Below, piece by piece: positions 1 through 64,000 of a stretch of 64,000 nt of DNA. This DNA comes from Devosia aurantiaca (GTDB lineage Bacteria > Pseudomonadota > Alphaproteobacteria > Rhizobiales > Devosiaceae). The notes under the pieces were generated by a model, which was not told the origin of the DNA, made no database searches, and worked only from the letters and a program-made list of their open reading frames with translations. The stretch lies in the NCBI RefSeq assembly GCF_011058215.1, contig NZ_JAALFG010000002.1, positions 310,001 to 374,000 on the forward strand, in the 5' to 3' direction. The translations under genes and the position numbers were made by a program. The first letter of the stretch is position 1. Every line of letters starts with the position of its first letter.

Positions 1-531
1 TCAGACCTTTTCGACCTGACCGTATTCGAGCTCCACCGGAGTGGGGCGACCGAAAATCGAGACCTCGACCTTAAGGCGCGAGCGTTCCTCGTCCACCTCT
101 TCGACGACGCCGTTGAAGCTGGCGAAGGGACCATCCGACACGCGGACGTTCTCGCCGACTTCGAAGCTGACGGAAGGCTTGGGATGATCCACGCCTTCCT
201 GCACCTGCTGCAGGATCGACATGGCCTCGCGCTCCGAGATCGGCATCGGCTTGTTGTCCGCACCGAGGAAACCGGTAACCTTGGGCGTGTTCTTGATCAG
301 ATGGAACGCCTCGTCGGTCATGTCCATCTTCACCAGCACATAGCCCGGGAAGAACTTGCGCTCGGCATCGACCTTGCGGCCGCGGCGGATCTCGACGACC
401 TTTTCGGTCGGCACGATCACGTCTTCAAACAGGTGTTCGAGCTTCTTCTGCGCAACCTTCTGGCGGATGTCTTCCGCCACCTTGCGCTCGAAGTTCGAGT
501 AAGCCTGAACGATGTACCAGCGCTTGGCCAT
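1..531 (-). CDS. nusG: Transcription termination/antitermination protein NusG
   Basis: 176-residue protein of normal NusG length. The N-terminal NGN domain (residues 1-115) opens with the typical KRWYIVQAYSNFE and carries FFPGYVLVKM. The C-terminal KOW domain (about 123-176) has VGENVRVSDGPFASFNG. NusG binds RNA polymerase and links it to Rho and to the ribosomal S10/NusE protein. The stop codon is the first three bases of the window, so the gene is complete; ribosomal genes (rplK onward) usually follow beyond the edge. It lies 40 bp downstream of secE on the same strand, the standard bacterial pair. Identification is firm. Confidence 0.98.
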   Translation of the reverse strand: MAKRWYIVQAYSNFERKVAEDIRQKVAQKKLEHLFEDVIVPTEKVVEIRRGRKVDAERKFFPGYVLVKMDMTDEAFHLIKNTPKVTGFLGADNKPMPISEREAMSILQQVQEGVDHPKPSVSFEVGENVRVSDGPFASFNGVVEEVDEERSRLKVEVSIFGRPTPVELEYGQVEKV

Positions 532-571
532 GGACGGGTCGCCGCTCCCAAAATCTAGATAAATGAACCGA

Positions 572-766
572 CTAGCGGATCGAGAGCATCAAGCTCACGA
601 GAAACGAAATGACCTGATCGGCGATCAGGAAGAACAGGCTGGCCAGAAGAACGAGAACCAGAACCATGATGGTGGAAATCACCACTTCGTTCCGGCCCGG
701 CCAGGTGACCTTACTGACTTCCGTGCGAACCTGCTGAAGAAACTGGACTGGGTTCGTGCGGGCCAT
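572..766 (-). CDS. secE: Preprotein translocase subunit SecE
   Basis: 64-residue single-span SecE of the short alphaproteobacterial type. The cytoplasmic amphipathic part has the conserved EVSKVTWPGRNEV signature (residues about 16-28), followed by one hydrophobic membrane helix (about 31-55). SecE clamps the two halves of SecY in the plasma-membrane translocon. I chose the ATG at 766; a longer open frame upstream has no SecE-like sequence. It precedes nusG in the usual order. Confidence 0.96.
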   Translation of the reverse strand: MARTNPVQFLQQVRTEVSKVTWPGRNEVVISTIMVLVLVLLASLFFLIADQVISFLVSLMLSIR

Positions 767-1022
767 GGGCAAATCTACTCGAGTATCTTGGTGCAAAACC
801 AAAGGCCGCGCAGCTGCCCGCACGGCTAGAGACCGGCTATCTAGAGGCTTTGGATCGATATTGCAACAGCCACTCAAAAAGGAATCAACCGGACGCTCCA
901 AATCGAAAGCGTAAAAAATTCGTTAAGCATAGGTTCCGACGCGGCGGATTTCTCTTGCGCGAAACATTGTGTTCGGCTTTGGATGAAATGTGCCCAAAAC
1001 GTGGCAAGCTCTGGAGGGGGCG

Positions 1023-1289
1023 ATGTCGTTCGAGGTCATTGGTTGCCAATTGCTGCATTTCGGCCCGCACCAGGCCATTGCTAATCGCATAACCGGCGCC
1101 GTGCGCGTCCGCATCCGTGAATATCTGCTCGGCAACGTCACCGAGTATTCCCTGGACCTCAAGGTCAAGGCGGACTGTGGTCAGGTCCCGCATGAACAGG
1201 TGCGGACCGCCCTGCTCTCTCATGCCGCCCACCAGCTCAACAAACTAAAAAGCCGCCACATCGACAAATTGCCGGTGGCGGCCGAATAG
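1023..1289 (+). CDS. Conserved hypothetical small protein
   Basis: 88 residues beginning MSFEVIGCQLLHFG, with a purine-rich GGAGGGGG ribosome site just before the ATG, which decides this start over an upstream ATG at 990. The sequence is soluble-looking with no signal peptide or membrane helix. I do not recognise a family. The strong ribosome site and protein-like composition favour a real gene. It is transcribed away from secE, so 767-1022 should hold two divergent promoters. Confidence 0.6.
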   Translation: MSFEVIGCQLLHFGPHQAIANRITGAVRVRIREYLLGNVTEYSLDLKVKADCGQVPHEQVRTALLSHAAHQLNKLKSRHIDKLPVAAE

Positions 1290-1315
1290 TCCGACCAGTA
1301 ATCGCAACGTTGCGG

Positions 1316-1510
1316 TTAGTTCAGCGTTGCTGGCGGCACCGTCGCGCCCAGAGCGCTAACGCAATAGCTGCTGGAGGCAGTGCGCTCAGCCAGACCGAGA
1401 TTGCACAACTGCTCGCCCAGTTCGTCAGGCAGTGTCGATGGCCCGTTTGAGCAGAGCATCATCAAAGCCTGGCGCTGCGAAGCGGTGAGATTAGTCCAAT
1501 GCAGGTTCAT
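1316..1510 (-). CDS. Small hypothetical protein
   Basis: 64-residue frame starting MNLHWTNLTASQRQAL, preceded by a good GGAGG ribosome site. The first half resembles a small helical, possibly helix-turn-helix-like segment (LTASQRQALMML), but this is too short to assign. It is convergent with the preceding plus-strand gene. The family is unknown to me. Confidence 0.45.
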   Translation of the reverse strand: MNLHWTNLTASQRQALMMLCSNGPSTLPDELGEQLCNLGLAERTASSSYCVSALGATVPPATLN

Positions 1511-1588
1511 GATGGTTCCTCCGTAGTCTCCGCCAATGCGCTCAGCCTCGACCGGGTTCCGCTTCGTTAAAAATGTTAACGCTTGCGC

Positions 1589-1798
1589 TCAGGAGCCTTC
1601 CGGTCGCCAGACGGTTTCGGTGCGCATGTCAGCATCCTGCACCACCACTTCGATATTGGGGTCGTTCTGCTCGCGGGCGTCCGCGATCGCCGACTCGATC
1701 GCCTCTTCGCGTGTCTTGAACGGCGCGGTGACGCTGCCGCGATAGCTGTACTGCCAAGACGAGTCTCTTAGATAAACGATGAAATGGCGCTCGCTCAT
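1589..1798 (-). CDS. DUF2188-like small protein
   Basis: 69 residues. The pattern is that of DUF2188 proteins: an N-terminal strand pair (HFIVYLRDSSWQYSYRGS), then TREEAIESAIADAREQN, then a basic/acidic end. The function of the family is not established. GGAGGAAGAAG directly before the ATG supports the start. Confidence 0.6.
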   Translation of the reverse strand: MSERHFIVYLRDSSWQYSYRGSVTAPFKTREEAIESAIADAREQNDPNIEVVVQDADMRTETVWRPEGS

Positions 1799-2046
1799 CT
1801 TCTTCCTCCATGCTCGCCAGTAACGCTGAAACTGCCTTGCCGTTGCTTGCGGTGCCCCAGGGTAAGCCCCACCTGTGAAGGAACCGGGGGCCCAGCTGCC
1901 CGTTTTACCGCTGCAGCACTGCCTAGCTGCGACCTTCCAGAGTTGGTCCCCGGCCCATGCACTCCCGCTGGGGACTGACTACAGAACTTAAAATGCCAGC
2001 CAAAGCGTTAGCGTCTTGTTCGGGCGACTCGCGCGACGGGAAAAGA

Positions 2047-2292
2047 ATGAACGACGACCGCCGACAAGCCATCCGCACCCCCACCGATCTCCACGCTGTC
2101 GTTGTTTCCAACGACGGTCTCGATCGCGTGCCGGCCCGGCTGGTTGATCAATCGATCGGCGGCGTGCGTATTCGGCTAGAAAGCGACGTCAGGATCGGTA
2201 GCGGCGGCTATCTGCTGTTCGGCAATCGCATGGAGCCATTTCGCGTCGTTTGGCAGGCAAGCCAGTCACTGGGCCTTGCCTTCACCGGTTAA
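2047..2292 (+). CDS. PilZ-domain protein
   Basis: 81-residue stand-alone PilZ domain. The N-terminus has the arginine-rich RRQAIRTP motif and residues 36-45 carry DQSIGGVRI, matching the two c-di-GMP contact motifs RxxxR and D/NxSxxG. Such proteins act as c-di-GMP-responsive adaptors. The cellulose synthase encoded at 9.6-11.8 kb has its own PilZ domain, so a shared c-di-GMP signal is plausible but not shown. The ATG at 2047 is chosen because it places the RR motif at the N-terminus; the open frame extends back to 1957. Confidence 0.75.
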   Translation: MNDDRRQAIRTPTDLHAVVVSNDGLDRVPARLVDQSIGGVRIRLESDVRIGSGGYLLFGNRMEPFRVVWQASQSLGLAFTG

Positions 2293-2359
2293 GGTTTGAA
2301 AACGCCGCAACCGCCTCTTGCGTCCTTTGGCCTTTACGATTAGACACGGCCTCGCCTGA

Positions 2360-2435
2360 AGGGGTTTAGCTCAGTTGGTAGAGCATCGGTCTCCAAAACC
2401 GAGGGTCGTGGGTTCGAGTCCCCCAGCCCCTGCCA
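2360..2435 (+). tRNA. tRNA-Trp (anticodon CCA)
   Basis: 76 nt with a complete cloverleaf. The acceptor stem AGGGGTT pairs with AGCCCCT, the anticodon loop is CTCCAAA giving CCA, the T-arm is GGTTCGAGTC, and the 3' CCA is encoded. In many relatives this tRNA lies just upstream of secE on the same strand; here it is on the opposite strand from secE. Confidence 0.97.
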
Positions 2436-2600
2436 GGCACTCGGTCGTAGAGCGTTGCTCCGGCCAACTTTCATAAAATTCGTCCCCCAGTCCTCGCCCA
2501 ACGACGTTTCATCCGCGCTCTACGCTTAGAGCCGTTGGTCGGGATCGATTGACTGCCACATCGAGGCGCGAGCAATCAGGCCATTATTTTTGGGAAGATT

Positions 2601-2674
2601 TGGAGCGGGTAGCGGGAATCGAACCCGCGTATTCAGCTTGGAAGGCTGCTGCTCTACCATTGAGCTATACCCGC
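2601..2674 (-). tRNA. tRNA-Gly (anticodon TCC)
   Basis: 74 nt on the minus strand. The acceptor stem GCGGGTA pairs with TACCCGC, the anticodon loop is CTTCCAA giving TCC, the T-loop is GGTTCGATTCC, and the CCA is encoded. Confidence 0.97.
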
Positions 2675-2798
2675 CCATCGGGGCGAAACCGTTCCAGTCG
2701 CTTAGCGCGATCCATGCGCCACTGGCAAGAGCAGCCGGCATCAAGGACGAGAAAAGAAAGGCTTCGGCACTTTCTTTTGGGCATGTGAATCTTGGGTG

Positions 2799-2827
2799 TT
2801 GACACCTTTGCGACAGCCCACCATAAA
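2799..2827 (+). promoter_or_regulatory. Sigma-70-type promoter for tRNA-Tyr
   Basis: A perfect -35 TTGACA (2799-2804) is followed after exactly 17 bp by CATAAA (2822-2827). The predicted start would be near 2834, about 40 bp before the mature tRNA-Tyr. Assigned by consensus only. Confidence 0.65.
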
Positions 2828-2873
2828 CCGCCCCGACGAACGCAAAAGCATTCGCTTCCTGCCTCAAAAATGT

Positions 2874-2958
2874 GGAGGGGTGGGAGAGTGGTTAAATCCA
2901 TCAGACTGTAAATCTGACGCCTCAGGCTACACTGGTTCGAATCCAGTCCCCTCCACCA
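2874..2958 (+). tRNA. tRNA-Tyr (anticodon GTA)
   Basis: 85 nt with the long variable arm of a class II tRNA. The acceptor stem GGAGGGG pairs with CCCCTCC, the anticodon is GTA in ACTGTAAAT, and the CCA is encoded. Confidence 0.97.
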
Positions 2959-3068
2959 CCCCCGCCTTAGCGGCTTCGAAATCCTCAGGAAAATCAGTGC
3001 AAAATGGCCGACCTCTCAGCGGTCAGCTATTCAAGATCTATGGGTTGAACTGAGCGCCAGCTCGCAAC

Positions 3069-4061
3069 TTAGAACTTGGCGCGTAAGCCTGCGGTCAGAT
3101 CCAACTGGGTGAAGGAAGCAGCCGCGCTATTGGTGCTGAACAGCGTTACCCCGCTGACCGTATCGAAAATTGCGGTGTCGCCACGCTGCTCGAATATGTG
3201 CTTCGCGCGGCCAGCCAGTGTGAGTTCAGCATTGGGTGCGAACGCGTATCCAGCATCGAGTCCCAGCTCTACGGCGGGCTGAACGTAGATGTTGTCCGTG
3301 AATCGAAGGTCACGCATCCAGTGGTCATCTGTAGTCACTGTGCCCACGACAAGCCCGCCACGCATCAGTCCGCCGACGCGGAGCTTACCGTAATATTGCT
3401 CGCCGTCGAAGCCGAGGAAGAATTCCGGCAATTGCTGGCGGTATGAAATAGCGGGCTCGCCGGGCGGGAAGGTGCCCGCCAGATCACGAAAACCGGGGCC
3501 GGAGCTGTAGACGTACGAGCCCCCGAACGCGTCCCACTTCACATCCGTATACCGGAACCCACCATGCATCCGCACTACGGCGTCGCTGACATGCGCCAGT
3601 TCGTAGCCGATCGTCGCCGCGCCAGTCAGAAAGTGCGCCAGGTTGGTATCGGGATGTTCAGACCGGTGCGTCCAGTTCTCGGGAGTATCGTCGCCTGCCA
3701 GCCAGTCGTAGTCGACCATGTGCGAAACGCCTTCGAGCGCCACCCCGCCTTCTGCCGCGACGCTCAGGCCGTAACCTAGGTCCACCGACAGGCTGCCCCG
3801 GAGGGTGGGAGCGGCACTCTGCCAGGTCAATTTACTGACCCGGTAGTCGCCAAAATAAACGAACTCATCAGCCTGAAGGTAGGTAGCGCCCAGGCTCGCA
3901 CGGAGCCGAACAGTGCCATCGGCTGATGTAGCCAACTCATCCATGATTTGGATTTGAGTTGAGGACTTTGCCCAAGGATCGGGGTAACCCCAATCAGCCG
4001 CTGATGCAGAAGCGGCAGCAAGGGTAAAGGCGGCAAGCCCCAGAGGCAGTCGAGCAACCAT
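3069..4061 (-). CDS. Omptin-family outer-membrane aspartyl protease
   Basis: 330 residues, close to the omptin precursor length of about 315. There is a Sec signal peptide (residues 1-21, ending ASASA-ADW) and then a beta-barrel sequence. The omptin catalytic pairs are present: D117/D119 in HMVDYDW and D245/H247 in TTDDHW. They correspond to OmpT Asp83/Asp85 and Asp210/His212. Other family hallmarks are WTHRSEHPDT, GGSYVYSS, GFRD and the C-terminal F. Omptins cleave between basic residues at the cell surface and need LPS. The ATG at 4061 is chosen because GGAG lies 6 nt before it; an ATG at 4073 has no ribosome site. It sits downstream of the cellulose operon but separated by 153 bp. The family is best known from Enterobacteria. 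Confidence 0.9.
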   Translation of the reverse strand: MVARLPLGLAAFTLAAASASAADWGYPDPWAKSSTQIQIMDELATSADGTVRLRASLGATYLQADEFVYFGDYRVSKLTWQSAAPTLRGSLSVDLGYGLSVAAEGGVALEGVSHMVDYDWLAGDDTPENWTHRSEHPDTNLAHFLTGAATIGYELAHVSDAVVRMHGGFRYTDVKWDAFGGSYVYSSGPGFRDLAGTFPPGEPAISYRQQLPEFFLGFDGEQYYGKLRVGGLMRGGLVVGTVTTDDHWMRDLRFTDNIYVQPAVELGLDAGYAFAPNAELTLAGRAKHIFEQRGDTAIFDTVSGVTLFSTNSAAASFTQLDLTAGLRAKF

Positions 4062-4179
4062 CAGTAACTCCATCGTACTGATACGTACCCTGCCACGGTC
4101 AAAGTTAAGGGTGAGTTCACCATACTTGTTTAGACGCGGATGTTGCCAACACTCAGCATAGATAAAGGATAATGATCCA

Positions 4180-4197
4180 AGCACTGTCGACAGTGCT
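4180..4197. repeat. 18-bp perfect palindrome downstream of the cellulose operon
   Basis: AGCACTGTCGACAGTGCT reads the same on both strands. It could fold as a 7-bp stem with a TCGA loop after the stop codon of the TPR gene (4215), or be a protein-binding site upstream of the omptin gene. No T-run follows on the minus strand, so it is not a typical intrinsic terminator. Confidence 0.4.
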
Positions 4198-4214
4198 GCC
4201 GATGGCGGCGACTG

Positions 4215-6375
4215 TTAGTTGTTCGAAGCCTGGAGGGCCGCGTTAGCCGCCTGCAAGCCTGCGACGGCATCGCCATAACCGGTATCGGCAACCGCCTGGA
4301 AGATGCGCTTTGAGTCGCCAAAGCGGCGCAGGTGGTAGTAGCTCCAGGCGCGCAAGGTAAGAAGGTCGTTCCGCTCAGCCGCATAGACGGCACGGCGGTC
4401 GAGAAGATCGAGGGCGCGACGATAGTCGCCGATATCGTAGGCACTGGTTGCTTGCTGCGTCAGGATCGCCGTTTCGAGCTCGATGGCACGCCGATCGTTC
4501 AGTGGCGCAGAAGCCGCTGCCACAGCCGCTTCGTCCGGCAGGCCGAGCCGAATATAGGCCAGCGATTGCCCATAAGCGGCATCGCTGCGCGTCGCTTCCG
4601 AGCCTGAATGCAGCGCCCTTCCGAAGTGATCGATGGCCTGAGCCGGGCGATTGAGGTCCATGAGGCACCAGGCATGGTTGAGCGCGCCACCGGGAGAAAG
4701 GCTCATCGCCGGCACATAGCTGGCGCAACTAGCCGCCCGTGACGATGAAGCCTGTGCCGGAGCGGCCCGTGCTGGTTGCGCGACGGGAGCCGCTACTTCC
4801 CTGACTTCGACCACCTGTCGCGTCTGGCGAACCGCTTCCTGTGGGCGAACCGGGCGCGGCTCCGGCAGCGGCGGGGATGCGGCGGTAACAGTGGTCGTTG
4901 AGGTGACCTGAGCGGTCCGGCCGAACTCGGCGATACGCGTCGACCGACCAGCCCATTGCGTGCGGATCGTTTCAACGGTCGTCGCGTCGCCCAAGGCATT
5001 GGATGCCACCATCATGCCATAGGCCGCCGGCTCGAGATCCGCCTGCCAATCGAGCGCCAGGCCGAACCACTCGACCGCCGTTTGCGGCTGATCGAAATTA
5101 TACGCGTACCAGCCCAGCTCCTGGGCAGCATTGGCATCGCGCGCACCCATAACGGTGTCGACGATACGGCCGAGCGTTTCTTCGGGGATCACCACCCGCG
5201 GTTGAGTAGCAAGATATGCTGCCGCGGCATCGAGATAGAGCGCCGTCAGCTCTTCGCTGTCGTCGCGATAGTCCGCCAAGGTCGCTTCAGCCGTCTTGCC
5301 GTCGCGCAACTGCAAAAGTGCCACGCCGAGCGCCTGGGCCGACTCTGCAGACGGGTCGGCTTCGAGCGCACGCTCAAACAGGCGCCGGGCCTCGTTTGTT
5401 CTATTGCGCTCCAGCTGGTAGTAACCGAGGAGCCGCAGATCCTCGCCCGACCCACTGCGCTCGGCCTCGGCTTCGAACAGTGCCACATCTTCGGCTGGCG
5501 GTGGCGTGCCGCCCTCCTCCAGCCCGGCAGCGACAGAGCGGCGAGCGAGATCGAGCCGCAGGACGGCAAATTCCGCTACGCCAGCCGCATCGGTCTTTTC
5601 CAGCGCAAAAAGCGGATCTAGTGCGTCGCGATCCAGCAGGTCGATCGCCTTCTGCATCGTCGCGTAGCGCTCGGCCGTGTCCGTGCAATTGGTCAGGACG
5701 TAGCTATAGGTATCGACGGCACGAGTGGCGTTGTCCTTGAGCGCAAAGGCTTCGGCCAGGCGCCACAGGAAATCGACATTGTTGCAGGTGAGAAGCTCGG
5801 GCGCATTTGCCGCGATCGAGATCACCGTGTCATAGGCTTTCGCGTCCGAGGCATTGCGCAGCCGCTCGCCAGCCTCGCCCAAGGTCAGGCTGCGCAGCAG
5901 GTCTTCGGACGGCACGAAGGATGGATCGGCCTGCTGCTTTTCGGCAATGGCTGCCCGAGCACCGGCAAAGTCGCCCTTGTTGAACAGCTCCCAGATGGCG
6001 AGATGCTTTGATCGGGCACGAAGTCATCGGCGAGAGGATCAGCCGGTGGCTGCCAGTCGGGATAGAGTGCGCGTAGGCGTGCAATTTCCTGCTGCAGCCG
6101 TTCCGTATCCCCTGCTGGGCGAAATAGCGCAGAGCCGTCTCGTCCACGACCGGCGACGCAGCGGTGGTTGGAGCCGTGGTAGACGGCCCCGGCTGCAACG
6201 GTTGGACCGCAGGCGTATCGAGCGTCGTTTGCACAGGTGCAGTGGCAGCCGGTGCCTGGGCCACAAGCGATGGCTGTGGCGTATCGAACATCGACGGCGC
6301 AGCCCCAGCGCCTGCGACCCAGTAAACGCCGAAGCCAGTGGCCAAAAGCAGTACGATAACAGGAAGCGCGCGCAT
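4215..6375 (-). CDS. TPR protein of the cellulose operon (BcsK/BcsC-like)
   Basis: About 720 residues once two single-base shifts are repaired: a missing G at 6109-6112 (run of four Cs on the plus strand) and a missing A at 6007-6009. The repaired protein starts with a hydrophobic signal/anchor (MRALPVIVLLLATGFGVYWV) and a Pro/Thr-rich linker. Many degenerate TPR helices follow, for example LGYYQLERNRTNEARRLFERALEADP and ALDLLDRRAVYAAERNDLLTLRAWSYYHL. It probably sits in the periplasm and helps export or organise cellulose, like the TPR part of BcsC; no C-terminal beta-barrel is present. In Hyphomicrobiales cellulose operons a TPR gene (called bcsK by some authors) occupies this place. It starts in TGATG overlap with the bcsZ stop. 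Confidence 0.75.
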
Positions 6376-7415
6376 CAGCCGGTGCCTCCCACGCAGTCCG
6401 CATGGCTGCGGCGCAGATGGTCGAGCAACAACAGCTGCAACGTCGCAGCATAATAGGACGTTGGCGACATCGTGCGCAGGTCTTCCGGCACGGCATTCCC
6501 CGTAGCAATGCATTCCATTGCTGCCTGGATCAGGCGATAGCCAGGCTCGCCAATGGGCTCGATCCGCGCTCCGGAGCGCACATTGATCTTGTAGAGCCCC
6601 GCCGCATCCGCATTGCGGCGATAGGGCCCGAGATAGGCCGGATCGATATCGGCGCGCATCATATAGAACGGGATGCGAATATTGTTGTAGCCGAATTCCG
6701 GCTCGAAATTCGGGGCCGGCTCCATTCCACCGGCGTCGAGCACCAGCCAGTCAGGCGGGATGCCCGCCTTGGACACGGCCGCACGGCGCGCGATTTCGAG
6801 ACCGGTCTGATAGACGCCGTCCCAGTCGATTTCCGGATCGATCTGAGCAAATACGGGCAGAGCCTCGAAAATCCAATAGGATAGATTGAGCACGGGCCCC
6901 TGCCCATCTCCCTCAAAGCCCAGCGCTCCCGGCAGGATAGCGGTAAGCCCATCCGCCTGCACCAGCATGCTCCGCCCGACGGTGCGAACCATCGTTGTCG
7001 CCTGCTCGGTATAGCTGCTGTCGGTCCATAGCGCACCCGCCTGGTAAAGCGCATAGGCGATCAGCATGTCGCCATCGGTCGCATTATTCGTATCGGGTAC
7101 ATGCGGCTGGCTGTCCGGCTCCCAGCGCCAGGCCGCCAATCCATCGTCGCGCAGCATCAGCTCGGTGCGGGTGAAGCTCAAAATGCGCTCGAAAGACGGA
7201 CGATCCTCGGCCAGCACGGCAAGCCAAAGGCCATAGCCCTGCCCCTCGCTATGGCTGATGCCGCCATTGGCGACGTCGACGACCCGGCCTGTGCCCTCGA
7301 CAAAGGCATCGCGATAGGCCTGCCATTCACTGGCGTTGATCACCGATTGCGCAAAGGTCGGCATGATGGACAATCCTGCCAAAAGCACAGCCGCGAGGGA
7401 AACACGCGCCATCAT
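6375..7415 (-). CDS. bcsZ: Periplasmic endo-1,4-beta-glucanase, GH8
   Basis: 346 residues with a Sec signal peptide (residues 1-22, ending PTFAQ). The GH8 signature is clear: VANGGISHSEGQGYG, where E57 is in the place of the proton donor, and NNATDGDMLIAYAL around D114/D116. BcsZ (CelC in Agrobacterium) trims or releases nascent beta-glucan in the periplasm and is needed for proper cellulose output. The start overlaps the bcsB stop by ATGA, which indicates translational coupling. Length and motifs are normal. Confidence 0.93.
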   Translation of the reverse strand: MMARVSLAAVLLAGLSIMPTFAQSVINASEWQAYRDAFVEGTGRVVDVANGGISHSEGQGYGLWLAVLAEDRPSFERILSFTRTELMLRDDGLAAWRWEPDSQPHVPDTNNATDGDMLIAYALYQAGALWTDSSYTEQATTMVRTVGRSMLVQADGLTAILPGALGFEGDGQGPVLNLSYWIFEALPVFAQIDPEIDWDGVYQTGLEIARRAAVSKAGIPPDWLVLDAGGMEPAPNFEPEFGYNNIRIPFYMMRADIDPAYLGPYRRNADAAGLYKINVRSGARIEPIGEPGYRLIQAAMECIATGNAVPEDLRTMSPTSYYAATLQLLLLDHLRRSHADCVGGTG

Positions 7416-9661
7416 GAGCGGCGTCCGAGCTGGGTAAGGACAAACGAGCTTGCAAGCATGAGGAGAACGGCACCGGCGGCAATTGCAGCGGCAAAGTAGA
7501 GGATATTGCCTGAGAACCAGTTAGCGGCGATCAGCCGAAGGTTGAGCAGTGAAAACGGCTGCGTTTCCACCAGCGTCATGTTGTTGGCCTGCACCACCGT
7601 CACCCCCTGGTCGGTGGGTGCAATGGCGCTGATGCGGCCCGCAATGCTGCGCCAGTTCTCGGTGATGACCAGGCGCCCGGCGCCCTCGCGCATCGCCTGC
7701 GCGTCAGCACCTGTCAAAACGGTCCAGATGCCGCCTTCCGGCCGCCGAACCTGCGACATGACCACCGCGCCAGGAGCTGCCGAATAAAGCGTGTCAGCCA
7801 CAGGAAGGATGCGCAGATCATCCGGCTCGAGGCCGACGCGCTCGGCCAGCCAGTTGACCGGCCCCGACCAGATCGGCGGCGGTGCTTCGGTGGCAAATTG
7901 ATCCAACACCGTGTCTCCCGCAGGCGCGACAGCCGCGGCAGCCGGAGCAACGCCGGATGCGGAGAGCACCGGCGGGCTCATCTCGCCGAGCGGCATCACC
8001 ACCAAGGCATTGCGCTCCGGCGAAAGCTCGTTAGGCGACACGACATCCACCGGCAGCACCCGACCTGAGGCTGCGGCAACGCGGGACAGCATCAGCATGG
8101 CGCTGACCAAGCTGTCGGTTCCGTTGCCAACCACGATCGGCGAGGGTTGCGTGCCCGTATAAGGCCATCCCGACCCGGCCGTCACCAGAAGGTCGGGCAT
8201 GGCTGCGGCGCGCGCATAGTCCGGAAAGCGCAACTGGCTGGTGCTCGAAAGCACGAAGCGGTTCGGCGCTTGGCCGGTCCAGCCGGGGCTGCAGACGCTG
8301 TCGCTTTGCGCCTGAAGGTTGACCGAGACCGCGACCTCGTTGCGGCCTGGACGAAGATTAGTCATCGGAATGCGAATGACCGTGTCGCGCAAAAGCCCGC
8401 CATCGGTCCGCAACAGCGGCGTGGCCGAGGCAATCTTGCCATTGGTGTAGATATCGATCTCGCTGCCCGGCAGCACGTCGCTCGAATAGGCGGCGTCGAG
8501 CACCAGTTCGAGCTCGCCATAACGGTAGGCGTAAAAATCGTAGGGCAGCTCGAATTGCAGCTGGCTGTAATACCGGCGGCCGTTGAACTCCATGGTCTCA
8601 ACGCCGAGATCGGCAATGCTCACCGACTGCCCGCCCAACATCATCGGGTGCGGTGTCGGCAGGTCGATGCGCGGCGCTTGTGGCGTCAGCGGGGCGCTTG
8701 CCAAGAGCGCGTCGCCCGCCCGCCGGACGGCAGCCCAGTCGGGGCCCGATACCAGCAGCACATTGGCGCCATTTGCCGTCGGAACTAGCGCCGCCAGGGG
8801 ACCGGCCGAAGCCTGCGCCTGCGCCGAAGCAAACTGGGCCGGCAGGGCACTCGCCGGCATCATGACCACGTCCAGAACACCGGGGTCGTAAGCGCTGCTC
8901 AAGGCCGTCGTGGTTTCGATCTGAAGCTCGGCGACCCGAAGCGCCAGGGCAAGCTGCTGTGCCAATTGCAGCCCCGCAGTGGCGGCCTGCGGATCGTTGG
9001 CTGCGCCCTGCAAAAGGCGCACCCTGGTATTGCCCTCCTGATCGACGCCCACAGCGGCAAGGTCGGCAAGCCGGGTAACGCGACCGGACGCTGGCGCATC
9101 GAACACCAGGCGCGCCGAGCCTTCCTCCAGTTCCGTCCAGAGCTCGTATGTGGACCCCACCGAGCAGTCGGTGCGGTGGCGCTGGGTGGCGCGGAAATCG
9201 ACGATATTGGCCCCGGCGCGCAGCAGCCCTGCGGGCAACGCGACCGAAATAGGCGACGGCGAAGCGGACGAGGCGATGGGTTGCCGTGCAATCTCGGTGC
9301 CATTGATGCGAACGGCCAAGGCCGAGACTTCCGGCGCGACTACCAAGGCATTGAGATAGGAGAACTCGAGCCTTGCAGCCGCCCCGGCCTGCTCTTCGGT
9401 CAGGTAGACCACGACCGCACGGCTCGCCTCTTCGCCTTCGAGCCGCATCTGCTGATCGGGCAAAACGAAGCGCGTAAAGGTGGGAGCCACGACCGGCGCC
9501 GGCGCCACAGCAGCCGGCTGCGGAGTGGGCGTCGGCGCAACCGGCACCGGAATGACCAGATCGCTTTCCGGCGACATGTCGAACGGCAGTGGTGTCTGCG
9601 CCATGGCCGGCAGCGAAGCGGTAGCCAAGAGGGATGCGATGGATAGAAAGCGCCTATTCAT
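7412..9661 (-). CDS. bcsB: Cellulose synthase regulatory subunit BcsB
   Basis: 749 residues. There is a signal peptide (MNRRFLSIASLLATASLPAMAQ) and a Pro-rich linker. Large carbohydrate-binding/flavodoxin-like domains follow, with typical BcsB strings such as NIVDFRATQRHRTDCSVGS, YELWTELEEGSARL and FYAYRYGELELVLDAAYSSDVLPG. One C-terminal membrane anchor (about 722-742) ends in SSFVLTQLGRRS. BcsB is the periplasmic partner of BcsA and guides the polymer across the periplasm. The ATG at 9661 lies inside the last codons of bcsA (8-bp overlap); the open frame before it carries no BcsB sequence. Confidence 0.95.
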   Translation of the reverse strand: MNRRFLSIASLLATASLPAMAQTPLPFDMSPESDLVIPVPVAPTPTPQPAAVAPAPVVAPTFTRFVLPDQQMRLEGEEASRAVVVYLTEEQAGAAARLEFSYLNALVVAPEVSALAVRINGTEIARQPIASSASPSPISVALPAGLLRAGANIVDFRATQRHRTDCSVGSTYELWTELEEGSARLVFDAPASGRVTRLADLAAVGVDQEGNTRVRLLQGAANDPQAATAGLQLAQQLALALRVAELQIETTTALSSAYDPGVLDVVMMPASALPAQFASAQAQASAGPLAALVPTANGANVLLVSGPDWAAVRRAGDALLASAPLTPQAPRIDLPTPHPMMLGGQSVSIADLGVETMEFNGRRYYSQLQFELPYDFYAYRYGELELVLDAAYSSDVLPGSEIDIYTNGKIASATPLLRTDGGLLRDTVIRIPMTNLRPGRNEVAVSVNLQAQSDSVCSPGWTGQAPNRFVLSSTSQLRFPDYARAAAMPDLLVTAGSGWPYTGTQPSPIVVGNGTDSLVSAMLMLSRVAAASGRVLPVDVVSPNELSPERNALVVMPLGEMSPPVLSASGVAPAAAAVAPAGDTVLDQFATEAPPPIWSGPVNWLAERVGLEPDDLRILPVADTLYSAAPGAVVMSQVRRPEGGIWTVLTGADAQAMREGAGRLVITENWRSIAGRISAIAPTDQGVTVVQANNMTLVETQPFSLLNLRLIAANWFSGNILYFAAAIAAGAVLLMLASSFVLTQLGRRS

Positions 9662-11783
9662 TGGACTGCGCCTTTGCCGCGCCGAAGCGCAGGAAATATC
9701 CAAGACCGCGCCCCGTCTGGTAGAGGGCGATGCCAAGGAAGCGGAGCGTGCCCCGGATGATGCCGATATTGACCTGGCGCGACCGCTGCCGCTGCTGCCA
9801 GTTGGATGAGTTGGCATAAAGAAGGTCGGCGATAAGGCGATAATCCTGTCCCTTTTCGGTCATGTAGCGGCAGCCGAGCACGCTGCCCTTGCCCTCGGTT
9901 GAGGTGGACTGGATGTAGACCGACAGCTCGTTATGACCGCGGGTGTCCGACAGCGGCGAAAACCGCACCTTTGCCGGCATGCTTCGCGTCAGGCCCACGG
10001 TGGAACCGACGCGAATGCCAATGCCGCCGCTCGAAACATTAGTAATCAGGCCCTTCTGCCAGGTGCCGTCTGCGCCTTGCACTTCGCAACGACGCTCGAC
10101 ATTGACGCGGCGGCTGGCGCGAATTTCGCGCCGCTCCGACACAACGCCCAGCGCGCAACCGGCCAGGATCAGGTTGAAGATATTCCAGCCGCCCACCACC
10201 ATGGTAACTTCGGCCTGGTAGGGCTCGGCGCCGATCTTGAAGACGGTCATCAGCACCGCAACGATCAGCAGCAGGAAGATGAGATAAAACGGCCGCGATA
10301 GCTCCGATAGGCGAGAGACGTCGACGTTCTCGTCCTTGGCCGTCACCTTGAAGGTCGGCTTAGTCGGATTGCGCGCCACCGAGACCAGCGCGCCGAAAAG
10401 GTGGACCGACTGGATGTATTCGTAGAGCTCGGAAATCCATGGCCAGCGCCAGCGCCCGAACAGCGAATTCTGCATGACCAGGTTCACCACCACATAGGTC
10501 AGCGTATAGGCCGCGAACTCGCCCCCGGAAGCTGTGAAGATCTGGAGATCGAAAAACAGGTAGCAGAACGGGGCGAGGAGAAAGATGATGCGCGGCAATG
10601 GAAACAGCCAGAACATCACCGAACTCATATAGGCCAGCCGCTGCACGAGCTTGAGGCCGGGCTTGAACAGCGGAAAGCTGAACAGCATGATCTGCATCAT
10701 GCCCTGCGCCCAGCGAGTACGCTGGCCGATAAAGCTCGAAAATGTCGCCGGCTGCAGCCCCGCTACCAGCGGCTTGTCGACATAGACCGAGTTCCAGCCG
10801 CGGCTATGGAGTTCAATCGCCGTTTCGCAATCCTCGGTAATCGACCGCCCGGCAAAGCCACCGGTGACCTGCAACGCCTCGCGCCGCAACAAAGCCGCCG
10901 AACCGCAGAAGAAGGCGGCATTCCAGCGATCCAGGCCCCGCTGGATGACGCCATAAAACATCTCGTTTTCCGAAGGCATCACCTCGAAGGTGCGCAGGTT
11001 CCGCTCTAGCGGATCGGGGTTGAGAAAGAAGTGCGGCGTCTGCACCAGGAAGAGCTTGGGGTCCTCGCCCATATAGGGCACCGTTTCCTGAAGGAAATCG
11101 CGCGCCGGGGCATGATCGGCGTCGAACACGGCGACGAATTCGCCGGTAGAATTGGCCAGCCCGTTGTTGAGATTGCCAGCCTTGGCATGCTCGTTGAGCG
11201 CGCGGGTCAGGTAGCGGCAGTCAAGCTCGGCGCAAAGCTGCTGCAGTTGCTCGTAGCGCTCTTGTGCCACCGCCGCGGTCTCGGGGTCAGAGTGGTTGCG
11301 CTTGGCCTCGGTGCCGCCATCGTCCAGAAGCCAGACGGTGAAGCGGTCTTCCGGATAGTCCATCGCCTTGGCCGCGGCCAGAGTGCCGGCGAGAAGGTCG
11401 TAATCCTCGTTATAGGTCGGGATATAGACGTCGACGAAGGGCACCGGCTGGTCTTTTGCCAGCCGCTTCGATGGCCGTGGCGGAATGGGATTGATGACCA
11501 CAAAGAGGCTGAGAAACAGCATCACGATGCAGTACATTTCGGCCAGATAGAGGATAAAGCCGAAGGTGAAATCGACCCACTGGTCGAGCGGCGGCAGGGT
11601 GCTCGTGGTGCGCCAATAAGCATAGCGCAAAACGATGATCGTGCCGAAGGTCAGCAACAGCAGCCGCCAATTGCCTTCGAGCCGCAGCGTCTTGATCACC
11701 GTCATCGCCAAAAGCAGCATGACCGCCATGACCAGATGTACCTGGACGCTCACTGGGATGGTGATCAGCAGGAAGATCGCCAC
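9654..11783 (-). CDS. bcsA: Cellulose synthase catalytic subunit (UDP-forming)
   Basis: 709 residues from a GTG at 11783. It is a GT2 membrane glycosyltransferase: N-terminal helices, then the catalytic core with DD (154-155, WLLDDGG), DAD (221-223), TED (316-318) and QRTRW (354-358), then four or so helices. A C-terminal PilZ domain has RRVNVERR near 570 and SSGGIGI, which makes the enzyme c-di-GMP-activated. It polymerises UDP-glucose and extrudes the chain. The open frame continues upstream to a TAG at 11835-11837. An AGGAGG at 11829-11834 points to a start 5 nt later, at codon ATC (11823-11825), which would add 14 residues beginning N-K-V-L-T. The second gene of the operon bcsN-A-B-Z-TPR. 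Confidence 0.96.
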   Translation of the reverse strand: MAIFLLITIPVSVQVHLVMAVMLLLAMTVIKTLRLEGNWRLLLLTFGTIIVLRYAYWRTTSTLPPLDQWVDFTFGFILYLAEMYCIVMLFLSLFVVINPIPPRPSKRLAKDQPVPFVDVYIPTYNEDYDLLAGTLAAAKAMDYPEDRFTVWLLDDGGTEAKRNHSDPETAAVAQERYEQLQQLCAELDCRYLTRALNEHAKAGNLNNGLANSTGEFVAVFDADHAPARDFLQETVPYMGEDPKLFLVQTPHFFLNPDPLERNLRTFEVMPSENEMFYGVIQRGLDRWNAAFFCGSAALLRREALQVTGGFAGRSITEDCETAIELHSRGWNSVYVDKPLVAGLQPATFSSFIGQRTRWAQGMMQIMLFSFPLFKPGLKLVQRLAYMSSVMFWLFPLPRIIFLLAPFCYLFFDLQIFTASGGEFAAYTLTYVVVNLVMQNSLFGRWRWPWISELYEYIQSVHLFGALVSVARNPTKPTFKVTAKDENVDVSRLSELSRPFYLIFLLLIVAVLMTVFKIGAEPYQAEVTMVVGGWNIFNLILAGCALGVVSERREIRASRRVNVERRCEVQGADGTWQKGLITNVSSGGIGIRVGSTVGLTRSMPAKVRFSPLSDTRGHNELSVYIQSTSTEGKGSVLGCRYMTEKGQDYRLIADLLYANSSNWQQRQRSRQVNIGIIRGTLRFLGIALYQTGRGLGYFLRFGAAKAQSNE

Positions 11784-11834
11784 GGAAATGACGAGCCAGG
11801 CGAGAATGGTCAGGACCTTATTGATTGTGGCCTC

Positions 11835-12793
11835 CTAATTCGCGCTGCTCGGCGGAGCCGGGACGATGACGGACGATGTTGCGGGCGGCCGCGGCACAAT
11901 GGGACCGCTCGGCGTCGTCGAGGATGAGCCGCTAGCCGGAGGCGGGGGAACAATCGGCGCGCCAGCCGCTGGTGTCGGAACGACCACTGCCGGTGTCGTT
12001 GTCACCGCAGGCGTGGCCACAGCGCGGACCGTCGCTGCGCGCGGTCGGGCGGCAGGAGCGGCGACCGGTGCCGCCGTCGGGATGACCTCGGCAAAGCCTC
12101 CCGCCCCGACCGGACGGATCGGCGCATTGATGGCGCCGATCGCCAGCGGCGCGCGTCCGGGCGGGAAGAGGCTGGCGTCGAGCCGTAGCTTGTACATCAC
12201 CTCGACCAGCTGCTGTTCGCTGGCGCCCTGCTGGCAAAGCTGCAGGCGAATGGTGACGGCGCCGCGGTCGATTGCCCCGGATGGCTTCAATGCCGGCGCA
12301 ATCCGCTGCCAGGCATAGATGCAGGTGTCGCCATTGCCCGGCTTGCCGATGGCATAGCCGAATGGACCATAGGCATTCTGGACAAAGAACGGCGACACGG
12401 CCATGCCCGTGTTGGGCCAAGCGGCCAGCGCCTCCTCGGTGAGGTTGACCTGGGTAAAGGGAATGTCCCGTAGCCCGGATTCACTGCCATCGCTGCCCTT
12501 GCCCGCAAACGAGATGACCGACATCTTGTTTTCGCCGGCCGTGCGGGCATTGGTGGCAGAAAAATGTCCTGGCGCACGGCGTTGGTGAAAGTCGTCGAGA
12601 CGACGCTGACGATAGCCGGACCACCCGGTGGCGGGATGATCACCGCACTCGAGGCGCGCACGAGCTGCGGTTCGCTCGGGGGCAATTCCTTGGTCGAGGC
12701 ACAGCCAGCCAGCACTGCGGCAACGGCGATCGCCGCAGCAGTTTTCGCCACGCGACTTTGCTTCCAAGAATCACTCAGCTTTCGACCGTGCAT
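11835..12793 (-). CDS. bcsN: Cellulose biosynthesis lipoprotein BcsN
   Basis: About 319 residues after repair of one missing T in the run at 12560-12564 (five As on the plus strand). The repaired junction reads VRQDIFFSATNARTAGENK. A lipoprotein signal ends in the lipobox LAGC-ASTKE. A middle domain holds conserved short strings (PGNGDTCIYAWQRIAP, AVTIRLQLCQQGASEQQLVEVMYKLRL). The last about 90 residues are a low-complexity Ala/Pro/Thr/Val tail. BcsN is found only in alphaproteobacterial type III cellulose operons, in front of bcsA as here; its role is poorly defined. The start may be the ATG at 12793 or a GTG at 12751 closer to the signal peptide. Confidence 0.82.
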
Positions 12794-12929
12794 ACGAGAC
12801 CGACCCCGGATATTGGCCTACTCTCTACAACCGGCCTTCTGCCTTTATTGGCGGCTTCAGAATACTTTAAGGCAAGTTAACCGAAACCTAATCGCCCTGG
12901 CATTTTGCAAACCACATTGCTCAGGGTGA

Positions 12930-13235
12930 CTACCTAGGCTGTTGACCATCCACAAAATTCACGCGGCTGCATCGGTCCTGCCGTGAGGGCAGGCCTGTTC
13001 CCCTGCCCGCGCGCTGCATAACAACGATCATGTTATGATAAGCGACGATGAGCCTGCCGATCTCCTTGGCCCGCGAAGGATGCTCGCGACCGAGATCGAT
13101 CAGAAACCGCGCCTCCGTCGAAAGCAGCGCTGCGACCTCATTCGGATTTTCGGTGATGCGAGACATCCAGCGCCACGCGCGCAGCCTCAGCACCGACTTC
13201 CGCAACCTTGCGTCGAGATCGTCTATCTCGTCCAC
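12930..13235 (-). CDS. Hypothetical protein
   Basis: 101 residues starting GTG at 13235 after AAAGAGGGGG. The sequence is helical and charged (DEIDDLDARLRKSVLRLRAW, LLSTEARFLIDLGREHPSRAKEIGRLIVAYHNMI) with no signal peptide. I do not recognise it. It lies upstream of the cellulose operon on the same strand, separated by 136 bp, and diverges from rlmB. Confidence 0.5.
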   Translation of the reverse strand: MDEIDDLDARLRKSVLRLRAWRWMSRITENPNEVAALLSTEARFLIDLGREHPSRAKEIGRLIVAYHNMIVVMQRAGRGTGLPSRQDRCSRVNFVDGQQPR

Positions 13236-13371
13236 CAGAGCCCCCTCTTTACTCCCGGGAGTGCAACGGCGTTTGGATGACCCAGTTTCGGGCAGGTTGA
13301 AGGCGTGGTTTGCAGAGAGTAAAGGCGCGGGACTGCTTGCGGATCGAAGCGGTTAGCGCTACCGCTCGGCC

Positions 13372-14127
13372 ATGAGCTTCAACAAGTTTCCGCCCAAGCC
13401 AAAATACGATCCCGATACCGGTCCGGTATACCTTTATGGCATCCACACGGTGCGTGCCGCGCTAGACAATCGCGGCCGCATCAAGAAGGCCCTGCTAGCA
13501 ACGCCAAACGCCCTGAACCGGCTTAAAGAACTGGGCGAAATCGGCAACGTCAAAGTTACCGAAACGACGCCCAAGGAGCTCGATCGCCTGCTCGGGGGCG
13601 AAGCCGTGCACCAAGGCGTGGCGCTCGAGGTCGATCCGGTGAGCCGCTTTGGCCTCGACGATATCGAAAATCCCAAGCTCGTCGTCGTGCTCGACCAGCT
13701 GACCGATCCGCACAATGTCGGCGCAATCCTGCGCACTGCATGCGCCTTCGGCGCTGATGCGGTGATCACCACGGCCCGCCATTCGCCCCGCGAAACCGGC
13801 GTCATGGCAAAGGCCGCCTCGGGCGCGCTCGACCTCGTGCCGATGATCGAAGTGCGCAATCTCGGCGACGCGCTGGAAAAGCTCAAGGCGCGCGGCATGA
13901 CCGTCCTCGGCTTTGATTCCGAAGCCGAAACCACCCTCCGCCCGCGCACCGACTCGACCCCCATGGCCGTCGTCATGGGCGCCGAAGGCAAGGGCCTGCG
14001 CCAGCGCACCCGCGAACTCTGCGACGAGATGGTCAGGCTCGACATGCCCGGCCCGATCAAGTCTCTCAATGTTTCCAACGCCGCTGCCATCGCGCTCTTC
14101 GCGGCAACAGCCGGGCGCCAGTCATGA
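13372..14127 (+). CDS. rlmB: 23S rRNA (guanosine-2'-O)-methyltransferase RlmB
   Basis: 251-residue SpoU/TrmH-family enzyme. The N-terminal L30e-like substrate-binding domain (about 18-90) starts with YLYGIHTVRAAL. The SPOUT domain carries motif 1 (LDQLTDPHNVGAILRTA), motif 2 (VVMGAEGKGL) and motif 3 (IKSLNVSNAAAIALF). RlmB methylates the ribose of G2251 in the peptidyl-transferase P-loop using SAM. In many relatives rlmB lies next to the tRNA-Tyr/Gly/Trp and secE-nusG group; here about 10 kb with the omptin and cellulose genes lies between. Confidence 0.93.
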   Translation: MSFNKFPPKPKYDPDTGPVYLYGIHTVRAALDNRGRIKKALLATPNALNRLKELGEIGNVKVTETTPKELDRLLGGEAVHQGVALEVDPVSRFGLDDIENPKLVVVLDQLTDPHNVGAILRTACAFGADAVITTARHSPRETGVMAKAASGALDLVPMIEVRNLGDALEKLKARGMTVLGFDSEAETTLRPRTDSTPMAVVMGAEGKGLRQRTRELCDEMVRLDMPGPIKSLNVSNAAAIALFAATAGRQS

Positions 14128-14513
14128 GCACGTTCGAGCCCTTCGCCATGGCCCTCCGCCTGTCCGGCGTCACCCTGCCTCAGGCCGAACTCGACATTGC
14201 GCTGAAGCAACTCAGCATTCGCTACGAGCCCGAAGACGCCGACAACAGCTTTTATGCCCAGATCGACGTCTCCGCCGATAACCCGGTCCGCGCCATCCTC
14301 GAAATCGCCGACCGCTCCGGCGCGACCATTGCCGCCATGCTGGCCGATCGTCGCATCGGCCGCGCCGTGCTCGACATTGCTTTCGATTACCCGGCCGAAG
14401 GCGAATCCATGTCGGCGCGCCTCCCCGCCCATGCCGCCGCCGCGATCGCGCAGTACGGCATCGACCTCGAATTTTCCGTTTATCTTACCGATGTCGAGGA
14501 CGACGAGGAATGA
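14124..14513 (+). CDS. Hypothetical protein
   Basis: 129 residues, mixed alpha/beta, acidic C-terminus (YLTDVEDDEE). No recognised domain, signal or membrane helix. It overlaps the rlmB stop by ATGA and the next gene by ATGA, so the three are probably cotranscribed. Confidence 0.65.
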   Translation: MSTFEPFAMALRLSGVTLPQAELDIALKQLSIRYEPEDADNSFYAQIDVSADNPVRAILEIADRSGATIAAMLADRRIGRAVLDIAFDYPAEGESMSARLPAHAAAAIAQYGIDLEFSVYLTDVEDDEE

Positions 14514-15760
14514 GCGAGCCGCTGCGCAATTGGGCCGGCAACATCACCTTCACTCCGGCTAGGATCGCACGGCCGCGCAGCGTGGCTGAGTTGCAGGACA
14601 TCGTCCGCGGCGCCACCAAGATCCGCGTCCTCGGCTCTGGCCACTCCTTCAACCGCATCGCCGATACTGACGACACTCTCGTCTCGCTAACGAACCTCGA
14701 GCGCGTCATCCGCATCGACCGCGCGGCGCACACCGTCACCGTCGATGGCGGCGCCACCTATGCCGACATCGCTGCGGCTCTGCACGAAGCCGGATATGCG
14801 CTGGGCAACGTCGCCTCCCTGCCCCACATCACCGTGGTCGGTGCGGTCTGCACGGCGACGCATGGCTCGGGCGATGCCAACCAGAACCTTGCCGCCTCCG
14901 TGATCGCGCTGAAGCTCGTCACGGCCTCGGGCGAGATCGTGTCCTACCGCCGCGGCGATGACGACTTCGACGGCGTTGTCGTCAGCCTCGGTGCCCTCGG
15001 CGTCGTTTCGGAAATCACGCTCGAGCTGATCCCCACCTTCGACATCCGCCAGAACGTTTATCTCGACCTGCCCGTCGCCGCGATCGAAACCCATTTCGAC
15101 GCGCTGATGTCGCGCGCCTATAGCGTCAGCCTCTTTACCCGCTGGCAGGGCGAAATTATCGACCAGGTCTGGGTTAAGGCGCTGGGCTCAGGCGACGAAC
15201 CATCGGCGGAGCTTCTCGGTGCCCGCGCTGCTGATCGGGCTTTCCACCCCATCCCCGATTTCGACGGCAGCACCAGCACTGTGCAGCTGGGCGTCGTCGG
15301 CCCCTGGTATCAGCGCCTTTTTCACTTTCCTATCGAGCAGAAAGCCTCGGCCGGCGCCGAGATCCAGTCCGAATGCTTCGTCGCCCGCGAGGACGCAAAG
15401 GCTGCCTTTAAGGCCCTCCACGCGGCGCAGGACCAGTTTTCCGGCGCCCTCTTCATCTCCGAAGTCCGTTCCGTTGCAGCCGACCAGTTCTGGCTCAGCA
15501 CGGCCTATGGTCAGGACACGATCGGCTTTCACTTCACCTGGAAGCCGGAATGGGAAGCCACCATTGCCGCCGTCAAGGCAGTCGAACAGGCCCTTGCCCC
15601 ATTCCGTCCGCGCCCGCATTGGGCCAAGGTCTTCACCATCGAAGCTGATGCAATCCGCGCGCTTTATCCCAGGCACGCAGACTTCGTGGCTCTGGCGAAC
15701 CGGCTCGATCCGGACGGCAAGTTCCGCAATCCGATGATCGAGCAGGTCCTCTTCCGCTAG
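14510..15760 (+). CDS. FAD-binding alditol/xylitol oxidase-like protein
   Basis: 416 residues of the vanillyl-alcohol-oxidase superfamily. The N-terminal FAD-binding half has VLGSGHSFNRIADT, where the histidine matches the covalent FAD attachment site of AldO-type alditol oxidases, and THGSGDANQNLA. The C-terminal ALO-type cap ends with HPRHADFVAL-like and RLDPDGKFRNPMI. Family members oxidise sugar alcohols or aldonolactones with O2. The closest functional label by motif is alditol or xylitol oxidase. It lacks a signal peptide, so it is cytoplasmic. It is coupled to the preceding gene by an ATGA overlap. Confidence 0.82.
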   Translation: MSEPLRNWAGNITFTPARIARPRSVAELQDIVRGATKIRVLGSGHSFNRIADTDDTLVSLTNLERVIRIDRAAHTVTVDGGATYADIAAALHEAGYALGNVASLPHITVVGAVCTATHGSGDANQNLAASVIALKLVTASGEIVSYRRGDDDFDGVVVSLGALGVVSEITLELIPTFDIRQNVYLDLPVAAIETHFDALMSRAYSVSLFTRWQGEIIDQVWVKALGSGDEPSAELLGARAADRAFHPIPDFDGSTSTVQLGVVGPWYQRLFHFPIEQKASAGAEIQSECFVAREDAKAAFKALHAAQDQFSGALFISEVRSVAADQFWLSTAYGQDTIGFHFTWKPEWEATIAAVKAVEQALAPFRPRPHWAKVFTIEADAIRALYPRHADFVALANRLDPDGKFRNPMIEQVLFR

Positions 15761-15761
15761 C

Positions 15762-16184
15762 TCAGCCGGCGTAGGCCACCTCGACGTCGAGCACCCAGGT
15801 CACCCCGAACCGGTCCTTGACCATGCCGTAGAGCGGCGACCAGCCGGCCGGACCGATCGGCTCGACAACCGTCGAACCCTCGACCAGCTTGTCCCAGTAG
15901 CCCTGGATTTCAGCGGCATCCTGGCCGCGCACCGAAACAAAGAACGGGATCGTGCCCGGCGACCAGTCCCGCTCCGGCTGCACGTCATAGGCCATGACGT
16001 GGAAGCCGGCGTCGGACAACACCTGCCCCCAGGTGATCAACTCGTTTTCGGCCGGGCTCTTCGCGCGCTGCGCCTGCTCATAGGTGAATAGGCTGACTTC
16101 GCCGCCGAAGACGGACCGGTAATAGCTCAAAGCCTCGCGAGCCTGGCCGCGAAAGTTGAGGTGCGTGGTGGTGGTGATGGCCAT
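15762..16184 (-). CDS. VOC-family (PhnB-like) protein
   Basis: 140 residues, two beta-alpha-beta-beta-beta units of the vicinal oxygen chelate fold, opening with HLNFRGQAREALSYYRSVFGGEV and containing GWSPLYGMVKDRFGVTWVLDV. It resembles the PhnB/3-demethylubiquinone-methyltransferase-like subgroup of unknown substrate. AGGAG 8 nt before the ATG at 16184 fixes the start. A WYL regulator gene starts 75 bp away in the opposite direction and probably controls it. Confidence 0.85.
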   Translation of the reverse strand: MAITTTTHLNFRGQAREALSYYRSVFGGEVSLFTYEQAQRAKSPAENELITWGQVLSDAGFHVMAYDVQPERDWSPGTIPFFVSVRGQDAAEIQGYWDKLVEGSTVVEPIGPAGWSPLYGMVKDRFGVTWVLDVEVAYAG

Positions 16185-16258
16185 GTGGGATGCTCCTGTT
16201 GGCGCCGGTGATGCATCTGGTATAAACCTCCCCAACTGCCAGTTTCCGACAGTTGGAC

Positions 16259-16977
16259 ATGTCCCGCTCCGATCGCCTGTTCCGCCTGCTGCAAGCCATG
16301 CGCATGATGGCTCCACCCATCACCGCGTCGCGCCTTGCCGCGGAGATGGATGTCTCCTTGCGTTCGCTGTATCGCGACATCGAGAGCCTGCGCGCGGCCG
16401 GCGCCCGCATCGAAGGCGAACGCGGCTATGGCTATCGGCTTGTTGAAGACTATGCGCTGCCGCCGCAAACCTTCGATCGCACCGAGATCGAGGCCATCGC
16501 ACTGGGCCTTGCCGAAGTCAGCCATATGGGCGATCCGGCACTCGCCAAGGCCGCTGCTTCCGTTCTGGCAAAGGTAGCGGCTACGTTACCGGACGGTCGA
16601 GAGCAGCAGCTGTTTCATGCCATTTCCCAAGTCTACCGGCCCGATGCCCGCTACACCGAAATCGGCAATGTCGAAGCGGTTCGCGAGGCGTGCTGGAAGA
16701 GCAGGCGCTCGACATCCACTATGAGGACAAGGGCGGCGCTTGGAGCGAACGCCGCATCCTGCCGCTCGCCATCGTCTACACCGACCGCGTCCTGACCGCC
16801 CTGGCCTGGTGTTGCCTCCGCAACGACTTCCGCATGTTCCACCTGGCGCGGATCAGTGCTCTCTCCAGCACCGGCGAAAGCTTTCGCCCACGTCGGGCTA
16901 CGCTGCTGCGCGACTATCTGGCGCGTCTTGGCGAAGAAGCCGCTACCGCCCCTCGAGCACGTCCGCCTGCGCCGTGA
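16259..16977 (+). CDS. YafY-like HTH/WYL transcriptional regulator
   Basis: About 239 residues once a missing base near 16690 is restored; the junction should read VREAVLEEQALDIHY. The N-terminal winged HTH (residues 1-60, SDRLFRLLQAM...LYRDIESLRAAGARIEGERGYGYRL) is typical of the DeoR-like WYL group. The C-terminal WYL-type domain has DIHYEDKGGAWSERRILPLAIVY and a basic end. It is divergent from the VOC gene. Its 3' end overlaps the 3' end of the convergent deacetylase gene by about 35 bp. Confidence 0.82.
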
Positions 16978-17811
16978 TCACGTCGCGGTCGAATAGACCC
17001 AAGTTCTTGGGCGCGAGCCGGACGACCGAATAGCCACGCGCCTCAAGCTCGGCCAAAAAGCCCGGCAACATGTCGACCGTGCGCTGATGAATGTCGTGGA
17101 AGAGGATGATGCCGCTGCCACGGGCATCGAGCCGATCCAGCGTTCGCGCCGCCACGGTCTCGGGGCTGTCTTTGTAATAGTCCTTGCTGTCGATATCGAC
17201 ATCGAGGACCACGATATTGCCGGTGAGAAGGTTGGTGCGCAAAAGCCGGTCTGCGACAGGTAGGGGAAGCGGAAAAAGGGCGAGAGCGCCTGCCCGGCGC
17301 CACCCAAAGCGTCGGCCACGGCCTGTTCGCCGCGTGCAATCTCGTTCAGCGCTTCCTGGCGGCTGACGGTGTTGAGATCGATATGATCATAGGTATGGCT
17401 GCCGACCGTATGGCCGCGCTCCGCGACCTCGCGAGCAAGCTTCGGATTGGCCTTGGCGGCCGAGCCCAGCATCAGGAAGGTTGCCTTGACGCCGTACTCT
17501 TCCAACGTGTCGAGGATGGCCGGCGTCTTGCCAGCGCGCGGCCCGTCATCGAAGGTCAGGATCACCTCGCGAGGGCGAAGGATGATCTCGGACGTGGAGG
17601 CCACCGCCAGTGTACGCCCGGCCGAGGCGCCGGTGGAAGGTATGTGACGGGGCATGGCCGACATATTTGCGTCAAGCCGCAGCTCAGCACCGCTGTCGTG
17701 ATAGGACATGAGACTGGGAGACGCCGTGTCCGTTGGACTTACAGGCCTCGAGCAGCCGGTCACCGTTGCCGCCAAAACGCCGGCAAGAAGAAGCGTACGC
17801 AACAACCGCAC
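16943..17811 (-). CDS. Lipoprotein polysaccharide deacetylase (NodB domain, CE4)
   Basis: About 289 residues after one base is restored near 17255, giving FPYLSADRLLRTNLL. The signal carries a lipobox (TVTGC). CE4 motifs are in order: TFDDGP (motif 1, catalytic base and metal Asp), SHTYDH (metal His pair), RFPY, DVDIDSKDY and ILFHDIH. These enzymes remove N- or O-acetyl groups from chitin-like, peptidoglycan or exopolysaccharide substrates. The lipobox places it on a cell-envelope membrane face. The substrate cannot be told from sequence. Confidence 0.85.
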
Positions 17812-17891
17812 AACAGCACCCGAAACACATCAACAACTGTGCTCGACTATTTACGGTTGTGGTTAATATTCCGCTCCCGATCGGTTAAGAA

Positions 17892-18362
17892 CTACTTACC
17901 CGCTGCGGCGATAGCCTTTCGACCGAGAGTGTCGAGAGCGGCAAGGAAGGCCGAGCGGTCGGCAGGTCGATAGCCTGAATTAAAGCCGCTGATCTCGCCG
18001 GTTTCGCGCAGGTGTTGCTTGAGGTCACGCATCGCCAAGGCCATTCCGATCGAGGCCGGCGTAAACGGCTTGCCGGTGAAACCCAGCACATGGCAGCCCT
18101 TGTCGATTGCCCGGCTCGCCAGCGGAATGTCGGCGGTTAGAACTATGTCGTTGGGCTGCGCCTCATCAACGATCCAGTCGTCCGCAGCATCAGCACCCGC
18201 CGGCACCACCACAACCTTGACCATCGGATCGCGCGACGGCCGCACCCCGCCATTGCTGACAAAGACGACAACCAAACCAAGCCGCTCCGCCACCCGCTTG
18301 GCTTCGTCCTTCACGGGACAGGCATCGGCATCGACAAAGATGGTGGGACGCATTTCGCTCAT
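17892..18362 (-). CDS. UPF0178 (YaiI/YqxD) family protein
   Basis: 156 residues. The family pattern is complete: IFVDADACPVKDEA at the N-terminus, PxGADAADDWI, NDIVLTADIPLA and the C-terminal SAFLAALD. The fold resembles PIN/NYN nucleases with conserved acidic residues, but no activity has been established as far as I know. Normal family length. Confidence 0.93.
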   Translation of the reverse strand: MSEMRPTIFVDADACPVKDEAKRVAERLGLVVVFVSNGGVRPSRDPMVKVVVVPAGADAADDWIVDEAQPNDIVLTADIPLASRAIDKGCHVLGFTGKPFTPASIGMALAMRDLKQHLRETGEISGFNSGYRPADRSAFLAALDTLGRKAIAAAGK

Positions 18363-18371
18363 TCAATGAAT

Positions 18372-18489
18372 GACCCCCACCCGGCCTCCCCGTTAGTCGG
18401 GGGAGGAGCACCGCTGGTGGAGGTCGAAGACCCGAAGCTAACTCGATGCCGCTCCTCCCCCGCCTTACGGGGGAGGCCGGGTGGGGGTC
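18372..18489. repeat. REP-like composite palindrome
   Basis: Two perfect 20-bp inverted arms, 18372-18391 and 18470-18489, bracket about 78 bp. Each arm is also half of a smaller hairpin (CTCCCCGTTAGTCGGGGGAG at 18386-18405 and a C5/G5 hairpin at about 18452-18475). The layout is that of a bacterial interspersed palindromic element lying between two same-strand genes. It could also slow or end transcription from frmA. Confidence 0.75.
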
Positions 18490-18492
18490 GCC

Positions 18493-19620
18493 TCAGTAAA
18501 CCACCACGCTCCGAATGCTCTCGCCCGAATGCATCATGTCAAAACCCTTGTTGATGTCTTCGAGCCGCAGCGTGTGGGTGATCATCGGGTCGATTTCGAT
18601 CTTGCCATCGAGATACCAGTCCACGATCTTGGGCACATCAGTGCGGCCCTTGGCGCCACCGAAGGCGGTGCCCATCCAGGTCCGACCGGTGACCAGCTGG
18701 AACGGGCGGGTCGAGATTTCCTTGCCCGCCCCGGCAACACCGATCACCACCGACTTGCCCCAGCCGCGATGGCTGCATTCAAGCGCCTGACGCATAACCG
18801 TGGTGTTACCGGTGCAGTCGAACGTGTAGTCGGCGCCGCCGATCAGGTCGCCCCGCCGTTTGGTCATGTTGACGATATAGGGGACGACGTCACCGTCGAT
18901 TTCCGTAGGGTTGACGAAATGCGTCATCCCCAACCTTTCGCCCCACTCTTTCTTGGCATTGTTGATGTCGACGCCGATGATCATGTCCGCGCCCGCCAGC
19001 CGCAGACCCTGAATGACATTGAGGCCGATGCCACCGAGCCCGAACACGACAGCCGTGGCGCCGATCTCGACCTTGGCCGTGTTGATCACCGCGCCAATGC
19101 CCGTGGTGACGCCGCAGCCGACATAGCAGACCTTGTCGAAGGCCGCCGAGGCATCGATCTTGGCCACCGCGATTTCGGGCAGCACGGTGTGGTTCGAAAA
19201 GGTCGAGCAGCCCATATAGTGGAAGATCGGCTTGCCTTCGAAGCTGAAGCGCGAGGTGCCGTCCGGCATCAGCCCCTGCCCCTGCGTCGCGCGAATGGCG
19301 GTGCAAAGGTTGGTCTTGCCCGACCGGCAGGAATAGCATTCGCGGCATTCAGGCGTGTAGAGCGGGATGACATGATCGCCCTTCTTGAGCGAGGTCACGC
19401 CCGGCCCGACATCCACGACCACACCTGCGCCCTCATGGCCGAGAATGGACGGGAACAGACCCTCCGGGTCGGCGCCACTGAGGGTGAAATCATCGGTGTG
19501 GCAGATGCCGGTCGCCTTGATTTCGATCAGGACCTCGCCGGCCTTGGGGCCCTCCAGATCCACCTCAACGATTTCGAGCGGCTTGCCAGCGGCAAAAGCG
19601 ACGGCGGCGCGGGTCTTCAT
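18493..19620 (-). CDS. frmA: S-(hydroxymethyl)glutathione dehydrogenase / class III ADH
   Basis: 375 residues, the normal length for class III zinc alcohol dehydrogenase. Catalytic zinc ligands lie in GICHTDD (Cys), GHEGAG (His/Glu) and YVGCGVTTG (Cys). Structural zinc cysteines are in [19 protein letters not shown], and NAD binding is by [12 protein letters not shown]. It oxidises the glutathione adduct of formaldehyde and can also reduce S-nitrosoglutathione. The ATG at 19620 starts the usual MKTRAAVAF; the longer frame is not conserved-looking. Confidence 0.95.
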
Positions 19621-19678
19621 GGGATTCTCCTGGTCGTTTGACCTGTAGATGCCATGGACGCCGCCAATCCCGCAACCG

Positions 19679-20416
19679 CTAGCCGCCGCCACCCCCAAGG
19701 CTGATCAGCACGTTGACCGCTGCTGCAAGGATGATGGTGTTAAAAAGATGCGAGAACACCAGATGCACGGTCACGAGCCGCCGCATCTTGTGCGTCAGGA
19801 TTTTCGTATCCGATGTCGCGACCGACGTACCCACCGTGTAGGAAAAATAGACGAAGTCGAAGCCGTCCGGGTCGTCGTCGCCCTGGAAGTCGAGGCCACC
19901 TGTGACCTCTTCGCCCTCTGGTGCTTCGTCCACCTGATAGTACTCGTAGGCGTAGTGCAACGCGCCCATGGCCTGGACGGTGAACCATCCCAGGATTACG
20001 GATGTGACGCTGTCAGCCACCTCGAACGGGTCCGGCGATTGGCCGCCACTGAGCGCCAGAAACAGCGATACCAGCGACGCTACCAGCACCAGCAGCACGA
20101 TCAGGAAAATGCCGACAAGCGGCGTATCCTCCTCCCTAGCGTGCTTGCGCAGATAGTCTGCCGTCAGATGCGGCATCTTGAGAAAGGTAACGAAGAGGAA
20201 CCCAATAAAGAGCCCGTTGGCGCCAAGGCTCACCGAATTCTGCGGCGTGATGAAAAACGTCACCGCAAAGGTCACGACACCCAGGATCAAGCCGACGACG
20301 AAAGCGGCATGCCGCGGCATCAATCGATCAAGGAGACGGCTCCGCTTGCGCGGCTCTTCCTGCTTTGCGGGATTGGAGGAGCGGCCGTGCGCTTCAGACT
20401 TTCGGGACCGGAACAT
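19679..20416 (-). CDS. DUF1345 membrane protein
   Basis: 245 residues with about five membrane helices. The DUF1345 signature [18 protein letters not shown] lies near the C-terminal third, followed by [22 protein letters not shown]. The domain resembles the pore region of small potassium-channel-like proteins, but its function is unknown. The basic N-terminus (residues 1-35) is cytoplasmic. Confidence 0.8.
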
Positions 20417-20497
20417 GACGACGCTTTCGAACTGCCGGCCGTGCGCCGGCAGCACATGAACGTTCGGCCAAGCCGTTGGCTCCAATAAGCATTCTGG

Positions 20498-22383
20498 CTA
20501 GAGCTCAAGCCAGTCTTTTAGCTTCGCCGCCAGAGCCGCAGGCTCCGCGTCGGCGCCATGCAGCACCACTTCCGCATCGGTCGGAGCTTCGAACGGCGAG
20601 TCGATCCCCGTGAAGTTCTTGATCTCGCCCGCCCGGGCCCGCTTGTAGAGCCCCTTGGGGTCGCGCGCTTCGCAGACTTCGAGCGGTGTGTCGACATAGA
20701 CTTCGGTAAAGTCGATATCGCCGGCAATCTCGCGCGCCAACCGCCGTTCATTCTCGAAGGGCGAGATGAACGACACGAGTACGATCAGCCCGGCATCGGC
20801 CATGAGCTTGGCGACTTCGGCGACGCGACGAATATTCTCGACCCGCGCGGCTTCGGTAAAGCCCAGGTCCTTGTTGAGCCCATGCCGGACATTGTCGCCA
20901 TCGAGGATATAGGCGTGCCGCCCCTCGGCCGTCAGTCGCTGCTCGAGAATGTTGGCGATCGACGACTTTCCCGAACCCGAAAGCCCGGTGAACCAGACGA
21001 TACGCGGCGCCTGCCCTTTCATCCGGGCCCGCACATCGCGGTTTACGTCGAAGCTCTGATAGGTCAGGTTCTGCGCCCGGCGCAGGCCGAACTCGATCGT
21101 CCCTGCCCCCAGCGTGGCGTTGCTCAGTCGATCGACGAGAATGAACCCGCCCGTCAGCGCATTGGCTGTATAAGGGTCGAAGGCGATCGGCTTGTCGGTC
21201 GCGATGGTGACGGTCGCCACCTCATTGAGGTCGACCTTGGTCGCCGCCGTGTGCTCAAGCGTGTTGACGTTGGTCCGGTATTTGAGATCCGTGATCGTCG
21301 CCGGCACCGTCTGCGCGCCGATCTTGAGCAGGTACGACCGGCCCGGAAAGGCCGGATCGTCGTTCATCCAGACGAGGCGCGCTTGAAACTGATTGGAATA
21401 TTCCGGCGTCTCACCCGCATGCGACAGCACATCGCCCCGGGAGACATCCACTTCACGATCCAGCACCAGCGTCACGGCCTGCCCGGCAATCGCCCGCTCA
21501 AGCTCACCATCCATGGTGACGATGCTTCTTACGGCCGCCGGCTTGCGCGATGACGCGATAAGCACCTCGTCGCCAACCTTTACGGTCCCAGAAGCCACGG
21601 TTCCGGAAAAGCCCCGGAAATCGAGGTTCGGCCGGTTAACCCACTGTACCGGAAAGCGAAACTTTTCCGACGTCCGATCCTCGGCCACGTCGATGCCTTC
21701 GAGGTAAGGCACCAAAGCCGTACTGCGATACCAAGGCATCCGTTCGCTGGTCGCAAGAATATTGTCCCCGCGCAGCGCAGAGACAGGAATTGCCTCCAAG
21801 GTTTTGAAACCCAGCGGTTCAGCAAAGGCGCGATACTCGGCCACGATGCGGTCGAACACGGACTGATCGTAGTCCACAAGGTCGATCTTGTTGACAACCA
21901 GCACCACATGCTTCACCCCGATCAACGACAGGATGAACGAATGCCGCCGCGTCTGCGTCAGCACACCCTTGCGCGCATCGATCAGCACCAGCGCCAATTC
22001 GGAATTCGACGCACCGGTCGCCATGTTGCGGGTATATTGCTCATGGCCTGGCGTATCGGCGACGATGAACTTGCGCTTGTCGGTCGAGAAAAACGATAGG
22101 CAACATCGATGGTGATGCCCTGTTCGCGCTCGGCCGTCAGGCCATCGACCAGCAGGGAGAAGTCAATGCCTTCATCGCCTACGGTGCGATTGTGCGACTC
22201 TTTCTTGAGGCTCGCCAACTGGTCGTCGAGCACCTGCTGGCTGTCATAGAGCAGCCGTCCGATCAGCGTCGACTTGCCGTCATCGACGCTGCCGCAGGTC
22301 ATGAAGCGCAGCAGCGACTTGTCGGTCTGCTGTGCAAGCCAAAGGTCGAGATCGGTATCGGGCGTAGCCATCGCTGCGCTCAT
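20498..22383 (-). CDS. cysNC: Bifunctional sulfate adenylyltransferase subunit 1 / APS kinase (CysN-CysC)
   Basis: About 628 residues after restoring one T in the run at 22089-22093; the junction then reads [12 protein letters not shown] and brings the GTPase DTPGHEQY motif back into frame. The CysN part (1-430) has the P-loop GSVDDGKST and NKIDLVD. The CysC part (about 440-628) has [10 protein letters not shown] and [15 protein letters not shown]. It makes APS from sulfate and ATP together with CysD and phosphorylates it to PAPS. The same fusion is known as NodQ. It starts in TGATG overlap with the cysD stop. Confidence 0.94.
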
Positions 22384-23291
22384 CAGAAATAGCCTTCCTG
22401 CTTTTTCTTTTCCATCGAGCCGACGCTGTCGCTGTCGATCAGCCGCCCCTCGCGCTCCGAAGTGCGGGACGCCTGCATTTCCATGATGATCGATGGCAGA
22501 TCAGCCGCGTCCGAGCGGATCGCGCCGGTCAGTGGATAGCAGCCGAGCGTGCGGAAACGCACCACTTCCTCCCGCGGCGTCTCACCCGGCGCGAGCGGCA
22601 GCCGCTCGTCATCCACCATGATCAGCGTACCGGAGCGCTCGACTACCGGCCGCGGCCGGGCGAAATAAAGTGGCGTAATCGGGATTTGCTCGGAGTAAAT
22701 ATAGGTCCAGACATCGAGCTCGGTCCAATTGGAGATCGGGAACACGCGCATGCTTTCGCGCGGATTGAGCCGCGTGTTGAACGTGCGCCAAAGCTCTGGC
22801 CGCTGATTTTTCGGGTCCCACGCATGGTTGGCGTTGCGGTGGGAAAAAATGCGCTCCTTGGCCCGCGACTTCTCCTCGTCGCGCCGCGCTCCGCCGATCG
22901 CCGCATCATACTTGCCGGCATTGAGTGCCTGCCGCAGCGCCTGCGTCTTCATGATGTCGGTATAGCGCGATGAGCCATGATCGAACGGATTGATGCCATC
23001 GCGCACGCCGTCCTGGTTCGTATGCACGATCAACTCGAAACCATAATCCTTGGCCGTCTGATCGCGAAACGCGATCATTTCCTTGAACTTGAAGGTAGTG
23101 TCGACATGGAGCAGCGGGAACGGGATCTTGCTCGGAAAAAACGCCTTGCGCGCCAGATGCAGCAGCACGCTCGAATCCTTGCCGATCGAATACATCATCA
23201 CCGGCCGCTCGAAGCTCGCGGCCACTTCGCGCAAGATTTCGATGCTTTCGGCCTCAAGAGCCTGAAGGTGAGTGAGACGATTGGCGTGCAC
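22383..23291 (-). CDS. cysD: Sulfate adenylyltransferase subunit 2 (CysD)
   Basis: 302 residues from a GTG at 23291, which gives the standard CysD length and has GAGG 8 nt upstream; the open frame before it is not CysD-like. The PP-loop ATP pyrophosphatase motif is [11 protein letters not shown], followed by [12 protein letters not shown] and [14 protein letters not shown]. It works as a heterodimer with CysN in sulfate activation. The 264-bp gap to tRNA-Thr should hold its promoter; no cysteine-regulator site was identified. Confidence 0.95.
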
Positions 23292-23555
23292 GGTCCGAGC
23301 CTCGCAAAAACTGGCCGTAGGTAGCCCCGCCCACCGGCTTCCGGCAACCCCGAAAGTGCCGGAAACGCTAGAGTTACAAGGGCTTGGGGCAAATTTGTGC
23401 GGCGACTTTGCCGCTCTTGCGAAAGCTCTCCAATTGCTGTGCGTTGGAGCCACGCCCTGATGCGTCTCGGCGCCCTACAGCAGAATAAAAGTTCTGGACA
23501 ACCGCCAGCCCGAAGGTTGCCGCCTGTCACCCAACAATGCTACAGCCCAGCCCAT

Positions 23556-23631
<76 letters not shown>

Positions 23632-23887
23632 TCGAACCCCTTGCAACGATCAAAAAATTAGCTGCTCACTGGGGATTATTCCGTGTCGCGCGATTTGACG
23701 ATTTCGTTTCAGTTTACCGCCTTGTTGAACAGTTGGTCTTGTAGGGTCATTTTAAATGATCAACTACCACTGCAGTGAATCACGATTGCAGCCGACTCAC
23801 TGCGCTCGCCATATATTGCTCTTAATAATTCACACTTTCTAAGGCCGACGTGCCTAACTACTCGGTCAGAGTATGGAGGCGAGACGG

Positions 23888-24370
23888 ATGCAAAAGGCAA
23901 GGCCGGCAACGTTTGGCAGGAAAGGGTTGGCCTCACTAAGCGTGGCGCCACCTTCGTCTCAGCAACCTAAGTGGCTGACTTGGTTAGTTGCAGGGGCTTG
24001 TGCGACTCTTTTGGGTGTAAGTGTTCTAGCCTTACACCTGTCTCTGGCCGGCACTCCAACGGCTGTTACTGGTGTTGCTGGGCTTGCGCCTACATATCCC
24101 CATACGGGTATCTGGGCCGCCAACGGTCAAACTTGTTCAGATGCGAACCTGAAATTGGAACTGGATGGCGTGAGGATGACCAGCATCTCTATCCTGGGCC
24201 GGGTACCTATTGGAACCTATTCGGTGTCCGGCGAAAACCCGCTGGTCCTGACATTTCGGAGCGGAGAGACGGTCTCTTGGGACACGACAAGTCTCGACAA
24301 CTTAAAGCCTGTTTCCGTTAATCCCAGCAAGCACAGCCGGTTGAAAATGCTTACGCTTACACGCTGTTAA
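23888..24370 (+). CDS. Hypothetical protein with one membrane helix
   Basis: 160 residues. A basic N-terminus (1-28) leads to one hydrophobic helix (about 31-53, WLVAGACATLLGVSVLALHL). An extracytoplasmic part of about 105 residues follows, with two cysteines (GQTCSDANLKLELDG and the C-terminal TLTRC) that may pair. I do not recognise the domain. The ATG at 23888 follows GGAG by 9 nt. It is probably a type II membrane protein of the accessory region. Confidence 0.6.
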   Translation: MQKARPATFGRKGLASLSVAPPSSQQPKWLTWLVAGACATLLGVSVLALHLSLAGTPTAVTGVAGLAPTYPHTGIWAANGQTCSDANLKLELDGVRMTSISILGRVPIGTYSVSGENPLVLTFRSGETVSWDTTSLDNLKPVSVNPSKHSRLKMLTLTRC

Positions 24371-24559
24371 TGAGAAGCACATTTCTAACCAAGAATTCAA
24401 CAGCGGGGGCAATCCAAGGGCCGGCCGACGAACCCCAGCGCGACGGCCACGTTAATGAACATGATTTTTCTAACTTGTTTCGGCTCGGCGTTGTGCCCGT
24501 GCCGGAGTGGCAAGTTGCCGAATTCTAAAACATGAACAAACAAGGAACAAATAACCTAT

Positions 24560-24579
24560 AACAGTTTTACCTAACTGTT
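24560..24579. promoter_or_regulatory. Inverted repeat upstream of the acyltransferase-like gene
   Basis: AACAGTT and AACTGTT arms are separated by 6 bp, 50 bp before the next ATG, and are nested with GGAACA (24544-24549) and TGTTCC (24576-24581). It may be an operator or a leader hairpin. Confidence 0.35.
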
Positions 24580-24628
24580 CCGTAGGGCTTCAAAAACCGC
24601 TATAACGGCCCTATTTGCAGGAGCTTTC

Positions 24629-25063
24629 ATGTCCGCAGACTTTCAGGTCGTACAGCTTCCGAATTCGTTCGAGTCGTTGGGCCTCGTGCTGGACCTCCTC
24701 TCGAAGTCAGAACCGTTCATGCTGTACGAACTCGGCAAGATAAGCGCGGCGATTAGGATGCAGCTTCGCCACCAGCACCATTTCGCGACGATCAGAGAAA
24801 AGCGCCTCTGTGGCTACCTCGGTTGGCTGCCAACGGATGCAGATATCGCAAGGACATGGTCACAGGACGATGGTCCTTTAACACCTATATTTAATCGCCC
24901 TACAGATGCTGTTGCACTCACAGTTGTCATAACTTCTGACCCTTCGCTGACCAGGTCGCTTATCAGAGCTGCACGTGATGCCAACAAAGGCAAGCGCACC
25001 TACTTCAAGCGAGAGACTGGTGTGCTTGCTGTTGGAAGAAAAAGTTCTGTGATGAATCTGTAA
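24629..25063 (+). CDS. Possible HlyC-like toxin-activating lysine acyltransferase
   Basis: 144 residues, start set by AGGAG 5 nt before the ATG. The order of segments recalls RTX-toxin acyltransferases: an N-terminal helix (SLGLVLDLLSKSEPFMLYELGKISAAI), a strand with IREKRLCGYLGWLP, then a hydrophobic strand and helix (AVALTVVITSDPSLTRSLIRAARDANKGKRTYFKRE). Such enzymes acylate lysines of RTX toxins. No RTX repeat gene is visible in the window. The assignment rests on pattern only; the protein could be a different small acyltransferase-like fold. Confidence 0.4.
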   Translation: MSADFQVVQLPNSFESLGLVLDLLSKSEPFMLYELGKISAAIRMQLRHQHHFATIREKRLCGYLGWLPTDADIARTWSQDDGPLTPIFNRPTDAVALTVVITSDPSLTRSLIRAARDANKGKRTYFKRETGVLAVGRKSSVMNL

Positions 25064-25165
25064 GCATTTCTGCAACAGGACAGACTTACCTTAACTCCGC
25101 CATTCTAGAGGTCTGGCGAAAAGTTCTAGCGCGTGGCATGTATTGGCAACATCTAGGGGACGCAG

Positions 25166-26055
25166 ATGAAAATCGAACGCCTTATCGCTCTTGCCGCTTC
25201 AATCGCGACAATTATGACTGCAGTGCCGACGCTTGGCCAAGATCACCGCATATCTATCGAGGCCACCGGGGCGCTAGCCCTAAGCAAAAATTCTGGTGCA
25301 GAAGCTTTTGTGCTTGGTCAGACAACAGCAGACACTTTCAATCTCAGCAACATGAACGGTGGATTTGGCTCGCTGTTCGTGGGCGTACCTGTCGATACCA
25401 ATTGGGATATCGGCGCTGGTTTCTCGATGACATCTCTTTCCCCTGGTAGTGGTGAGTACAGCGAGCCAGACGGCTCATTCGCAATTCCGGGCCCCCTTTC
25501 AACATTACAATCCCCGGCAATGACGGCGTCATATCGACTGACTTAGACATCACAACGATGGATGTAGAGGTAGGCTACGCTCCTGAGCTTGACGACAACC
25601 TTGATGTTCGAATCTTTGGCGGCGCCAGAGGGATGTACGCTGACAATTCATTTTCGGCGACCGAGGACAAGGCCGGCGCTTTTGACAACAGCGCAGCCAT
25701 AGATAGCAAATTCTTTGGCATCGGCCCTCGCCTCGGCCTAGATCTTGCGAAGCGTTTCAGCGACACACCGTTCGGTGTATCAGGATCAGTTGCGGGGGCC
25801 GTTATTTTCGGCACAGCCAAACAAACGACAACAATTGACACAGGTGGCGGTCCGGCTACCACCGAAAGCGAAGTTTCGGAGACCGTGGTCAATCTGGAAA
25901 CGTCTATTGGCCTCGACTACCACATTGCCAACAATGCGACTGTAACCATTGGGTACCGTGGCGAACACTTTAGCGATGTTAGCAATTTTCCTGGCGGTGA
26001 TGCAGAAGGCATCTGGTCTCATGGACCGTTCTTAAAGGCGAAGATTTCCTTCTGA
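25166..26055 (+). CDS. Outer-membrane beta-barrel protein (Lpg1974-like)
   Basis: About 296 residues after restoring one C in the run at 25492-25496, giving PGPPFNITIPGND. A signal peptide (1-25, MKIERLIALAASIATIM...TLGQ) precedes alternating beta-strands. The second half has the pattern of the Lpg1974/MOMP-like porin group: GARGMYADN, FFGIGPRLGLDLAKRF, VVNLETSIGLDYHI, VTIGYRGEHFSDV, and a terminal phenylalanine as expected for BAM recognition. It is probably a pore or structural barrel protein. It lies among other outer-membrane genes in the AT-richer stretch. Confidence 0.65.
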
Positions 26056-26371
26056 GATCTCTTTCGTTCAATAGCCGAGACTGCGCGATAAAACGTTTAC
26101 TTCACTCTAAACGTCTATATCTGCGTGTGAGCACGCAGGTACAAGCATTGCACGCTTAGGCGCTGACCGTCCGGTGATCGCCGCCAAAGCGAGTAATGGC
26201 AATTAGGATAGAACGTCATCTGCCCAGTTCATTTGGCAGCGACGAGAAACAGTTGATCTAGTGACGCGGTAATAGCCTTTTGAGGTCCTCGATCGCATCC
26301 GTTTGGGGGCGGGCAAGCATGTTAGCCTCACGGCTTTCAACATTGCTGGATTTGATTCCGCAGAATTTGCA

Positions 26372-26496
26372 TTATTGATCCAGCGTCTCGTGCGTAGTCC
26401 CCAGATTGGTTGCACCGTCCGGATCGGACGGATGGTCAACATAGCCACGCTCATGCGCAAGCTCCGCAATCCCGCCGCGAAGTTGTTCTTGGCCAT
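26372..26496 (-). pseudogene. Remnant of a GH108-type muramidase N-terminus
   Basis: An ATG at 26496 gives MAKNNFAA. With one G restored at 26471-26473 it continues as GIAELAHERGYVDHPSDPDGATNLGTTHETLDQ and then meets a stop. The segment with catalytic-type Glu in HExGYVxHPxDPxGATN is the hallmark of GH108 lysozymes, often carried by prophages. The rest of the domain is missing or scrambled in the following about 170 bp. It is more degraded than a single sequencing slip explains. Confidence 0.4.
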
Positions 26497-26524
26497 GATG
26501 GCCTCCATCTTGCTGAAAGAAAAA

Positions 26525-26542
26525 GCCCCGCAAAAGCGGGGC
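26525..26542 (-). terminator. Intrinsic terminator
   Basis: A 7-bp GCCCCGC/GCGGGGC stem with a 4-nt loop, followed on the minus strand by TTTTTCTTTC. It ends transcription of the two tandem porin/YadA-like genes. Confidence 0.75.
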
Positions 26543-26680
26543 ATATGAAAATTTGCGACTACAGATTGCGTTTAACGTTGCCGAGGATAGCGAAATGCTT
26601 TCTTGACCCATCGTCGCTGTTCAATCATCTACCTAGCCCTGCTTTCACTCAACGACGAGCCAAGTCGCTTCGATTTTGCT

Positions 26681-27163
26681 CTACCAGCGTCCGGTCAACC
26701 CAAGCTTTACGCCGACAGTGCCATGCTGGAGGCCAATCGCTGCAGCCCCATCAAGGCTAAAGGTGTCGTCGATCTTCATCGCCGCTCCCGCACCGACAGC
26801 AACCTTTCCCTCAAAGACGGCCAAGTTGAATGCTGCGCCGTATGTTTTGCCAGAGGCAACCCTCGCCGTCGGCATGGCCAGGGCCACCGCGACGCCCTCC
26901 AGCGCCCGCTGCGCATCTTCCATAGCCTGGTCAATTTCGGCCTTGAGCGCGCTGTCTGCCACAATCGTCCCACCCGCGGTCGCTATCCTGGTTTGACCAG
27001 TGGCTGCATTAAGACAGGTTTCGGTGCCGGGAACATAGTAAAAGCCGGCGCCAAAGATATCGCAGACCCTGACATACTCGACTGGAGCGGCATAGCCAGA
27101 TGCTGAAGCCAACGTGACGGCACATATGCCCAGCAGGATTGATCTTAAGTACACCGGGACCAC
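26681..27163 (-). CDS. Porin_2-N-terminus / YadA-anchor chimeric outer-membrane protein (copy B)
   Basis: 160 residues. A signal peptide ends GYAA. The mature N-terminus (VEYVRVCDIFGAGFYYVPGT, then ETCLN) copies the start of rhizobial Porin_2 proteins, including the paired cysteines. The rest is not a 16-strand porin: a short helix (SALKAEIDQAMEDAQRALEG) leads to a C-terminal segment with ALAMP, VAVGAGAAMKI and GLTGRW, like the four-strand YadA membrane anchor of trimeric autotransporters. The start is GTG at 27163, directly after the stop of copy A, or GTG at 27154. Confidence 0.6.
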   Translation of the reverse strand: MVPVYLRSILLGICAVTLASASGYAAPVEYVRVCDIFGAGFYYVPGTETCLNAATGQTRIATAGGTIVADSALKAEIDQAMEDAQRALEGVAVALAMPTARVASGKTYGAAFNLAVFEGKVAVGAGAAMKIDDTFSLDGAAAIGLQHGTVGVKLGLTGRW

Positions 27164-27631
27164 CTACCAGGAAAAGTTGACGCCACCCTTAGCGCCGACA
27201 GTGCCGTATTGCAGCCCAAGGCCGACACCGCCATTTAAAGTCAGTGCGTCTGTCGCCTGATAAGCCATGCTACCGGCCACAGCGGCCTTGCCGTCAAAGC
27301 CACCCACATTGACCGCGGCAGCAAATTGCTTTCCAGCCGCTACTGAAGCTTCTGGCATAGTCAAAGCTATTGCCGCGCCTTCCAATCCGCGGTTAGCCGC
27401 CGTTTGGGCGGCTTCTGCGTCCTGTGCTAACGCTGAAAGCTCATACACGGTACCATTTGCTGTCTCGTAACGGATCTCGCCAGTTTCTGGCTTGATGCAG
27501 CGCTCTGTGCCCGGGATGTAAAAGAAGCCGCTGCCGTAAATCGGGCAAACGCGAACATACTCTATCGGCTGAGCATTTACTGAACTGGCAAGAGCGATAA
27601 AAACCGCCGCCGACGTAAGAACTAGTTTCAT
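27164..27631 (-). CDS. Porin_2-N-terminus / YadA-anchor chimeric outer-membrane protein (copy A)
   Basis: 155 residues. The signal peptide (1-20, ending SVNA) is followed by EYVRVCPIYGSGFFYIPGT and ERCIKP (residues 24-47), the Porin_2 N-terminal motif. Residues 65-82 are helical and could form a short coiled coil. Residues 83-155 match the YadA-type anchor pattern (RGLEGAAIALTMP, AAVNVGGFDGKAAVAG, GAKGGVNFSW) ending in an aromatic residue. I infer a miniature trimeric outer-membrane protein. It is a tandem paralogue of the next gene and abuts it without a gap. GGGGAA before the ATG at 27631 sets the start. Confidence 0.62.
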   Translation of the reverse strand: MKLVLTSAAVFIALASSVNAQPIEYVRVCPIYGSGFFYIPGTERCIKPETGEIRYETANGTVYELSALAQDAEAAQTAANRGLEGAAIALTMPEASVAAGKQFAAAVNVGGFDGKAAVAGSMAYQATDALTLNGGVGLGLQYGTVGAKGGVNFSW

Positions 27632-27842
27632 GAATTTCCCCATCAATACATCGCTGATAGACGCGTTCGCGAATTGTGGCAATCGTCGCCACAATCACAT
27701 GACTAGGTCGTTTCTTCAGACGGGCGTCTCGCCTGGGACGCTAAGCAGCGCATGCCAACCAGATCGTTTGGCTTGTCGTCAAAAGAACCGCCTCCACGTT
27801 TGGAAAGGCCATGGCGGCCTCTATTAATGATAGGTATAAAAA

Positions 27843-27861
27843 GGCCCGCCAGAGGCGGGCC
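27843..27861 (-). terminator. Intrinsic terminator
   Basis: An 8-bp GGCCCGCC/GGCGGGCC stem with a 3-nt loop, followed on the minus strand by TTTTTATA, 27 bp after the stop of the gene at 27888. Confidence 0.85.
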
Positions 27862-27887
27862 TTTGTTAACCGACACGAATTGATTGG

Positions 27888-28796
27888 TTACAGCGGAGGC
27901 AGAGGAAAACAGGCAGGGAATGGCAAGGTCGAGCCTGGAGGACACTCTGGTACAGGTGGAAACTCGGGTTCCTCAATTGGTGGCTCTGAAACCTCTGCCG
28001 GAGTTTCGAAGATCTGACTAGAAGTCTCGCCAATCAGCTCCAGACCCCGGTTCCGAGGATCGTCCTGCCGGTGACGTTCGATAAGGCTGCGATCAGTGGG
28101 AGCGCCGAAGTAGCCGCGAAGGCCGACGGTTGCCGTGATGTTGTCGCCCTTGGCAAAGCTCACTTGACCAGTGACCGAGAACGGCAGCGTATCGAACTGG
28201 TACTCCGTCGACAAGTTAAGCGAAGCCTCTTCGAGGATGTAGGAGCCGCCGATCGCCAGACGCCAGTTGTCATTGGCATACCAGGCGACGTCGCCAATGA
28301 AAAAGCCGCCGTCCAGATCATCGATGGCGAAATCATCATTATAGTCTAGGCGGGCATAACCAGCCCAAGCTTCAAGCGAGACGCGGTCAAGATAGAGCTC
28401 GCCTTCAGCGCCGACAGCGCTCAGGATATTGCCGCTGTCAGTACGGACGACACCTGCGGTGATGCCGATAAGGTACGACGAAGGATCGCGCATAAAGGCG
28501 TGGATCACGCCACCGACTGCGGTGTCGTCATCGCTGATTGAAGCCGCAGCATCGAGCTGGACACCGAAGCTGTGGCCAACAGGAATGGACACGGTACCGC
28601 CGATCGCGCCGATAAAGCTGTCCTCGCCATCGAAATCGCGGAAACCGCCAAGGATTTCAGCCTTGCCGTTGATGCCGCTCACGGCAGGAGGACCGTAACC
28701 CATTACCTCCTCTGGTGCTGGCAGATATAGATCGGCTGCAGCAGCCGGGACGATCGCAGCGCTGAGCGCGGCCATCGAAATAAGAAACTTGCGCAT
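27888..28796 (-). CDS. Outer-membrane protein with proline-rich C-terminal tail
   Basis: 302 residues. There is a signal peptide (1-21, ending PAAAA-DLYLP). A beta-rich middle (about 40-235) has repeated amphipathic strands (VGHSFGVQLDAAASI, VSLEAWAGYARLDY, WRLAIGGSYILEE) and resembles the small rhizobial Omp25/31-like barrels. The last 55 residues are rich in Pro and Glu (EVSEPPIEEPEFPPVPECPPG) with two cysteines and do not look membrane-embedded. The tail may reach the periplasm or cell wall. The gene has its own terminator and probably its own promoter. Confidence 0.65.
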   Translation of the reverse strand: MRKFLISMAALSAAIVPAAAADLYLPAPEEVMGYGPPAVSGINGKAEILGGFRDFDGEDSFIGAIGGTVSIPVGHSFGVQLDAAASISDDDTAVGGVIHAFMRDPSSYLIGITAGVVRTDSGNILSAVGAEGELYLDRVSLEAWAGYARLDYNDDFAIDDLDGGFFIGDVAWYANDNWRLAIGGSYILEEASLNLSTEYQFDTLPFSVTGQVSFAKGDNITATVGLRGYFGAPTDRSLIERHRQDDPRNRGLELIGETSSQIFETPAEVSEPPIEEPEFPPVPECPPGSTLPFPACFPLPPL

Positions 28797-29247
28797 ATGA
28801 GACCCCTCAACGATGGCATGTCATGCGCTTCGCACGGTGGATTAACAAGGCGTAAATGTGGCTGCGGCGGAAGGTCAGCCCAGTTGTTGCCGTTTTGCGC
28901 CACTTAACTCGGCGCCAGCAGCTCGACCGCCCTCTCCATATTCAGCGTATTGCCATCGTCGGATAGCGCCATCGCCTGGGTCTAATACAGCACGGCGGAG
29001 AGCGGATCATCCGAGACGAATATTCGACGGCGTAGAACCTCTGGCGCAGCTGGCATTGCCATGCCCGTTCAGCACCGCCTCAAGCTTGCCGACCTCATCG
29101 ATTTCGGGCTCTAGATCGAACACTATTTGGCTGATGAAGGCTTAGACGTCCGGTCCAGGTGCTTGGCGCTCAGACAGTCAGTGGTTCGTCAGCCTAGCCT
29201 CGTTCGCGCAAGCCCCACGCCAAAGCTTCCTCTTACGGGAGCAATTG
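28797..29247. other. Intergenic stretch without a convincing gene
   Basis: The left part should hold the promoter of the minus-strand gene starting at 28796. The minus strand between about 28890 and 29150 has coding-like fragments in different frames (for example EPEIDEVGKLEAVLNGHGN and ALSDDGNTLNMERAVELLAPS) broken by stops. They may be traces of a decayed gene. I see no RNA gene or repeat. Confidence 0.4.
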
Positions 29248-29845
29248 ATGCACGATCATTTTAGTTATTCGAAGATAGCAACCCACGAGTACGGCGTCAC
29301 GCCGCTGGCTCGCATCCGGTGGAATGGCGTTCACTTCAAGTCATCGCTGCCAATCACGAATGCTTTCTCCTTGAGTGCAGCGATGGCAAAAACACGCGGC
29401 GCGACCTCAGCGCGCCGATGTCGCTCGCCCGGTCGTCACCAAGGCAATCGTCATCGAGCACGGCTATTTTGAGACCGATAGCACGTTCGAACACACGACT
29501 GGGCACGGGTACAGCTCGATTTCAGAATTCTGCTTGGACTTTGACCTCGACCAACCTGGGTGCAGTGGGGCGAGAGGCTTGCCCTCCGCCACTTGGCTAA
29601 GCTCACCCAGGCAAACGAGGTTGACCTGATCCGATGGACACCAAAGAGGACTCACCAACCAAATTATCGCTTGGGAAACGTCCATCTTGCAGTGGACGGT
29701 GGACCGTGCTGTTGTTCTCCAGTACCTTGCCCGTGCTCGCAAAACTATCGTTGACCACCCCGAGATTCCGCCGAAGGGTGTGTACCATACCAATGGTTTA
29801 GAACGCCGATCTTCGGAACTGGCACCGCTCCTTTCTCGTTCGTGA
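29248..29845 (+). CDS. Unrecognised ORF reconstructed from four frame shifts
   Basis: GGGAG 6 nt before an ATG at 29248 opens a frame that keeps switching. If single-base slips near 29345, 29410, 29562 and 29650 are repaired, a continuous protein of about 199 residues appears. Segments in order are ARIRWNGVHF, VIAANHECFLLECSDGKN, AIVIEHGYFETDSTFEHTTG, WVQWGERLALRHLAKLTQAN, WTVDRAVVLQYLARARKTI and PPKGVYHTNGLERRSSELAP, then TGA. The start recalls the N-terminal domain of some Mu/Tn7-type integrases, but this is weak. It could be a real gene hit by read errors or a decaying mobile-element gene. Confidence 0.35.
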
Positions 29846-29869
29846 GAAGTTGCAGCGGAGACAATCAAG

Positions 29870-30097
29870 ATGCCCAGGTTCTTTTTTAATCATCGGACCG
29901 ACGATGGAACACGTGAGATGGATATCGACGGCATCAAGCTCGACTCGCTTAACGCGGCTTTGGAAGAAGCGGCCTTTGCAGCGCAGGGTGCTGTAACGTT
30001 GGCGGATGAACCCGTGCGCGGCGAGTTCGAGATCGAGGACGAAGGGCGCGTCGTCGTCGCTCGCGTGCCGTACAAGGTGGAAGATCGCGAGAGCTAA
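29870..30097 (+). CDS. DUF6894-like small protein
   Basis: 75 residues with the N-terminal MPRFFFNHRTDDG pattern typical of small rhizobial proteins of the DUF6894 kind, then DIDGIKLDSLNAALEEAA and a beta-rich end. Function unknown. It may respond to stress or be linked to the adjacent sensor kinase, but nothing in the sequence proves it. Confidence 0.7.
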   Translation: MPRFFFNHRTDDGTREMDIDGIKLDSLNAALEEAAFAAQGAVTLADEPVRGEFEIEDEGRVVVARVPYKVEDRES

Positions 30098-30131
30098 GCG
30101 GCGTCGCTTTTGCAGCGACGACTTCCGGCCA

Positions 30132-31885
30132 CTAGCCGATCGGCAGCGTGACCTCGAAGGCGATGCCATCGGGATGGAAGACAAGCTCCGCACTGCCCTC
30201 GCCACCTTGCAGGACTGCGCCCTGCAGCAGTTTTGTCCCAAACCCCGGCTTGTCGGCTCAAGCAAAGGCGGACCTCCACTCTCGCGCCAAACCAGATGCA
30301 GCTGATGCGCCGCGACTGCCCAGGTGATCGACACTAGGCCCTCGTCCACACTGAGCGACCCATACTTGGTCGCGTTGGTGGCAAGTTCGTGGATCGCCAA
30401 GCCCAGGCCAAACGCAGCCCGCTCGGAAAGCGTAACGTCCGGCCCATCCAGAACGAAAGAGCTGGCAGTGGTCTCGCGGAACGGCGCAAGCGCCTGACCC
30501 AGGAGCTGGGAAAGCGTGGCCTCGCCTTTCCGCTCTCCGGACAGAAGCTCCGTTACGCCCACATAGGCGCGCAGTCTTGAATTGAAGGCTTCCTTGCCTT
30601 CATCGACACTCCGATCCCGGCGAAACGACTGCTGAACGAGGCTTTGCACGAGGGCCAGCGAATTCTTGATCCGGTGCTGCATCTCGCGTGCAGCCACGGC
30701 AAGTTTTTCTTCATGAAGTTTGCGTTCGGTCACGTCCATGACGACGCCGATCGCCCGTGGCCCGCCTTCGGGTGTTGGCGCGGCCGTCTGCGCTTGGATC
30801 AAAAGCCACTTGATCGACCCGTCCGGCATCACATGCTTGACTTCGACCCGGATGCGATCGTCTCCCCGCTCTGCCGCCTGACGGCCCAATTCTTCGAGAC
30901 GTTCTCGCTCACCCGGAGCATAGCGAGAGCGAAGTTCTTCCACCGTGGGCGTCGCGTCCGGCGCAAAACCGTACAGGACATTGAGCATGGGCGACGGCGC
31001 GATGCGGTCGTTGAGAATATCGAGTTCCCAGACCGCGAGTTGAGCGGCATCCAGCGCCAGCGCTAGACGAACCGACTCTTCCTTGAGCGTTCGATCGCGC
31101 TCCTCCTCGACGGTGATGTCTTCAAAAGTCCCGATATAGGTTTCAGCGCGATCTTCCCCGTTCGTGGTTGCAAACAGGGCCTCGCCATGAGCCTCGATCC
31201 ACCGCAACTCCGCATCGGTTTCCCGCACGATCCGGTACCGATAGGTCTCCTTGGAGCGCACTTTGGGATCAAGGGCTGCCGCCGAGAGCCGCAAAACCTC
31301 CGGCAGGTCGGCGGGAACGATGACCTGTTTCAGTCGCTCGAAGGTGACGTCCCCCTCGGTAAAACCGAAGATGCCTCGAGCGCGTTGAGAAAATTCGAAT
31401 TGATTGTGAGCGACATTCCATTCCCAAATGCCGATGCCGGAAGCCTGGAGCGCAATGTTGAGACGACGATCCGACCGGTCGCGCGCCAGCTCGGCAGCCT
31501 TGCGCGACTGATTGTCGACGATGGATCCGATATATCCCTGCAGGGCCCCGCTAGGCCCTTTGATGGGCGAGGCCGAGTCTAGCACCCAGCGATATTCTCC
31601 ATCCTTGGTCCTCACCCGATATTCGGTTTGATACGGTTGGCCATACTCCCGAGCACGAACAAAGGAGTTGACGACGCCCGGCTGGTCTTCGGCATGGATC
31701 AGCGTCAGCCAGCCTTCACCCAAACCGTCGGCCAGCACCTGGCCTGTAAAGGTGGTCCAGGACCTGCTGAGGAAGGTACAGGATCCATCCAGGTTCGCGA
31801 CCCAGATCATCACCGGGGCAATGTCGATAAGGCTGCGGAAATCGCTGTCTGCCGCAGTCGCGCGACGTGCTAGGTATTCAGGCAC
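30132..31885 (-). CDS. HWE-family sensor histidine kinase with three PAS domains
   Basis: About 584 residues once one G is restored at 30243-30246, giving GFGTKLLQGAVLQGGEGSAELV and a stop at 30132. There are no membrane helices, so it is cytoplasmic. Three PAS/PAC units lie at about 15-135, 140-265 and 270-390. The kinase core has the HWE-type H-box EMQHRIKNSLALVQSLV, the N-box HELATNATKYGSLS and the W-x-E motif (LVWRESGGP). Such kinases often sense light, redox or small ligands and control stress or cell-cycle outputs. The start is GTG at 31885. It lies 91 bp downstream of a single-domain response regulator, likely its partner. Confidence 0.9.
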
Positions 31886-31976
31886 AGCGCTGCATGCTCC
31901 CTCACACCCCTATAGGTTCTTCTACATCATACGCGCCCACATTCATTAGCATGGGATGCGTGCACCGTGAATGTCG

Positions 31977-32372
31977 TCAGGACACCAAGGACGATGTGTC
32001 CGATTGCGTGATCAACTGCGAGACAGCGACCACGAGCTGCGCCATGGCAAACGGCTTTGACAACATGACGCTGCTCGGAACGCCGTTCGCTGCCCACTCG
32101 CCAGCGCTGTCCCCGGACATGTAGAGGACCGGCAATGTTGGGCAAAGTTCGCGCCCGACATGGGCGACTTCCCAGCCATTCGGACCCGTCCCCAGCCGGA
32201 TGTCCGTCACCAGGGCCCGGAAGCGGCTGGCATCGGCCTTGAGCTCCCTTATGGCGGCAGCACCATTGGACAACACCATGGTCGCATAACCCGCGTCTGC
32301 AAGCTCGTCCTCGAGAGCAAGATGGAGCAGTGCTTCGTCCTCCACGACGAGCAGCAAAGGAGCCGTAGTCAT
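31977..32372 (-). CDS. Single-domain response regulator
   Basis: 131 residues consisting only of a REC domain: acidic pair in VVEDEALL, phosphoacceptor Asp in LVTDIRLG, and conserved Lys in MLSKPF. No output domain is present, so it works as a phosphoryl shuttle or by protein contact, as is common for partners of HWE kinases in alphaproteobacteria. It is first in the pair with the kinase gene. Confidence 0.9.
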   Translation of the reverse strand: MTTAPLLLVVEDEALLHLALEDELADAGYATMVLSNGAAAIRELKADASRFRALVTDIRLGTGPNGWEVAHVGRELCPTLPVLYMSGDSAGEWAANGVPSSVMLSKPFAMAQLVVAVSQLITQSDTSSLVS

Positions 32373-32577
32373 TCAGGGCCCCTCCCAGGGACAAAATTAA
32401 AATATTCGGCCTTAACAGCCGTTCGCGAACTTATTACGCTTCGCCTGTTACGCAATCGTTTGCAACGTCAAACGACGATAAAGTTCAACATCTGTCAGAG
32501 CCGAGTAACTTAGGTTAATTTAGGCTGCTCAGAGAGGCACTTTCACAAGGTTCGCGAGAACTTGCAGGAGGCGAGAC

Positions 32578-33310
32578 TCAGCCCGCGACGAGTTCCTGGT
32601 CCTGCGATAATTGCCAGGCGTCGAGCCGCAGACCGTTCTGATGACGGAGGCGCTGCTCGGCGAGCAGGGTAAAAGCTGGAGCGAGGAGATCAGGCTCAAC
32701 CCACTTCTGCTTAAGTTCTTCGGAATAATTCCGGTCCGACATCGGCGTCTTCATGAACATGCCGGGCGTGACGGTATTGACGGTGATGCCGAGGGCTTCG
32801 CCCTCCATTGCCAGCGACTTCGCCAGGCCCTCGAGCGCATGCTTTGCGGCGCAATAGGCGGACTCGTCGGCAAAGCCTTCGATGCCGGAGCGCGACGAAA
32901 CAAAGACGATAGCTCCGCCGCCATGCCTTGCCATGCTGTCCCAAACGGCGCTCGCCAGCTGGAAACCGGCCTGTAGCCCGACATTGAACGTTCGGAAAAA
33001 GCTCGAAGCTCTCATCGGCAAACGCCGTGGGACGGAGGATCGCCGCGTTGTGGATGACCGTATTGATACGACCCAGCTGCCCGAAGGTCTTGGCGATTGC
33101 GACGCTGGTTTGCGCCCGGTCGGAAAGGTCGACCTCGATGGCGATCGCCTTGGGACCGCATTGGCGCGTCGTCTCGGCCAACGAAACAGCGTCATAATCC
33201 ATGAGCGCAAGGCTGGCGCCACAAGCTGCCAACCGCCGCGCGATGGCGGCGCCCAGCCCCTGCCCGGCGCCTGTGATGATGACGCGCTGCTCCGAAAGCG
33301 GTCGCGTCAT
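32578..33310 (-). CDS. SDR-family oxidoreductase
   Basis: About 243 residues after removing one extra T in the run at 32996-33000 (junction ESFELFRTFNVGL). Classical short-chain dehydrogenase: cofactor motif ITGAGQGLGAAIA, NAA-type motif (VIHNAAIL), catalytic Ser in FVSSRSG and Tyr/Lys in SAYCAAKHA. The Asp after the second strand (ALMDYDAV) suggests NAD. It is the last gene of the 16-gene leftward operon and overlaps the preceding oxidoreductase by ATGA. Confidence 0.85.
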
Positions 33311-34384
33311 GTCCGTTCTGCCGGCAGATCGACCCACGCCCGGGTCGAGGTGGACTGCTTGACGGCGTCCAGCACGCGCTGGTTTGCCAGGCCATCGAAG
33401 AACGTCGCGCCGGCGCGCAATTTGCGGCCTTCGGCAATGGCAGCGGTCAGCTCGCGCAGCGCTGCGACCACCGAGACGTTCCAGATGCCTTTGTTGAGGC
33501 CCGGCAGCGCAGCATTGGGATCGGACGCGGTAATGTCTTCAAAGCTTCCGCCCGCCTTGGCGAACATCAGCTTCTCGTCGTCATTGTCGAGAATGATCGA
33601 ACCCTTGGAGCCGAAGACCTGCGTGAGATTGCCGATATTGTTTGCGGCCACGCCACTCATGAAGATCTGCGCCAGCGCCCCGCTTTGCATCTGGAGCGTA
33701 AAATACGAAAGATCATCGGCCGTTGCCGTCCAAGGCTCGCCGGTTTTCTTGTCGAGACGATCGGGAATGACCGTCAGCGCCTGCCCGACGACGGAGGCCA
33801 CGGGCCCCAGCCACCAGCGCACCATGTCGACCTGGTGGCTGCCATTCGCGCCCAAGCGGCCGCCGCCATGTTCGGCAAGGCTCCACCAGTCGCCCTTCGG
33901 ACGGCTCGCCGGGTCGGCCCAGGAAGCGCCGATATTGGCGATGTTGACGTGCCGGATCTCGCCCAGATCGCCATTGGAGATCATCTCGGCGACCTTGGCG
34001 CGGTTAGGGTTGAAGCGCAGCTCGTGGTCGATCATGTGGACGCGGCCTAGTGCTTCGGCCTTATCGAGCATGGCCGATGCCTCCGCCGCATCCATCGCCG
34101 TCGGCTTTTCGCAGAGCACATGCGCACCCTGCTCCAGTGCCGCGAGCGTTATAGGCGCGTGAAGGTCCGTTGGCGTCGCGATCAGCACGAGGTCGGGCGA
34201 ATGCTTGTCCAGCATTTCCTGCCAGTCGTCATAGGCAGCCGGCACACCGAATTCGTCCGCCGCCGACTTGGCGCTGTCGAGCCGGCTCGAAGCCAGTGCG
34301 ACCACTTCGGCCCCGTCGACATGACGCAGGGCGGGGGAGATAGGCGGCGCGGGCAAAGCTCGCGCCAACAATACCAACTTTCAT
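33307..34384 (-). CDS. Gfo/Idh/MocA-family oxidoreductase
   Basis: About 358 residues after removing one extra C at 34333-34337. The repaired N-terminus MKVGIVGASFARAAYLPALRHVDG restores the Rossmann GxGxxA-like motif. Later motifs are CEKPTAMD (the conserved EKP), DHELRFNP and NGSHQVDMVRWWLG, where Asp/His fit the catalytic site. The family oxidises or reduces sugars, inositols and amino-sugar derivatives with NAD(P). The ATG at 34384 overlaps the permease stop by ATGA, which independently supports the repaired start. Confidence 0.88.
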
Positions 34385-35331
34385 TGTTCTTGCTCTTTGG
34401 TTGGAGAATTAGGCCATGGTCTTGAGACGGGGTCGAGAAAATCGCGCAGCCAGTCGCCCAGGATGTTGAAGGACAAAACGGTCAGAACGATCGCAATGCC
34501 CGGGAAGAAGGCCAGCCACCACTTGTTGGCCATGAGCTGATCGCGGCTATCGGCCAGCATCGCGCCCCAAGTGGGCACGCTGGGCGGAACGCCAAGCCCA
34601 AGGAACGAAAGCGATGCTTCCGAAAGGATCACCGATGCCACGTTAAAGGAGGCGATCACGGTGAGAGGCGCAATGATATTGGGCAGGATCGTGCGGAAGA
34701 TGATGAGGAAGGTGCTGTCGCCAAGCGCACGCGCCGCCTCCACATACTCCTTTTCGCGCAAGGACAAGGTCTGCGCGCGCACGATACGGGCATAGGTCAC
34801 CCACTGTCCGACGCCGAGCACGATGATGATGTTCATCACGCCCGGTCCCAGGATCACGAGAAACATGATGGCTAGAAGAATGAAGGGGAAGGCCAGCTGG
34901 ATGTCGCCCAGGCGCATGATGACGTCGTCGATCCAACCGCCAAAATAGCCGGCAACGAGTCCGGCAACGACGCCGATCGTTCCACCGACCATGATGGCGC
35001 AGACGCCGACAAGGAGCGAAATCCGCGCGCCATAGAGCAGACGCGAGAGGACGTCACGCCCCAGACCATCGGTACCGAGCAGGAAAAAGGCGTTGCGCCG
35101 TCCCTCGGTCAACGGATCAGCGAGGCGCATCATGATGTCCTGCCGATTGGGATCGAGCGGCGAAATCCACGGCCCGAAAATGCCGGCAAAGACCACAAGC
35201 AGCAGCACGAACAGTGCGAGAAGCGGCCACTTCGCCTGCACCATGGACCGGAACGCGCGCCGGATTTCGCGGCGGCGATGCGACATGGGACGAACCTTGA
35301 GGGGCGCCGACGGGATAGTTTCTACCGACAT
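34381..35331 (-). CDS. ABC transporter permease, DppC/OppC type
   Basis: 316 residues. The N-terminal OppC_N segment is SMVQAKWPLLALFVLLLVVFAG. About six membrane helices and the BPD_transp_1 domain with the EAA loop (EYVEAARALGDSTFLIIFRTILPN) follow. The FLLGTDGLGRDVLSRLLYG string is typical of peptide/nickel permeases. It pairs with the DppB-type permease 11 bp upstream. The matching ATPases lie on the other arm at 58.3-60.3 kb. Confidence 0.94.
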   Translation of the reverse strand: MSVETIPSAPLKVRPMSHRRREIRRAFRSMVQAKWPLLALFVLLLVVFAGIFGPWISPLDPNRQDIMMRLADPLTEGRRNAFFLLGTDGLGRDVLSRLLYGARISLLVGVCAIMVGGTIGVVAGLVAGYFGGWIDDVIMRLGDIQLAFPFILLAIMFLVILGPGVMNIIIVLGVGQWVTYARIVRAQTLSLREKEYVEAARALGDSTFLIIFRTILPNIIAPLTVIASFNVASVILSEASLSFLGLGVPPSVPTWGAMLADSRDQLMANKWWLAFFPGIAIVLTVLSFNILGDWLRDFLDPVSRPWPNSPTKEQEQ

Positions 35332-35342
35332 GCCGGCCTCCC

Positions 35343-36332
35343 TTAAAGTTTCACGCGAGGGTCGATCCGGGCGTAGATCAGATCGACGATGAGATTGAGG
35401 GCGATAAACACCATGGCAAGGACGACGACCGCCGCCTGAACCACAGGGATGTCGCGCTGGTTGATGGCGTTGAACACGAGGCGCCCAAGACCAGGCCAGG
35501 AGAAGACGATTTCCACCACGACGACGCCGCCGATCAGGAAACCGAATTCGAGACCGATCATGGTCACCACAGGGAGCCAGGCATTGCGCAGCGCATGGTG
35601 GATCACCACGGCCCGTTCGCTGATGCCTTTCGAGCGCGCGGTGCGGACGAAATCCTGGCCCAGAACTTCTAGCATCGACGAGCGCACGAGGCGCGCATTG
35701 CGCGAGATAGAATAGAAGGCCACGGCAAAGCCGGGCATGATCAGGTAGTAGAGCGTCTGCGGCAGGTTGGTGAAGGCGCGAACGAAATCGCCCTGGATCA
35801 GCGGCATGATGAAGGGCACATGCCCCGAAATCGGCAGAATGCGCAGCTGCAGGCCAAAGAACATGATCATCATGATGCCGAGCCAGAAACTGGGGATCGA
35901 TTGCCCCAGCATGGCCATGGTCATCACCGAGCCGTCCGTCGCGCTGCCGCGATTGAGGGAGGCAACGACACCGAGCGGAATGGCAACGATGATCGCCAGC
36001 ATCATGGCAAAGATCGTGAGCTCCAGCGTCGCCGGCAGCGCATCCATCACCGCTTCAATGGCCGGGCGCTTGTAGGACAGCGAATTGCCGAAGTCGCCCT
36101 GAAGCAGGTTGCCAAGGAAGGTCAGGTATTGCTCCGGCAAAGGCCGGTCGAAACCGAGCGCCTCGCGGGTGCGCTGGATTTCCTCAGCCGTCGCGCGCTC
36201 GCTGACATAAAGATAAGTCGGGTCGCCACTCATCTGCAGCGCCGTAAACGTGATGAGCGTTACCCCGATGATGACGATGGCGCTTTGCAGGAGGCGCCGG
36301 AGAATAAAGGTCCACATTGGCGGTCGGCCCAT
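35343..36332 (-). CDS. ABC transporter permease, DppB/OppB type
   Basis: 329 residues with six helices. It starts with WTFILRRLLQSAIVIIGVTLITF, typical of DppB, and carries the EAA loop (QDFVRTARSKGISERAVVIHHALRNAWLPVVT) and the C-terminal IYARIDPRVKL. It forms the inner-membrane channel with the DppC-type subunit. The start may be the ATG at 36332 or the one at 36317; neither has a strong ribosome site. Confidence 0.94.
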   Translation of the reverse strand: MGRPPMWTFILRRLLQSAIVIIGVTLITFTALQMSGDPTYLYVSERATAEEIQRTREALGFDRPLPEQYLTFLGNLLQGDFGNSLSYKRPAIEAVMDALPATLELTIFAMMLAIIVAIPLGVVASLNRGSATDGSVMTMAMLGQSIPSFWLGIMMIMFFGLQLRILPISGHVPFIMPLIQGDFVRAFTNLPQTLYYLIMPGFAVAFYSISRNARLVRSSMLEVLGQDFVRTARSKGISERAVVIHHALRNAWLPVVTMIGLEFGFLIGGVVVVEIVFSWPGLGRLVFNAINQRDIPVVQAAVVVLAMVFIALNLIVDLIYARIDPRVKL

Positions 36333-36345
36333 CTAGAAAGAGGGA

Positions 36346-36372
36346 GGATGCGCCACGCCGGGCGGCGCATCC
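36346..36372 (-). other. Intercistronic stem-loop after the first binding-protein gene
   Basis: GGATGCGCC and GGCGCATCC form a 9-bp perfect stem with a 9-nt loop, 7 bp after the stop of the binding-protein gene at 36380. No T-run follows. It probably protects the upstream mRNA or dampens read-through into the permease genes. Confidence 0.55.
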
Positions 36373-36379
36373 AGGGAGA

Positions 36380-37929
36380 TTATTTTAGCTTGGCAGCAAA
36401 GAGCTCGATCTCTTCGTCGCGACGCGGCTTCCAGTCGATGCGGTTGGAGACGCCGTAGAAGTCGGGCTGGAAGTAAAGCTGCAGCCACGGGCCTTCGTCG
36501 TAGAAGAGCTTGAGCATGCGGTTGATCACCGGACGCGCTTCCTCGACCGTGTCGGCGTCGATGGCGAGCTTCCAGTCATCGAACCAGCGCTGGTCGGTCC
36601 AGCTCTGGTAGTTGGTGGCGCCATCGGGGGTCGAGAACAGGCTCATGTCGTAGAGCGGGTTCCAGGTAACGCCGCCCTGCCCCAGGAAGAACAGCGGACC
36701 CATCTCCTTGGTGCGCAGCAGCGGCGAATAGACCGATGCCCATTCTAGGAGCTCGACCTCCGTCTCGATGCCCACATCGTTGAGATACTGGCCAATGGCC
36801 TGCACCACGTTGGCGTCATTGAGATAGCGGCCACGTGGACCCTGGAGGCGGATGGAGAAGCGCACGCCGTTTTCCCCGCGCGGGTAACCGGCTTCGTCGA
36901 GCAGCTGCTCGGCCATGTCCGGATCATAGGGTATAGGCTCGAGGTCGGGATTGCCATTGGGCGGATTGACGAGGCTCGTCATGCGCGTGCATTCGGTGCC
37001 CAGGAGCTGGCTGCAGATGCCCGGGACGTCCACTGCATACTGCATGGCAAACCGCACCTTGGGGTCCTGGATCTCCTTGGCGCCCGGCATGCCCTCGACA
37101 CCCTTGCCAAGGTTGAAGCCAACCTGCATGCGGCGGGTGCCATCGACCTGCTCGACCGTCGCCGAACCGGAATTGTTGATGGCATCGATCTGGTCGGGTG
37201 CGACATTGGTGATGATGTCGACATTGCCAGCGATGAGCTCTGCCGTGCGGGTCGACGCTTCCGGAATGATGCGCCAGATGATGGTGTCGAACGTGCCCGG
37301 ATCCTTGACCTTTTCGAGCACGATCTGTGAGCCGCGATCCCAGGAGGCCACGCGGTAGGAACCCGAGCCGACGGGATTGCTGGCGGCCTCTTCGACCGTC
37401 ATGGCCTCGTAGCTGTCTTTGCAGTGAATATAGACCTGCGCCATCATGCCCAGCGCCAGCGTGGTCTTGGCGGTGAGGTTGACCTTGACGTTGAGGTCGT
37501 CGACCACCTCGGCCGATTTGAAGCCCAGCGTCGTGTAGACGAAGCCCGGCGTGTTGCCGGTAAAGGCGCTGGCCTTGTCGGCCGGGCGATTGAACGAATA
37601 AGCCACGTCTTCTGCGGTCAGCGGTTCGCCGTCTTCGCAGGTCAGGTCAGGCTTGAGCGTAAACGTATAGGAAAGCCCGTCTTCGCTGACGGCGGTTTCG
37701 TCGACGAGATAAGGCTGCACCTCGCCCTCGAAGTTCACCTGGAACAGCGTCGCGAAAATATGCTTGGCGATATTGGCATTGTCGCGGCTCGAAATCTGCG
37801 CCGGATCGAAGGTGGAAGCATCGGCGCTCAGGCCCACGACAATGGTGTTGTCGGGGGAGCAGCCAGCGTGGTGGTCGTCAGAGCGGCACCCAGTGCCGCG
37901 GCAAGCGCCAAACGTGACAGTGTTTTCAT
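36380..37929 (-). CDS. Peptide-type ABC transporter substrate-binding protein (SBP_bac_5), copy 1
   Basis: About 516 residues after restoring one C at 37853-37857 (junction TLAAPPDNTIVVG). Signal peptide MKTLSRLALAAALGAALTTTTLA. The SBP_bac_5 fold is shown by SADASTFDPAQISSRDNANIAKHIF, PDLTCEDGEPLTAEDVAYSFNR and GSGSYRVASWDRGSQIVLEK. It captures the transported compound in the periplasm. It is closely similar along its length to the neighbouring copy at 38036-39591. The ATG at 37929 is required to give the signal peptide. Confidence 0.93.
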
Positions 37930-37992
37930 GGTCATTCCCTCGTTGACCTCCCGGAAGCACTCTTTATCGCCAGCCTGTTCCTGCCGGCTTTT

Positions 37993-38028
37993 CCGGCACG
38001 CAGGGCTTCTCCAAACCCTGCGTGCCGG
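37993..38028 (-). other. Strong intercistronic stem-loop between the two binding-protein genes
   Basis: CCGGCACGCAGGG and CCCTGCGTGCCGG form a 13-bp perfect stem with a 10-nt loop, 8 bp after the stop of the gene at 38036. No T-run follows on the minus strand, so an mRNA-stabilising role is more likely than full termination. Confidence 0.6.
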
Positions 38029-38035
38029 GTGGGCG

Positions 38036-39591
38036 TTACTGCGCTAGAGCGGTGTCGAAGAGATAGACCTTCTCGTCACGGCGCGGCTCGAAGGTCACGC
38101 GGTTGGAAACGCCGTAGAAGTCCGGCTGGAAGTAGAGCATCAGCCACGGCGGATCGTTGTAGAAGACCTCGAGCATGCGATCGATGACGACGCGGCGCTC
38201 TTCTTCGGTCGTGGCGGCAGCGATCTCTTCCCAGCCGGAGAACCAGTCGGGGTTCTTCCACTCGGTGTAGTTGGTGCCCGCATCGACTGCCGAAAGGTCG
38301 GCCATGTCATAGAGCGCGCTCCAGGTGCCACCACCCGAGCCGAGGAAGAACATCGGACCCATGTCATGCCCGGACAGCATCGGCACATAGACCGAGGCCC
38401 ATTCAAGCAGTTCGACATTGGTCTTCACGCCGATATCGTCGAGATACTGGCCGATGGCGAGAGCCACGTTGGCGTCGTTGAGGTAACGGCCACGCGGAGC
38501 CTGGAAGGTGATCTCGAAACGGGTGCCGTCTTCGCCGCGCGGATAGCCGGCAGCGTCGAGCAGTTCCTCAGCCTTGTCGGGATCGTAGGGATAAGGCTCA
38601 AGCGAGGCATTGGCGTTGGGGGATTGACGAGGCCGGTTGCGCGGGTGCACTCGAAGTTGAGGAGCTGGGCGCAGATGGCTTCGACGTCGACCGCATACTG
38701 AAGCGCCACGCGAACGTCGGTCTTCTGGATGGCAGCGCCACCTTCCGAACCCGTTGCGAAGTCTTCGCGCATGTTGAAGCCGACATAGATGCGGCGAGTG
38801 CCCTGCACGGACTTGACCGCGGCAGTGCCGGAATTGTTGACGGCATCGAGCTGGTCGGGGGCGACATTGGTGATGATGTCGACATTGCCCGCGATCAGTT
38901 CAGCCGACCGGGTCGAGGCTTCTGGAATGATGCGCCAAATGATGTTCTCGAAATTGCCCGGATCCTTGATCTTTTCGAGCACAACCTGCGATCCGCGGTC
39001 CCAGGAGGCCAGGCGGTAGGAGCCCGAAGCGACCGGCGTAGCGGCAGCATCTTCAAGGCTCATCGCCTCGTAGCTGTCCTTGCAGTGAATGAACACTTCG
39101 GCGATGAGGCCGAAGGACACCGGGTTCTTCTTGGTGAGGTTGATCTTGACCTCGTTGTCGCTGACCACCTCGGCACCGTTAAAGCCGATCGAGGAGTAAA
39201 CGAAGCCAGGCGTGTTGCCGGTGAAGGCGTTGGCCGGATCGGCAGCGCGGTTGAACGAATAGGCCACGTCTTCTGCGTTGAGAACTTCGCCGTCTTCGCA
39301 GGTGAGGTCGGGCTTGAGCGTATAGGTGTAGCTCAGGCCGTCTTCAGCCTCGACATAGGATTCCGCCATTTGCGGAACGATGTCGCCTTCGGGCGTGATT
39401 TCATAGAGCGTGCCGAAGATGTGCTTGGCAATGTTCGAATTGTCGCGGCTGCTGATCGCGGCAGGGTCGAAGGTCGAGGCATCGGCGGAAATGCCAACGA
39501 CCAGCGTGTCTTCAGGCGGGGCGGCGTAGGCGGAAGCGAGCGGCAAGATAAGCGCCGCCGTGCCTGCCATGAGAATGTGTCTCACGGTCAT
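38036..39591 (-). CDS. Peptide-type ABC transporter substrate-binding protein (SBP_bac_5), copy 2
   Basis: About 518 residues after restoring one C at 38618-38622 (junction GLVNPPNANASLEPY). Signal peptide MTVRHILMAGTAALILPLASAYA. The same domain order as copy 1: SADASTFDPAAISSRDNSNIAKHIFG, PDLTCEDGEVLNAEDVAYSFNRA, ASGSYRLASWDRGSQVVLEK, and the C-terminal WLMLYFQPDFYGVSNR. Two similar binding proteins for one set of permeases suggest a family of related ligands. The ATG at 39591 overlaps the preceding stop by ATGA. Confidence 0.93.
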
Positions 39592-40663
39592 GATAGGGAC
39601 GTCCTTTGCTGGAGTTCAGACTGCTGGGTTTGGCCGATCTCTCGCTTCGCATGCGTATTGAGATCAGCCGGATTAATCGCTTGGCCCTGTTGCGCGGAAA
39701 GTATGCAGGCTTGAACCATGCGAAGCGAATTGAGGTGGTCGCATCCCGAGCACAGCAAAGGTGCCGTGCCGCGCAGGGCGGCGACAAAAGCGGCGAGCAA
39801 GGCGATCGCGTCATTGATCCATTGCTCGTAGGGCGGTAGCGGCACGCTGGTCAGCGCGACATCGCCATGAAGGGCATAGTTGAGGTCGCCGAACTGATCG
39901 TTCTGGATCACGACGCCCTTGGCGCATTCGCTGCGCCACTGGAAACCTGGTGCCTGCCAATTGGACTGCCACAGGCCCTGGTAGTTGACGGTGACGCCAT
40001 TGGCGAACGTGATCAGCGCCGAGACATTGGCGTCGTCTCGATACATCGACCAACTCGGGTTGAAGGTCTTGCCGAAGACCGCCACCGGCTCGGATTTGTA
40101 GACATAGCGCATGAGGTCGAAGTGGTGGATCGACTGCTCCCACAGCATCGGCTGGTCCATGGTCAGCGGATACTTGTTGAAGTTCGGCCTCCAGCCATCG
40201 CGCCAGCGCTCGTAGGTGAAACGGGCAAATTCGGGCGCACCCACCGTTTGGTCCATCAGCCGCATAGCTTCCTGCGTGACCGGCAGGAACCGGAAGTTGA
40301 GGCCCACCATCAGCGGCACGCCGGCGTCTTCCGCCATCTCTACATAGCGGGCGGCAAGCTCGACGCTGTCAGCCAGGGGCTTCTCGGCCAGGATTGGCAA
40401 GCGCGCTGCGCAAGCCGCTTCCATCTGTGCCTCGCGACCGCCCGGGGCGTCGCCAGCAAGACGGCATCGGCTTCGATCTGCCCAATAAGGCTGACATCAG
40501 CCGATGCTTTGGCATCGGGCCATTGCGCCAATGCACGCTCGCGTGCCGCTTCCGACGGATCAACCAACCCGACGATGGTACAATCCGGGTTCTCGCGGAT
40601 CACCCGCATCCAGAATTGCGCGCGGGCACCCAGGCCCACCAGGATGATGCGGAGAGGGCTCAT
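39588..40663 (-). CDS. Gfo/Idh/MocA-family oxidoreductase
   Basis: About 358 residues after restoring one C at 40444-40447 (junction LLATPPGGREAQMEAA). The N-terminal Rossmann motif is ILVGLGARAQFW, then AEKPLADS (EKP motif), NFRFLPVTQEA, and QSIHHFDLMRYVY around the catalytic region. A second, different member of the family in the same operon, so two separate NAD(P)-dependent steps are likely. It overlaps the epimerase stop and the binding-protein start by 4 bp each. Confidence 0.88.
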
Positions 40664-41574
40664 CGGGCCACCTCGATGTTACGGATGGCGGCAAGTCCGT
40701 CGCGCAGCGGCGTCCAGGCATAAAGCGCTTGAAGGTCGACGCGATCGCTGCTGATCGGCAGCCGTGGCGCTTGGCCGAGCGGCGCGACGTCGACCCGGGC
40801 ACCATCGACAAGGCCTGCAATCATCTCGGCCAGTGCCAGGTTGGAGACGATTTCCGCCGAAGTCAGATGCACGACGCCCGAAACCTTCGGCTCCTGGGCC
40901 AGCAGCGCATCGAGCGCACGTGGAAGATCGGGTGCAAAGGTCCAGTCGCGGCACTCCTCTGGCATCTGCACGATGATCGGCTCGCCGCTTTCGACGCGGT
41001 CCAGCCAACGCCGAACCTGCGACACGATCTTGCGCGTTCCGCGGCTGGCCTCATGTGGCCCATAGATCGGTCCGAGCCGGATCGAGATCGCGCGCAGCGT
41101 CGTCGACCCTGCCGCAGCAGTAGCACTTTCCCCTGCCCGCTTCGCCGCCGCATAAGGCATGGTCGCAGTCGGAACCGTGCTTTCCAGCTGCACGCCTTCA
41201 CCATCATCGACCGAGAACACGCCCGAGGATGACATGAACACAAAGTCGGAAGCCCCATGCCCCACGGCAAGTGCCAGCGCATCTTCCAGCATCGCGACAT
41301 TGGCCGCGACGTGCTGCTCCGCCGACATTCCGAACTCTTCGGGTGGCGTCGTGATCGCAGCGCCGTGAATAACAAGATCGACGGTCCGATCATAGGGCAG
41401 CACGTCTGCCGAAACCGGCGCCTCGATCAGCTCAACCCCCGCCAGTCTTTTTCGAGTCCGCGAATCGAAAGCGGCATCGAGCGCGATCACCGCGTCACCC
41501 ATTGCGGCGAAGCCTTCCGCCATATGCGAGCCGACAAAGCCGCCGGCCCCCGTGATGAGAACCGTGCGGCTCAT
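40660..41574 (-). CDS. NAD-dependent epimerase/dehydratase (extended SDR)
   Basis: 304 residues. Extended SDR: ITGAGGFVGSHMAEGF at the N-terminus (GxxGxxG), LVIHGAAITTP, catalytic Ser in FMSSSGVFS, and YxxxK in MPYAAAKRAGE. IRLGPIYGPHEASRGT is the usual substrate-loop region. It probably acts on a nucleotide sugar, free sugar acid or similar polyol. Translationally coupled on both sides. Confidence 0.88.
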   Translation of the reverse strand: MSRTVLITGAGGFVGSHMAEGFAAMGDAVIALDAAFDSRTRKRLAGVELIEAPVSADVLPYDRTVDLVIHGAAITTPPEEFGMSAEQHVAANVAMLEDALALAVGHGASDFVFMSSSGVFSVDDGEGVQLESTVPTATMPYAAAKRAGESATAAAGSTTLRAISIRLGPIYGPHEASRGTRKIVSQVRRWLDRVESGEPIIVQMPEECRDWTFAPDLPRALDALLAQEPKVSGVVHLTSAEIVSNLALAEMIAGLVDGARVDVAPLGQAPRLPISSDRVDLQALYAWTPLRDGLAAIRNIEVAR

Positions 41575-42248
41575 GGCGCCAGCCCCAGTTCTTCCGGCGC
41601 AATCTGGGCCGCGGAGCGCGTGTGGTCGGAGATCAGCGAGATGGCGAGGATCATGTCTCGCTTTTCGATCGCCTCAATGATCGGCGGATGGTTCTTCGCC
41701 ACCGCCCTGAGGTCACGGTTGGCGCTGTTGCGCAGCGCCATGATCTGCCGAATGCGTAGGTATAGATGCTCCCAAAAGCTCAGCACCAGGCCGTGGTCGG
41801 CCAGCCGGATCAGCGTGCGGTGAAACGCCTCGTCCGCATCGTTCAGTGCTGCCAGGTCGTTGCGCTCCGCTGCCGCAAACATTGCGTCCGAATGCACCCG
41901 CAGCTCCGAAACATCCACCTCCCGCTCGACGACGCGGCGGATGGCGAAGGCCTCGAACTGCTCGCGAAGGCTATAAACCTCCTCGACTTCCTTGAGCGTC
42001 AGCGTTTTGACCCGCTTGCCCTTGTAGGGCTCGCTCTCGATCAAACCGTCCGCCTCAAGAATCTGGATCGCCTCGCGCACCGGCGCCCGCGATACCTTGA
42101 GCTGCTCCGCCAGAGCCATTTCGACGACCGGCGATCCCGGCCGCATCGATCCATTGATGATGGCCTGGCGGATGATGTCGGCCACAGACACGCGCAGCGG
42201 CACGTTTTCGATACGGGCGATGTCGCTGGTCTGCGGCTGGCTCATCAT
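41571..42248 (-). CDS. GntR-family regulator, FCD (FadR) subfamily
   Basis: 225 residues. The N-terminal winged HTH (about 15-85) has SVADIIRQAIINGSMRPGSPVVEMALAEQLKVSRAPVREAIQILEADGLIE. The C-terminal FCD ligand domain (about 95-215) has conserved Arg, Asp and His positions (DEAFHRTLIRLADH, DHTRSA). FCD regulators usually respond to organic acids or sugar acids. It is embedded in the operon, and the palindrome at 48889-48904 is a good candidate operator. The start follows directly after the aldolase stop. Confidence 0.92.
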   Translation of the reverse strand: MMSQPQTSDIARIENVPLRVSVADIIRQAIINGSMRPGSPVVEMALAEQLKVSRAPVREAIQILEADGLIESEPYKGKRVKTLTLKEVEEVYSLREQFEAFAIRRVVEREVDVSELRVHSDAMFAAAERNDLAALNDADEAFHRTLIRLADHGLVLSFWEHLYLRIRQIMALRNSANRDLRAVAKNHPPIIEAIEKRDMILAISLISDHTRSAAQIAPEELGLAP

Positions 42249-43147
42249 CTAGCGCGCTCCACCCGTGGCAAGCGCGGTCGCACGTTCGATCTGCGCCGCA
42301 TGCTCGTCGGAGAGCTTGACAAAAGGTGGCCGCACGATGGCGTAGGCCGGGTCACTGTGTCGGCGCGCCGCTGCGGCCTTGATGGCTGGAATCAGCGGCA
42401 GGCCCTCGAAAATCTTGCGCACTTCGGTGACGCCTGCAGCGATGCCCGCCTCTTCGTTCGTCCCCAACGCGCGCATCAGCGCCACGATGTTGCGTGCGTT
42501 GACATTGGCCGAAGCACTGATGCACCCGGCGCCACCAGCCGCCACATTCTGCGGGATCAGCGCTTCGGATGCCGAATAGGTGTCGAGCTCGGGAAATGCC
42601 TTGATGACCGAATGGGTATTCTCCCAGTTACCGGAAGAGTCCTTGAGCCCGACAAACACCCCAGGATGCTTGGCCATCAGCTTTTCGATCAGCGTCAGGG
42701 TGACCGGCACGCCGGTCATCTGCGGGATATGGTAGAGATAGATCTTGAGCCTGCTGTCGCCGACAGCGTCGATAATGGCGGTAAAGCTATCGACCAGCCC
42801 GTCTTCCGGCACGCCCTTGTAGTAAAATGGCGACAAGGTCAGCGTGCCCAGTACGCCACGCGACACGGCATGCTTGGTGAGCGCGATGCTGTCCGGGAGC
42901 GCGGCACAACCGGTGCCCGGGATCAGTCGATCCGCAGCGACGCCGCTGTCGATCAGGGCATCCAGCAGCTTGATCCGCTCGCCGACGCTCAGGGAATTTG
43001 CTTCGCTGGTCGTGCCGAAGGGCGCAAGGCCATCGGCGCCATCGTCGAGTAGCGCCTTTGAGTTAGCGATAAAGCGTTCCGCATCGACGGAGAGATCGGG
43101 CTTGAACGGCGTAATGGCCGGCACAAAAGCTTGGGGGTGCGGGTCAT
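42249..43147 (-). CDS. DapA-family class I aldolase (N-acetylneuraminate lyase superfamily)
   Basis: About 299 residues. TIM barrel with FGTTSEANSLS, the catalytic-Tyr strand IYLYHIPQMTGV, and the Schiff-base Lys in VGLKDSSGNW. The family cleaves or forms pyruvate-derived 2-keto acids. In frame, the sequence runs back past the upstream stop without a good start. Restoring one C at 43133-43137 gives an ATG at 43147 reading MTRTPQAFVPAITPF, overlapping the previous gene by ATGA exactly as its neighbours do. I adopt that start. Confidence 0.88.
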
Positions 43148-43620
43148 ACGCGCGGTCCTCGGGAGATAATCTGGGTGGGTTCGATGTCGACGAAAACATC
43201 GTCGTCATTGGCGCCGCGCCACATCAAGACGGCAAAGGCCCCGGCGCGATCGAGCACGCTGGCGCCGGCATGCCACACACCCTGCGCGTAGATGACACCA
43301 ACAGTACCCGGCATCAGAAACGTCTTCATGCCCGCAACGTCTGGCGCCCCATCGGGCAGCGACGGCGCGACGCTGACCAGATAGCGGCTGACATCGAGCG
43401 GCACGAAGCATTGCGCCGCATGCGGATGCCGCTCGAGCTTGGTCAGCGTAAACGGCAGGCTCGCCTGCGGCACGTTGTTGACGTGGAACACCGGGGCAAG
43501 CCCCTGCCCGCCCAGCCAGTCCGAATAGAACTGGCGCTGTCCGGCTTCCGCAGGGCGATCGATCATGCTGCCAAAAGCATCAAAATCGGATGGCGCGAAG
43601 GTTTCGATGATCTCGATCAT
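43144..43620 (-). CDS. Ureidoglycolate lyase (AllA)-like protein
   Basis: 158 residues, a one-domain cupin-like protein. AllA hallmarks are FGSMIDRP, LERHPHAAQCFVPL (metal-site region), YLVSVAPSLPDGAPD, TVGVIYAQGVWHAG and a C-terminal acidic strand. AllA splits ureidoglycolate into glyoxylate and urea. The operon lacks allantoate hydrolase, so the substrate may be another ureide. It overlaps both neighbours by ATGA. Confidence 0.85.
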   Translation of the reverse strand: MIEIIETFAPSDFDAFGSMIDRPAEAGQRQFYSDWLGGQGLAPVFHVNNVPQASLPFTLTKLERHPHAAQCFVPLDVSRYLVSVAPSLPDGAPDVAGMKTFLMPGTVGVIYAQGVWHAGASVLDRAGAFAVLMWRGANDDDVFVDIEPTQIISRGPRV

Positions 43621-44525
43621 GCCGCCAACACCTTTGCCGGCATGGCCGCCCGCCAATGATCCGCAATGTCAGCGCGCCGAGCGATCCAGACATCGTCCCG
43701 GCCCGCCAGGTGATTGAGGAACTTGATCAGCCCGGCGATGCGGCCAGGATGGCCCAGCACCCGCGGATGCATGCCGACCGACATCATGCGCGGCGTCGTT
43801 TGCCCTTCGGCGGCCAGCACATCGAAACTGTCGATCAGGAACTGCGCATAATCGCCCGCGGTCTCGATGCCGCCCCCGGCCAGGAGCTTGGCGTCATTGG
43901 TGACCAGGGTATAGGGCACGACAAGGTGAGCGGTGCCGTCTACATCGGTCCAATAGGGAACTTCGTCATTATAGGCGTCGCTGTCGTAGCCATACCCGCC
44001 ATGCTCGACCACAAGCCGCCGCGTATGTTCGCTCGGGCTATAGCGGCAATACCAGCCGCTGGGCGCCCGCCCCGTGCTCTGCTGGATGCTGGAAAACGCC
44101 TTGGCGATATGCTCACGCTCGGTCGCTTCATCGAGGTGGTAGTGCTCGATCCAGCGATAGCCATGCGCGACGATGTCCCAGTCGCTCGCCCCGATCGCCT
44201 GCGCCACGTTGGGATTATGTTCCAGAGCCAATGCAGCGGCAAAAATCGTCAGCGGCAGCTGCCGTTCCTGGAACAACCGGGCAATGCGCCAGAAGCCGAC
44301 GCGAGACCCATATTCATACATGCTTTCCGAGGCCAGGTCCCGGCTCCCGGCCGGAACCCGTGCGGCATTGACCTCAATCAGCGCCGTCTCCGAACGCCCA
44401 TCGCCATTGCCGATGGAGTACTCGGAGCCCTCTTCGTAATTGAGCACGAAGTTGACCGCCACGCCGGCATTGTTGGGCCAGCGTATGGTCGGCGGTCTGT
44501 CTGCGTAGCCTACGAAGTCGCGCAT
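43617..44525 (-). CDS. PuuE-type polysaccharide deacetylase-fold protein (allantoinase-like)
   Basis: 302 residues matching the metal-independent allantoinase PuuE: RDFVGYADRPPTIRWPNNAGVAVNFVLNYEEGSEYSI, EYGSRVGFWRIARLF, AHGYRWIEHYHLDEATEREHI and YDSDAYNDEVPYW. PuuE hydrolyses allantoin to allantoate using a NodB fold. Related proteins act on other cyclic or linear amides. With the AllA-like, AllD-like and cyclic amidohydrolase genes it makes a ureide-type enzyme set. Confidence 0.88.
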   Translation of the reverse strand: MRDFVGYADRPPTIRWPNNAGVAVNFVLNYEEGSEYSIGNGDGRSETALIEVNAARVPAGSRDLASESMYEYGSRVGFWRIARLFQERQLPLTIFAAALALEHNPNVAQAIGASDWDIVAHGYRWIEHYHLDEATEREHIAKAFSSIQQSTGRAPSGWYCRYSPSEHTRRLVVEHGGYGYDSDAYNDEVPYWTDVDGTAHLVVPYTLVTNDAKLLAGGGIETAGDYAQFLIDSFDVLAAEGQTTPRMMSVGMHPRVLGHPGRIAGLIKFLNHLAGRDDVWIARRADIADHWRAAMPAKVLAA

Positions 44526-44546
44526 CGTTTCTGCCCCCTGTGCCCG

Positions 44547-45552
44547 TTAGCCTTGCGGCTGCCAGTCACGCGGTCCTTCCACCTTGTTGAAGAAGCAGCA
44601 CCAGTCGCCGGTGTTGACATTGGGCAGCGCCCGCAACCCGAAGAACATGCCGTCGGCAGGCGCCACGAGATGCGCGAGCTCGTCGCCGAAGATGTTGATG
44701 ATCTTGGCGAGGCTGTCGCCCTTCTTCATCGGCTTGAGGAAATCGACGCCCGGCGTCGGCACGAAGATGCCCGAGGCCGGTGCAAGCATTGCCTCCTGCT
44801 GGCCGCGCGTTGCGTCCTTGGGATAGGTCGCCTTGCCCGGATACATCTTGTAGTGGCGCAGGATGTTGATGATCGAGTCCGCCAGGTGACGAGCGACTTC
44901 GGCGAACTTTTCCGGCGATGTGGCGGAGCGGCCGCCAAGCTCGACGGTGATGCCCGTCTTGCCGATTTCCTTCATCTGCGCCATGGGCGATCCCTTGGGC
45001 AAAGTTGCTCATGATGCAGCCCCAGCCATCGCCCATGGCCATGGCCAGCTCGACCGATTCCGGCGTTTCATCGACGAAGATCGCCTTGGCGAGGAACGAG
45101 TGCGCGCCGCCCGAATGGATCGAGATTTCAAGGTCCGCGACCTTGCTCATCCATTCCGAATGCGCCCAGGCGATGCGCTCGCTGAGATAGCCGTTGGCAC
45201 GGCCGGGATAGATGCGGTTCATGTCGAACGAGAACGTATCGAGCGGATTGCCGCGATTGCTGTTCTCGAAGGCCATGACGTTGAGCACCGGCACCATGAC
45301 CAGCGTGCCCGAAAGCTGTGCCGGATCGACTTCCTTGAGCGCGATGCCGCAGGCCATCGGCCCTTCCGGCTCGTCGCCATGGATGGCGCCATCGACCCAG
45401 AACACCGGGCCCGGATTGACGCCGTTGACGATGACCACGGGGATCTCGACCTTGCTGCCACCGGCCAGTTCGGTAACCGGAATGATGCCGCGCACGATGG
45501 TGCCGGGAGCTGCGATCGCCGTACCGACGGTGATGGTTTTGGCTTCAGACAT
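44547..45552 (-). CDS. Succinylglutamate desuccinylase/aspartoacylase-family protein
   Basis: About 334 residues after removing one extra T at 45001-45003 (junction SNLPKGSPMAQM). The M14-like zinc site is IHGDEPEGP (HxxE) and the third ligand His in LEISIHSGG; the catalytic Glu is in GITVELGG. The C-terminal beta domain has SGIFVPTPGVDFLKPMKKGDSLAKI. The family removes acyl groups from amino acids or opens related amides. 22 bp upstream of the PuuE-like gene. Confidence 0.87.
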
Positions 45553-45557
45553 GCCGC

Positions 45558-46043
45558 TTAGATTCCCTTGAAGGCGTTGTACTTTTCGAGTTCTTCAGGC
45601 GTGTAGACCTGCATGAACTCGATCTCGATGCCGCCGGCATCGTTGTCGAGGAAAGCCACGAACCCTTCCGGATGCGGATGCGAACCATAGACGCCGCATG
45701 CTTGGCAGATGCGCAGGTCGGCGCCCTGCGCCTTGGCGTGCTCAAGCGCCTTGTCGATGTTGTCGACGGCGTAGCAGATGTGGTGCAGCCCTTCAGCGCC
45801 GCCGCGCTGCTTCATCCAGGCGTCGAAGCGCCCGCCTTCTTCAAGCGACTGGCAGAGCTGGTATTCGATGCCGCCAAGCTGAAACAGGGCGACCCTGTTC
45901 TTGGACTTTGGAAAGTCCGTGATCGTCGTTTCGGTCGGCACGTCGAGGAACTTCGAATAGGCCTCGAGCGCCTTCTTGGCATCCTTGACGCCGAAGGCCA
46001 TGTGCTTGATCGAAAGAACGTTGGGATTGGTAGAAACGGACAT
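45558..46043 (-). CDS. VOC-family protein (glyoxalase/epimerase-like)
   Basis: 161 residues, two VOC modules. Metal-ligand candidates are the His in IKHMAFGV, the Glu/Gln in GIEYQLCQ, the His pair in GLHHICYAV and the Glu in GIEIEFMQV. It resembles methylmalonyl-CoA epimerases and glyoxalases, but the substrate is unclear. It lies 5 bp before the aspartoacylase-like gene and 8 bp after the aminotransferase. Confidence 0.87.
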   Translation of the reverse strand: MSVSTNPNVLSIKHMAFGVKDAKKALEAYSKFLDVPTETTITDFPKSKNRVALFQLGGIEYQLCQSLEEGGRFDAWMKQRGGAEGLHHICYAVDNIDKALEHAKAQGADLRICQACGVYGSHPHPEGFVAFLDNDAGGIEIEFMQVYTPEELEKYNAFKGI

Positions 46044-46051
46044 GATGGCTC

Positions 46052-47253
46052 CTAGGCGGCTGGCGCTTTGCGCTCTTCGCGGATGGCATTGACGACGGTT
46101 TGGATGCGGCCCATGGCTTCGCGGATGCGTTCTACCGGCTGGGTCAGCGACATGCGGACATAGTCATCGCGATAGTCGCCATAGATCGTGCCCGGATACA
46201 TCAGCACCCGGCCCTCGGCGAGCAGCCGCTCGCAGAACTCGCTGGCCGGGAGGCCCGTGCTGGCGACATCGGCATAGACGTAGAACGCGCCCTGCGGCTC
46301 GGCATAGGGAATGCCCAGGGCATCGAGCCCTTCGCACAGCGCCTTGCGCCGCTCGTCATAGGTCTTGCGCATCTCTTCGACGCAATCCTGCGGACCGGTC
46401 AGTGCGGCCAGCGCCGCATACTGGCTGACCGACGCGACCGAGATCGCAAAGGCATGGTTGATCTCGGCCATGGCGACGATCAGCTCTCGTGGACCGGCGA
46501 AATAGCCGATGCGCCAGCCGGTCATGGCATAGGCCTTGGAGAATCCGGAGAGCGTGATCGTGCGCTCACGCATGCCCGGCAGCGAGGCCACCGGCTGGAT
46601 GCGCTGGTTGCCGTAGGTCAGGCGCGCATAGATTTCGTCGGAGATGACGATGAGGTCGTGCTCGATGGCAAGCTTGGCGATCTTTTCAACTTCGTCCGGC
46701 GCCGTCACCGTGCCGGTCGGATTGTTGGGGTTGATCAACACCAGCACGCGCGACTTCGGGGTGATCGCCGCCTTCACCATTTCGGCGGTGAGCGTGAAGT
46801 TGGTCTCCATGCTCATGCGGATGTTGACGACCTTGGCATCGGCCAATTCGGCGGCCTGGCCATAAGGATTGTAGCCAGGGCACGGCACGAGGATTTCGTC
46901 GCCCGGATTAAGCAACGCCAAGGCGATCACGAACATCGCATGCTGCCCGCCGGGCGTCACCACGATCTCGTCGAGCGCATAGTCGGCTCCCCATGCTCCT
47001 TGATGTTCTTGGCGATCGCCTCGCGCAGCGCCGGCAGCCCCAGCGGGTGACCGTAGTGCGTTTCGCCGCGACCAAGGGCATCCTGCCCGGCCTTGACGAT
47101 ATGGGCCGGCGTGTCGAGGTCGGGATCACCCCGGCCGAGCTTGATGACATCGCTGAGACCGGCCGCAATGTCGGTCATCTTGGTTATGATATGGGCGTCC
47201 TTGAGCTTGACGCGATCGGCCAGACGATTGGCATGCAGTGCTGAAGCTTCCAT
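46052..47253 (-). CDS. Class I/II pyridoxal-phosphate aminotransferase
   Basis: About 400 residues after restoring one G at 46989-46992 (junction EHGGADYALDEIVVTPGGQHAM). Fold-type I motifs: LGRGDPDLDTP, NPNNPTGT, SDEIYARLTYG and the PLP lysine in SGFSKAYAMTGWRIGY. A paralogue with the same motif spacing is encoded on the other arm at 54252. A GGGGAGGAGAGG ribosome site precedes the ATG at 47253. Confidence 0.92.
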
Positions 47254-47267
47254 GATCCTCTCCTCCC

Positions 47268-48790
47268 CTAGAGGCTGTAAAGTTCGCTGTATTTGCCGGT
47301 GAGGTAGGCAATGTAGGGCTCGGGATCGAGCTTGCGCCCCGTTGCCTTGACCAGCAGCTCGTCGCGCGTGAAGCGGCGGCCGTGCTGGTGCACGTTCTCC
47401 ACCATATAAGCCCGCAGCGGCTCGTAATTGCCGGTCGCCAGACCGTCGGCAATGGCAGCGTCCTTGCTGGCTGTTTCGAAGAGCTGGCCGGCCATGACAT
47501 TTGCCGATCGTGTAGTTGCAGAAGGTCCCGATCTGGCCTGAAGACCAGTGCACGTCCTGCAGCGCCCCATGCGCGTCGTCGGGAACGTCGAGGCCCAGAT
47601 ATTCTTTGATCTTTGCGTTCCAGGCTTCCGGTAGGTCCTTGACCTTGAGCGAGCCGTCGATCAGAGCCGCCTCGATGTCGGTGCGCAGCATGACGTGGAA
47701 ATCGTAGGTCAGTTCGTCCGCTTCGACGCGGATAAAGCCCGGCCGGCTGCGGTTGACGGCGCGGAAGAATTCCTCCGCCGTAACGTCGGCGAGTTGATCG
47801 GGATAAAATTTCTGCGCTTCGGCAAAGTTGACCTGCCAGAACTCGCGGCTGCGGCCGACCTGGTTTTCCCAGAGGCGCGACTGCGATTCATGAGCGCCGA
47901 ACGACACACCACCCACGGCATAAAGGCCCACGAGATCGGTAGCGAATGGGGTACGGGTATAGGCGGGGTCGACGCCCTGCTCATAAAGCGCGTGACCGGC
48001 TTTCATGCAGCGCCCCGAACAGGCTCGCCGCCATATAACGCTCATTAAAGCGGGTGGTGATGCGGACGTCGTTGCGCGTGAACGAGACTTCGAACGGGTG
48101 CAGCGTGGTGTCGAGGCGACCGCGATTGAGGTCGTAGCCAACCTTTTGCGCCATCGACAGCGCAAATTCGTGCTGCTTGTCGACCGGATAGAAGCGCTCG
48201 AGAAAATCGAAGCGCGGCTGTTCCTTTTCCCCGATCGCCTTGACCAGCGGGATCAGCGCTTCACGCAGCCGATCGAACAACGGCTTCAAGGTTGCAACGG
48301 TCTCGCCGGGCTCGAAGCGGTACATCAGGGCATCATAGGGATGCTCTTCATAGCCGATCGCTTCGGCCATCTGGCGATTGAGCTCGACGGTCTGCTCGAG
48401 AATGGGAATGAACTGGCTAAAATCGCTTTCGGCACGCGCCTTGGCCCAGATGGCGTGACCATTTGATCCTAGCTCTGCACGCTTGCGGGTGAGCTCGGCG
48501 GGGATGGCGACATGCCAGTCGATGGCTTCGCGAACCTGCGCGACCATCACCTTTTCCACAGCTTCGTTCGGCATTGCGGCAACTTCTGCCTCTGCCTTGT
48601 CCAACTGGCTGCGCGTCTTGTCCGAAACCAGGAGGTCACGGGTCATCACGGACAGCGTCGCCAGCTGCTTTCCGCGGGTCTCATGCCCGCCGTGAGGCAT
48701 CATGGTGCGCGAGTCCCAGCTCAGGATCGACTGAGCGTTGAGCAGGTCGTTCACCTGCCCCACAGTTTCCATAAGCTGCGCGTAACTCAT
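47268..48790 (-). CDS. M32 metallocarboxypeptidase (Taq type)
   Basis: About 506 residues after removing two extra As, at 48001-48003 and at 47500-47502. The first repair restores the zinc motif LHEAGHALYEQG (HExxH). The M32 motifs HPF and DVRITT are present (HPFEVSFTRNDVRITTRF), as are HESQSRLWEN and GGVSFGAHESQ. It trims C-terminal residues from peptides in the cytoplasm. It is the first gene of the leftward 16-gene operon, starting at the ATG at 48790. Confidence 0.92.
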
Positions 48791-48888
48791 TGATATAGCA
48801 ATCTTTCTCGTTCTACCCGGCTGATTTTGCCGCTTTGTTGATCGGGTGCTTGACGACGCCCGTTCGGTATGCACATTTGTCGTTCATC

Positions 48889-48904
48889 AGATTGTCGACA
48901 ATCT
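48889..48904. promoter_or_regulatory. Perfect 16-bp palindrome in the divergent promoter (candidate GntR operator)
   Basis: AGATTGTCGACAATCT is a perfect palindrome with a TTGTCGACAA core, like the short TGT-N-ACA sites bound by FCD-type GntR regulators. It lies in the 195-bp gap between the two divergent operons, and a GntR/FCD gene is in the leftward operon. Confidence 0.65.
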
Positions 48905-48985
48905 AACGAGCTAATGTTGGACAGGGAATCTGGTGGATGTCAAGCGACGGAAAAACGGGGCGTCGAAAATAGTGGAAGCGTGGAA

Positions 48986-49866
48986 ATGAGCACCGATCTG
49001 GGGGCCTGACCTCCAATTCAGAAGCCCTCGTGGCCATGGCCGTCTGCGGCTATGTGAGCACGCCATCCCTGCGTCCGGGCCACTACACGCACTACCCGGA
49101 CGGCAAGGGCGTGATCCTGCCCGGCATGTTCGGCGTGACCTACAATGCCTCCGTCGGCGACCGCGCGTTCGGCTGGGCCGGCGACCATGTCGAACCCGGC
49201 GTTTCCATCGCCCATCCCGATGAAAAGTCGGATATGGCGCTGCATTACCTCAGCTGCGTCGGCAACGAGGCCACGGTCATGACCGGCCTCGCGAAGGGCG
49301 CCAAGGGGACCGTCACCGGCGAGCACGCCCGCCTCCTCGTCGCCTTCCCCGACGACGTCAACGACATGCTCAACATCGGCGACCAGATCCAGATCGAGGC
49401 CATCGGCCGCGGCATTGCGCTCAATGAATTCCCGCAGGTCGAATTCAAGAAGACCAGCCCCAAGCTGCTCCAAGCCCTGCGCCTCTCCCGCGCCGGCAAT
49501 GGCGCGCTGAAGCTGCCGGTCGCCATCGAGCTGCCGATCGAAATCATGGGTTCCGGCGCCGAGCTCAACTCCGAATATGTTGACCAGGACCTGATGAGCG
49601 GCGACCGCGCGCTGATGGCAGATCTGGGCATCGACCAAATGCGGCTCGGTGACATCATCGCCATCCGCCACGCCGATCATCACTTCGGACGCTCCTACCG
49701 CGAGGGCGCCGTCTCCATCGCCATCTGCATCCATGGCGACTCGATCATGACTGGCCACGGCCCTGGCATCATGACGCTGATGAGCTGCGCCGAGGGCGGC
49801 ATCGAATTCGAGATCGACCCTACCGCCAACATTTCCAACTATTTCCGCATCGGAGCCGCCAAATGA
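48986..49866 (+). CDS. DUF4438-family protein, copy 1
   Basis: About 293 residues. Without repair the first in-frame ATG would be at 49030 or later. Restoring one G at 49000-49004 joins an ATG at 48986 (MSTDLGGLTSNSEALVAMAVCGYV), which aligns better with copy 2. DUF4438 pattern: PGMFGVTYNASVGDRAFGWAGDHVEPGVSI, LSCVGNEATVMTG, AKGTVTGEH, IMGSGAEL, IAIRHADHHFGRSYREGA and GHGPGIMTLM. A Thermotoga member has a known structure as I recall, but no activity is established. First gene of the rightward operon. Confidence 0.82.
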
Positions 49867-50741
49867 GCATCGCGTTCAACGAAGCCGATCTGGTTGCCGT
49901 CTCCGTCGGCGGCGCCATCGCCCATCCCGGTTTTCCGGGCCTCCCCGCCGAGCCTTATCGCCTCGCCGCCGATGGCACGCCGTTCCTGCTGCCCGCCTGG
50001 GGCGGCATCGTCTACAATGTGTCCGTCGGCGATCGCGCTTTCGGCTGGGCTGCGGACTGCATCCATCCCGGCGTCTCCATCCGTGGCAGCGACGATCTCA
50101 AGAATCGTGGCCTCAACGTCTTTGCCTGCCTCGGCAACACCGCAACCGTGATGACCGGCCAGGCGCAGGGCGCCAAGGGCGTCGTTACCGGCAAGTCGGG
50201 GCGCTTTTCCGAACAGGTCATCGTCCACTTCCCCAAGAACGTCCGAAAGAAAATGGCCGTCGGCGACCAGATCCTGGTCAAGTCCTACGGCACCGGCCTC
50301 TCGATCACCGGCCACGAGGCAATCAACTGCAAGGGTCTCTCGCCGGACCTGCTCAAGGCCCTGCCCAGCAAGGTCGAAAACGGCATCCTCAAGTTCGGCG
50401 TGGTTGCTACCGTCCCGGCTTTCCTCGTCGGCGCCGGCGCTGGCCTCACCAGCGAAGGCGGCAGCCTCCACATGCAATCGACCGACAAGGCAGCGTTGGC
50501 CGAAGCCGGCCTCGATCAGCTCAAGCTCGGCGACGTCGTCGCCATCGAAAACACCGATAGCCGCTACAATCACGGCTACCTCCGCGGCGCCATGAGCATT
50601 GGCATTGTCGGCCAGACCGACGGCCCGCGCTCCGGCTATGGCCCCGGCATGACCGTCATCATGACCGCCCCCAAGGGCGAACTCGGCGCCTATGCCGACC
50701 CTTCGGCCAACATCGCCTCTCTTCTCAAGCTCGAGGCCTGA
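49863..50741 (+). CDS. DUF4438-family protein, copy 2
   Basis: 292 residues, clearly paralogous to copy 1: PAWGGIVYNVSVGDRAFGWAADCIHPGVSI, FACLGNTATVMTG, AKGVVTGKSG, LVGAGAGLTSEG, VAIENTDSRYNHGYLRGAMSIGIV and GYGPGMTVIM. Copies 1 and 2 overlap by ATGA, so they are made in equal amounts and may form a heteromer. Conserved Asp, Asn and His positions suggest a hydrolytic or metal site, but this is inference. Confidence 0.85.
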   Translation: MSIAFNEADLVAVSVGGAIAHPGFPGLPAEPYRLAADGTPFLLPAWGGIVYNVSVGDRAFGWAADCIHPGVSIRGSDDLKNRGLNVFACLGNTATVMTGQAQGAKGVVTGKSGRFSEQVIVHFPKNVRKKMAVGDQILVKSYGTGLSITGHEAINCKGLSPDLLKALPSKVENGILKFGVVATVPAFLVGAGAGLTSEGGSLHMQSTDKAALAEAGLDQLKLGDVVAIENTDSRYNHGYLRGAMSIGIVGQTDGPRSGYGPGMTVIMTAPKGELGAYADPSANIASLLKLEA

Positions 50742-50746
50742 TACCC

Positions 50747-51827
50747 GTGGCCATCTCCTGACCAATGTCGATAAGCCGAGCCTTGAGCGCTTCATGACCG
50801 AGGGCTTTGAAGCTCTCGGCCTCACCGGCGAAGACGCCAAGCTCTTTGCCGATGCGCTGATCTTTTCCGAGCTGCGCTTCCATCCCGGCCATGGCCAGGG
50901 CGTCCGCCGTCTGCGCCGCTACCAGGAACGCATCGGCGAAAAGCTTGTCGACCCGCGCGCACCGTTCGAGATCGTCAAGGAGAGCCCGGCTCTCGCGCTC
51001 GTCGATGCCCACAATGGCATCGGCACCGTCGCTGCTGCCAAGGCCATGAAGCTCGCGATCGAAAAATCCAAAATCTCCGGCATTGGCCAGGTCATCGTTC
51101 GCAACTCGACGCATTATGGCTCTTCCGCCGTCCATGCCTGCCAGGCCATGGAAGCGGGTTGCATCGGCATCGCCTATACCAATGCCGGCCCTGAAATGGC
51201 ACCATGGGGTGCACGCGAAGGCGCCGTCGGCACCAATCCCTGGGGCATAGCCGCCCCCACCAATCTCGGTTTTCCCGCGGTTATGGACTTTGCCCTTACC
51301 ACCGCCGGCAAGGGCATGATGCTCTGGCACTCGCGCGAAGGCAAAAAGATGCCGCTGGACTGGGCGCTGACGCCCGAGGGCGAAATTACCGACGATCCCG
51401 ACGCCGCCATGAAAGGCCCCCTCCTCGCTATCGGCGAATACAAGGGCTACGGCCTCGCCTTCATGACCGACGTTCTGACCGGCGTCATCGGTGGCGGCGG
51501 CTTTGGCCTCACCCCTATGCCGACCAGGGCAAGCTCGACGTCTCCCACTCGCTCACCGCCATCGACATCGAATGGTTCATGCCGCTTGAACAGTTCAAGG
51601 CGCGCATGGGTGAGTTTGCCGAAATGGTCAAATCCCGCCAGACCCGCCCGGGCTTTTCCGAAGTGCTTATCCCCGGCGAACAGGAAGCCCGCCGCGTCGC
51701 CAAGAAATCGGCCGGCGGCGTGCCACTCGACGACGAAGTGCTGGCCGATCTTCAGGCGCTGGGCCGTGAACTCGGCCTCTCTGCCAAGATCGCCGTGCTC
51801 GGTCCCTACGAGGAGCAGCGGCTGTGA
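50747..51827 (+). CDS. Ldh_2-family malate/L-lactate/ureidoglycolate dehydrogenase
   Basis: About 360 residues with two missing Cs, near 50757 (N-terminus) and near 51508 (junction GFGLHPYADQGKLDVS). The proposed start is the GTG at 50747 (MAISLTNVDKPSLERFMTEGFEAL); the first unambiguous ATG is at 50794. Family motifs: ELRFHPGHGQGVRRL (Arg/His active-site region), VRNSTHYGSSAVH, GTNPWGIAAPT and GEYKGYGLAFMTDVLTG. NAD(P)-dependent oxidation of 2-hydroxy acids; ureidoglycolate dehydrogenase AllD belongs here. Confidence 0.87.
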
Positions 51828-53004
51828 CCCTGCCCACGCCCATCGTCAAACCGATCAGGCCGATGGGCGAGGAATTTCGCCTGACCGTCCGCAACGGCCT
51901 GCGCCACGCCGCTGCCGCGGGTGGCCTCGATGGCGTTCTGCTGCTGTCGCCAGCCAATGTCTTTTACGCCTGCGGCTTCAATTTCTCGGTCAACGAGCGC
52001 CCCATCGGCCTCTACGTTCCGGTCGAAGGCGATGCCAAGCTCTTCGTGCCGCTGCTCGAACTCGAAAATGCCGAGCCGGTCCAGGGCGTCACCCTCGGCA
52101 TCTATGAAGAATTTCCCGGCCTCGTACATCCCGTCGTCTGGATGGTCTGCCAGTCCAAGGCCAGCCGCATCGCCATCGACACCCTCGACGCCCGCCAGAT
52201 CGCGCCGCTCAACACCCTTGTCGATGAACTTGTTCTCGAAGACCTCGCCGCGCCCCTCCGCTTCCGCAAGAACGCGGCTGAACTCGAGCTGACCCGCATC
52301 GCCGCCCTTTATGCCGATCTCAGCCTCTTGCGCCTCAAGGCCGAGGCCGGCGCGATCATCAGCCAGGGCGGCACCGAACTCGACCTCCTCGCCGACTCCA
52401 CCGGCTTCGCCCTCGCCACTCTCAAGCGCGACTATGGCGCCGCCTTCGCTGGCACCAAGCTCAACATCACCGCGTCCGTCCATTCCGGCCCCCGCGCCGC
52501 CTGCCCCATGGCTCCACCGGGTCCCGCAAGCCCCAGCCCGGCGACACCCTGATTTCCGGCGTCGGCTGCAGCCTCGGTGGCTACCACGCCGAAAGCGGCG
52601 TCACCCTGATCGTCGGCGACGTGAGTGCCGAACAGCGCCGCGTCATGCTGGCCATGGAAGCCTGCAACGACGCCGCCGTCGCCACCCTCAGACCCGGCGC
52701 CCGCTGCCAGGACGTCAATGAAGCGGCCCTCGATGCGCTTAAGGCCGCCGATCTGGGTGATGCCATCCGCCACCGCATTGGCCACGGCATGGGCCTCGAA
52801 GGTCACGAAGCTCCATGGCTCGCCCCCGGCGACATGACCGAAGTTGCCTCAGGCATGGTCTTTTCCAACGAGCCCGGCGTCTACCGCCCTGGCCGCGATG
52901 GCTACCGCACCATCAACACCATGCTCGTCCACCAGACCGAAGTTGAAATTCCGAGCCGCTTCCTGGCGGACAACCCGATCGATCAGCGCGTCATCGCGCT
53001 CTAG
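51824..53004 (+). CDS. M24-family creatinase/prolidase-like protein
   Basis: About 393 residues after restoring one C near 52500 (junction PRAALPHGSTGSRKP). An N-terminal creatinase-type domain (1-150) is followed by the pita-bread domain. HRIGHGMGLEGHEAPW and SNEPGVYRPGRDGY are in place. At the usual first metal-ligand positions the sequence is LISGVGCSLGGYHAESG, without the two Asp residues, and the last Glu region is DGYRTINT. This loss of metal ligands is like creatinase, which hydrolyses a C-N bond without metal. GTG start at 51824 overlaps the previous stop. Confidence 0.83.
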
Positions 53005-53022
53005 CCCAAGAGAATAAGAGAC

Positions 53023-54252
53023 ATGCCCGAACCCGCCGCCTGGAAATATACCAAGATCACCAAGCCCATGTTCGACCTCAAGCCGGTCGACCAGGTCCTC
53101 CTCGGCCGCATCATCACGGCTGTGGGCGACGAGGTGATCGAGGACGGCTTCGTCGAAGTCGCCGGCGGCAAGATCACCCGCGTCGGTCCACGCTCCGATA
53201 TGGGCACGCCCAGCGGCACGGTGACCGACACCGGCGGCAAGACCATCATGCCCGGCCTCATCCAGTCGCATGGCCACCTCGCCTGGGACGGCGTGCACGA
53301 ACTGAGCTGGCAGTCCATGTATGACAGCCCCGAAATCCGCGCCTATAAGGCCGCCGGTAATATGCTGAAGTCCTTGCGCGCTGGCGTCACTTTGGTTCGC
53401 GACCTAGGCGTCCACAACGCCAACCTCTTCGCCAAGCAGGCCGTCGCCCAGGGCTTCTTCCCCGGCCCACGCCTCCTCGTCTCGGGTGAGTCCATCATCC
53501 AGACCGGCGGCCACACCTATTGGGTCTGCCGCGAGGCCTCGGGCGCCGACGAAATGCGCCGGGCCGTGCGCGACCAGGTCAAGGGCGGCGCCGATCTCAT
53601 CAAGATCATGGCCTGCCACGATACGCTCGAATTCACCGATGCCGAGCTCGAAGCCGTCATCGACGAAGCCCACCGCAACCGCCTGCCGGTCACCGCCCAC
53701 GCCACCTACGATGCCTGCATCCGCCGCGTTGCCGAGTTCGGCGTCGATTGCGTCGAGCATGGCGGCTCGATGAGCGACGAAACCATCCAGATCCTCCTCG
53801 ACAAGAAGATCCCGATCGTCACCACCTTTTCGGCCCTAGTCATGCAGGCGAAGCCCGATATCGCCCGCGCTTTCGGCATTCCCGAGTGGAAGATCCTCGA
53901 GCGTCAAAAGGCGGTCGGCGACAAGACCCGCTTCGATGGCCTCGTGCGTGCCTCCAAGGCCGGCGTGCCGATCGTCTTCGGCACCGATGCCGGCAGCCCC
54001 GCTGTCGAGCATGACCAGATCGCGCCCGAACTCGATTTCATGGTCGAAGTCGGCGTCTGCCCCAATCGCCTCGATGCACTGCGCGCCATCACCATTCGGG
54101 GCGCCCAGCTTTCGAAACTGGACCACAAGATCGGCACGGTCGAAGTCGGCAAGGAAGCCGACCTGATCGTCGTCGACGGCAAACCCGATGAGGATCTGTT
54201 CGCGCTCGAACGCGTCATGATGACCTTTATCGCCGGGAAGAGGATGCACTGA
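53023..54252 (+). CDS. Metal-dependent amidohydrolase (imidazolonepropionase/prolidase-like)
   Basis: 409 residues. N-terminal beta domain, then the metal site QSHGHLAWD (HxH), the Lys/His strand LIKIMACHD, VTAHATYDA (His), VEHGG and the catalytic Asp in VFGTDAGSP. The C-terminal GTVEVGKEADLIVVDG closes the composite site. Members cleave C-terminal Xaa-Pro/Arg dipeptides or cyclic amides. The next gene starts inside its stop (TGATG). Confidence 0.88.
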   Translation: MPEPAAWKYTKITKPMFDLKPVDQVLLGRIITAVGDEVIEDGFVEVAGGKITRVGPRSDMGTPSGTVTDTGGKTIMPGLIQSHGHLAWDGVHELSWQSMYDSPEIRAYKAAGNMLKSLRAGVTLVRDLGVHNANLFAKQAVAQGFFPGPRLLVSGESIIQTGGHTYWVCREASGADEMRRAVRDQVKGGADLIKIMACHDTLEFTDAELEAVIDEAHRNRLPVTAHATYDACIRRVAEFGVDCVEHGGSMSDETIQILLDKKIPIVTTFSALVMQAKPDIARAFGIPEWKILERQKAVGDKTRFDGLVRASKAGVPIVFGTDAGSPAVEHDQIAPELDFMVEVGVCPNRLDALRAITIRGAQLSKLDHKIGTVEVGKEADLIVVDGKPDEDLFALERVMMTFIAGKRMH

Positions 54253-55433
54253 TGAGCTTTCTGAACGACCACATGGCCAACCGCATCACCGAGGACGACG
54301 GCTCGTTCCGGACCAAGATGCTCGGCATTGCCGCCAACATGACCAATGTCATCGCCATGGGCCGCGGCGACCCCGATTTCCATACGCCGGCGCATATCGT
54401 GGAAGCGGGCAAGAAGGCTCTCGACGAGAACCAGCACCACTATACCGGCCCGCACGGCATCCCGCCGCTGCGCGCCGCTATCGCCGAGCACCTCAACAAG
54501 GAATACGACCTCGATTACTCCGCCGACGACATCGCCGTCACTGCGGGCGTCCAGGAATCGATCACCCTGATCATGCTGGCGCTGATTCAGCCCGGCGACG
54601 AAGTGCTGATCACCTCCCCGCGCTTCACCACCTATGACATGGCGGTCAATCTCGCCGGCGGCGTACCCGTCCCGGTCCCGACTTTCCAGAAGGACGACTT
54701 TGCCCTCGATCTCGCCGAGATTGAAAAGCGCATCACGCCCAAGACCAAGATGTTCGTACTGGTCTCGCCCAACAATCCGACCGGCGCCGTCACTCCGCCC
54801 GACGTCATCCGCGGCATCGCTGAGCTTGCCATCAAGCATGACCTCGTCATCGTCTCCGACGAGATCTATGCCAAGATCATCTATGACGGCTTCGAGCACC
54901 TTTCGATCGCTTCGCTCCCGGGCATGAAGGATCGTACCATCACGCTCAATGGCTTCTCCAAGACCTATGCCATGACCGGTTGGCGCGTCGGCTACATGGC
55001 CGCCCCCGCCGACTTCATCTCCCGCGTCACCGACACCCGTCACACGCTTTCGATCAACACCTCGACCATCAGCCAATATGCCGCTCTAGCTGCCCTCAAA
55101 GGACCGCAGGAGCCGATCGATGTTATGATCGAGGAATACAAGGCGCGCCGCGACTACTTGCTTCCCGCGCTCGACGAAATGGGCCTCACCTACGGCAAGC
55201 CCGGCGGCGCCTTCTACGTCTATATCAACGTTGCCGGCACCGGCATGTCGACGCCCGAATTCTGCGAAAAACTTCTGCGCGAAACCGGCGTCATGCTCTT
55301 CCCCGGCACCATGTTCGGCGACCATGACCCCAGCTACATCCGCATGTCGTTCCTGCAGCCGCTCGACAAGATCAAGGATGCCGTCGAGCGCATGAAGGGC
55401 TTTATCGCCAAGCACGCGAAAGCCGCCGCATGA
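54252..55433 (+). CDS. Class I/II pyridoxal-phosphate aminotransferase
   Basis: 393 residues. Motifs: MGRGDPDFHTP, TAGVQESITLIMLAL, SPNNPTGAV, SDEIYAKIIYDG and PLP lysine K237 in NGFSKTYAMTGWRVGY. The overall pattern fits the aspartate/aromatic-like aminotransferases. It is a paralogue of the enzyme at 46052-47253; two in one regulon suggest two different amino groups or a tandem transamination. Coupled at both ends. Confidence 0.93.
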   Translation: MSFLNDHMANRITEDDGSFRTKMLGIAANMTNVIAMGRGDPDFHTPAHIVEAGKKALDENQHHYTGPHGIPPLRAAIAEHLNKEYDLDYSADDIAVTAGVQESITLIMLALIQPGDEVLITSPRFTTYDMAVNLAGGVPVPVPTFQKDDFALDLAEIEKRITPKTKMFVLVSPNNPTGAVTPPDVIRGIAELAIKHDLVIVSDEIYAKIIYDGFEHLSIASLPGMKDRTITLNGFSKTYAMTGWRVGYMAAPADFISRVTDTRHTLSINTSTISQYAALAALKGPQEPIDVMIEEYKARRDYLLPALDEMGLTYGKPGGAFYVYINVAGTGMSTPEFCEKLLRETGVMLFPGTMFGDHDPSYIRMSFLQPLDKIKDAVERMKGFIAKHAKAAA

Positions 55434-56857
55434 CCGACAAGCCCAACCCCGCCGAAAAGTTCGTCGGCATCCAGGTCAGCCCGATCAACTTCATCGACGA
55501 GGGCGTCGAAAACGTCCTCGACATTCTCAAGGATCGCGTCGGCGTCAACGTCCTGATGCTGGGCACGGTGTCCTGGCTTGGCCTCAAGACCGGGCGCTCA
55601 ATCTCCTACAAGCTCGATGGCTGGCCCGACCACGGCGTGCCCGAACCCTTCGCCATGAAGGGCGGCGCCTACTTCCAGCCCGATCCCGCCTATTACAACG
55701 GCACCTTCATCAAGGACTATCGCGCCAAGGACCCTGAGTTCGAAGGCAAGGACATCCTCGACATGGTCATCGCCCCCGCACACGAGCGGGGCATGAAGGT
55801 CTTCATCGAACTGATGGAGCCCTTCTTCAAATATACAGGCCACGGTTCGACCAACACCGTCGACATCCCGAACCTCGCCCAGGCCATGGAAGTCGACATC
55901 TTCGGCCGCCTCGGCAGCGATCCATCGACCAGCCATCCCGATTATCGCAATTGGATCCTCTCCATGGTCGAGGATCAGGTTCGCAATTACGACATCGACG
56001 GCGTCATGTGGTGCAACGAGCGAAATTCGCCGCTCGATACGCTGATCCAGGGCGGCGCCCCAGGCGATTTCTCGACCCATGCCCGTCGTGAGGCCATGGA
56101 ACGCGGCATCGATGTCGAGGCCTGCCGCCGCGCGCTCCTCAACCTCTACGACTTCATGCAGGAAGCCGCCTCGGGCAAGGAATTCGCCGACGGCGCCTTC
56201 ATCACGTTCATCCGCACCTTGCTCGCCAATCCCGAAGCCTTGATCTGGGAAAAGTTCTGGCTCGAACGCAACAAGGACTTGGACCGAGAACTCTACGGCT
56301 TGGTCAAGTGGTGCAAGCCGGGCTTGAGCTTCGGCCTCAACGTCTGGAACCGCAACCATTTCAACATCTTCCGCCGCGCGCAGTGGCCTTGGGAAGAGCA
56401 GACTATGTATGCCGATTGGGTCAAACCGATCACCTACCAGCACCAAGCTGGCGAGGTGTTTACCAAGGAGCTCGGCTTCTTCCAGAAGACCATCCTGCGG
56501 GACTTCTCGCCCGACGAGGCGACGGCAGTTCTCTATAAGGTCCTGGGACTTAGCGAGGCGCCTTACGCCAATGTCATAGCTGCGGGCATGGACCCGGACA
56601 CCTATGTCTTCGGCCAGTGCGCGGACGCCGTCAAAGGCGTCAACGGCAAAGCCAAGGTCTTCATGGGCCTCGGCGTCGACGCCCCGCGCACCAAGTCCGA
56701 AACTGCCAAGATGACGCCCGACATCGCCTACCGTTCGGTCATGGCGACCTATCGCGCCGGCGGCCACGGCGTGGTTCTCGCGCCCAACTACGCCAGCATG
56801 CATCTCACCAACCTTGACGGTGTCGCCAAGGCTCTTACGGAATTGGGGCTCAAATAG
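55430..56857 (+). CDS. Unknown protein, probable TIM-barrel (glycosidase-like)
   Basis: 475 residues without signal peptide. Alternating strands and helices resemble (beta/alpha)8 glycoside-hydrolase-like proteins: GVNVLMLGTVSWLG near the N-terminus, APAHERGMKVFIELMEPFF, YDIDGVMWCNERNSP (acidic residues after a strand), FGLNVWNRNHFN, and the end AGGHGVVLAPNYASMHLTNLDGV. I cannot name the family. The carboxylates in DGVMWCNE and IELMEP are candidates for catalysis. ATGA overlap with the aminotransferase and TAGTG with the next gene place it firmly in the pathway. Confidence 0.7.
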   Translation: MTDKPNPAEKFVGIQVSPINFIDEGVENVLDILKDRVGVNVLMLGTVSWLGLKTGRSISYKLDGWPDHGVPEPFAMKGGAYFQPDPAYYNGTFIKDYRAKDPEFEGKDILDMVIAPAHERGMKVFIELMEPFFKYTGHGSTNTVDIPNLAQAMEVDIFGRLGSDPSTSHPDYRNWILSMVEDQVRNYDIDGVMWCNERNSPLDTLIQGGAPGDFSTHARREAMERGIDVEACRRALLNLYDFMQEAASGKEFADGAFITFIRTLLANPEALIWEKFWLERNKDLDRELYGLVKWCKPGLSFGLNVWNRNHFNIFRRAQWPWEEQTMYADWVKPITYQHQAGEVFTKELGFFQKTILRDFSPDEATAVLYKVLGLSEAPYANVIAAGMDPDTYVFGQCADAVKGVNGKAKVFMGLGVDAPRTKSETAKMTPDIAYRSVMATYRAGGHGVVLAPNYASMHLTNLDGVAKALTELGLK

Positions 56858-58263
56858 TGGCCGATTACGATACCATCATCCGCAATGCCGAAGTCCTCAC
56901 CCCTGAGGGACTCCGCCCGGTGGACGTCGCCCTCGCAGGCGGCTCGTTCGCGGCTCTCCTCCCGCGCGGTGAGGGTGTTTCAGAGCAAACCATCGATGCG
57001 ACCGGGCAGCACCTTCTGCCCGGCGCCATCGACATCCACTTCCATATTCGTGCACCGGCCTACCCCGATCGCGGCACGGTGGAAAGCGAGACGCAGGCTG
57101 CAGCCGCAGGTGGAATTACCACGCTGTTTGAAATGCCCATCTCAAAGCCCTGCTGCAACACGGCAGAGCGCGTAGAGATCCGCCGCGCCCACTTCGCCGA
57201 GCACGCCTTCATCAATTTCGGCCTCTATGCCGCTCCGGGCGATCTGACCGACACAAGCGTCCAGGCCATGGCTGCCGGTGGCATCGTCGCCTACAAGATC
57301 TTCACCACCCCCGCCCCCGCCGGACGCGACGACGAATTCTTCGGCCTGTCCTTCCCCGATGAAGCCGACCAGATGCGGGCTCTCAAGGCTGTCGCCAAGA
57401 CCAACCTGCCCATCGTCGTCCATGCCGAAAGCGCGCAACTGCTGGCGCTGGCCGAGGCCGATATGATCGATGCCGACCTGGCCAATATCGACAGCCACTT
57501 GGCCTCTCGCCCCGCCATCTGTGAAGCGGTCGCCGTCGCCAAGCTGCTGCTGATGAACATCGAAGCAGGCGCCAAGCTCCACATCGCCCATGTCACCAGC
57601 GCACTGACCGTCGACGTCCTGCGTCGCTTTGCGGGCACATCGGACTTTTCCGCCGAGACCTGCCCGCATTATCTGTTCCGCACCCATGAGGACGTCCGCC
57701 GCGCCGGCGTCTTCGCCAAGATCAACCCGCCCGTGCGGCTTCAGGCCGATCAGGACGCGCTCTGGCAGGCGATCGCCGATGGCATCATTACCCATGTAAC
57801 CACCGACCATGCCGCTTTCTCCTATGCGGAAAAGGTCGGCGGCGCGGGCAACATGGTCACGGCGCCTCCCGGTTCGCCCGGCTCCGAAGTGCTGGTCCCT
57901 TCTATGCTCGACGCGGTTGCGCGAGGCAGGATCAGCATGGAAAAAGCCATGGCTCTTTTGAGCGGCAACGGCGCCAAGCGCTTCAACCTGCCGAGCAAGG
58001 GCCATATTGCGGTCGGTGCCGATGCCGACCTGATCCTCGTCGACATGAACGCCAAGACCAAGATCAGCCCCGAAACACTGCTCACCTTCGCCCGCGACGT
58101 CGCCCAGCTTTACTACGGCGCCGAGTTCCAGGGCCGCATCCAGCGCACCATTGTCGCCGGCCAGACTGTCTACGATGGTGGCATAGAAGGTCGTGCAGGC
58201 TGGGGCCACTATGTGAGCCCGCCCGCGGCCGCCACCCCCGCCGATTCCCGCTTGAGTGCCTGA
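56857..58263 (+). CDS. Cyclic amidohydrolase (dihydroorotase/allantoinase/hydantoinase family)
   Basis: 468 residues. Binuclear-metal amidohydrolase: [32 protein letters not shown] (HxH), the bridging-Lys position in [16 protein letters not shown] (His), [10 protein letters not shown] (His), [17 protein letters not shown] (Asp) and the C-terminal [11 protein letters not shown]. The family opens cyclic ureides such as dihydroorotate, allantoin and hydantoins. The local context favours a catabolic ureide over pyrimidine synthesis. GTG start inside the previous stop. Confidence 0.88.
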
Positions 58264-58294
58264 CCCCATGACCATTCCCGTCGGAGGCCCCCAA

Positions 58295-59315
<1,021 letters not shown>

Positions 59316-59319
<4 letters not shown>

Positions 59320-60319
59320 GCGCCGTGATGGACACCACTGCCCCCAAAGCGCGCGACGTGCTGCTGCAGGTGCAAAACCTCAAGAAGTACTTCCCCATCA
59401 GCGGCGGCGTGCTCAACCGCGTCGTCAACAATGTCAAAGCCGTCGATGACGTCAGCTTCGACGTGTTGCGCGGCGAGGTCGTCGGCCTTGTCGGCGAATC
59501 CGGATCCGGAAAGACCACCGTCGGCCGCACTGTGCTGCGCCTTGCCGAACCCACCAGCGGCTCCATCGACTTCGACGGCGCCGACATCGCCAAGCTCCCC
59601 AAGCCCGAGATGCGCCGCTACCGCAAGCGCATGCAGATCGTCTTCCAGGATCCCTACGCCAGCCTCAACCCGCGCGAGAAAATCCGCACCGTCCTCGGCC
59701 ACGCACTGGCAATGCACAACGTCGTTCCACCCTCCGAACGCGAAGACCGCATCGTCGCACTGCTCGAACAGGTGGGCCTCAGCGGCGACTACCTCGACCG
59801 CTTCCCGCATGAATTCTCGGGCGGTCAGCGCCAGCGCATCGGCATCGCCCGCGCCCTGGCCGTGGAGCCCGATTTCATCGTCGCCGACGAACCCGTCTCG
59901 GCCCTCGACGTCTCGATCCAGGCTCAGGTCGTCAACCTGCTCGACGACCTCAAGACCAAGTTCAACCTGACGATGCTCTTCATCGCCCACGATCTTGCCG
60001 TGGTCGAGCACATCAGCGACCGCGTCATCGTGATGTATCTGGGCCGCATCATGGAGATCGCCCCGACGCGCACGCTCTACCGCGCGCCCAACCACCCCTA
60101 CACCAAAGCCTTGCTCTCGGCCGTCCCCAGCCCCGACATTCACGCCAAGAAAGAGCGCATCATCCTCAAGGGCGATATTCCCAGCCCGATCAACCCCCTT
60201 CCGGCTGCGTCTTCCGCACCCGTTGCCCCATGGCGATTCCCGACTGCGCCAAGATCGTGCCCGTGCTCAAGGAAGTGACACCGGGCCAGTTCGCAGCCTG
60301 CATTCGCACGGCGCCCTAA
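59316..60319 (+). CDS. ABC transporter ATP-binding protein, DppF/OppF type
   Basis: About 334 residues after restoring one C at 60194-60198; the repaired end reads [29 protein letters not shown] and stops at 60317-60319, recovering the cysteine-containing oligo_HPY tail. Walker [11 protein letters not shown]-loop [11 protein letters not shown], signature SGGQRQR, Walker [14 protein letters not shown]-loop [20 protein letters not shown] is a DppF-type N-terminus. ATGA overlap with the DppD-type gene. Confidence 0.93.
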
Positions 60320-60343
60320 ACCATTGCCGACCAGGATTTTTCG

Positions 60344-62013
60344 ATGACCGACCTCGACGTCAAATTCGACCGCTATTACACGTATGACGAAATGACCGAG
60401 CGCCTCCGCGCCCTGGTCGCCGCATACCCGCATCTTGCCACCATGACCTCGCTGGCCAAGAGCTTCCAGGGTCGCGACGTCTGGCTCATCGAGATCAGCA
60501 ATCCCAAGACCGGCCCTGCTGCCGAAAAGCCCGGCTATTACATTGACGGCCAGATCCACGCCGAGGAACACGCCACCTCCGCCGCCGCTCTTTATGCCGT
60601 CTTTCACCTTCTGACCAAGTACGGCGAAGACGAGGAAGCCACCCGCCTCGTCGACAGCCAGGTCTTCTACATCCTGCCGCGCATCAACCCCGATGGCGCC
60701 GAACTCTCGCTTGTCCCGCCCTACTACAACTGGTGTGGTAATGGCCGCTTCATGCCCGGCGCCGACCGCCTCGAAGGCCTGATCCCCGAGGACATCGACG
60801 GCGATGGCTATATCGTCTGGATGCGCGTCCCCGACAGTAAGGGCGAGTGGAAAAAAGCGCCACCAATCCGGACATTATGGTCCAGCGCAAGCCGGGCGAA
60901 GAAGGCGGCCAATACTACCGCCTTTATCCCGAGGGCACGGTGCGCAATTTCGATGGCGTCAACGTCCCCGTCGAAAAGCCCTTCGACGGCAACATGAACC
61001 GCAACTTCCCCACCCACTGGTCACCCCAGGAATATGGCGCCGGCATCCATCCGCTCTCCGAGCCCGAAGCCTTTGGCATGGCCAAGTTCATCCTCGACCA
61101 TCCCAATATCTGCGGCATGTGCGCCTACCACACCCACGGCGGCATCATCCTCAGGCCGTCGATGACCAAGCCCGACACCGCCATGAGCGCGCGCGACATC
61201 AACCTCTATAAGGAAATCGGCAAGGTCGGCACCGAGCTCACCGGCTATCCCACGGTCTCGATCTACGAGGAATTCACGCCGGACAAATCCGTCGTCCGCC
61301 GCGGCGGCCTCATGGACTGGACCTATGAGGAGATGGGCATCATCTCCTTTGGCACCGAGCTTTGGGATCTCGAACGCACCGCCGGCGTCCCCAAGGAAGG
61401 CTATTACAACCTCTACCCGCGCAACGAAGAGGTCCAGCAAAAGGTCTACGACTACGTCAAGGCCAACATGGCCGAAAAAGGCTGGCGCGACTGGAAGCCC
61501 TTCGACCACCCGCAACTCGGCAAGATCGAGATCGGCGGCATGGTCAATATTTGGAGCTACCGCAATCCGCCGGGCAGCCTGCTCGAGGACATGGTTCGCC
61601 AGAACATCCTCTTTAACCTCAAGCACGCCGCAGCGGCCCCGCAGGTCAAGGTCGACGAGATCGGCGTAACGGCGGTCGGCACCGATCTCTACAAGGTCCG
61701 CGCCGTCGTCTCCAACCACGGCTACCTGCCGTCCAACCTCTCCGACGTCGCCGTCGCCAATAAGGTCGCAAAGCCTGTCACCGTCTCGATCGTCGTCGAC
61801 GGCGGCGAACTGGTGATGAACCCGCAGACAGCCGATCTCGGCAACCTCGCCGGCCGCAACGAGCGGCTCTATCCCTGGTCCCCTTGGGGCCAGCAATGGA
61901 CCGCCAACGGCAAGCCTGTCGAGTGGCTGGTGCGCGCGCCGCAGGGCAGCACTATCACCGTCACCAGCCAGTCCGAAAAGGGCGGCACCCATCGGCGTAC
62001 ACACACGCTTTGA
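60344..62013 (+). CDS. M14-family zinc carboxypeptidase
   Basis: About 556 residues after restoring one A at 60851-60856 (junction GEWKKSATNPD). Zinc ligands: DGQIHAEEHATS (HxxE) and the His in MCAYHTHGG; the Arg/Asn substrate clamp in GNMNRNFPTHW; catalytic Glu in SFGTELWDLE. The C-terminal 110 residues are a beta-sandwich (VVSNHGYLPSNLSDVAV...KGGTHRRT). No signal peptide is visible, so it likely acts after import. AGGA precedes the ATG. Last gene of the rightward operon. Confidence 0.92.
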
Positions 62014-62068
62014 ACGAAAACGGCGGGTCATCGACCCGCCGCCTCATCCCGGCTCCTGTCCCCCACTG

Positions 62069-62095
62069 GCCTCCGCACCCTCAAGGTTCGGAGGC
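62069..62095 (+). terminator. Intrinsic terminator of the rightward operon
   Basis: GCCTCCG/CGGAGGC stem (7 bp, with an inner ACC/GGT pairing) followed by ATTTTTA on the plus strand, 55 bp after the M14 stop and just before the convergent SDR stop. Confidence 0.75.
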
Positions 62096-62099
62096 ATTT

Positions 62100-62819
62100 T
62101 TATGCGCGGGCAAGCTCCTGCACCATGTCCCAGGCGCGGATGCGCTGGTCGTTGATGCCGCTGGCATCCTGCAGCGCCAGATGCACGAAAGCCGGCGCCA
62201 GCTCCATCGGATCCTTCCAGATCTTGCGCGTTTCTTCGCTATAGGTGACCTCGCTCATCGCCGTATGCATCGGATGCCCCGGCGTGATCGTGTTCACCGA
62301 CACGTTGAACGGCGTAAACTCCTGCGACAACGATCGCGACAGCCCTTCGAGCCCGAACTTCGACGCACAATAGGTCGTTTCGTCCAGCCCACCGACCACG
62401 CCCGCATTGCTCGAAACGTTGATGATCGCCCCTGCTCGACGCGCCTTCATGCCCGTCGCCACCGCACGCGTGCAAAGGAACGGTCCGCGCAGGTTGACCG
62501 CCATCAGCCGGTCCCAGTCGGCGACGCTGACTTCTTCCACCGGCTTGAAGAAGATGATGCCGGCATTGTTGACCAGAATGTCGATCCGGCCCGCTTCCGC
62601 TTCGATCGCTGCCATGGTGGTAGCCACATCGTCGGCATCCGTCACATCCATTCGGCGCGGCCGGATGTCGCCCGCCTCTTCGGCAAGCGTCGCCACTTCC
62701 TCGCCCAGCATGTCGAGAGCGAAGACATTGGCGCCCTCCTGCGCATAAAGCCGCGCCACGGCACGGCCAAGGCCGCGCGCAGCGCCTGTCACCACCGCAA
62801 TCTTGCCCGCAAGCTTCAT
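62100..62819 (-). CDS. SDR-family oxidoreductase
   Basis: 239 residues, classical SDR. VTGAARGLGRAVA, DMLGEEV (Asp suggests NAD), NNAGIIFF, catalytic Ser in NVSSNAG and Tyr/Lys in TTYCASKFG. The tail resembles that of the SDR at 32578 (PMELAPAFVHLALQDASGINDQRIRAWDMVQELA against a similar end), so the two may act on related substrates. It overlaps the next upstream SDR gene by ATGA. Confidence 0.92.
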   Translation of the reverse strand: MKLAGKIAVVTGAARGLGRAVARLYAQEGANVFALDMLGEEVATLAEEAGDIRPRRMDVTDADDVATTMAAIEAEAGRIDILVNNAGIIFFKPVEEVSVADWDRLMAVNLRGPFLCTRAVATGMKARRAGAIINVSSNAGVVGGLDETTYCASKFGLEGLSRSLSQEFTPFNVSVNTITPGHPMHTAMSEVTYSEETRKIWKDPMELAPAFVHLALQDASGINDQRIRAWDMVQELARA

Positions 62820-63580
62820 GTCGCGATCCTTCCGCCGTCGATGACGAGCCCGATGCCGGTCACGAAGGACGATTGCTTAGACGCCAGATACAGCACCGCT
62901 TCCCCGATCTCCTCGCCCGTGCCCATGCGGCCGAGCGGCGTAATCGAGCGCCACTTCTGTTCGAGCGCTTCCTTGTCTACCGCCTTTTCGAGGTTGCGCT
63001 GGTTCATGCCTGTGTCGATGACGCCGGGATTGATGGCATTGCACCGAATGTTCCGCGCCGCATATTCGATCGCGATGACGCGGGTCATCGACATGATCGC
63101 GCCCTTCGATGCCGCATAGCTCAAGTTGCCACCAACATTGGCGAAGGCAGAAACCGAGGAATTGTTGACGATCGTGCCGCCGCCATTGCGCAGCAGCGCC
63201 GGGATGGCATGCTTGCAACCGAAGAACGTGCCCTTGAGATTGATGTCGATAACACGCTCGAACAGCGCTTCGCTCACCTCGTCAGATGGGGTCACTGGCT
63301 GCTCGATACCGGCATTGTTGAAGATCGTATCGAGCTTGCCATGGTCCGCTTCCGCCTTGGCGATCAGCGCCGCGACATCGGCTTCTTTCGAAACATCGGT
63401 TCGCAGGAAGCTGAGCTTGAAATTGCTCGCCTGCGCCTCTGCGGCGAGCTTGGCTCCGCCTTCCGCATCAACGTCGCCGACCATGACCGACGCACCTTCG
63501 CGGGCGAACAACATCGCCGTGTCCCGTCCCATGCCGCCGGCCCCGCCGGTGATGACGGCGACCATGCCCTCAAGTCTCAT
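62816..63580 (-). CDS. SDR-family oxidoreductase
   Basis: 254 residues, classical SDR of the 3-oxoacyl reductase/glucose dehydrogenase type. ITGGAGGMGRDTA, VGDVDAEGG, NNAGIEQP, Ser in VNNSSVSAF, YAASKGA and the C-terminal VTGIGLVIDGGRIA. NAD-type Asp after strand 2. It lies between the other SDR and the hydantoinase-like gene with 4-bp overlaps on both sides. Confidence 0.93.
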   Translation of the reverse strand: MRLEGMVAVITGGAGGMGRDTAMLFAREGASVMVGDVDAEGGAKLAAEAQASNFKLSFLRTDVSKEADVAALIAKAEADHGKLDTIFNNAGIEQPVTPSDEVSEALFERVIDINLKGTFFGCKHAIPALLRNGGGTIVNNSSVSAFANVGGNLSYAASKGAIMSMTRVIAIEYAARNIRCNAINPGVIDTGMNQRNLEKAVDKEALEQKWRSITPLGRMGTGEEIGEAVLYLASKQSSFVTGIGLVIDGGRIAT

Positions 63581-64000
63581 GCTGTTTCTCCCAAGGCCAG
63601 CGCCTCGCGTACGCGGTCTGCGCCATAGTCGCGTTCAGCCGCCGCTTTCGTGATCTTTTCTTCCCGCAGGTCCTGCGCCAAGGCAGACAAGGGGCGCTCA
63701 CCCGGATCGCCAAATCCACCGCCGCCAAGCGTCTCGACGCGCAGCGTCTCCCCCTTGTTGAGGATCAGCCCAGAAGCCTTTGAGTGCAGCGCCTCTTCGC
63801 CCGCTGTTCGGGGATTGCGGAGAATACGCGTCACATTCGAAGACTTGCCGCCCGCAACGCCAGGAGCCGGAACGATGTGGGCGTCAGACCGCGCCGAAAA
63901 CGTCGTGTTATCCTCGCGCACCCGGATCTGCCGCGCCATGCCCATGCCCCCGCGATGCCGACCGGCGCCGCCGCTATCCGGCACAAGGCAATATTCCTCG
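63577..64000 (-). CDS. Hydantoinase B/oxoprolinase-like protein (partial, 5' end outside window)
   Basis: Only the C-terminal about 140 residues are inside the window; the frame is still open at base 64000 (it reads EEYCLVPDSGGAGRHRGGMG from the edge). PDSGGAGRHRGGMGM and GGGGFGDPGERP are signatures of the HyuB/oxoprolinase beta subunit, which with HyuA opens hydantoins or 5-oxoproline using ATP. The HyuA gene would be expected just beyond the edge. The enzyme type fits the ring-opening activities encoded next door. Confidence 0.85.
   Translation of the reverse strand, partial: EEYCLVPDSGGAGRHRGGMGMARQIRVREDNTTFSARSDAHIVPAPGVAGGKSSNVTRILRNPRTAGEEALHSKASGLILNKGETLRVETLGGGGFGDPGERPLSALAQDLREEKITKAAAERDYGADRVREALALGETA

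Follow-up and report, generated by a model that had tools for sequence, protein, structure and literature searches.

The described systems closest to the locus reported here deal with ectoine, ureides, creatinine and peptides. In a published account of ectoine breakdown (PMC3187862), DoeA is described as an M24 member resembling creatinase, and its product is deacetylated by DoeB. The ectoine doeAB/eutDE clusters combine an M24-fold hydrolase, an AspA/AstE-type deacylase and an aminotransferase, as does the Devosia aurantiaca cluster. However, the Devosia proteins fall far short of the cut-offs, with 30.8 against 613 bits for DoeA and 90.3 against 402.7 bits for DoeB, and Devosia has, beyond the ectoine set, an Opp importer, two more carboxypeptidase families, cyclic amidohydrolases and DUF4438 proteins. 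All four families of allantoin utilisation (PuuE, AllB, AllA and AllD) have likenesses in the cluster, but the four proteins fall below the curated NCBIfam cut-offs. The breakdown of creatinine and N-methylhydantoin shares a creatininase-family protein and HyuAB with an extension of the Devosia locus, and the M24 protein without its metal site is a further likeness; Pfam found none of the families expected to handle sarcosine in the cluster plus extension. Opp/Dpp importers are matched by two SBP_bac_5 proteins, OppB, OppC, OppD and OppF, although the one binding protein scanned reached none of the listed NCBIfam cut-offs.

Gene content and layout

The cluster comprises 27 neighbouring genes in two divergent arms, 16 to the left and 11 to the right (Table 1), within the window, by which we mean the whole 64-kb stretch of DNA analysed. 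A sequence-only reading had counted 26 genes; its 16 left genes stand, and its 10 right genes become 11. Pfam, applied also to intact Devosia copies, located the named families where that reading had placed them, and the AllA-like protein passed the broad model PF04115. The peptide-type uptake parts were likewise identified by Pfam as binding proteins, permeases and ATPases, and the Opp/Dpp set is complete, its two ATPases being of the oligo_HPY type and its parts above the Pfam cut-offs. An NCBIfam scan of 20 cluster proteins gave none above cut-off among the matches listed. The expected metal motifs are kept in the M32, M14 and AspA proteins and in both amidohydrolases, and relatives of the COG1228-type amidohydrolase are active on C-terminal Arg, Lys or Pro. 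In Devosia the locus runs on for about 12 kb beyond the window, out of reach of the sequence-only reading: past hydantoinase B, locus L132 has hydantoinase A, a second GntR, Asparaginase_2, a creatininase-family gene, an SDR, DegT and RidA, and then another SBP_bac_5-like protein (the third) and another M14 (the second).

Table 1. Features of the D. aurantiaca locus (positions in the 64-kb window).
Feature	Position	Strand	Remarks
SDR (short-chain dehydrogenase), last left gene	32596..33310	-	Pfam; one frame break
GFO/IDH/MocA oxidoreductase 2	33307..34377	-	Pfam
OppC-type permease	34381..35331	-	Pfam
OppB-type permease	35343..36332	-	Pfam
SBP_bac_5 binding protein b	36380..37960	-	Pfam
SBP_bac_5 binding protein a	38036..39750	-	Pfam; one frame break
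GFO/IDH/MocA oxidoreductase 1	39594..40717	-	Pfam; one frame break
NAD-dependent epimerase/dehydratase	40660..41574	-	Pfam
GntR-FCD transcription regulator	41571..42248	-	Pfam
DapA/N-acetylneuraminate-lyase family aldolase (DHDPS)	42249..43148	-	Pfam
AllA-like, ureidoglycolate lyase family	43150..43617	-	Passes PF04115; diverged
PuuE-like cyclic amide hydrolase, polysaccharide deacetylase fold	43617..44525	-	Pfam; diverged
AstE/AspA (DoeB-related) deacylase	44553..45552	-	Pfam; one frame break
VOC/glyoxalase-fold, methylmalonyl-CoA-epimerase-like	45558..46043	-	Pfam
Aminotransferase class I/II, left copy	46052..47253	-	Pfam; one frame break
M32 carboxypeptidase-like	47268..48790	-	Pfam; HEXXH kept; two frame breaks
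12-bp palindrome ATTGTCGACAAT	48891..48902	.	Between divergent starts; predicted operator of GntR/FCD regulator
DUF4438 protein a, TM1086 homologue	48970..49866	+	Pfam; start region short by one G
DUF4438 protein b	49863..50741	+	Pfam; 4 bp overlap with DUF4438 a
Ldh_2 family 2-hydroxyacid dehydrogenase, AllD-like	50746..51827	+	Pfam; one frame break
M24-fold protein, predicted metal-free amidine/guanidine hydrolase	51824..53004	+	3 of 5 ligands replaced; one frame break
COG1228-type amidohydrolase	53023..54252	+	Pfam
Aminotransferase class I/II, right copy	54252..55433	+	Pfam
GHL10 TIM-barrel, glycosidase-like fold	55430..56857	+	Pfam, fold comparison
Cyclic amidohydrolase, AllB/dihydropyrimidinase-like	56857..58263	+	Pfam
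OppD-type ATPase	58268..59319	+	Pfam; one frame break
OppF-type ATPase	59316..60278	+	Pfam; C-terminal end probably frame-broken too
M14 zinc carboxypeptidase-like	60344..62013	+	Pfam; one frame break
Short-chain dehydrogenase x, extension start	62100..62819	-	
Short-chain dehydrogenase y	62816..63580	-	Also adjoins DUF4438 pair in L098
Hydantoinase B, C-terminal end	63577..64000	-	

A palindrome shared by the two arms

The exact sequence TTGTCGACAA occurs once in the window and at 5 places in 3.69 Mb. In 61 of 78 loci its core, TGTCGACA, lies upstream of DUF4438a, which comes first in the DUF4438 pair, and TTGTCGACAA is present in 30 of the 78 upstream regions as against one occurrence in the remaining 1,415,559 bases of the same loci. 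The core is absent from 17 upstream regions, 11 of which are also without any TGTATACA variant. Reading six Chloroflexota-group loci by eye, we saw in five a TTGACA- and TATAAT-like promoter ahead of the palindrome and, past it on the opposite strand, a TTGACA-like box. The cluster's regulator carries GntR and FCD domains over the Pfam cut-offs (62.2 and 65.2 bits, respectively). A palindrome conserved between the arms therefore most likely marks a single regulon, so that the 27-gene locus, with its one palindrome between the arm starts, is most likely regulated bidirectionally as a unit, probably by its own GntR/FCD protein.

Recurrence in other genomes

Conservation of the neighbourhood had been set beforehand as a check, and the neighbourhood is conserved. 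Gene order is unchanged in three further Devosia genomes (D. soli, D. psychrophila and G016), of which D. soli and G016 are without the SDR gene, and a genome of another order (G241) carries a nearly complete, partly rearranged set. The set is recognisable in Rhizobiales, Rhodobacterales and records labelled Acidobacteria and Gemmatimonadota, and it recurs in rearranged form in Chloroflexota. Altogether, 80 loci carry it, all 80 with an adjacent DUF4438 pair. Of the 80 loci, 58 span 20 kb or more. In these, tblastn (E <= 1e-10) detected both DUF4438 genes in all 58, Ldh_2 in 57, GHL10 in 55, Epimerase in 54, M24 in 53, M32 in 46, AllA in 45, PuuE in 44 and AspA in 42. DapA was counted in 28 and SDR in 5 of the 80 loci, with 10-kb flanks that undercount far genes. 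Within the flanks covered, M32, PuuE, AllA, OppD and OppF were found in none of the 15 Chloroflexota-group loci, 13 of which have an M20-type gene (four of the 13 also have AspA). Because M32, PuuE, AllA, OppD, OppF, DapA and SDR are patchy among loci, the gene list may describe several related substrates.

Our reading is that the pathway spread horizontally. As a point against the main reading, DUF4438 is present in just 4 of 37 same-genus genomes, D. aurantiaca included. Distances of left-arm and right-arm genes are correlated (median r 0.83 over 72 gene pairs, minimum 0.56), a correlation that, because it was calculated without a housekeeping control, is compatible with joint transfer and shared descent alike and cannot separate them. 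The claim of one bidirectional regulon thus draws support from the common palindrome, the conserved neighbourhood and the correlated arms.

Proposed pathway

We think it reasonably probable, with real room for doubt, that the cluster is a catabolic regulon for the uptake and intracellular cleavage of an amide-rich, peptide-like conjugate. The conjugate likely joins an amidine or ureide to a part resembling a sugar or cyclitol. The GntR/FCD protein would bind the palindrome and silence both arms until an intermediate binds the regulator. The Opp-type importer, made up of binding proteins, permeases and ATPases (two of each), would take the compound up, C-terminal amino acids would be removed by the M14, M32 and COG1228-type enzymes, and a cyclic amide or ureide would be opened by the AllB-like and PuuE-like enzymes. 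By analogy with DoeA in ectoine breakdown, the metal-free M24 protein could cleave an amidine or guanidine C-N bond; similarly, the AspA-type deacylase could take off an N-acyl group as DoeB does for ectoine, a role that the M20-type gene (13 of 15 loci) could fill in the Chloroflexota group. The C-N bonds cut would likely be of the carboxypeptidase, cyclic-amide and amidine types, and the aminotransferases, Ldh_2, GFO/IDH, epimerase, SDR, DapA-type aldolase and GHL10 would feed the pieces, amino acids on one side and those resembling a sugar or cyclitol on the other, to central metabolism. The sequence-only reading knew of no described pathway with this gene set, and none for such a compound or set was found in the open-licence literature searched.

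The M24 protein is over the cut-off of the fold model PF00557, and among solved structures it is closest to prolidase-type proteins (142.7 bits, versus 47.8 bits for creatinase). Alignment with a prolidase-type protein of known structure places the five metal-ligand positions, and 63 of the 64 distinct sequences have G, E, H, E, I there, three of the ligands being replaced by G, E and I. This loss suggests, at the level of sequence, hydrolysis of an amidine or guanidine in place of prolidase activity, and the protein is probably no metal-dependent peptidase. The sequence-only reading keeps its regulon and its peptide-type uptake, holds the ureide part less firmly and probably loses the M24 protein as a metal-dependent peptidase.

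A large set kept across several phyla with one conserved palindrome implies a widespread compound. Mycosporine-like amino acids are sunscreens of algae, cyanobacteria and fungi. It is very unlikely that the cluster encodes the whole breakdown of an abundant conjugate of this sort, in which an amino acid is linked to a cyclitol or sugar and an amidine is present, with all the roles that follow. The M24 protein would then be an amidine hydrolase of a new kind, amino acids would be freed by the carboxypeptidase-fold enzymes, the cyclitol would be handled by the epimerase and the inositol-dehydrogenase-like GFO/IDH pair, GHL10 would strip sugars and the DUF4438 pair would be a new enzyme class. 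The M24 protein is a testable candidate for a metal-free M24 hydrolase, and because the predicted operator, the regulator and the binding proteins have been named, ligand and reporter screens offer a direct way to search for the substrate.

Alternative explanations

General peptide or muropeptide scavenging, with Opp import, M14, M32 and COG1228 peptidases, a Cwp19-like barrel acting on glycan and Ldh_2 handling lactate, is unlikely. The Opp-type importer and three carboxypeptidase families would suit it, as would GHL10, whose best fold matches are Cwp19 and PgaB (query-normalised TM at most 0.54 among the 50 matches listed). GHL10 scores 32.5 bits in Pfam (cut-off 27.9) over residues 103-193 only, and the Foldseek match to Cwp19 has E 1.1e-11 and TM 0.49/0.62; a glycosidase role is thus a candidate assignment at the level of fold. 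Against scavenging, none of the types expected for it (amidase, LD-carboxypeptidase, NagZ/NagA, MurQ) was among the Pfam results of the cluster plus extension, and PuuE, AllA, the DoeB-like protein and the metal-free M24 protein would be without a role.

Equally improbable is a route for creatinine-, hydantoin- or arginine-derived cyclic guanidines, for example glycation adducts, in which the creatininase-family protein, a creatinase-like M24, hydantoinase A/B and the AllB-like and PuuE-like enzymes would take part. The M24 ligand loss favours it, as do hydantoinase A/B and the creatininase-family gene (PF02633, 131.8 bits, cut-off 31.3, outside the window) in the Devosia extension; hydantoinase A/B also adjoins a DUF4438 pair in L098. 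However, the extension is limited, with a HyuA orthologue (at least 70% identity) in 5 of 20 genomes searched and no exact palindrome within it, the identity to creatinase is weak and the sugar-type dehydrogenases would go unexplained.

The cluster is not an ordinary allantoin pathway, because a PuuE above cut-off and an AllA lie elsewhere in the genome, the cluster copies have diverged from them, and PuuE and AllA are missing from the Chloroflexota loci (0 of 15). The other PuuE (496.4 bits; TIGR03212 cut-off 424.6) is found at C2:855 kb, 500 kb from the cluster, with AllA adjoining it at 858 kb (C2:855-859 kb). The cluster PuuE shares 43% identity with it and reaches 374.6-379.5 bits, and the cluster AllA scores at best 70.7 bits (cut-off 212) and 66.5 bits (cut-off 160) in NCBIfam. 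An ordinary ureide pathway with extra genes is accordingly very unlikely. PuuE-, AllB- and AllA-like genes do co-occur, and the PuuE and AllB-like scores (296.6 bits for the latter, cut-off 357.85) come near their cut-offs, but the Pfam results of the cluster genes include no allantoicase and no allantoate amidohydrolase (M20). The ureide families named in the sequence-only reading are present, their weight lessened by this divergence and by the Chloroflexota group; its AllD-like protein is closer by score to sulfolactate dehydrogenase than to AllD (222 versus 146 bits, both under cut-off).

That two unrelated operons are adjacent by chance is extremely improbable: Chloroflexota and some variant loci do have arms that are rearranged or lack genes, but the same genes come together again after rearrangement, and the arms have a common palindrome and correlated distances.

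Comparison with relatives revealed 11 frame breaks in 10 of the 27 genes. These are most likely assembly errors, because the genome's rpoB is likewise split, over two frames; furthermore, the 5' end of DUF4438a is one G short in a G run. The chance that the 10 broken genes mark a decaying, non-functional cluster is next to negligible, given the broken rpoB, at least one difference that is a shortened G run, and relatives' genes that align as single unbroken pieces.

The DUF4438 pair

For a regulon that takes up and cuts an amide-rich, peptide-like conjugate, the DUF4438 pair likely acts in the first steps, as an enzyme not so far recognised as one. PF14505 and PF20999 are over cut-off (157.7/145.2 and 168.1/132.8 bits), and the match to TM1086 (PDB 3dcl, 3n99), deposited as uncharacterized, reaches 191-195 bits. 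The cluster offers a functional setting for a family with solved structures. In a phylum sample of 299 genomes, those with any DUF4438 mostly have one match, whereas the cluster loci always have a pair. In L127 and L128, by reading, the single DUF4438 gene has a nitrilase-like gene as its neighbour.

Conservation and spread of the divergent gene cluster

The sequence-only reading took the two divergent arms of the cluster for a single regulon. We sampled loci by a DUF4438 protein alignment search of genome contigs and mapped the cluster proteins onto the best 80 of 143 relatives. The neighbourhood is conserved: the same gene set, with its order largely kept, recurs in Devosia, Rhizobium, Aureimonas and many Rhodobacterales, and also in MAGs labelled Acidobacteria and Gemmatimonadota; it is rearranged in a Chloroflexota group. 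Across the 58 of these loci spanning at least 20 kb (tblastn E <= 1e-10, admitting some distant paralogues), DUF4438a and DUF4438b each occur in 58, Ldh_2 in 57, the VOC protein Glx and GHL10 in 55, the epimerase and right aminotransferase in 54, the GFO/IDH/MocA oxidoreductase GFO1 and M24 in 53, the COG1228-type and AllB-like amidohydrolases in 51, M32 and the left aminotransferase in 46, AllA in 45, PuuE in 44, AspA in 42, OppF in 37, OppD in 36, GntR in 34, the SBP_bac_5 binding protein SBPa in 31, DapA in 26, OppB and OppC in 24, GFO2 and M14 in 22, SDR in five and the binding protein SBPb in one, with genes distant from DUF4438 undercounted because the flanks were 10 kb. The Chloroflexota group comprises 15 loci, one labelled Pleurocapsa and several short, with GntR and Glx in all 15, GHL10 in 13, M14 and the right aminotransferase in 11, M24 in nine, AspA in four and the left aminotransferase in three; M32, PuuE, AllA, OppD and OppF were found in none of these partly short loci. 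An M20 family gene lies in 13 of them (L101, L102, L104-L108, L110-L114, L116; Pfam on the L105 copy), accompanied by AspA in four.

The genomes assigned to Devosia soli and D. psychrophila and a Devosia MAG (G016) carry the set in order, with every gene as one unbroken tblastn piece and the SDR absent from D. soli and G016; a genome from another order (G241) has it partly rearranged and without SBPb. The left flanks of the three Devosia loci gave no window matches at >= 50% identity, and DUF4438 was present in four of 37 same-genus genomes, the source included, with two copies in each. From this recurrence, flank and genus distribution, we infer that the cluster is an accessory unit, probably spread horizontally. 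Between loci, the protein distances of left-arm genes correlate with those of right-arm genes (median r 0.83, minimum 0.56, 72 comparisons), which shows a common history of the arms but, without a housekeeping control, gives no sign of the route. The copy in an Enemella (Actinobacteria) record is 70-89% identical, in the six genes checked, to its closest counterparts in the sampled loci, most of which belong to Rhodobacterales; either horizontal transfer or contamination could account for this.

The two DUF4438 genes of the cluster overlap; the pair stands side by side in all of the best 80 of 143 relatives. Among solved structures, their products are clearly related to TM1086 only, and DUF4438 was not found in the open-licence literature searched. 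A single-copy DUF4438 gene adjoins a nitrilase-like gene (by reading) in loci L127 and L128, whose family (f50) includes many sampled genomes with DUF4438; this copy probably has a different, separate role.

Coordinates of the cluster and associated features (window positions unless a locus or contig is named; G000, source genome; C1 and C2, its contigs)
Feature	Location	Strand	Remark
Left arm	48790 down to 32596	minus	16 genes
Right arm	48970-62013		11 genes
Palindrome ATTGTCGACAAT	48891-48902		divergent spacer
Cellulose synthase operon (by reading)	3069-11783		BcsA-like gene at 9654-11783, plus neighbours
Sulfate adenylyltransferase subunit gene (by reading)	20498-22383		frame-broken
PAS-type histidine kinase (by reading) and response regulator (Pfam)	29798-32394		directly left of cluster
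Asparaginase_2, creatininase-family, DegT, RidA and second M14 genes	L132:4301-11872		beyond window
rpoB	L135:6920-11154 (G000:C2)		frame-broken
Other PuuE	G000:C2:855084-855977		496.4 bits, above curated cut-off
Other AllA	G000:C2:858400-858875		two frame-broken pieces
Apparent ordinary allantoin locus (L144, L147, L148)	G000:C2:855084-858875		PuuE and AllA
Single-copy DUF4438 with nitrilase-like gene	L127:7753-9497; L128:7191-8938		
Four more exact TTGTCGACAA sites	G000:C1:611986; C1:953339; C2:699998; C2:710633		source genome

Gene content, frame breaks and the Devosia extension

ORF listing and Pfam scans reproduced the gene list read from the sequence and raised its total from 26 to 27. 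Several cluster genes show up as two ORFs; against the copies in relatives, 11 frame breaks are spread over 10 genes, with two in M32 and one each in the left aminotransferase, AspA, GFO1, SBPa, SDR, Ldh_2, M24, OppD and M14. The end of OppF is probably frame-broken as well, and a G run near the start of DUF4438a is one G shorter than in relatives. Because rpoB, on the same contig some 3-7 kb beyond the window's left end, is also divided between two frames, the breaks are most likely assembly errors, and the source assembly (6 contigs, 3.69 Mb) appears to be rich in indel errors. By reading, a sulfate adenylyltransferase subunit gene in the window is likewise broken.

The right end of the window cuts a hydantoinase B gene. 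In locus L132, this gene is followed by hydantoinase A, a second GntR-FCD regulator, Asparaginase_2, a creatininase-family protein, an SDR, a DegT aminotransferase, RidA, a third SBP_bac_5-like protein and a second M14 protein. Hydantoinases A and B are frame-broken in the source genome too, and the Pfam assignments for both and for the second GntR are those of the D. psychrophila copies. D. psychrophila retains the series, and in G016 the SDRs, RidA, DegT, hydantoinase A/B and the second GntR are still present; DegT, the third binding protein and the second M14 were not detected in the D. soli stretch examined. A Methylobacterium MAG (L098) has hydantoinase A/B, the second GntR, DegT, RidA and both SDRs beside the DUF4438 pair. 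Among 20 genomes picked from the 80 loci, a HyuA orthologue (>= 70% identity) was found in five (three Devosia, L098 and L099), and we therefore regard the extension as an accessory module; 12 of the other 15 have relatives at <= 44% identity and three have none.

A shared palindrome between the arms

The spacer between the arms contains a 12-bp palindrome, the predicted operator of the cluster GntR/FCD protein. We compared up to 400 bp upstream of DUF4438a in 78 of the 80 loci, the other two having too little upstream sequence. The core TGTCGACA is present in 61 of these 78 related loci, which are not independent events, TTGTCGACAA in 30 and the full 12-mer in 20; the rest of the compared loci, 1,415,559 bases, holds a single TTGTCGACAA. 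Six of the 17 loci without the core carry TGTATACA (two Aureimonas, two Rhizobium, L098 and one Chloroflexota locus, L108, in the form TTGTATACAA), and the two Aureimonas loci also lack the cluster GntR. Neither sequence was found in the other 11 of the 78 upstream regions. In most of six Chloroflexota-group loci examined by reading, the palindrome comes after a TTGACA/TATAAT-like promoter, and on its far side the opposite strand carries a TTGACA-like box. Because promoter-like boxes flank the palindrome on both strands, a single bound dimer could stop both transcripts and silence both arms. The source genome has five exact sites versus one for the reversed control; within the window this exact site is the only one, and none was found in the extension.

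Predicted pathway

The gene families are best read as an inducible pathway acting on a peptide-like conjugate that the cell would import and that would combine an amidine or ureide with a sugar- or cyclitol-like part. Its putative steps, each deduced from family membership, are uptake, carboxypeptidase action, opening of a ring, cleavage of an amidine, deacylation and transamination. The Chloroflexota-group and other loci share the DUF4438 pair, Ldh_2, an aminotransferase, the AllB-like protein, M24, M14, GHL10, the epimerase, GFO1, GFO2, Opp permeases, a binding protein, the VOC protein and GntR. This overlap suggests a common core in the amidine/amide and sugar-like parts, with PuuE and AllA as a lineage-specific addition. 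No relevant report of this gene combination was found in the open-licence literature searched.

None of 20 cluster proteins from the window and Devosia relatives reached an NCBIfam cut-off among the matches listed (best 25 for the largest families). The cluster PuuE scored 379.5 bits, versus the higher score of the genome's other PuuE (43% identity), which lies with a second AllA in what is apparently the ordinary allantoin locus.

Ligand positions of M24, read by alignment to a solved prolidase-type protein, are altered in 63 of 64 distinct sequences (first Asp to Gly, second Asp to Glu, last Glu to Ile); the odd sequence (L097), only 29% identical, keeps the ordinary D, D and E. Replacement of the second Asp by Glu is the pattern in creatinase and ectoine hydrolase. 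The cluster AspA is related to DoeB (PDB 6twl and 6twm, about 3e-21). DoeA is reported to be an M24 protein resembling creatinase, and the DoeB deacetylase acts next (PMC3187862). The metal motifs of these families are kept in aligned orthologues of M32, M14 (17 rows), AspA and both amidohydrolases, the alignments including a few duplicate rows. A sequence search of the PDB found no relative of GHL10; its structure model (pLDDT 84) resembles most closely, among the fold matches listed, Cwp19, PgaB and other TIM-barrel glycosidases.

By reading, the window also holds a cellulose synthase operon and a PAS-type histidine kinase; the latter and a response regulator identified by Pfam border the cluster on the left.
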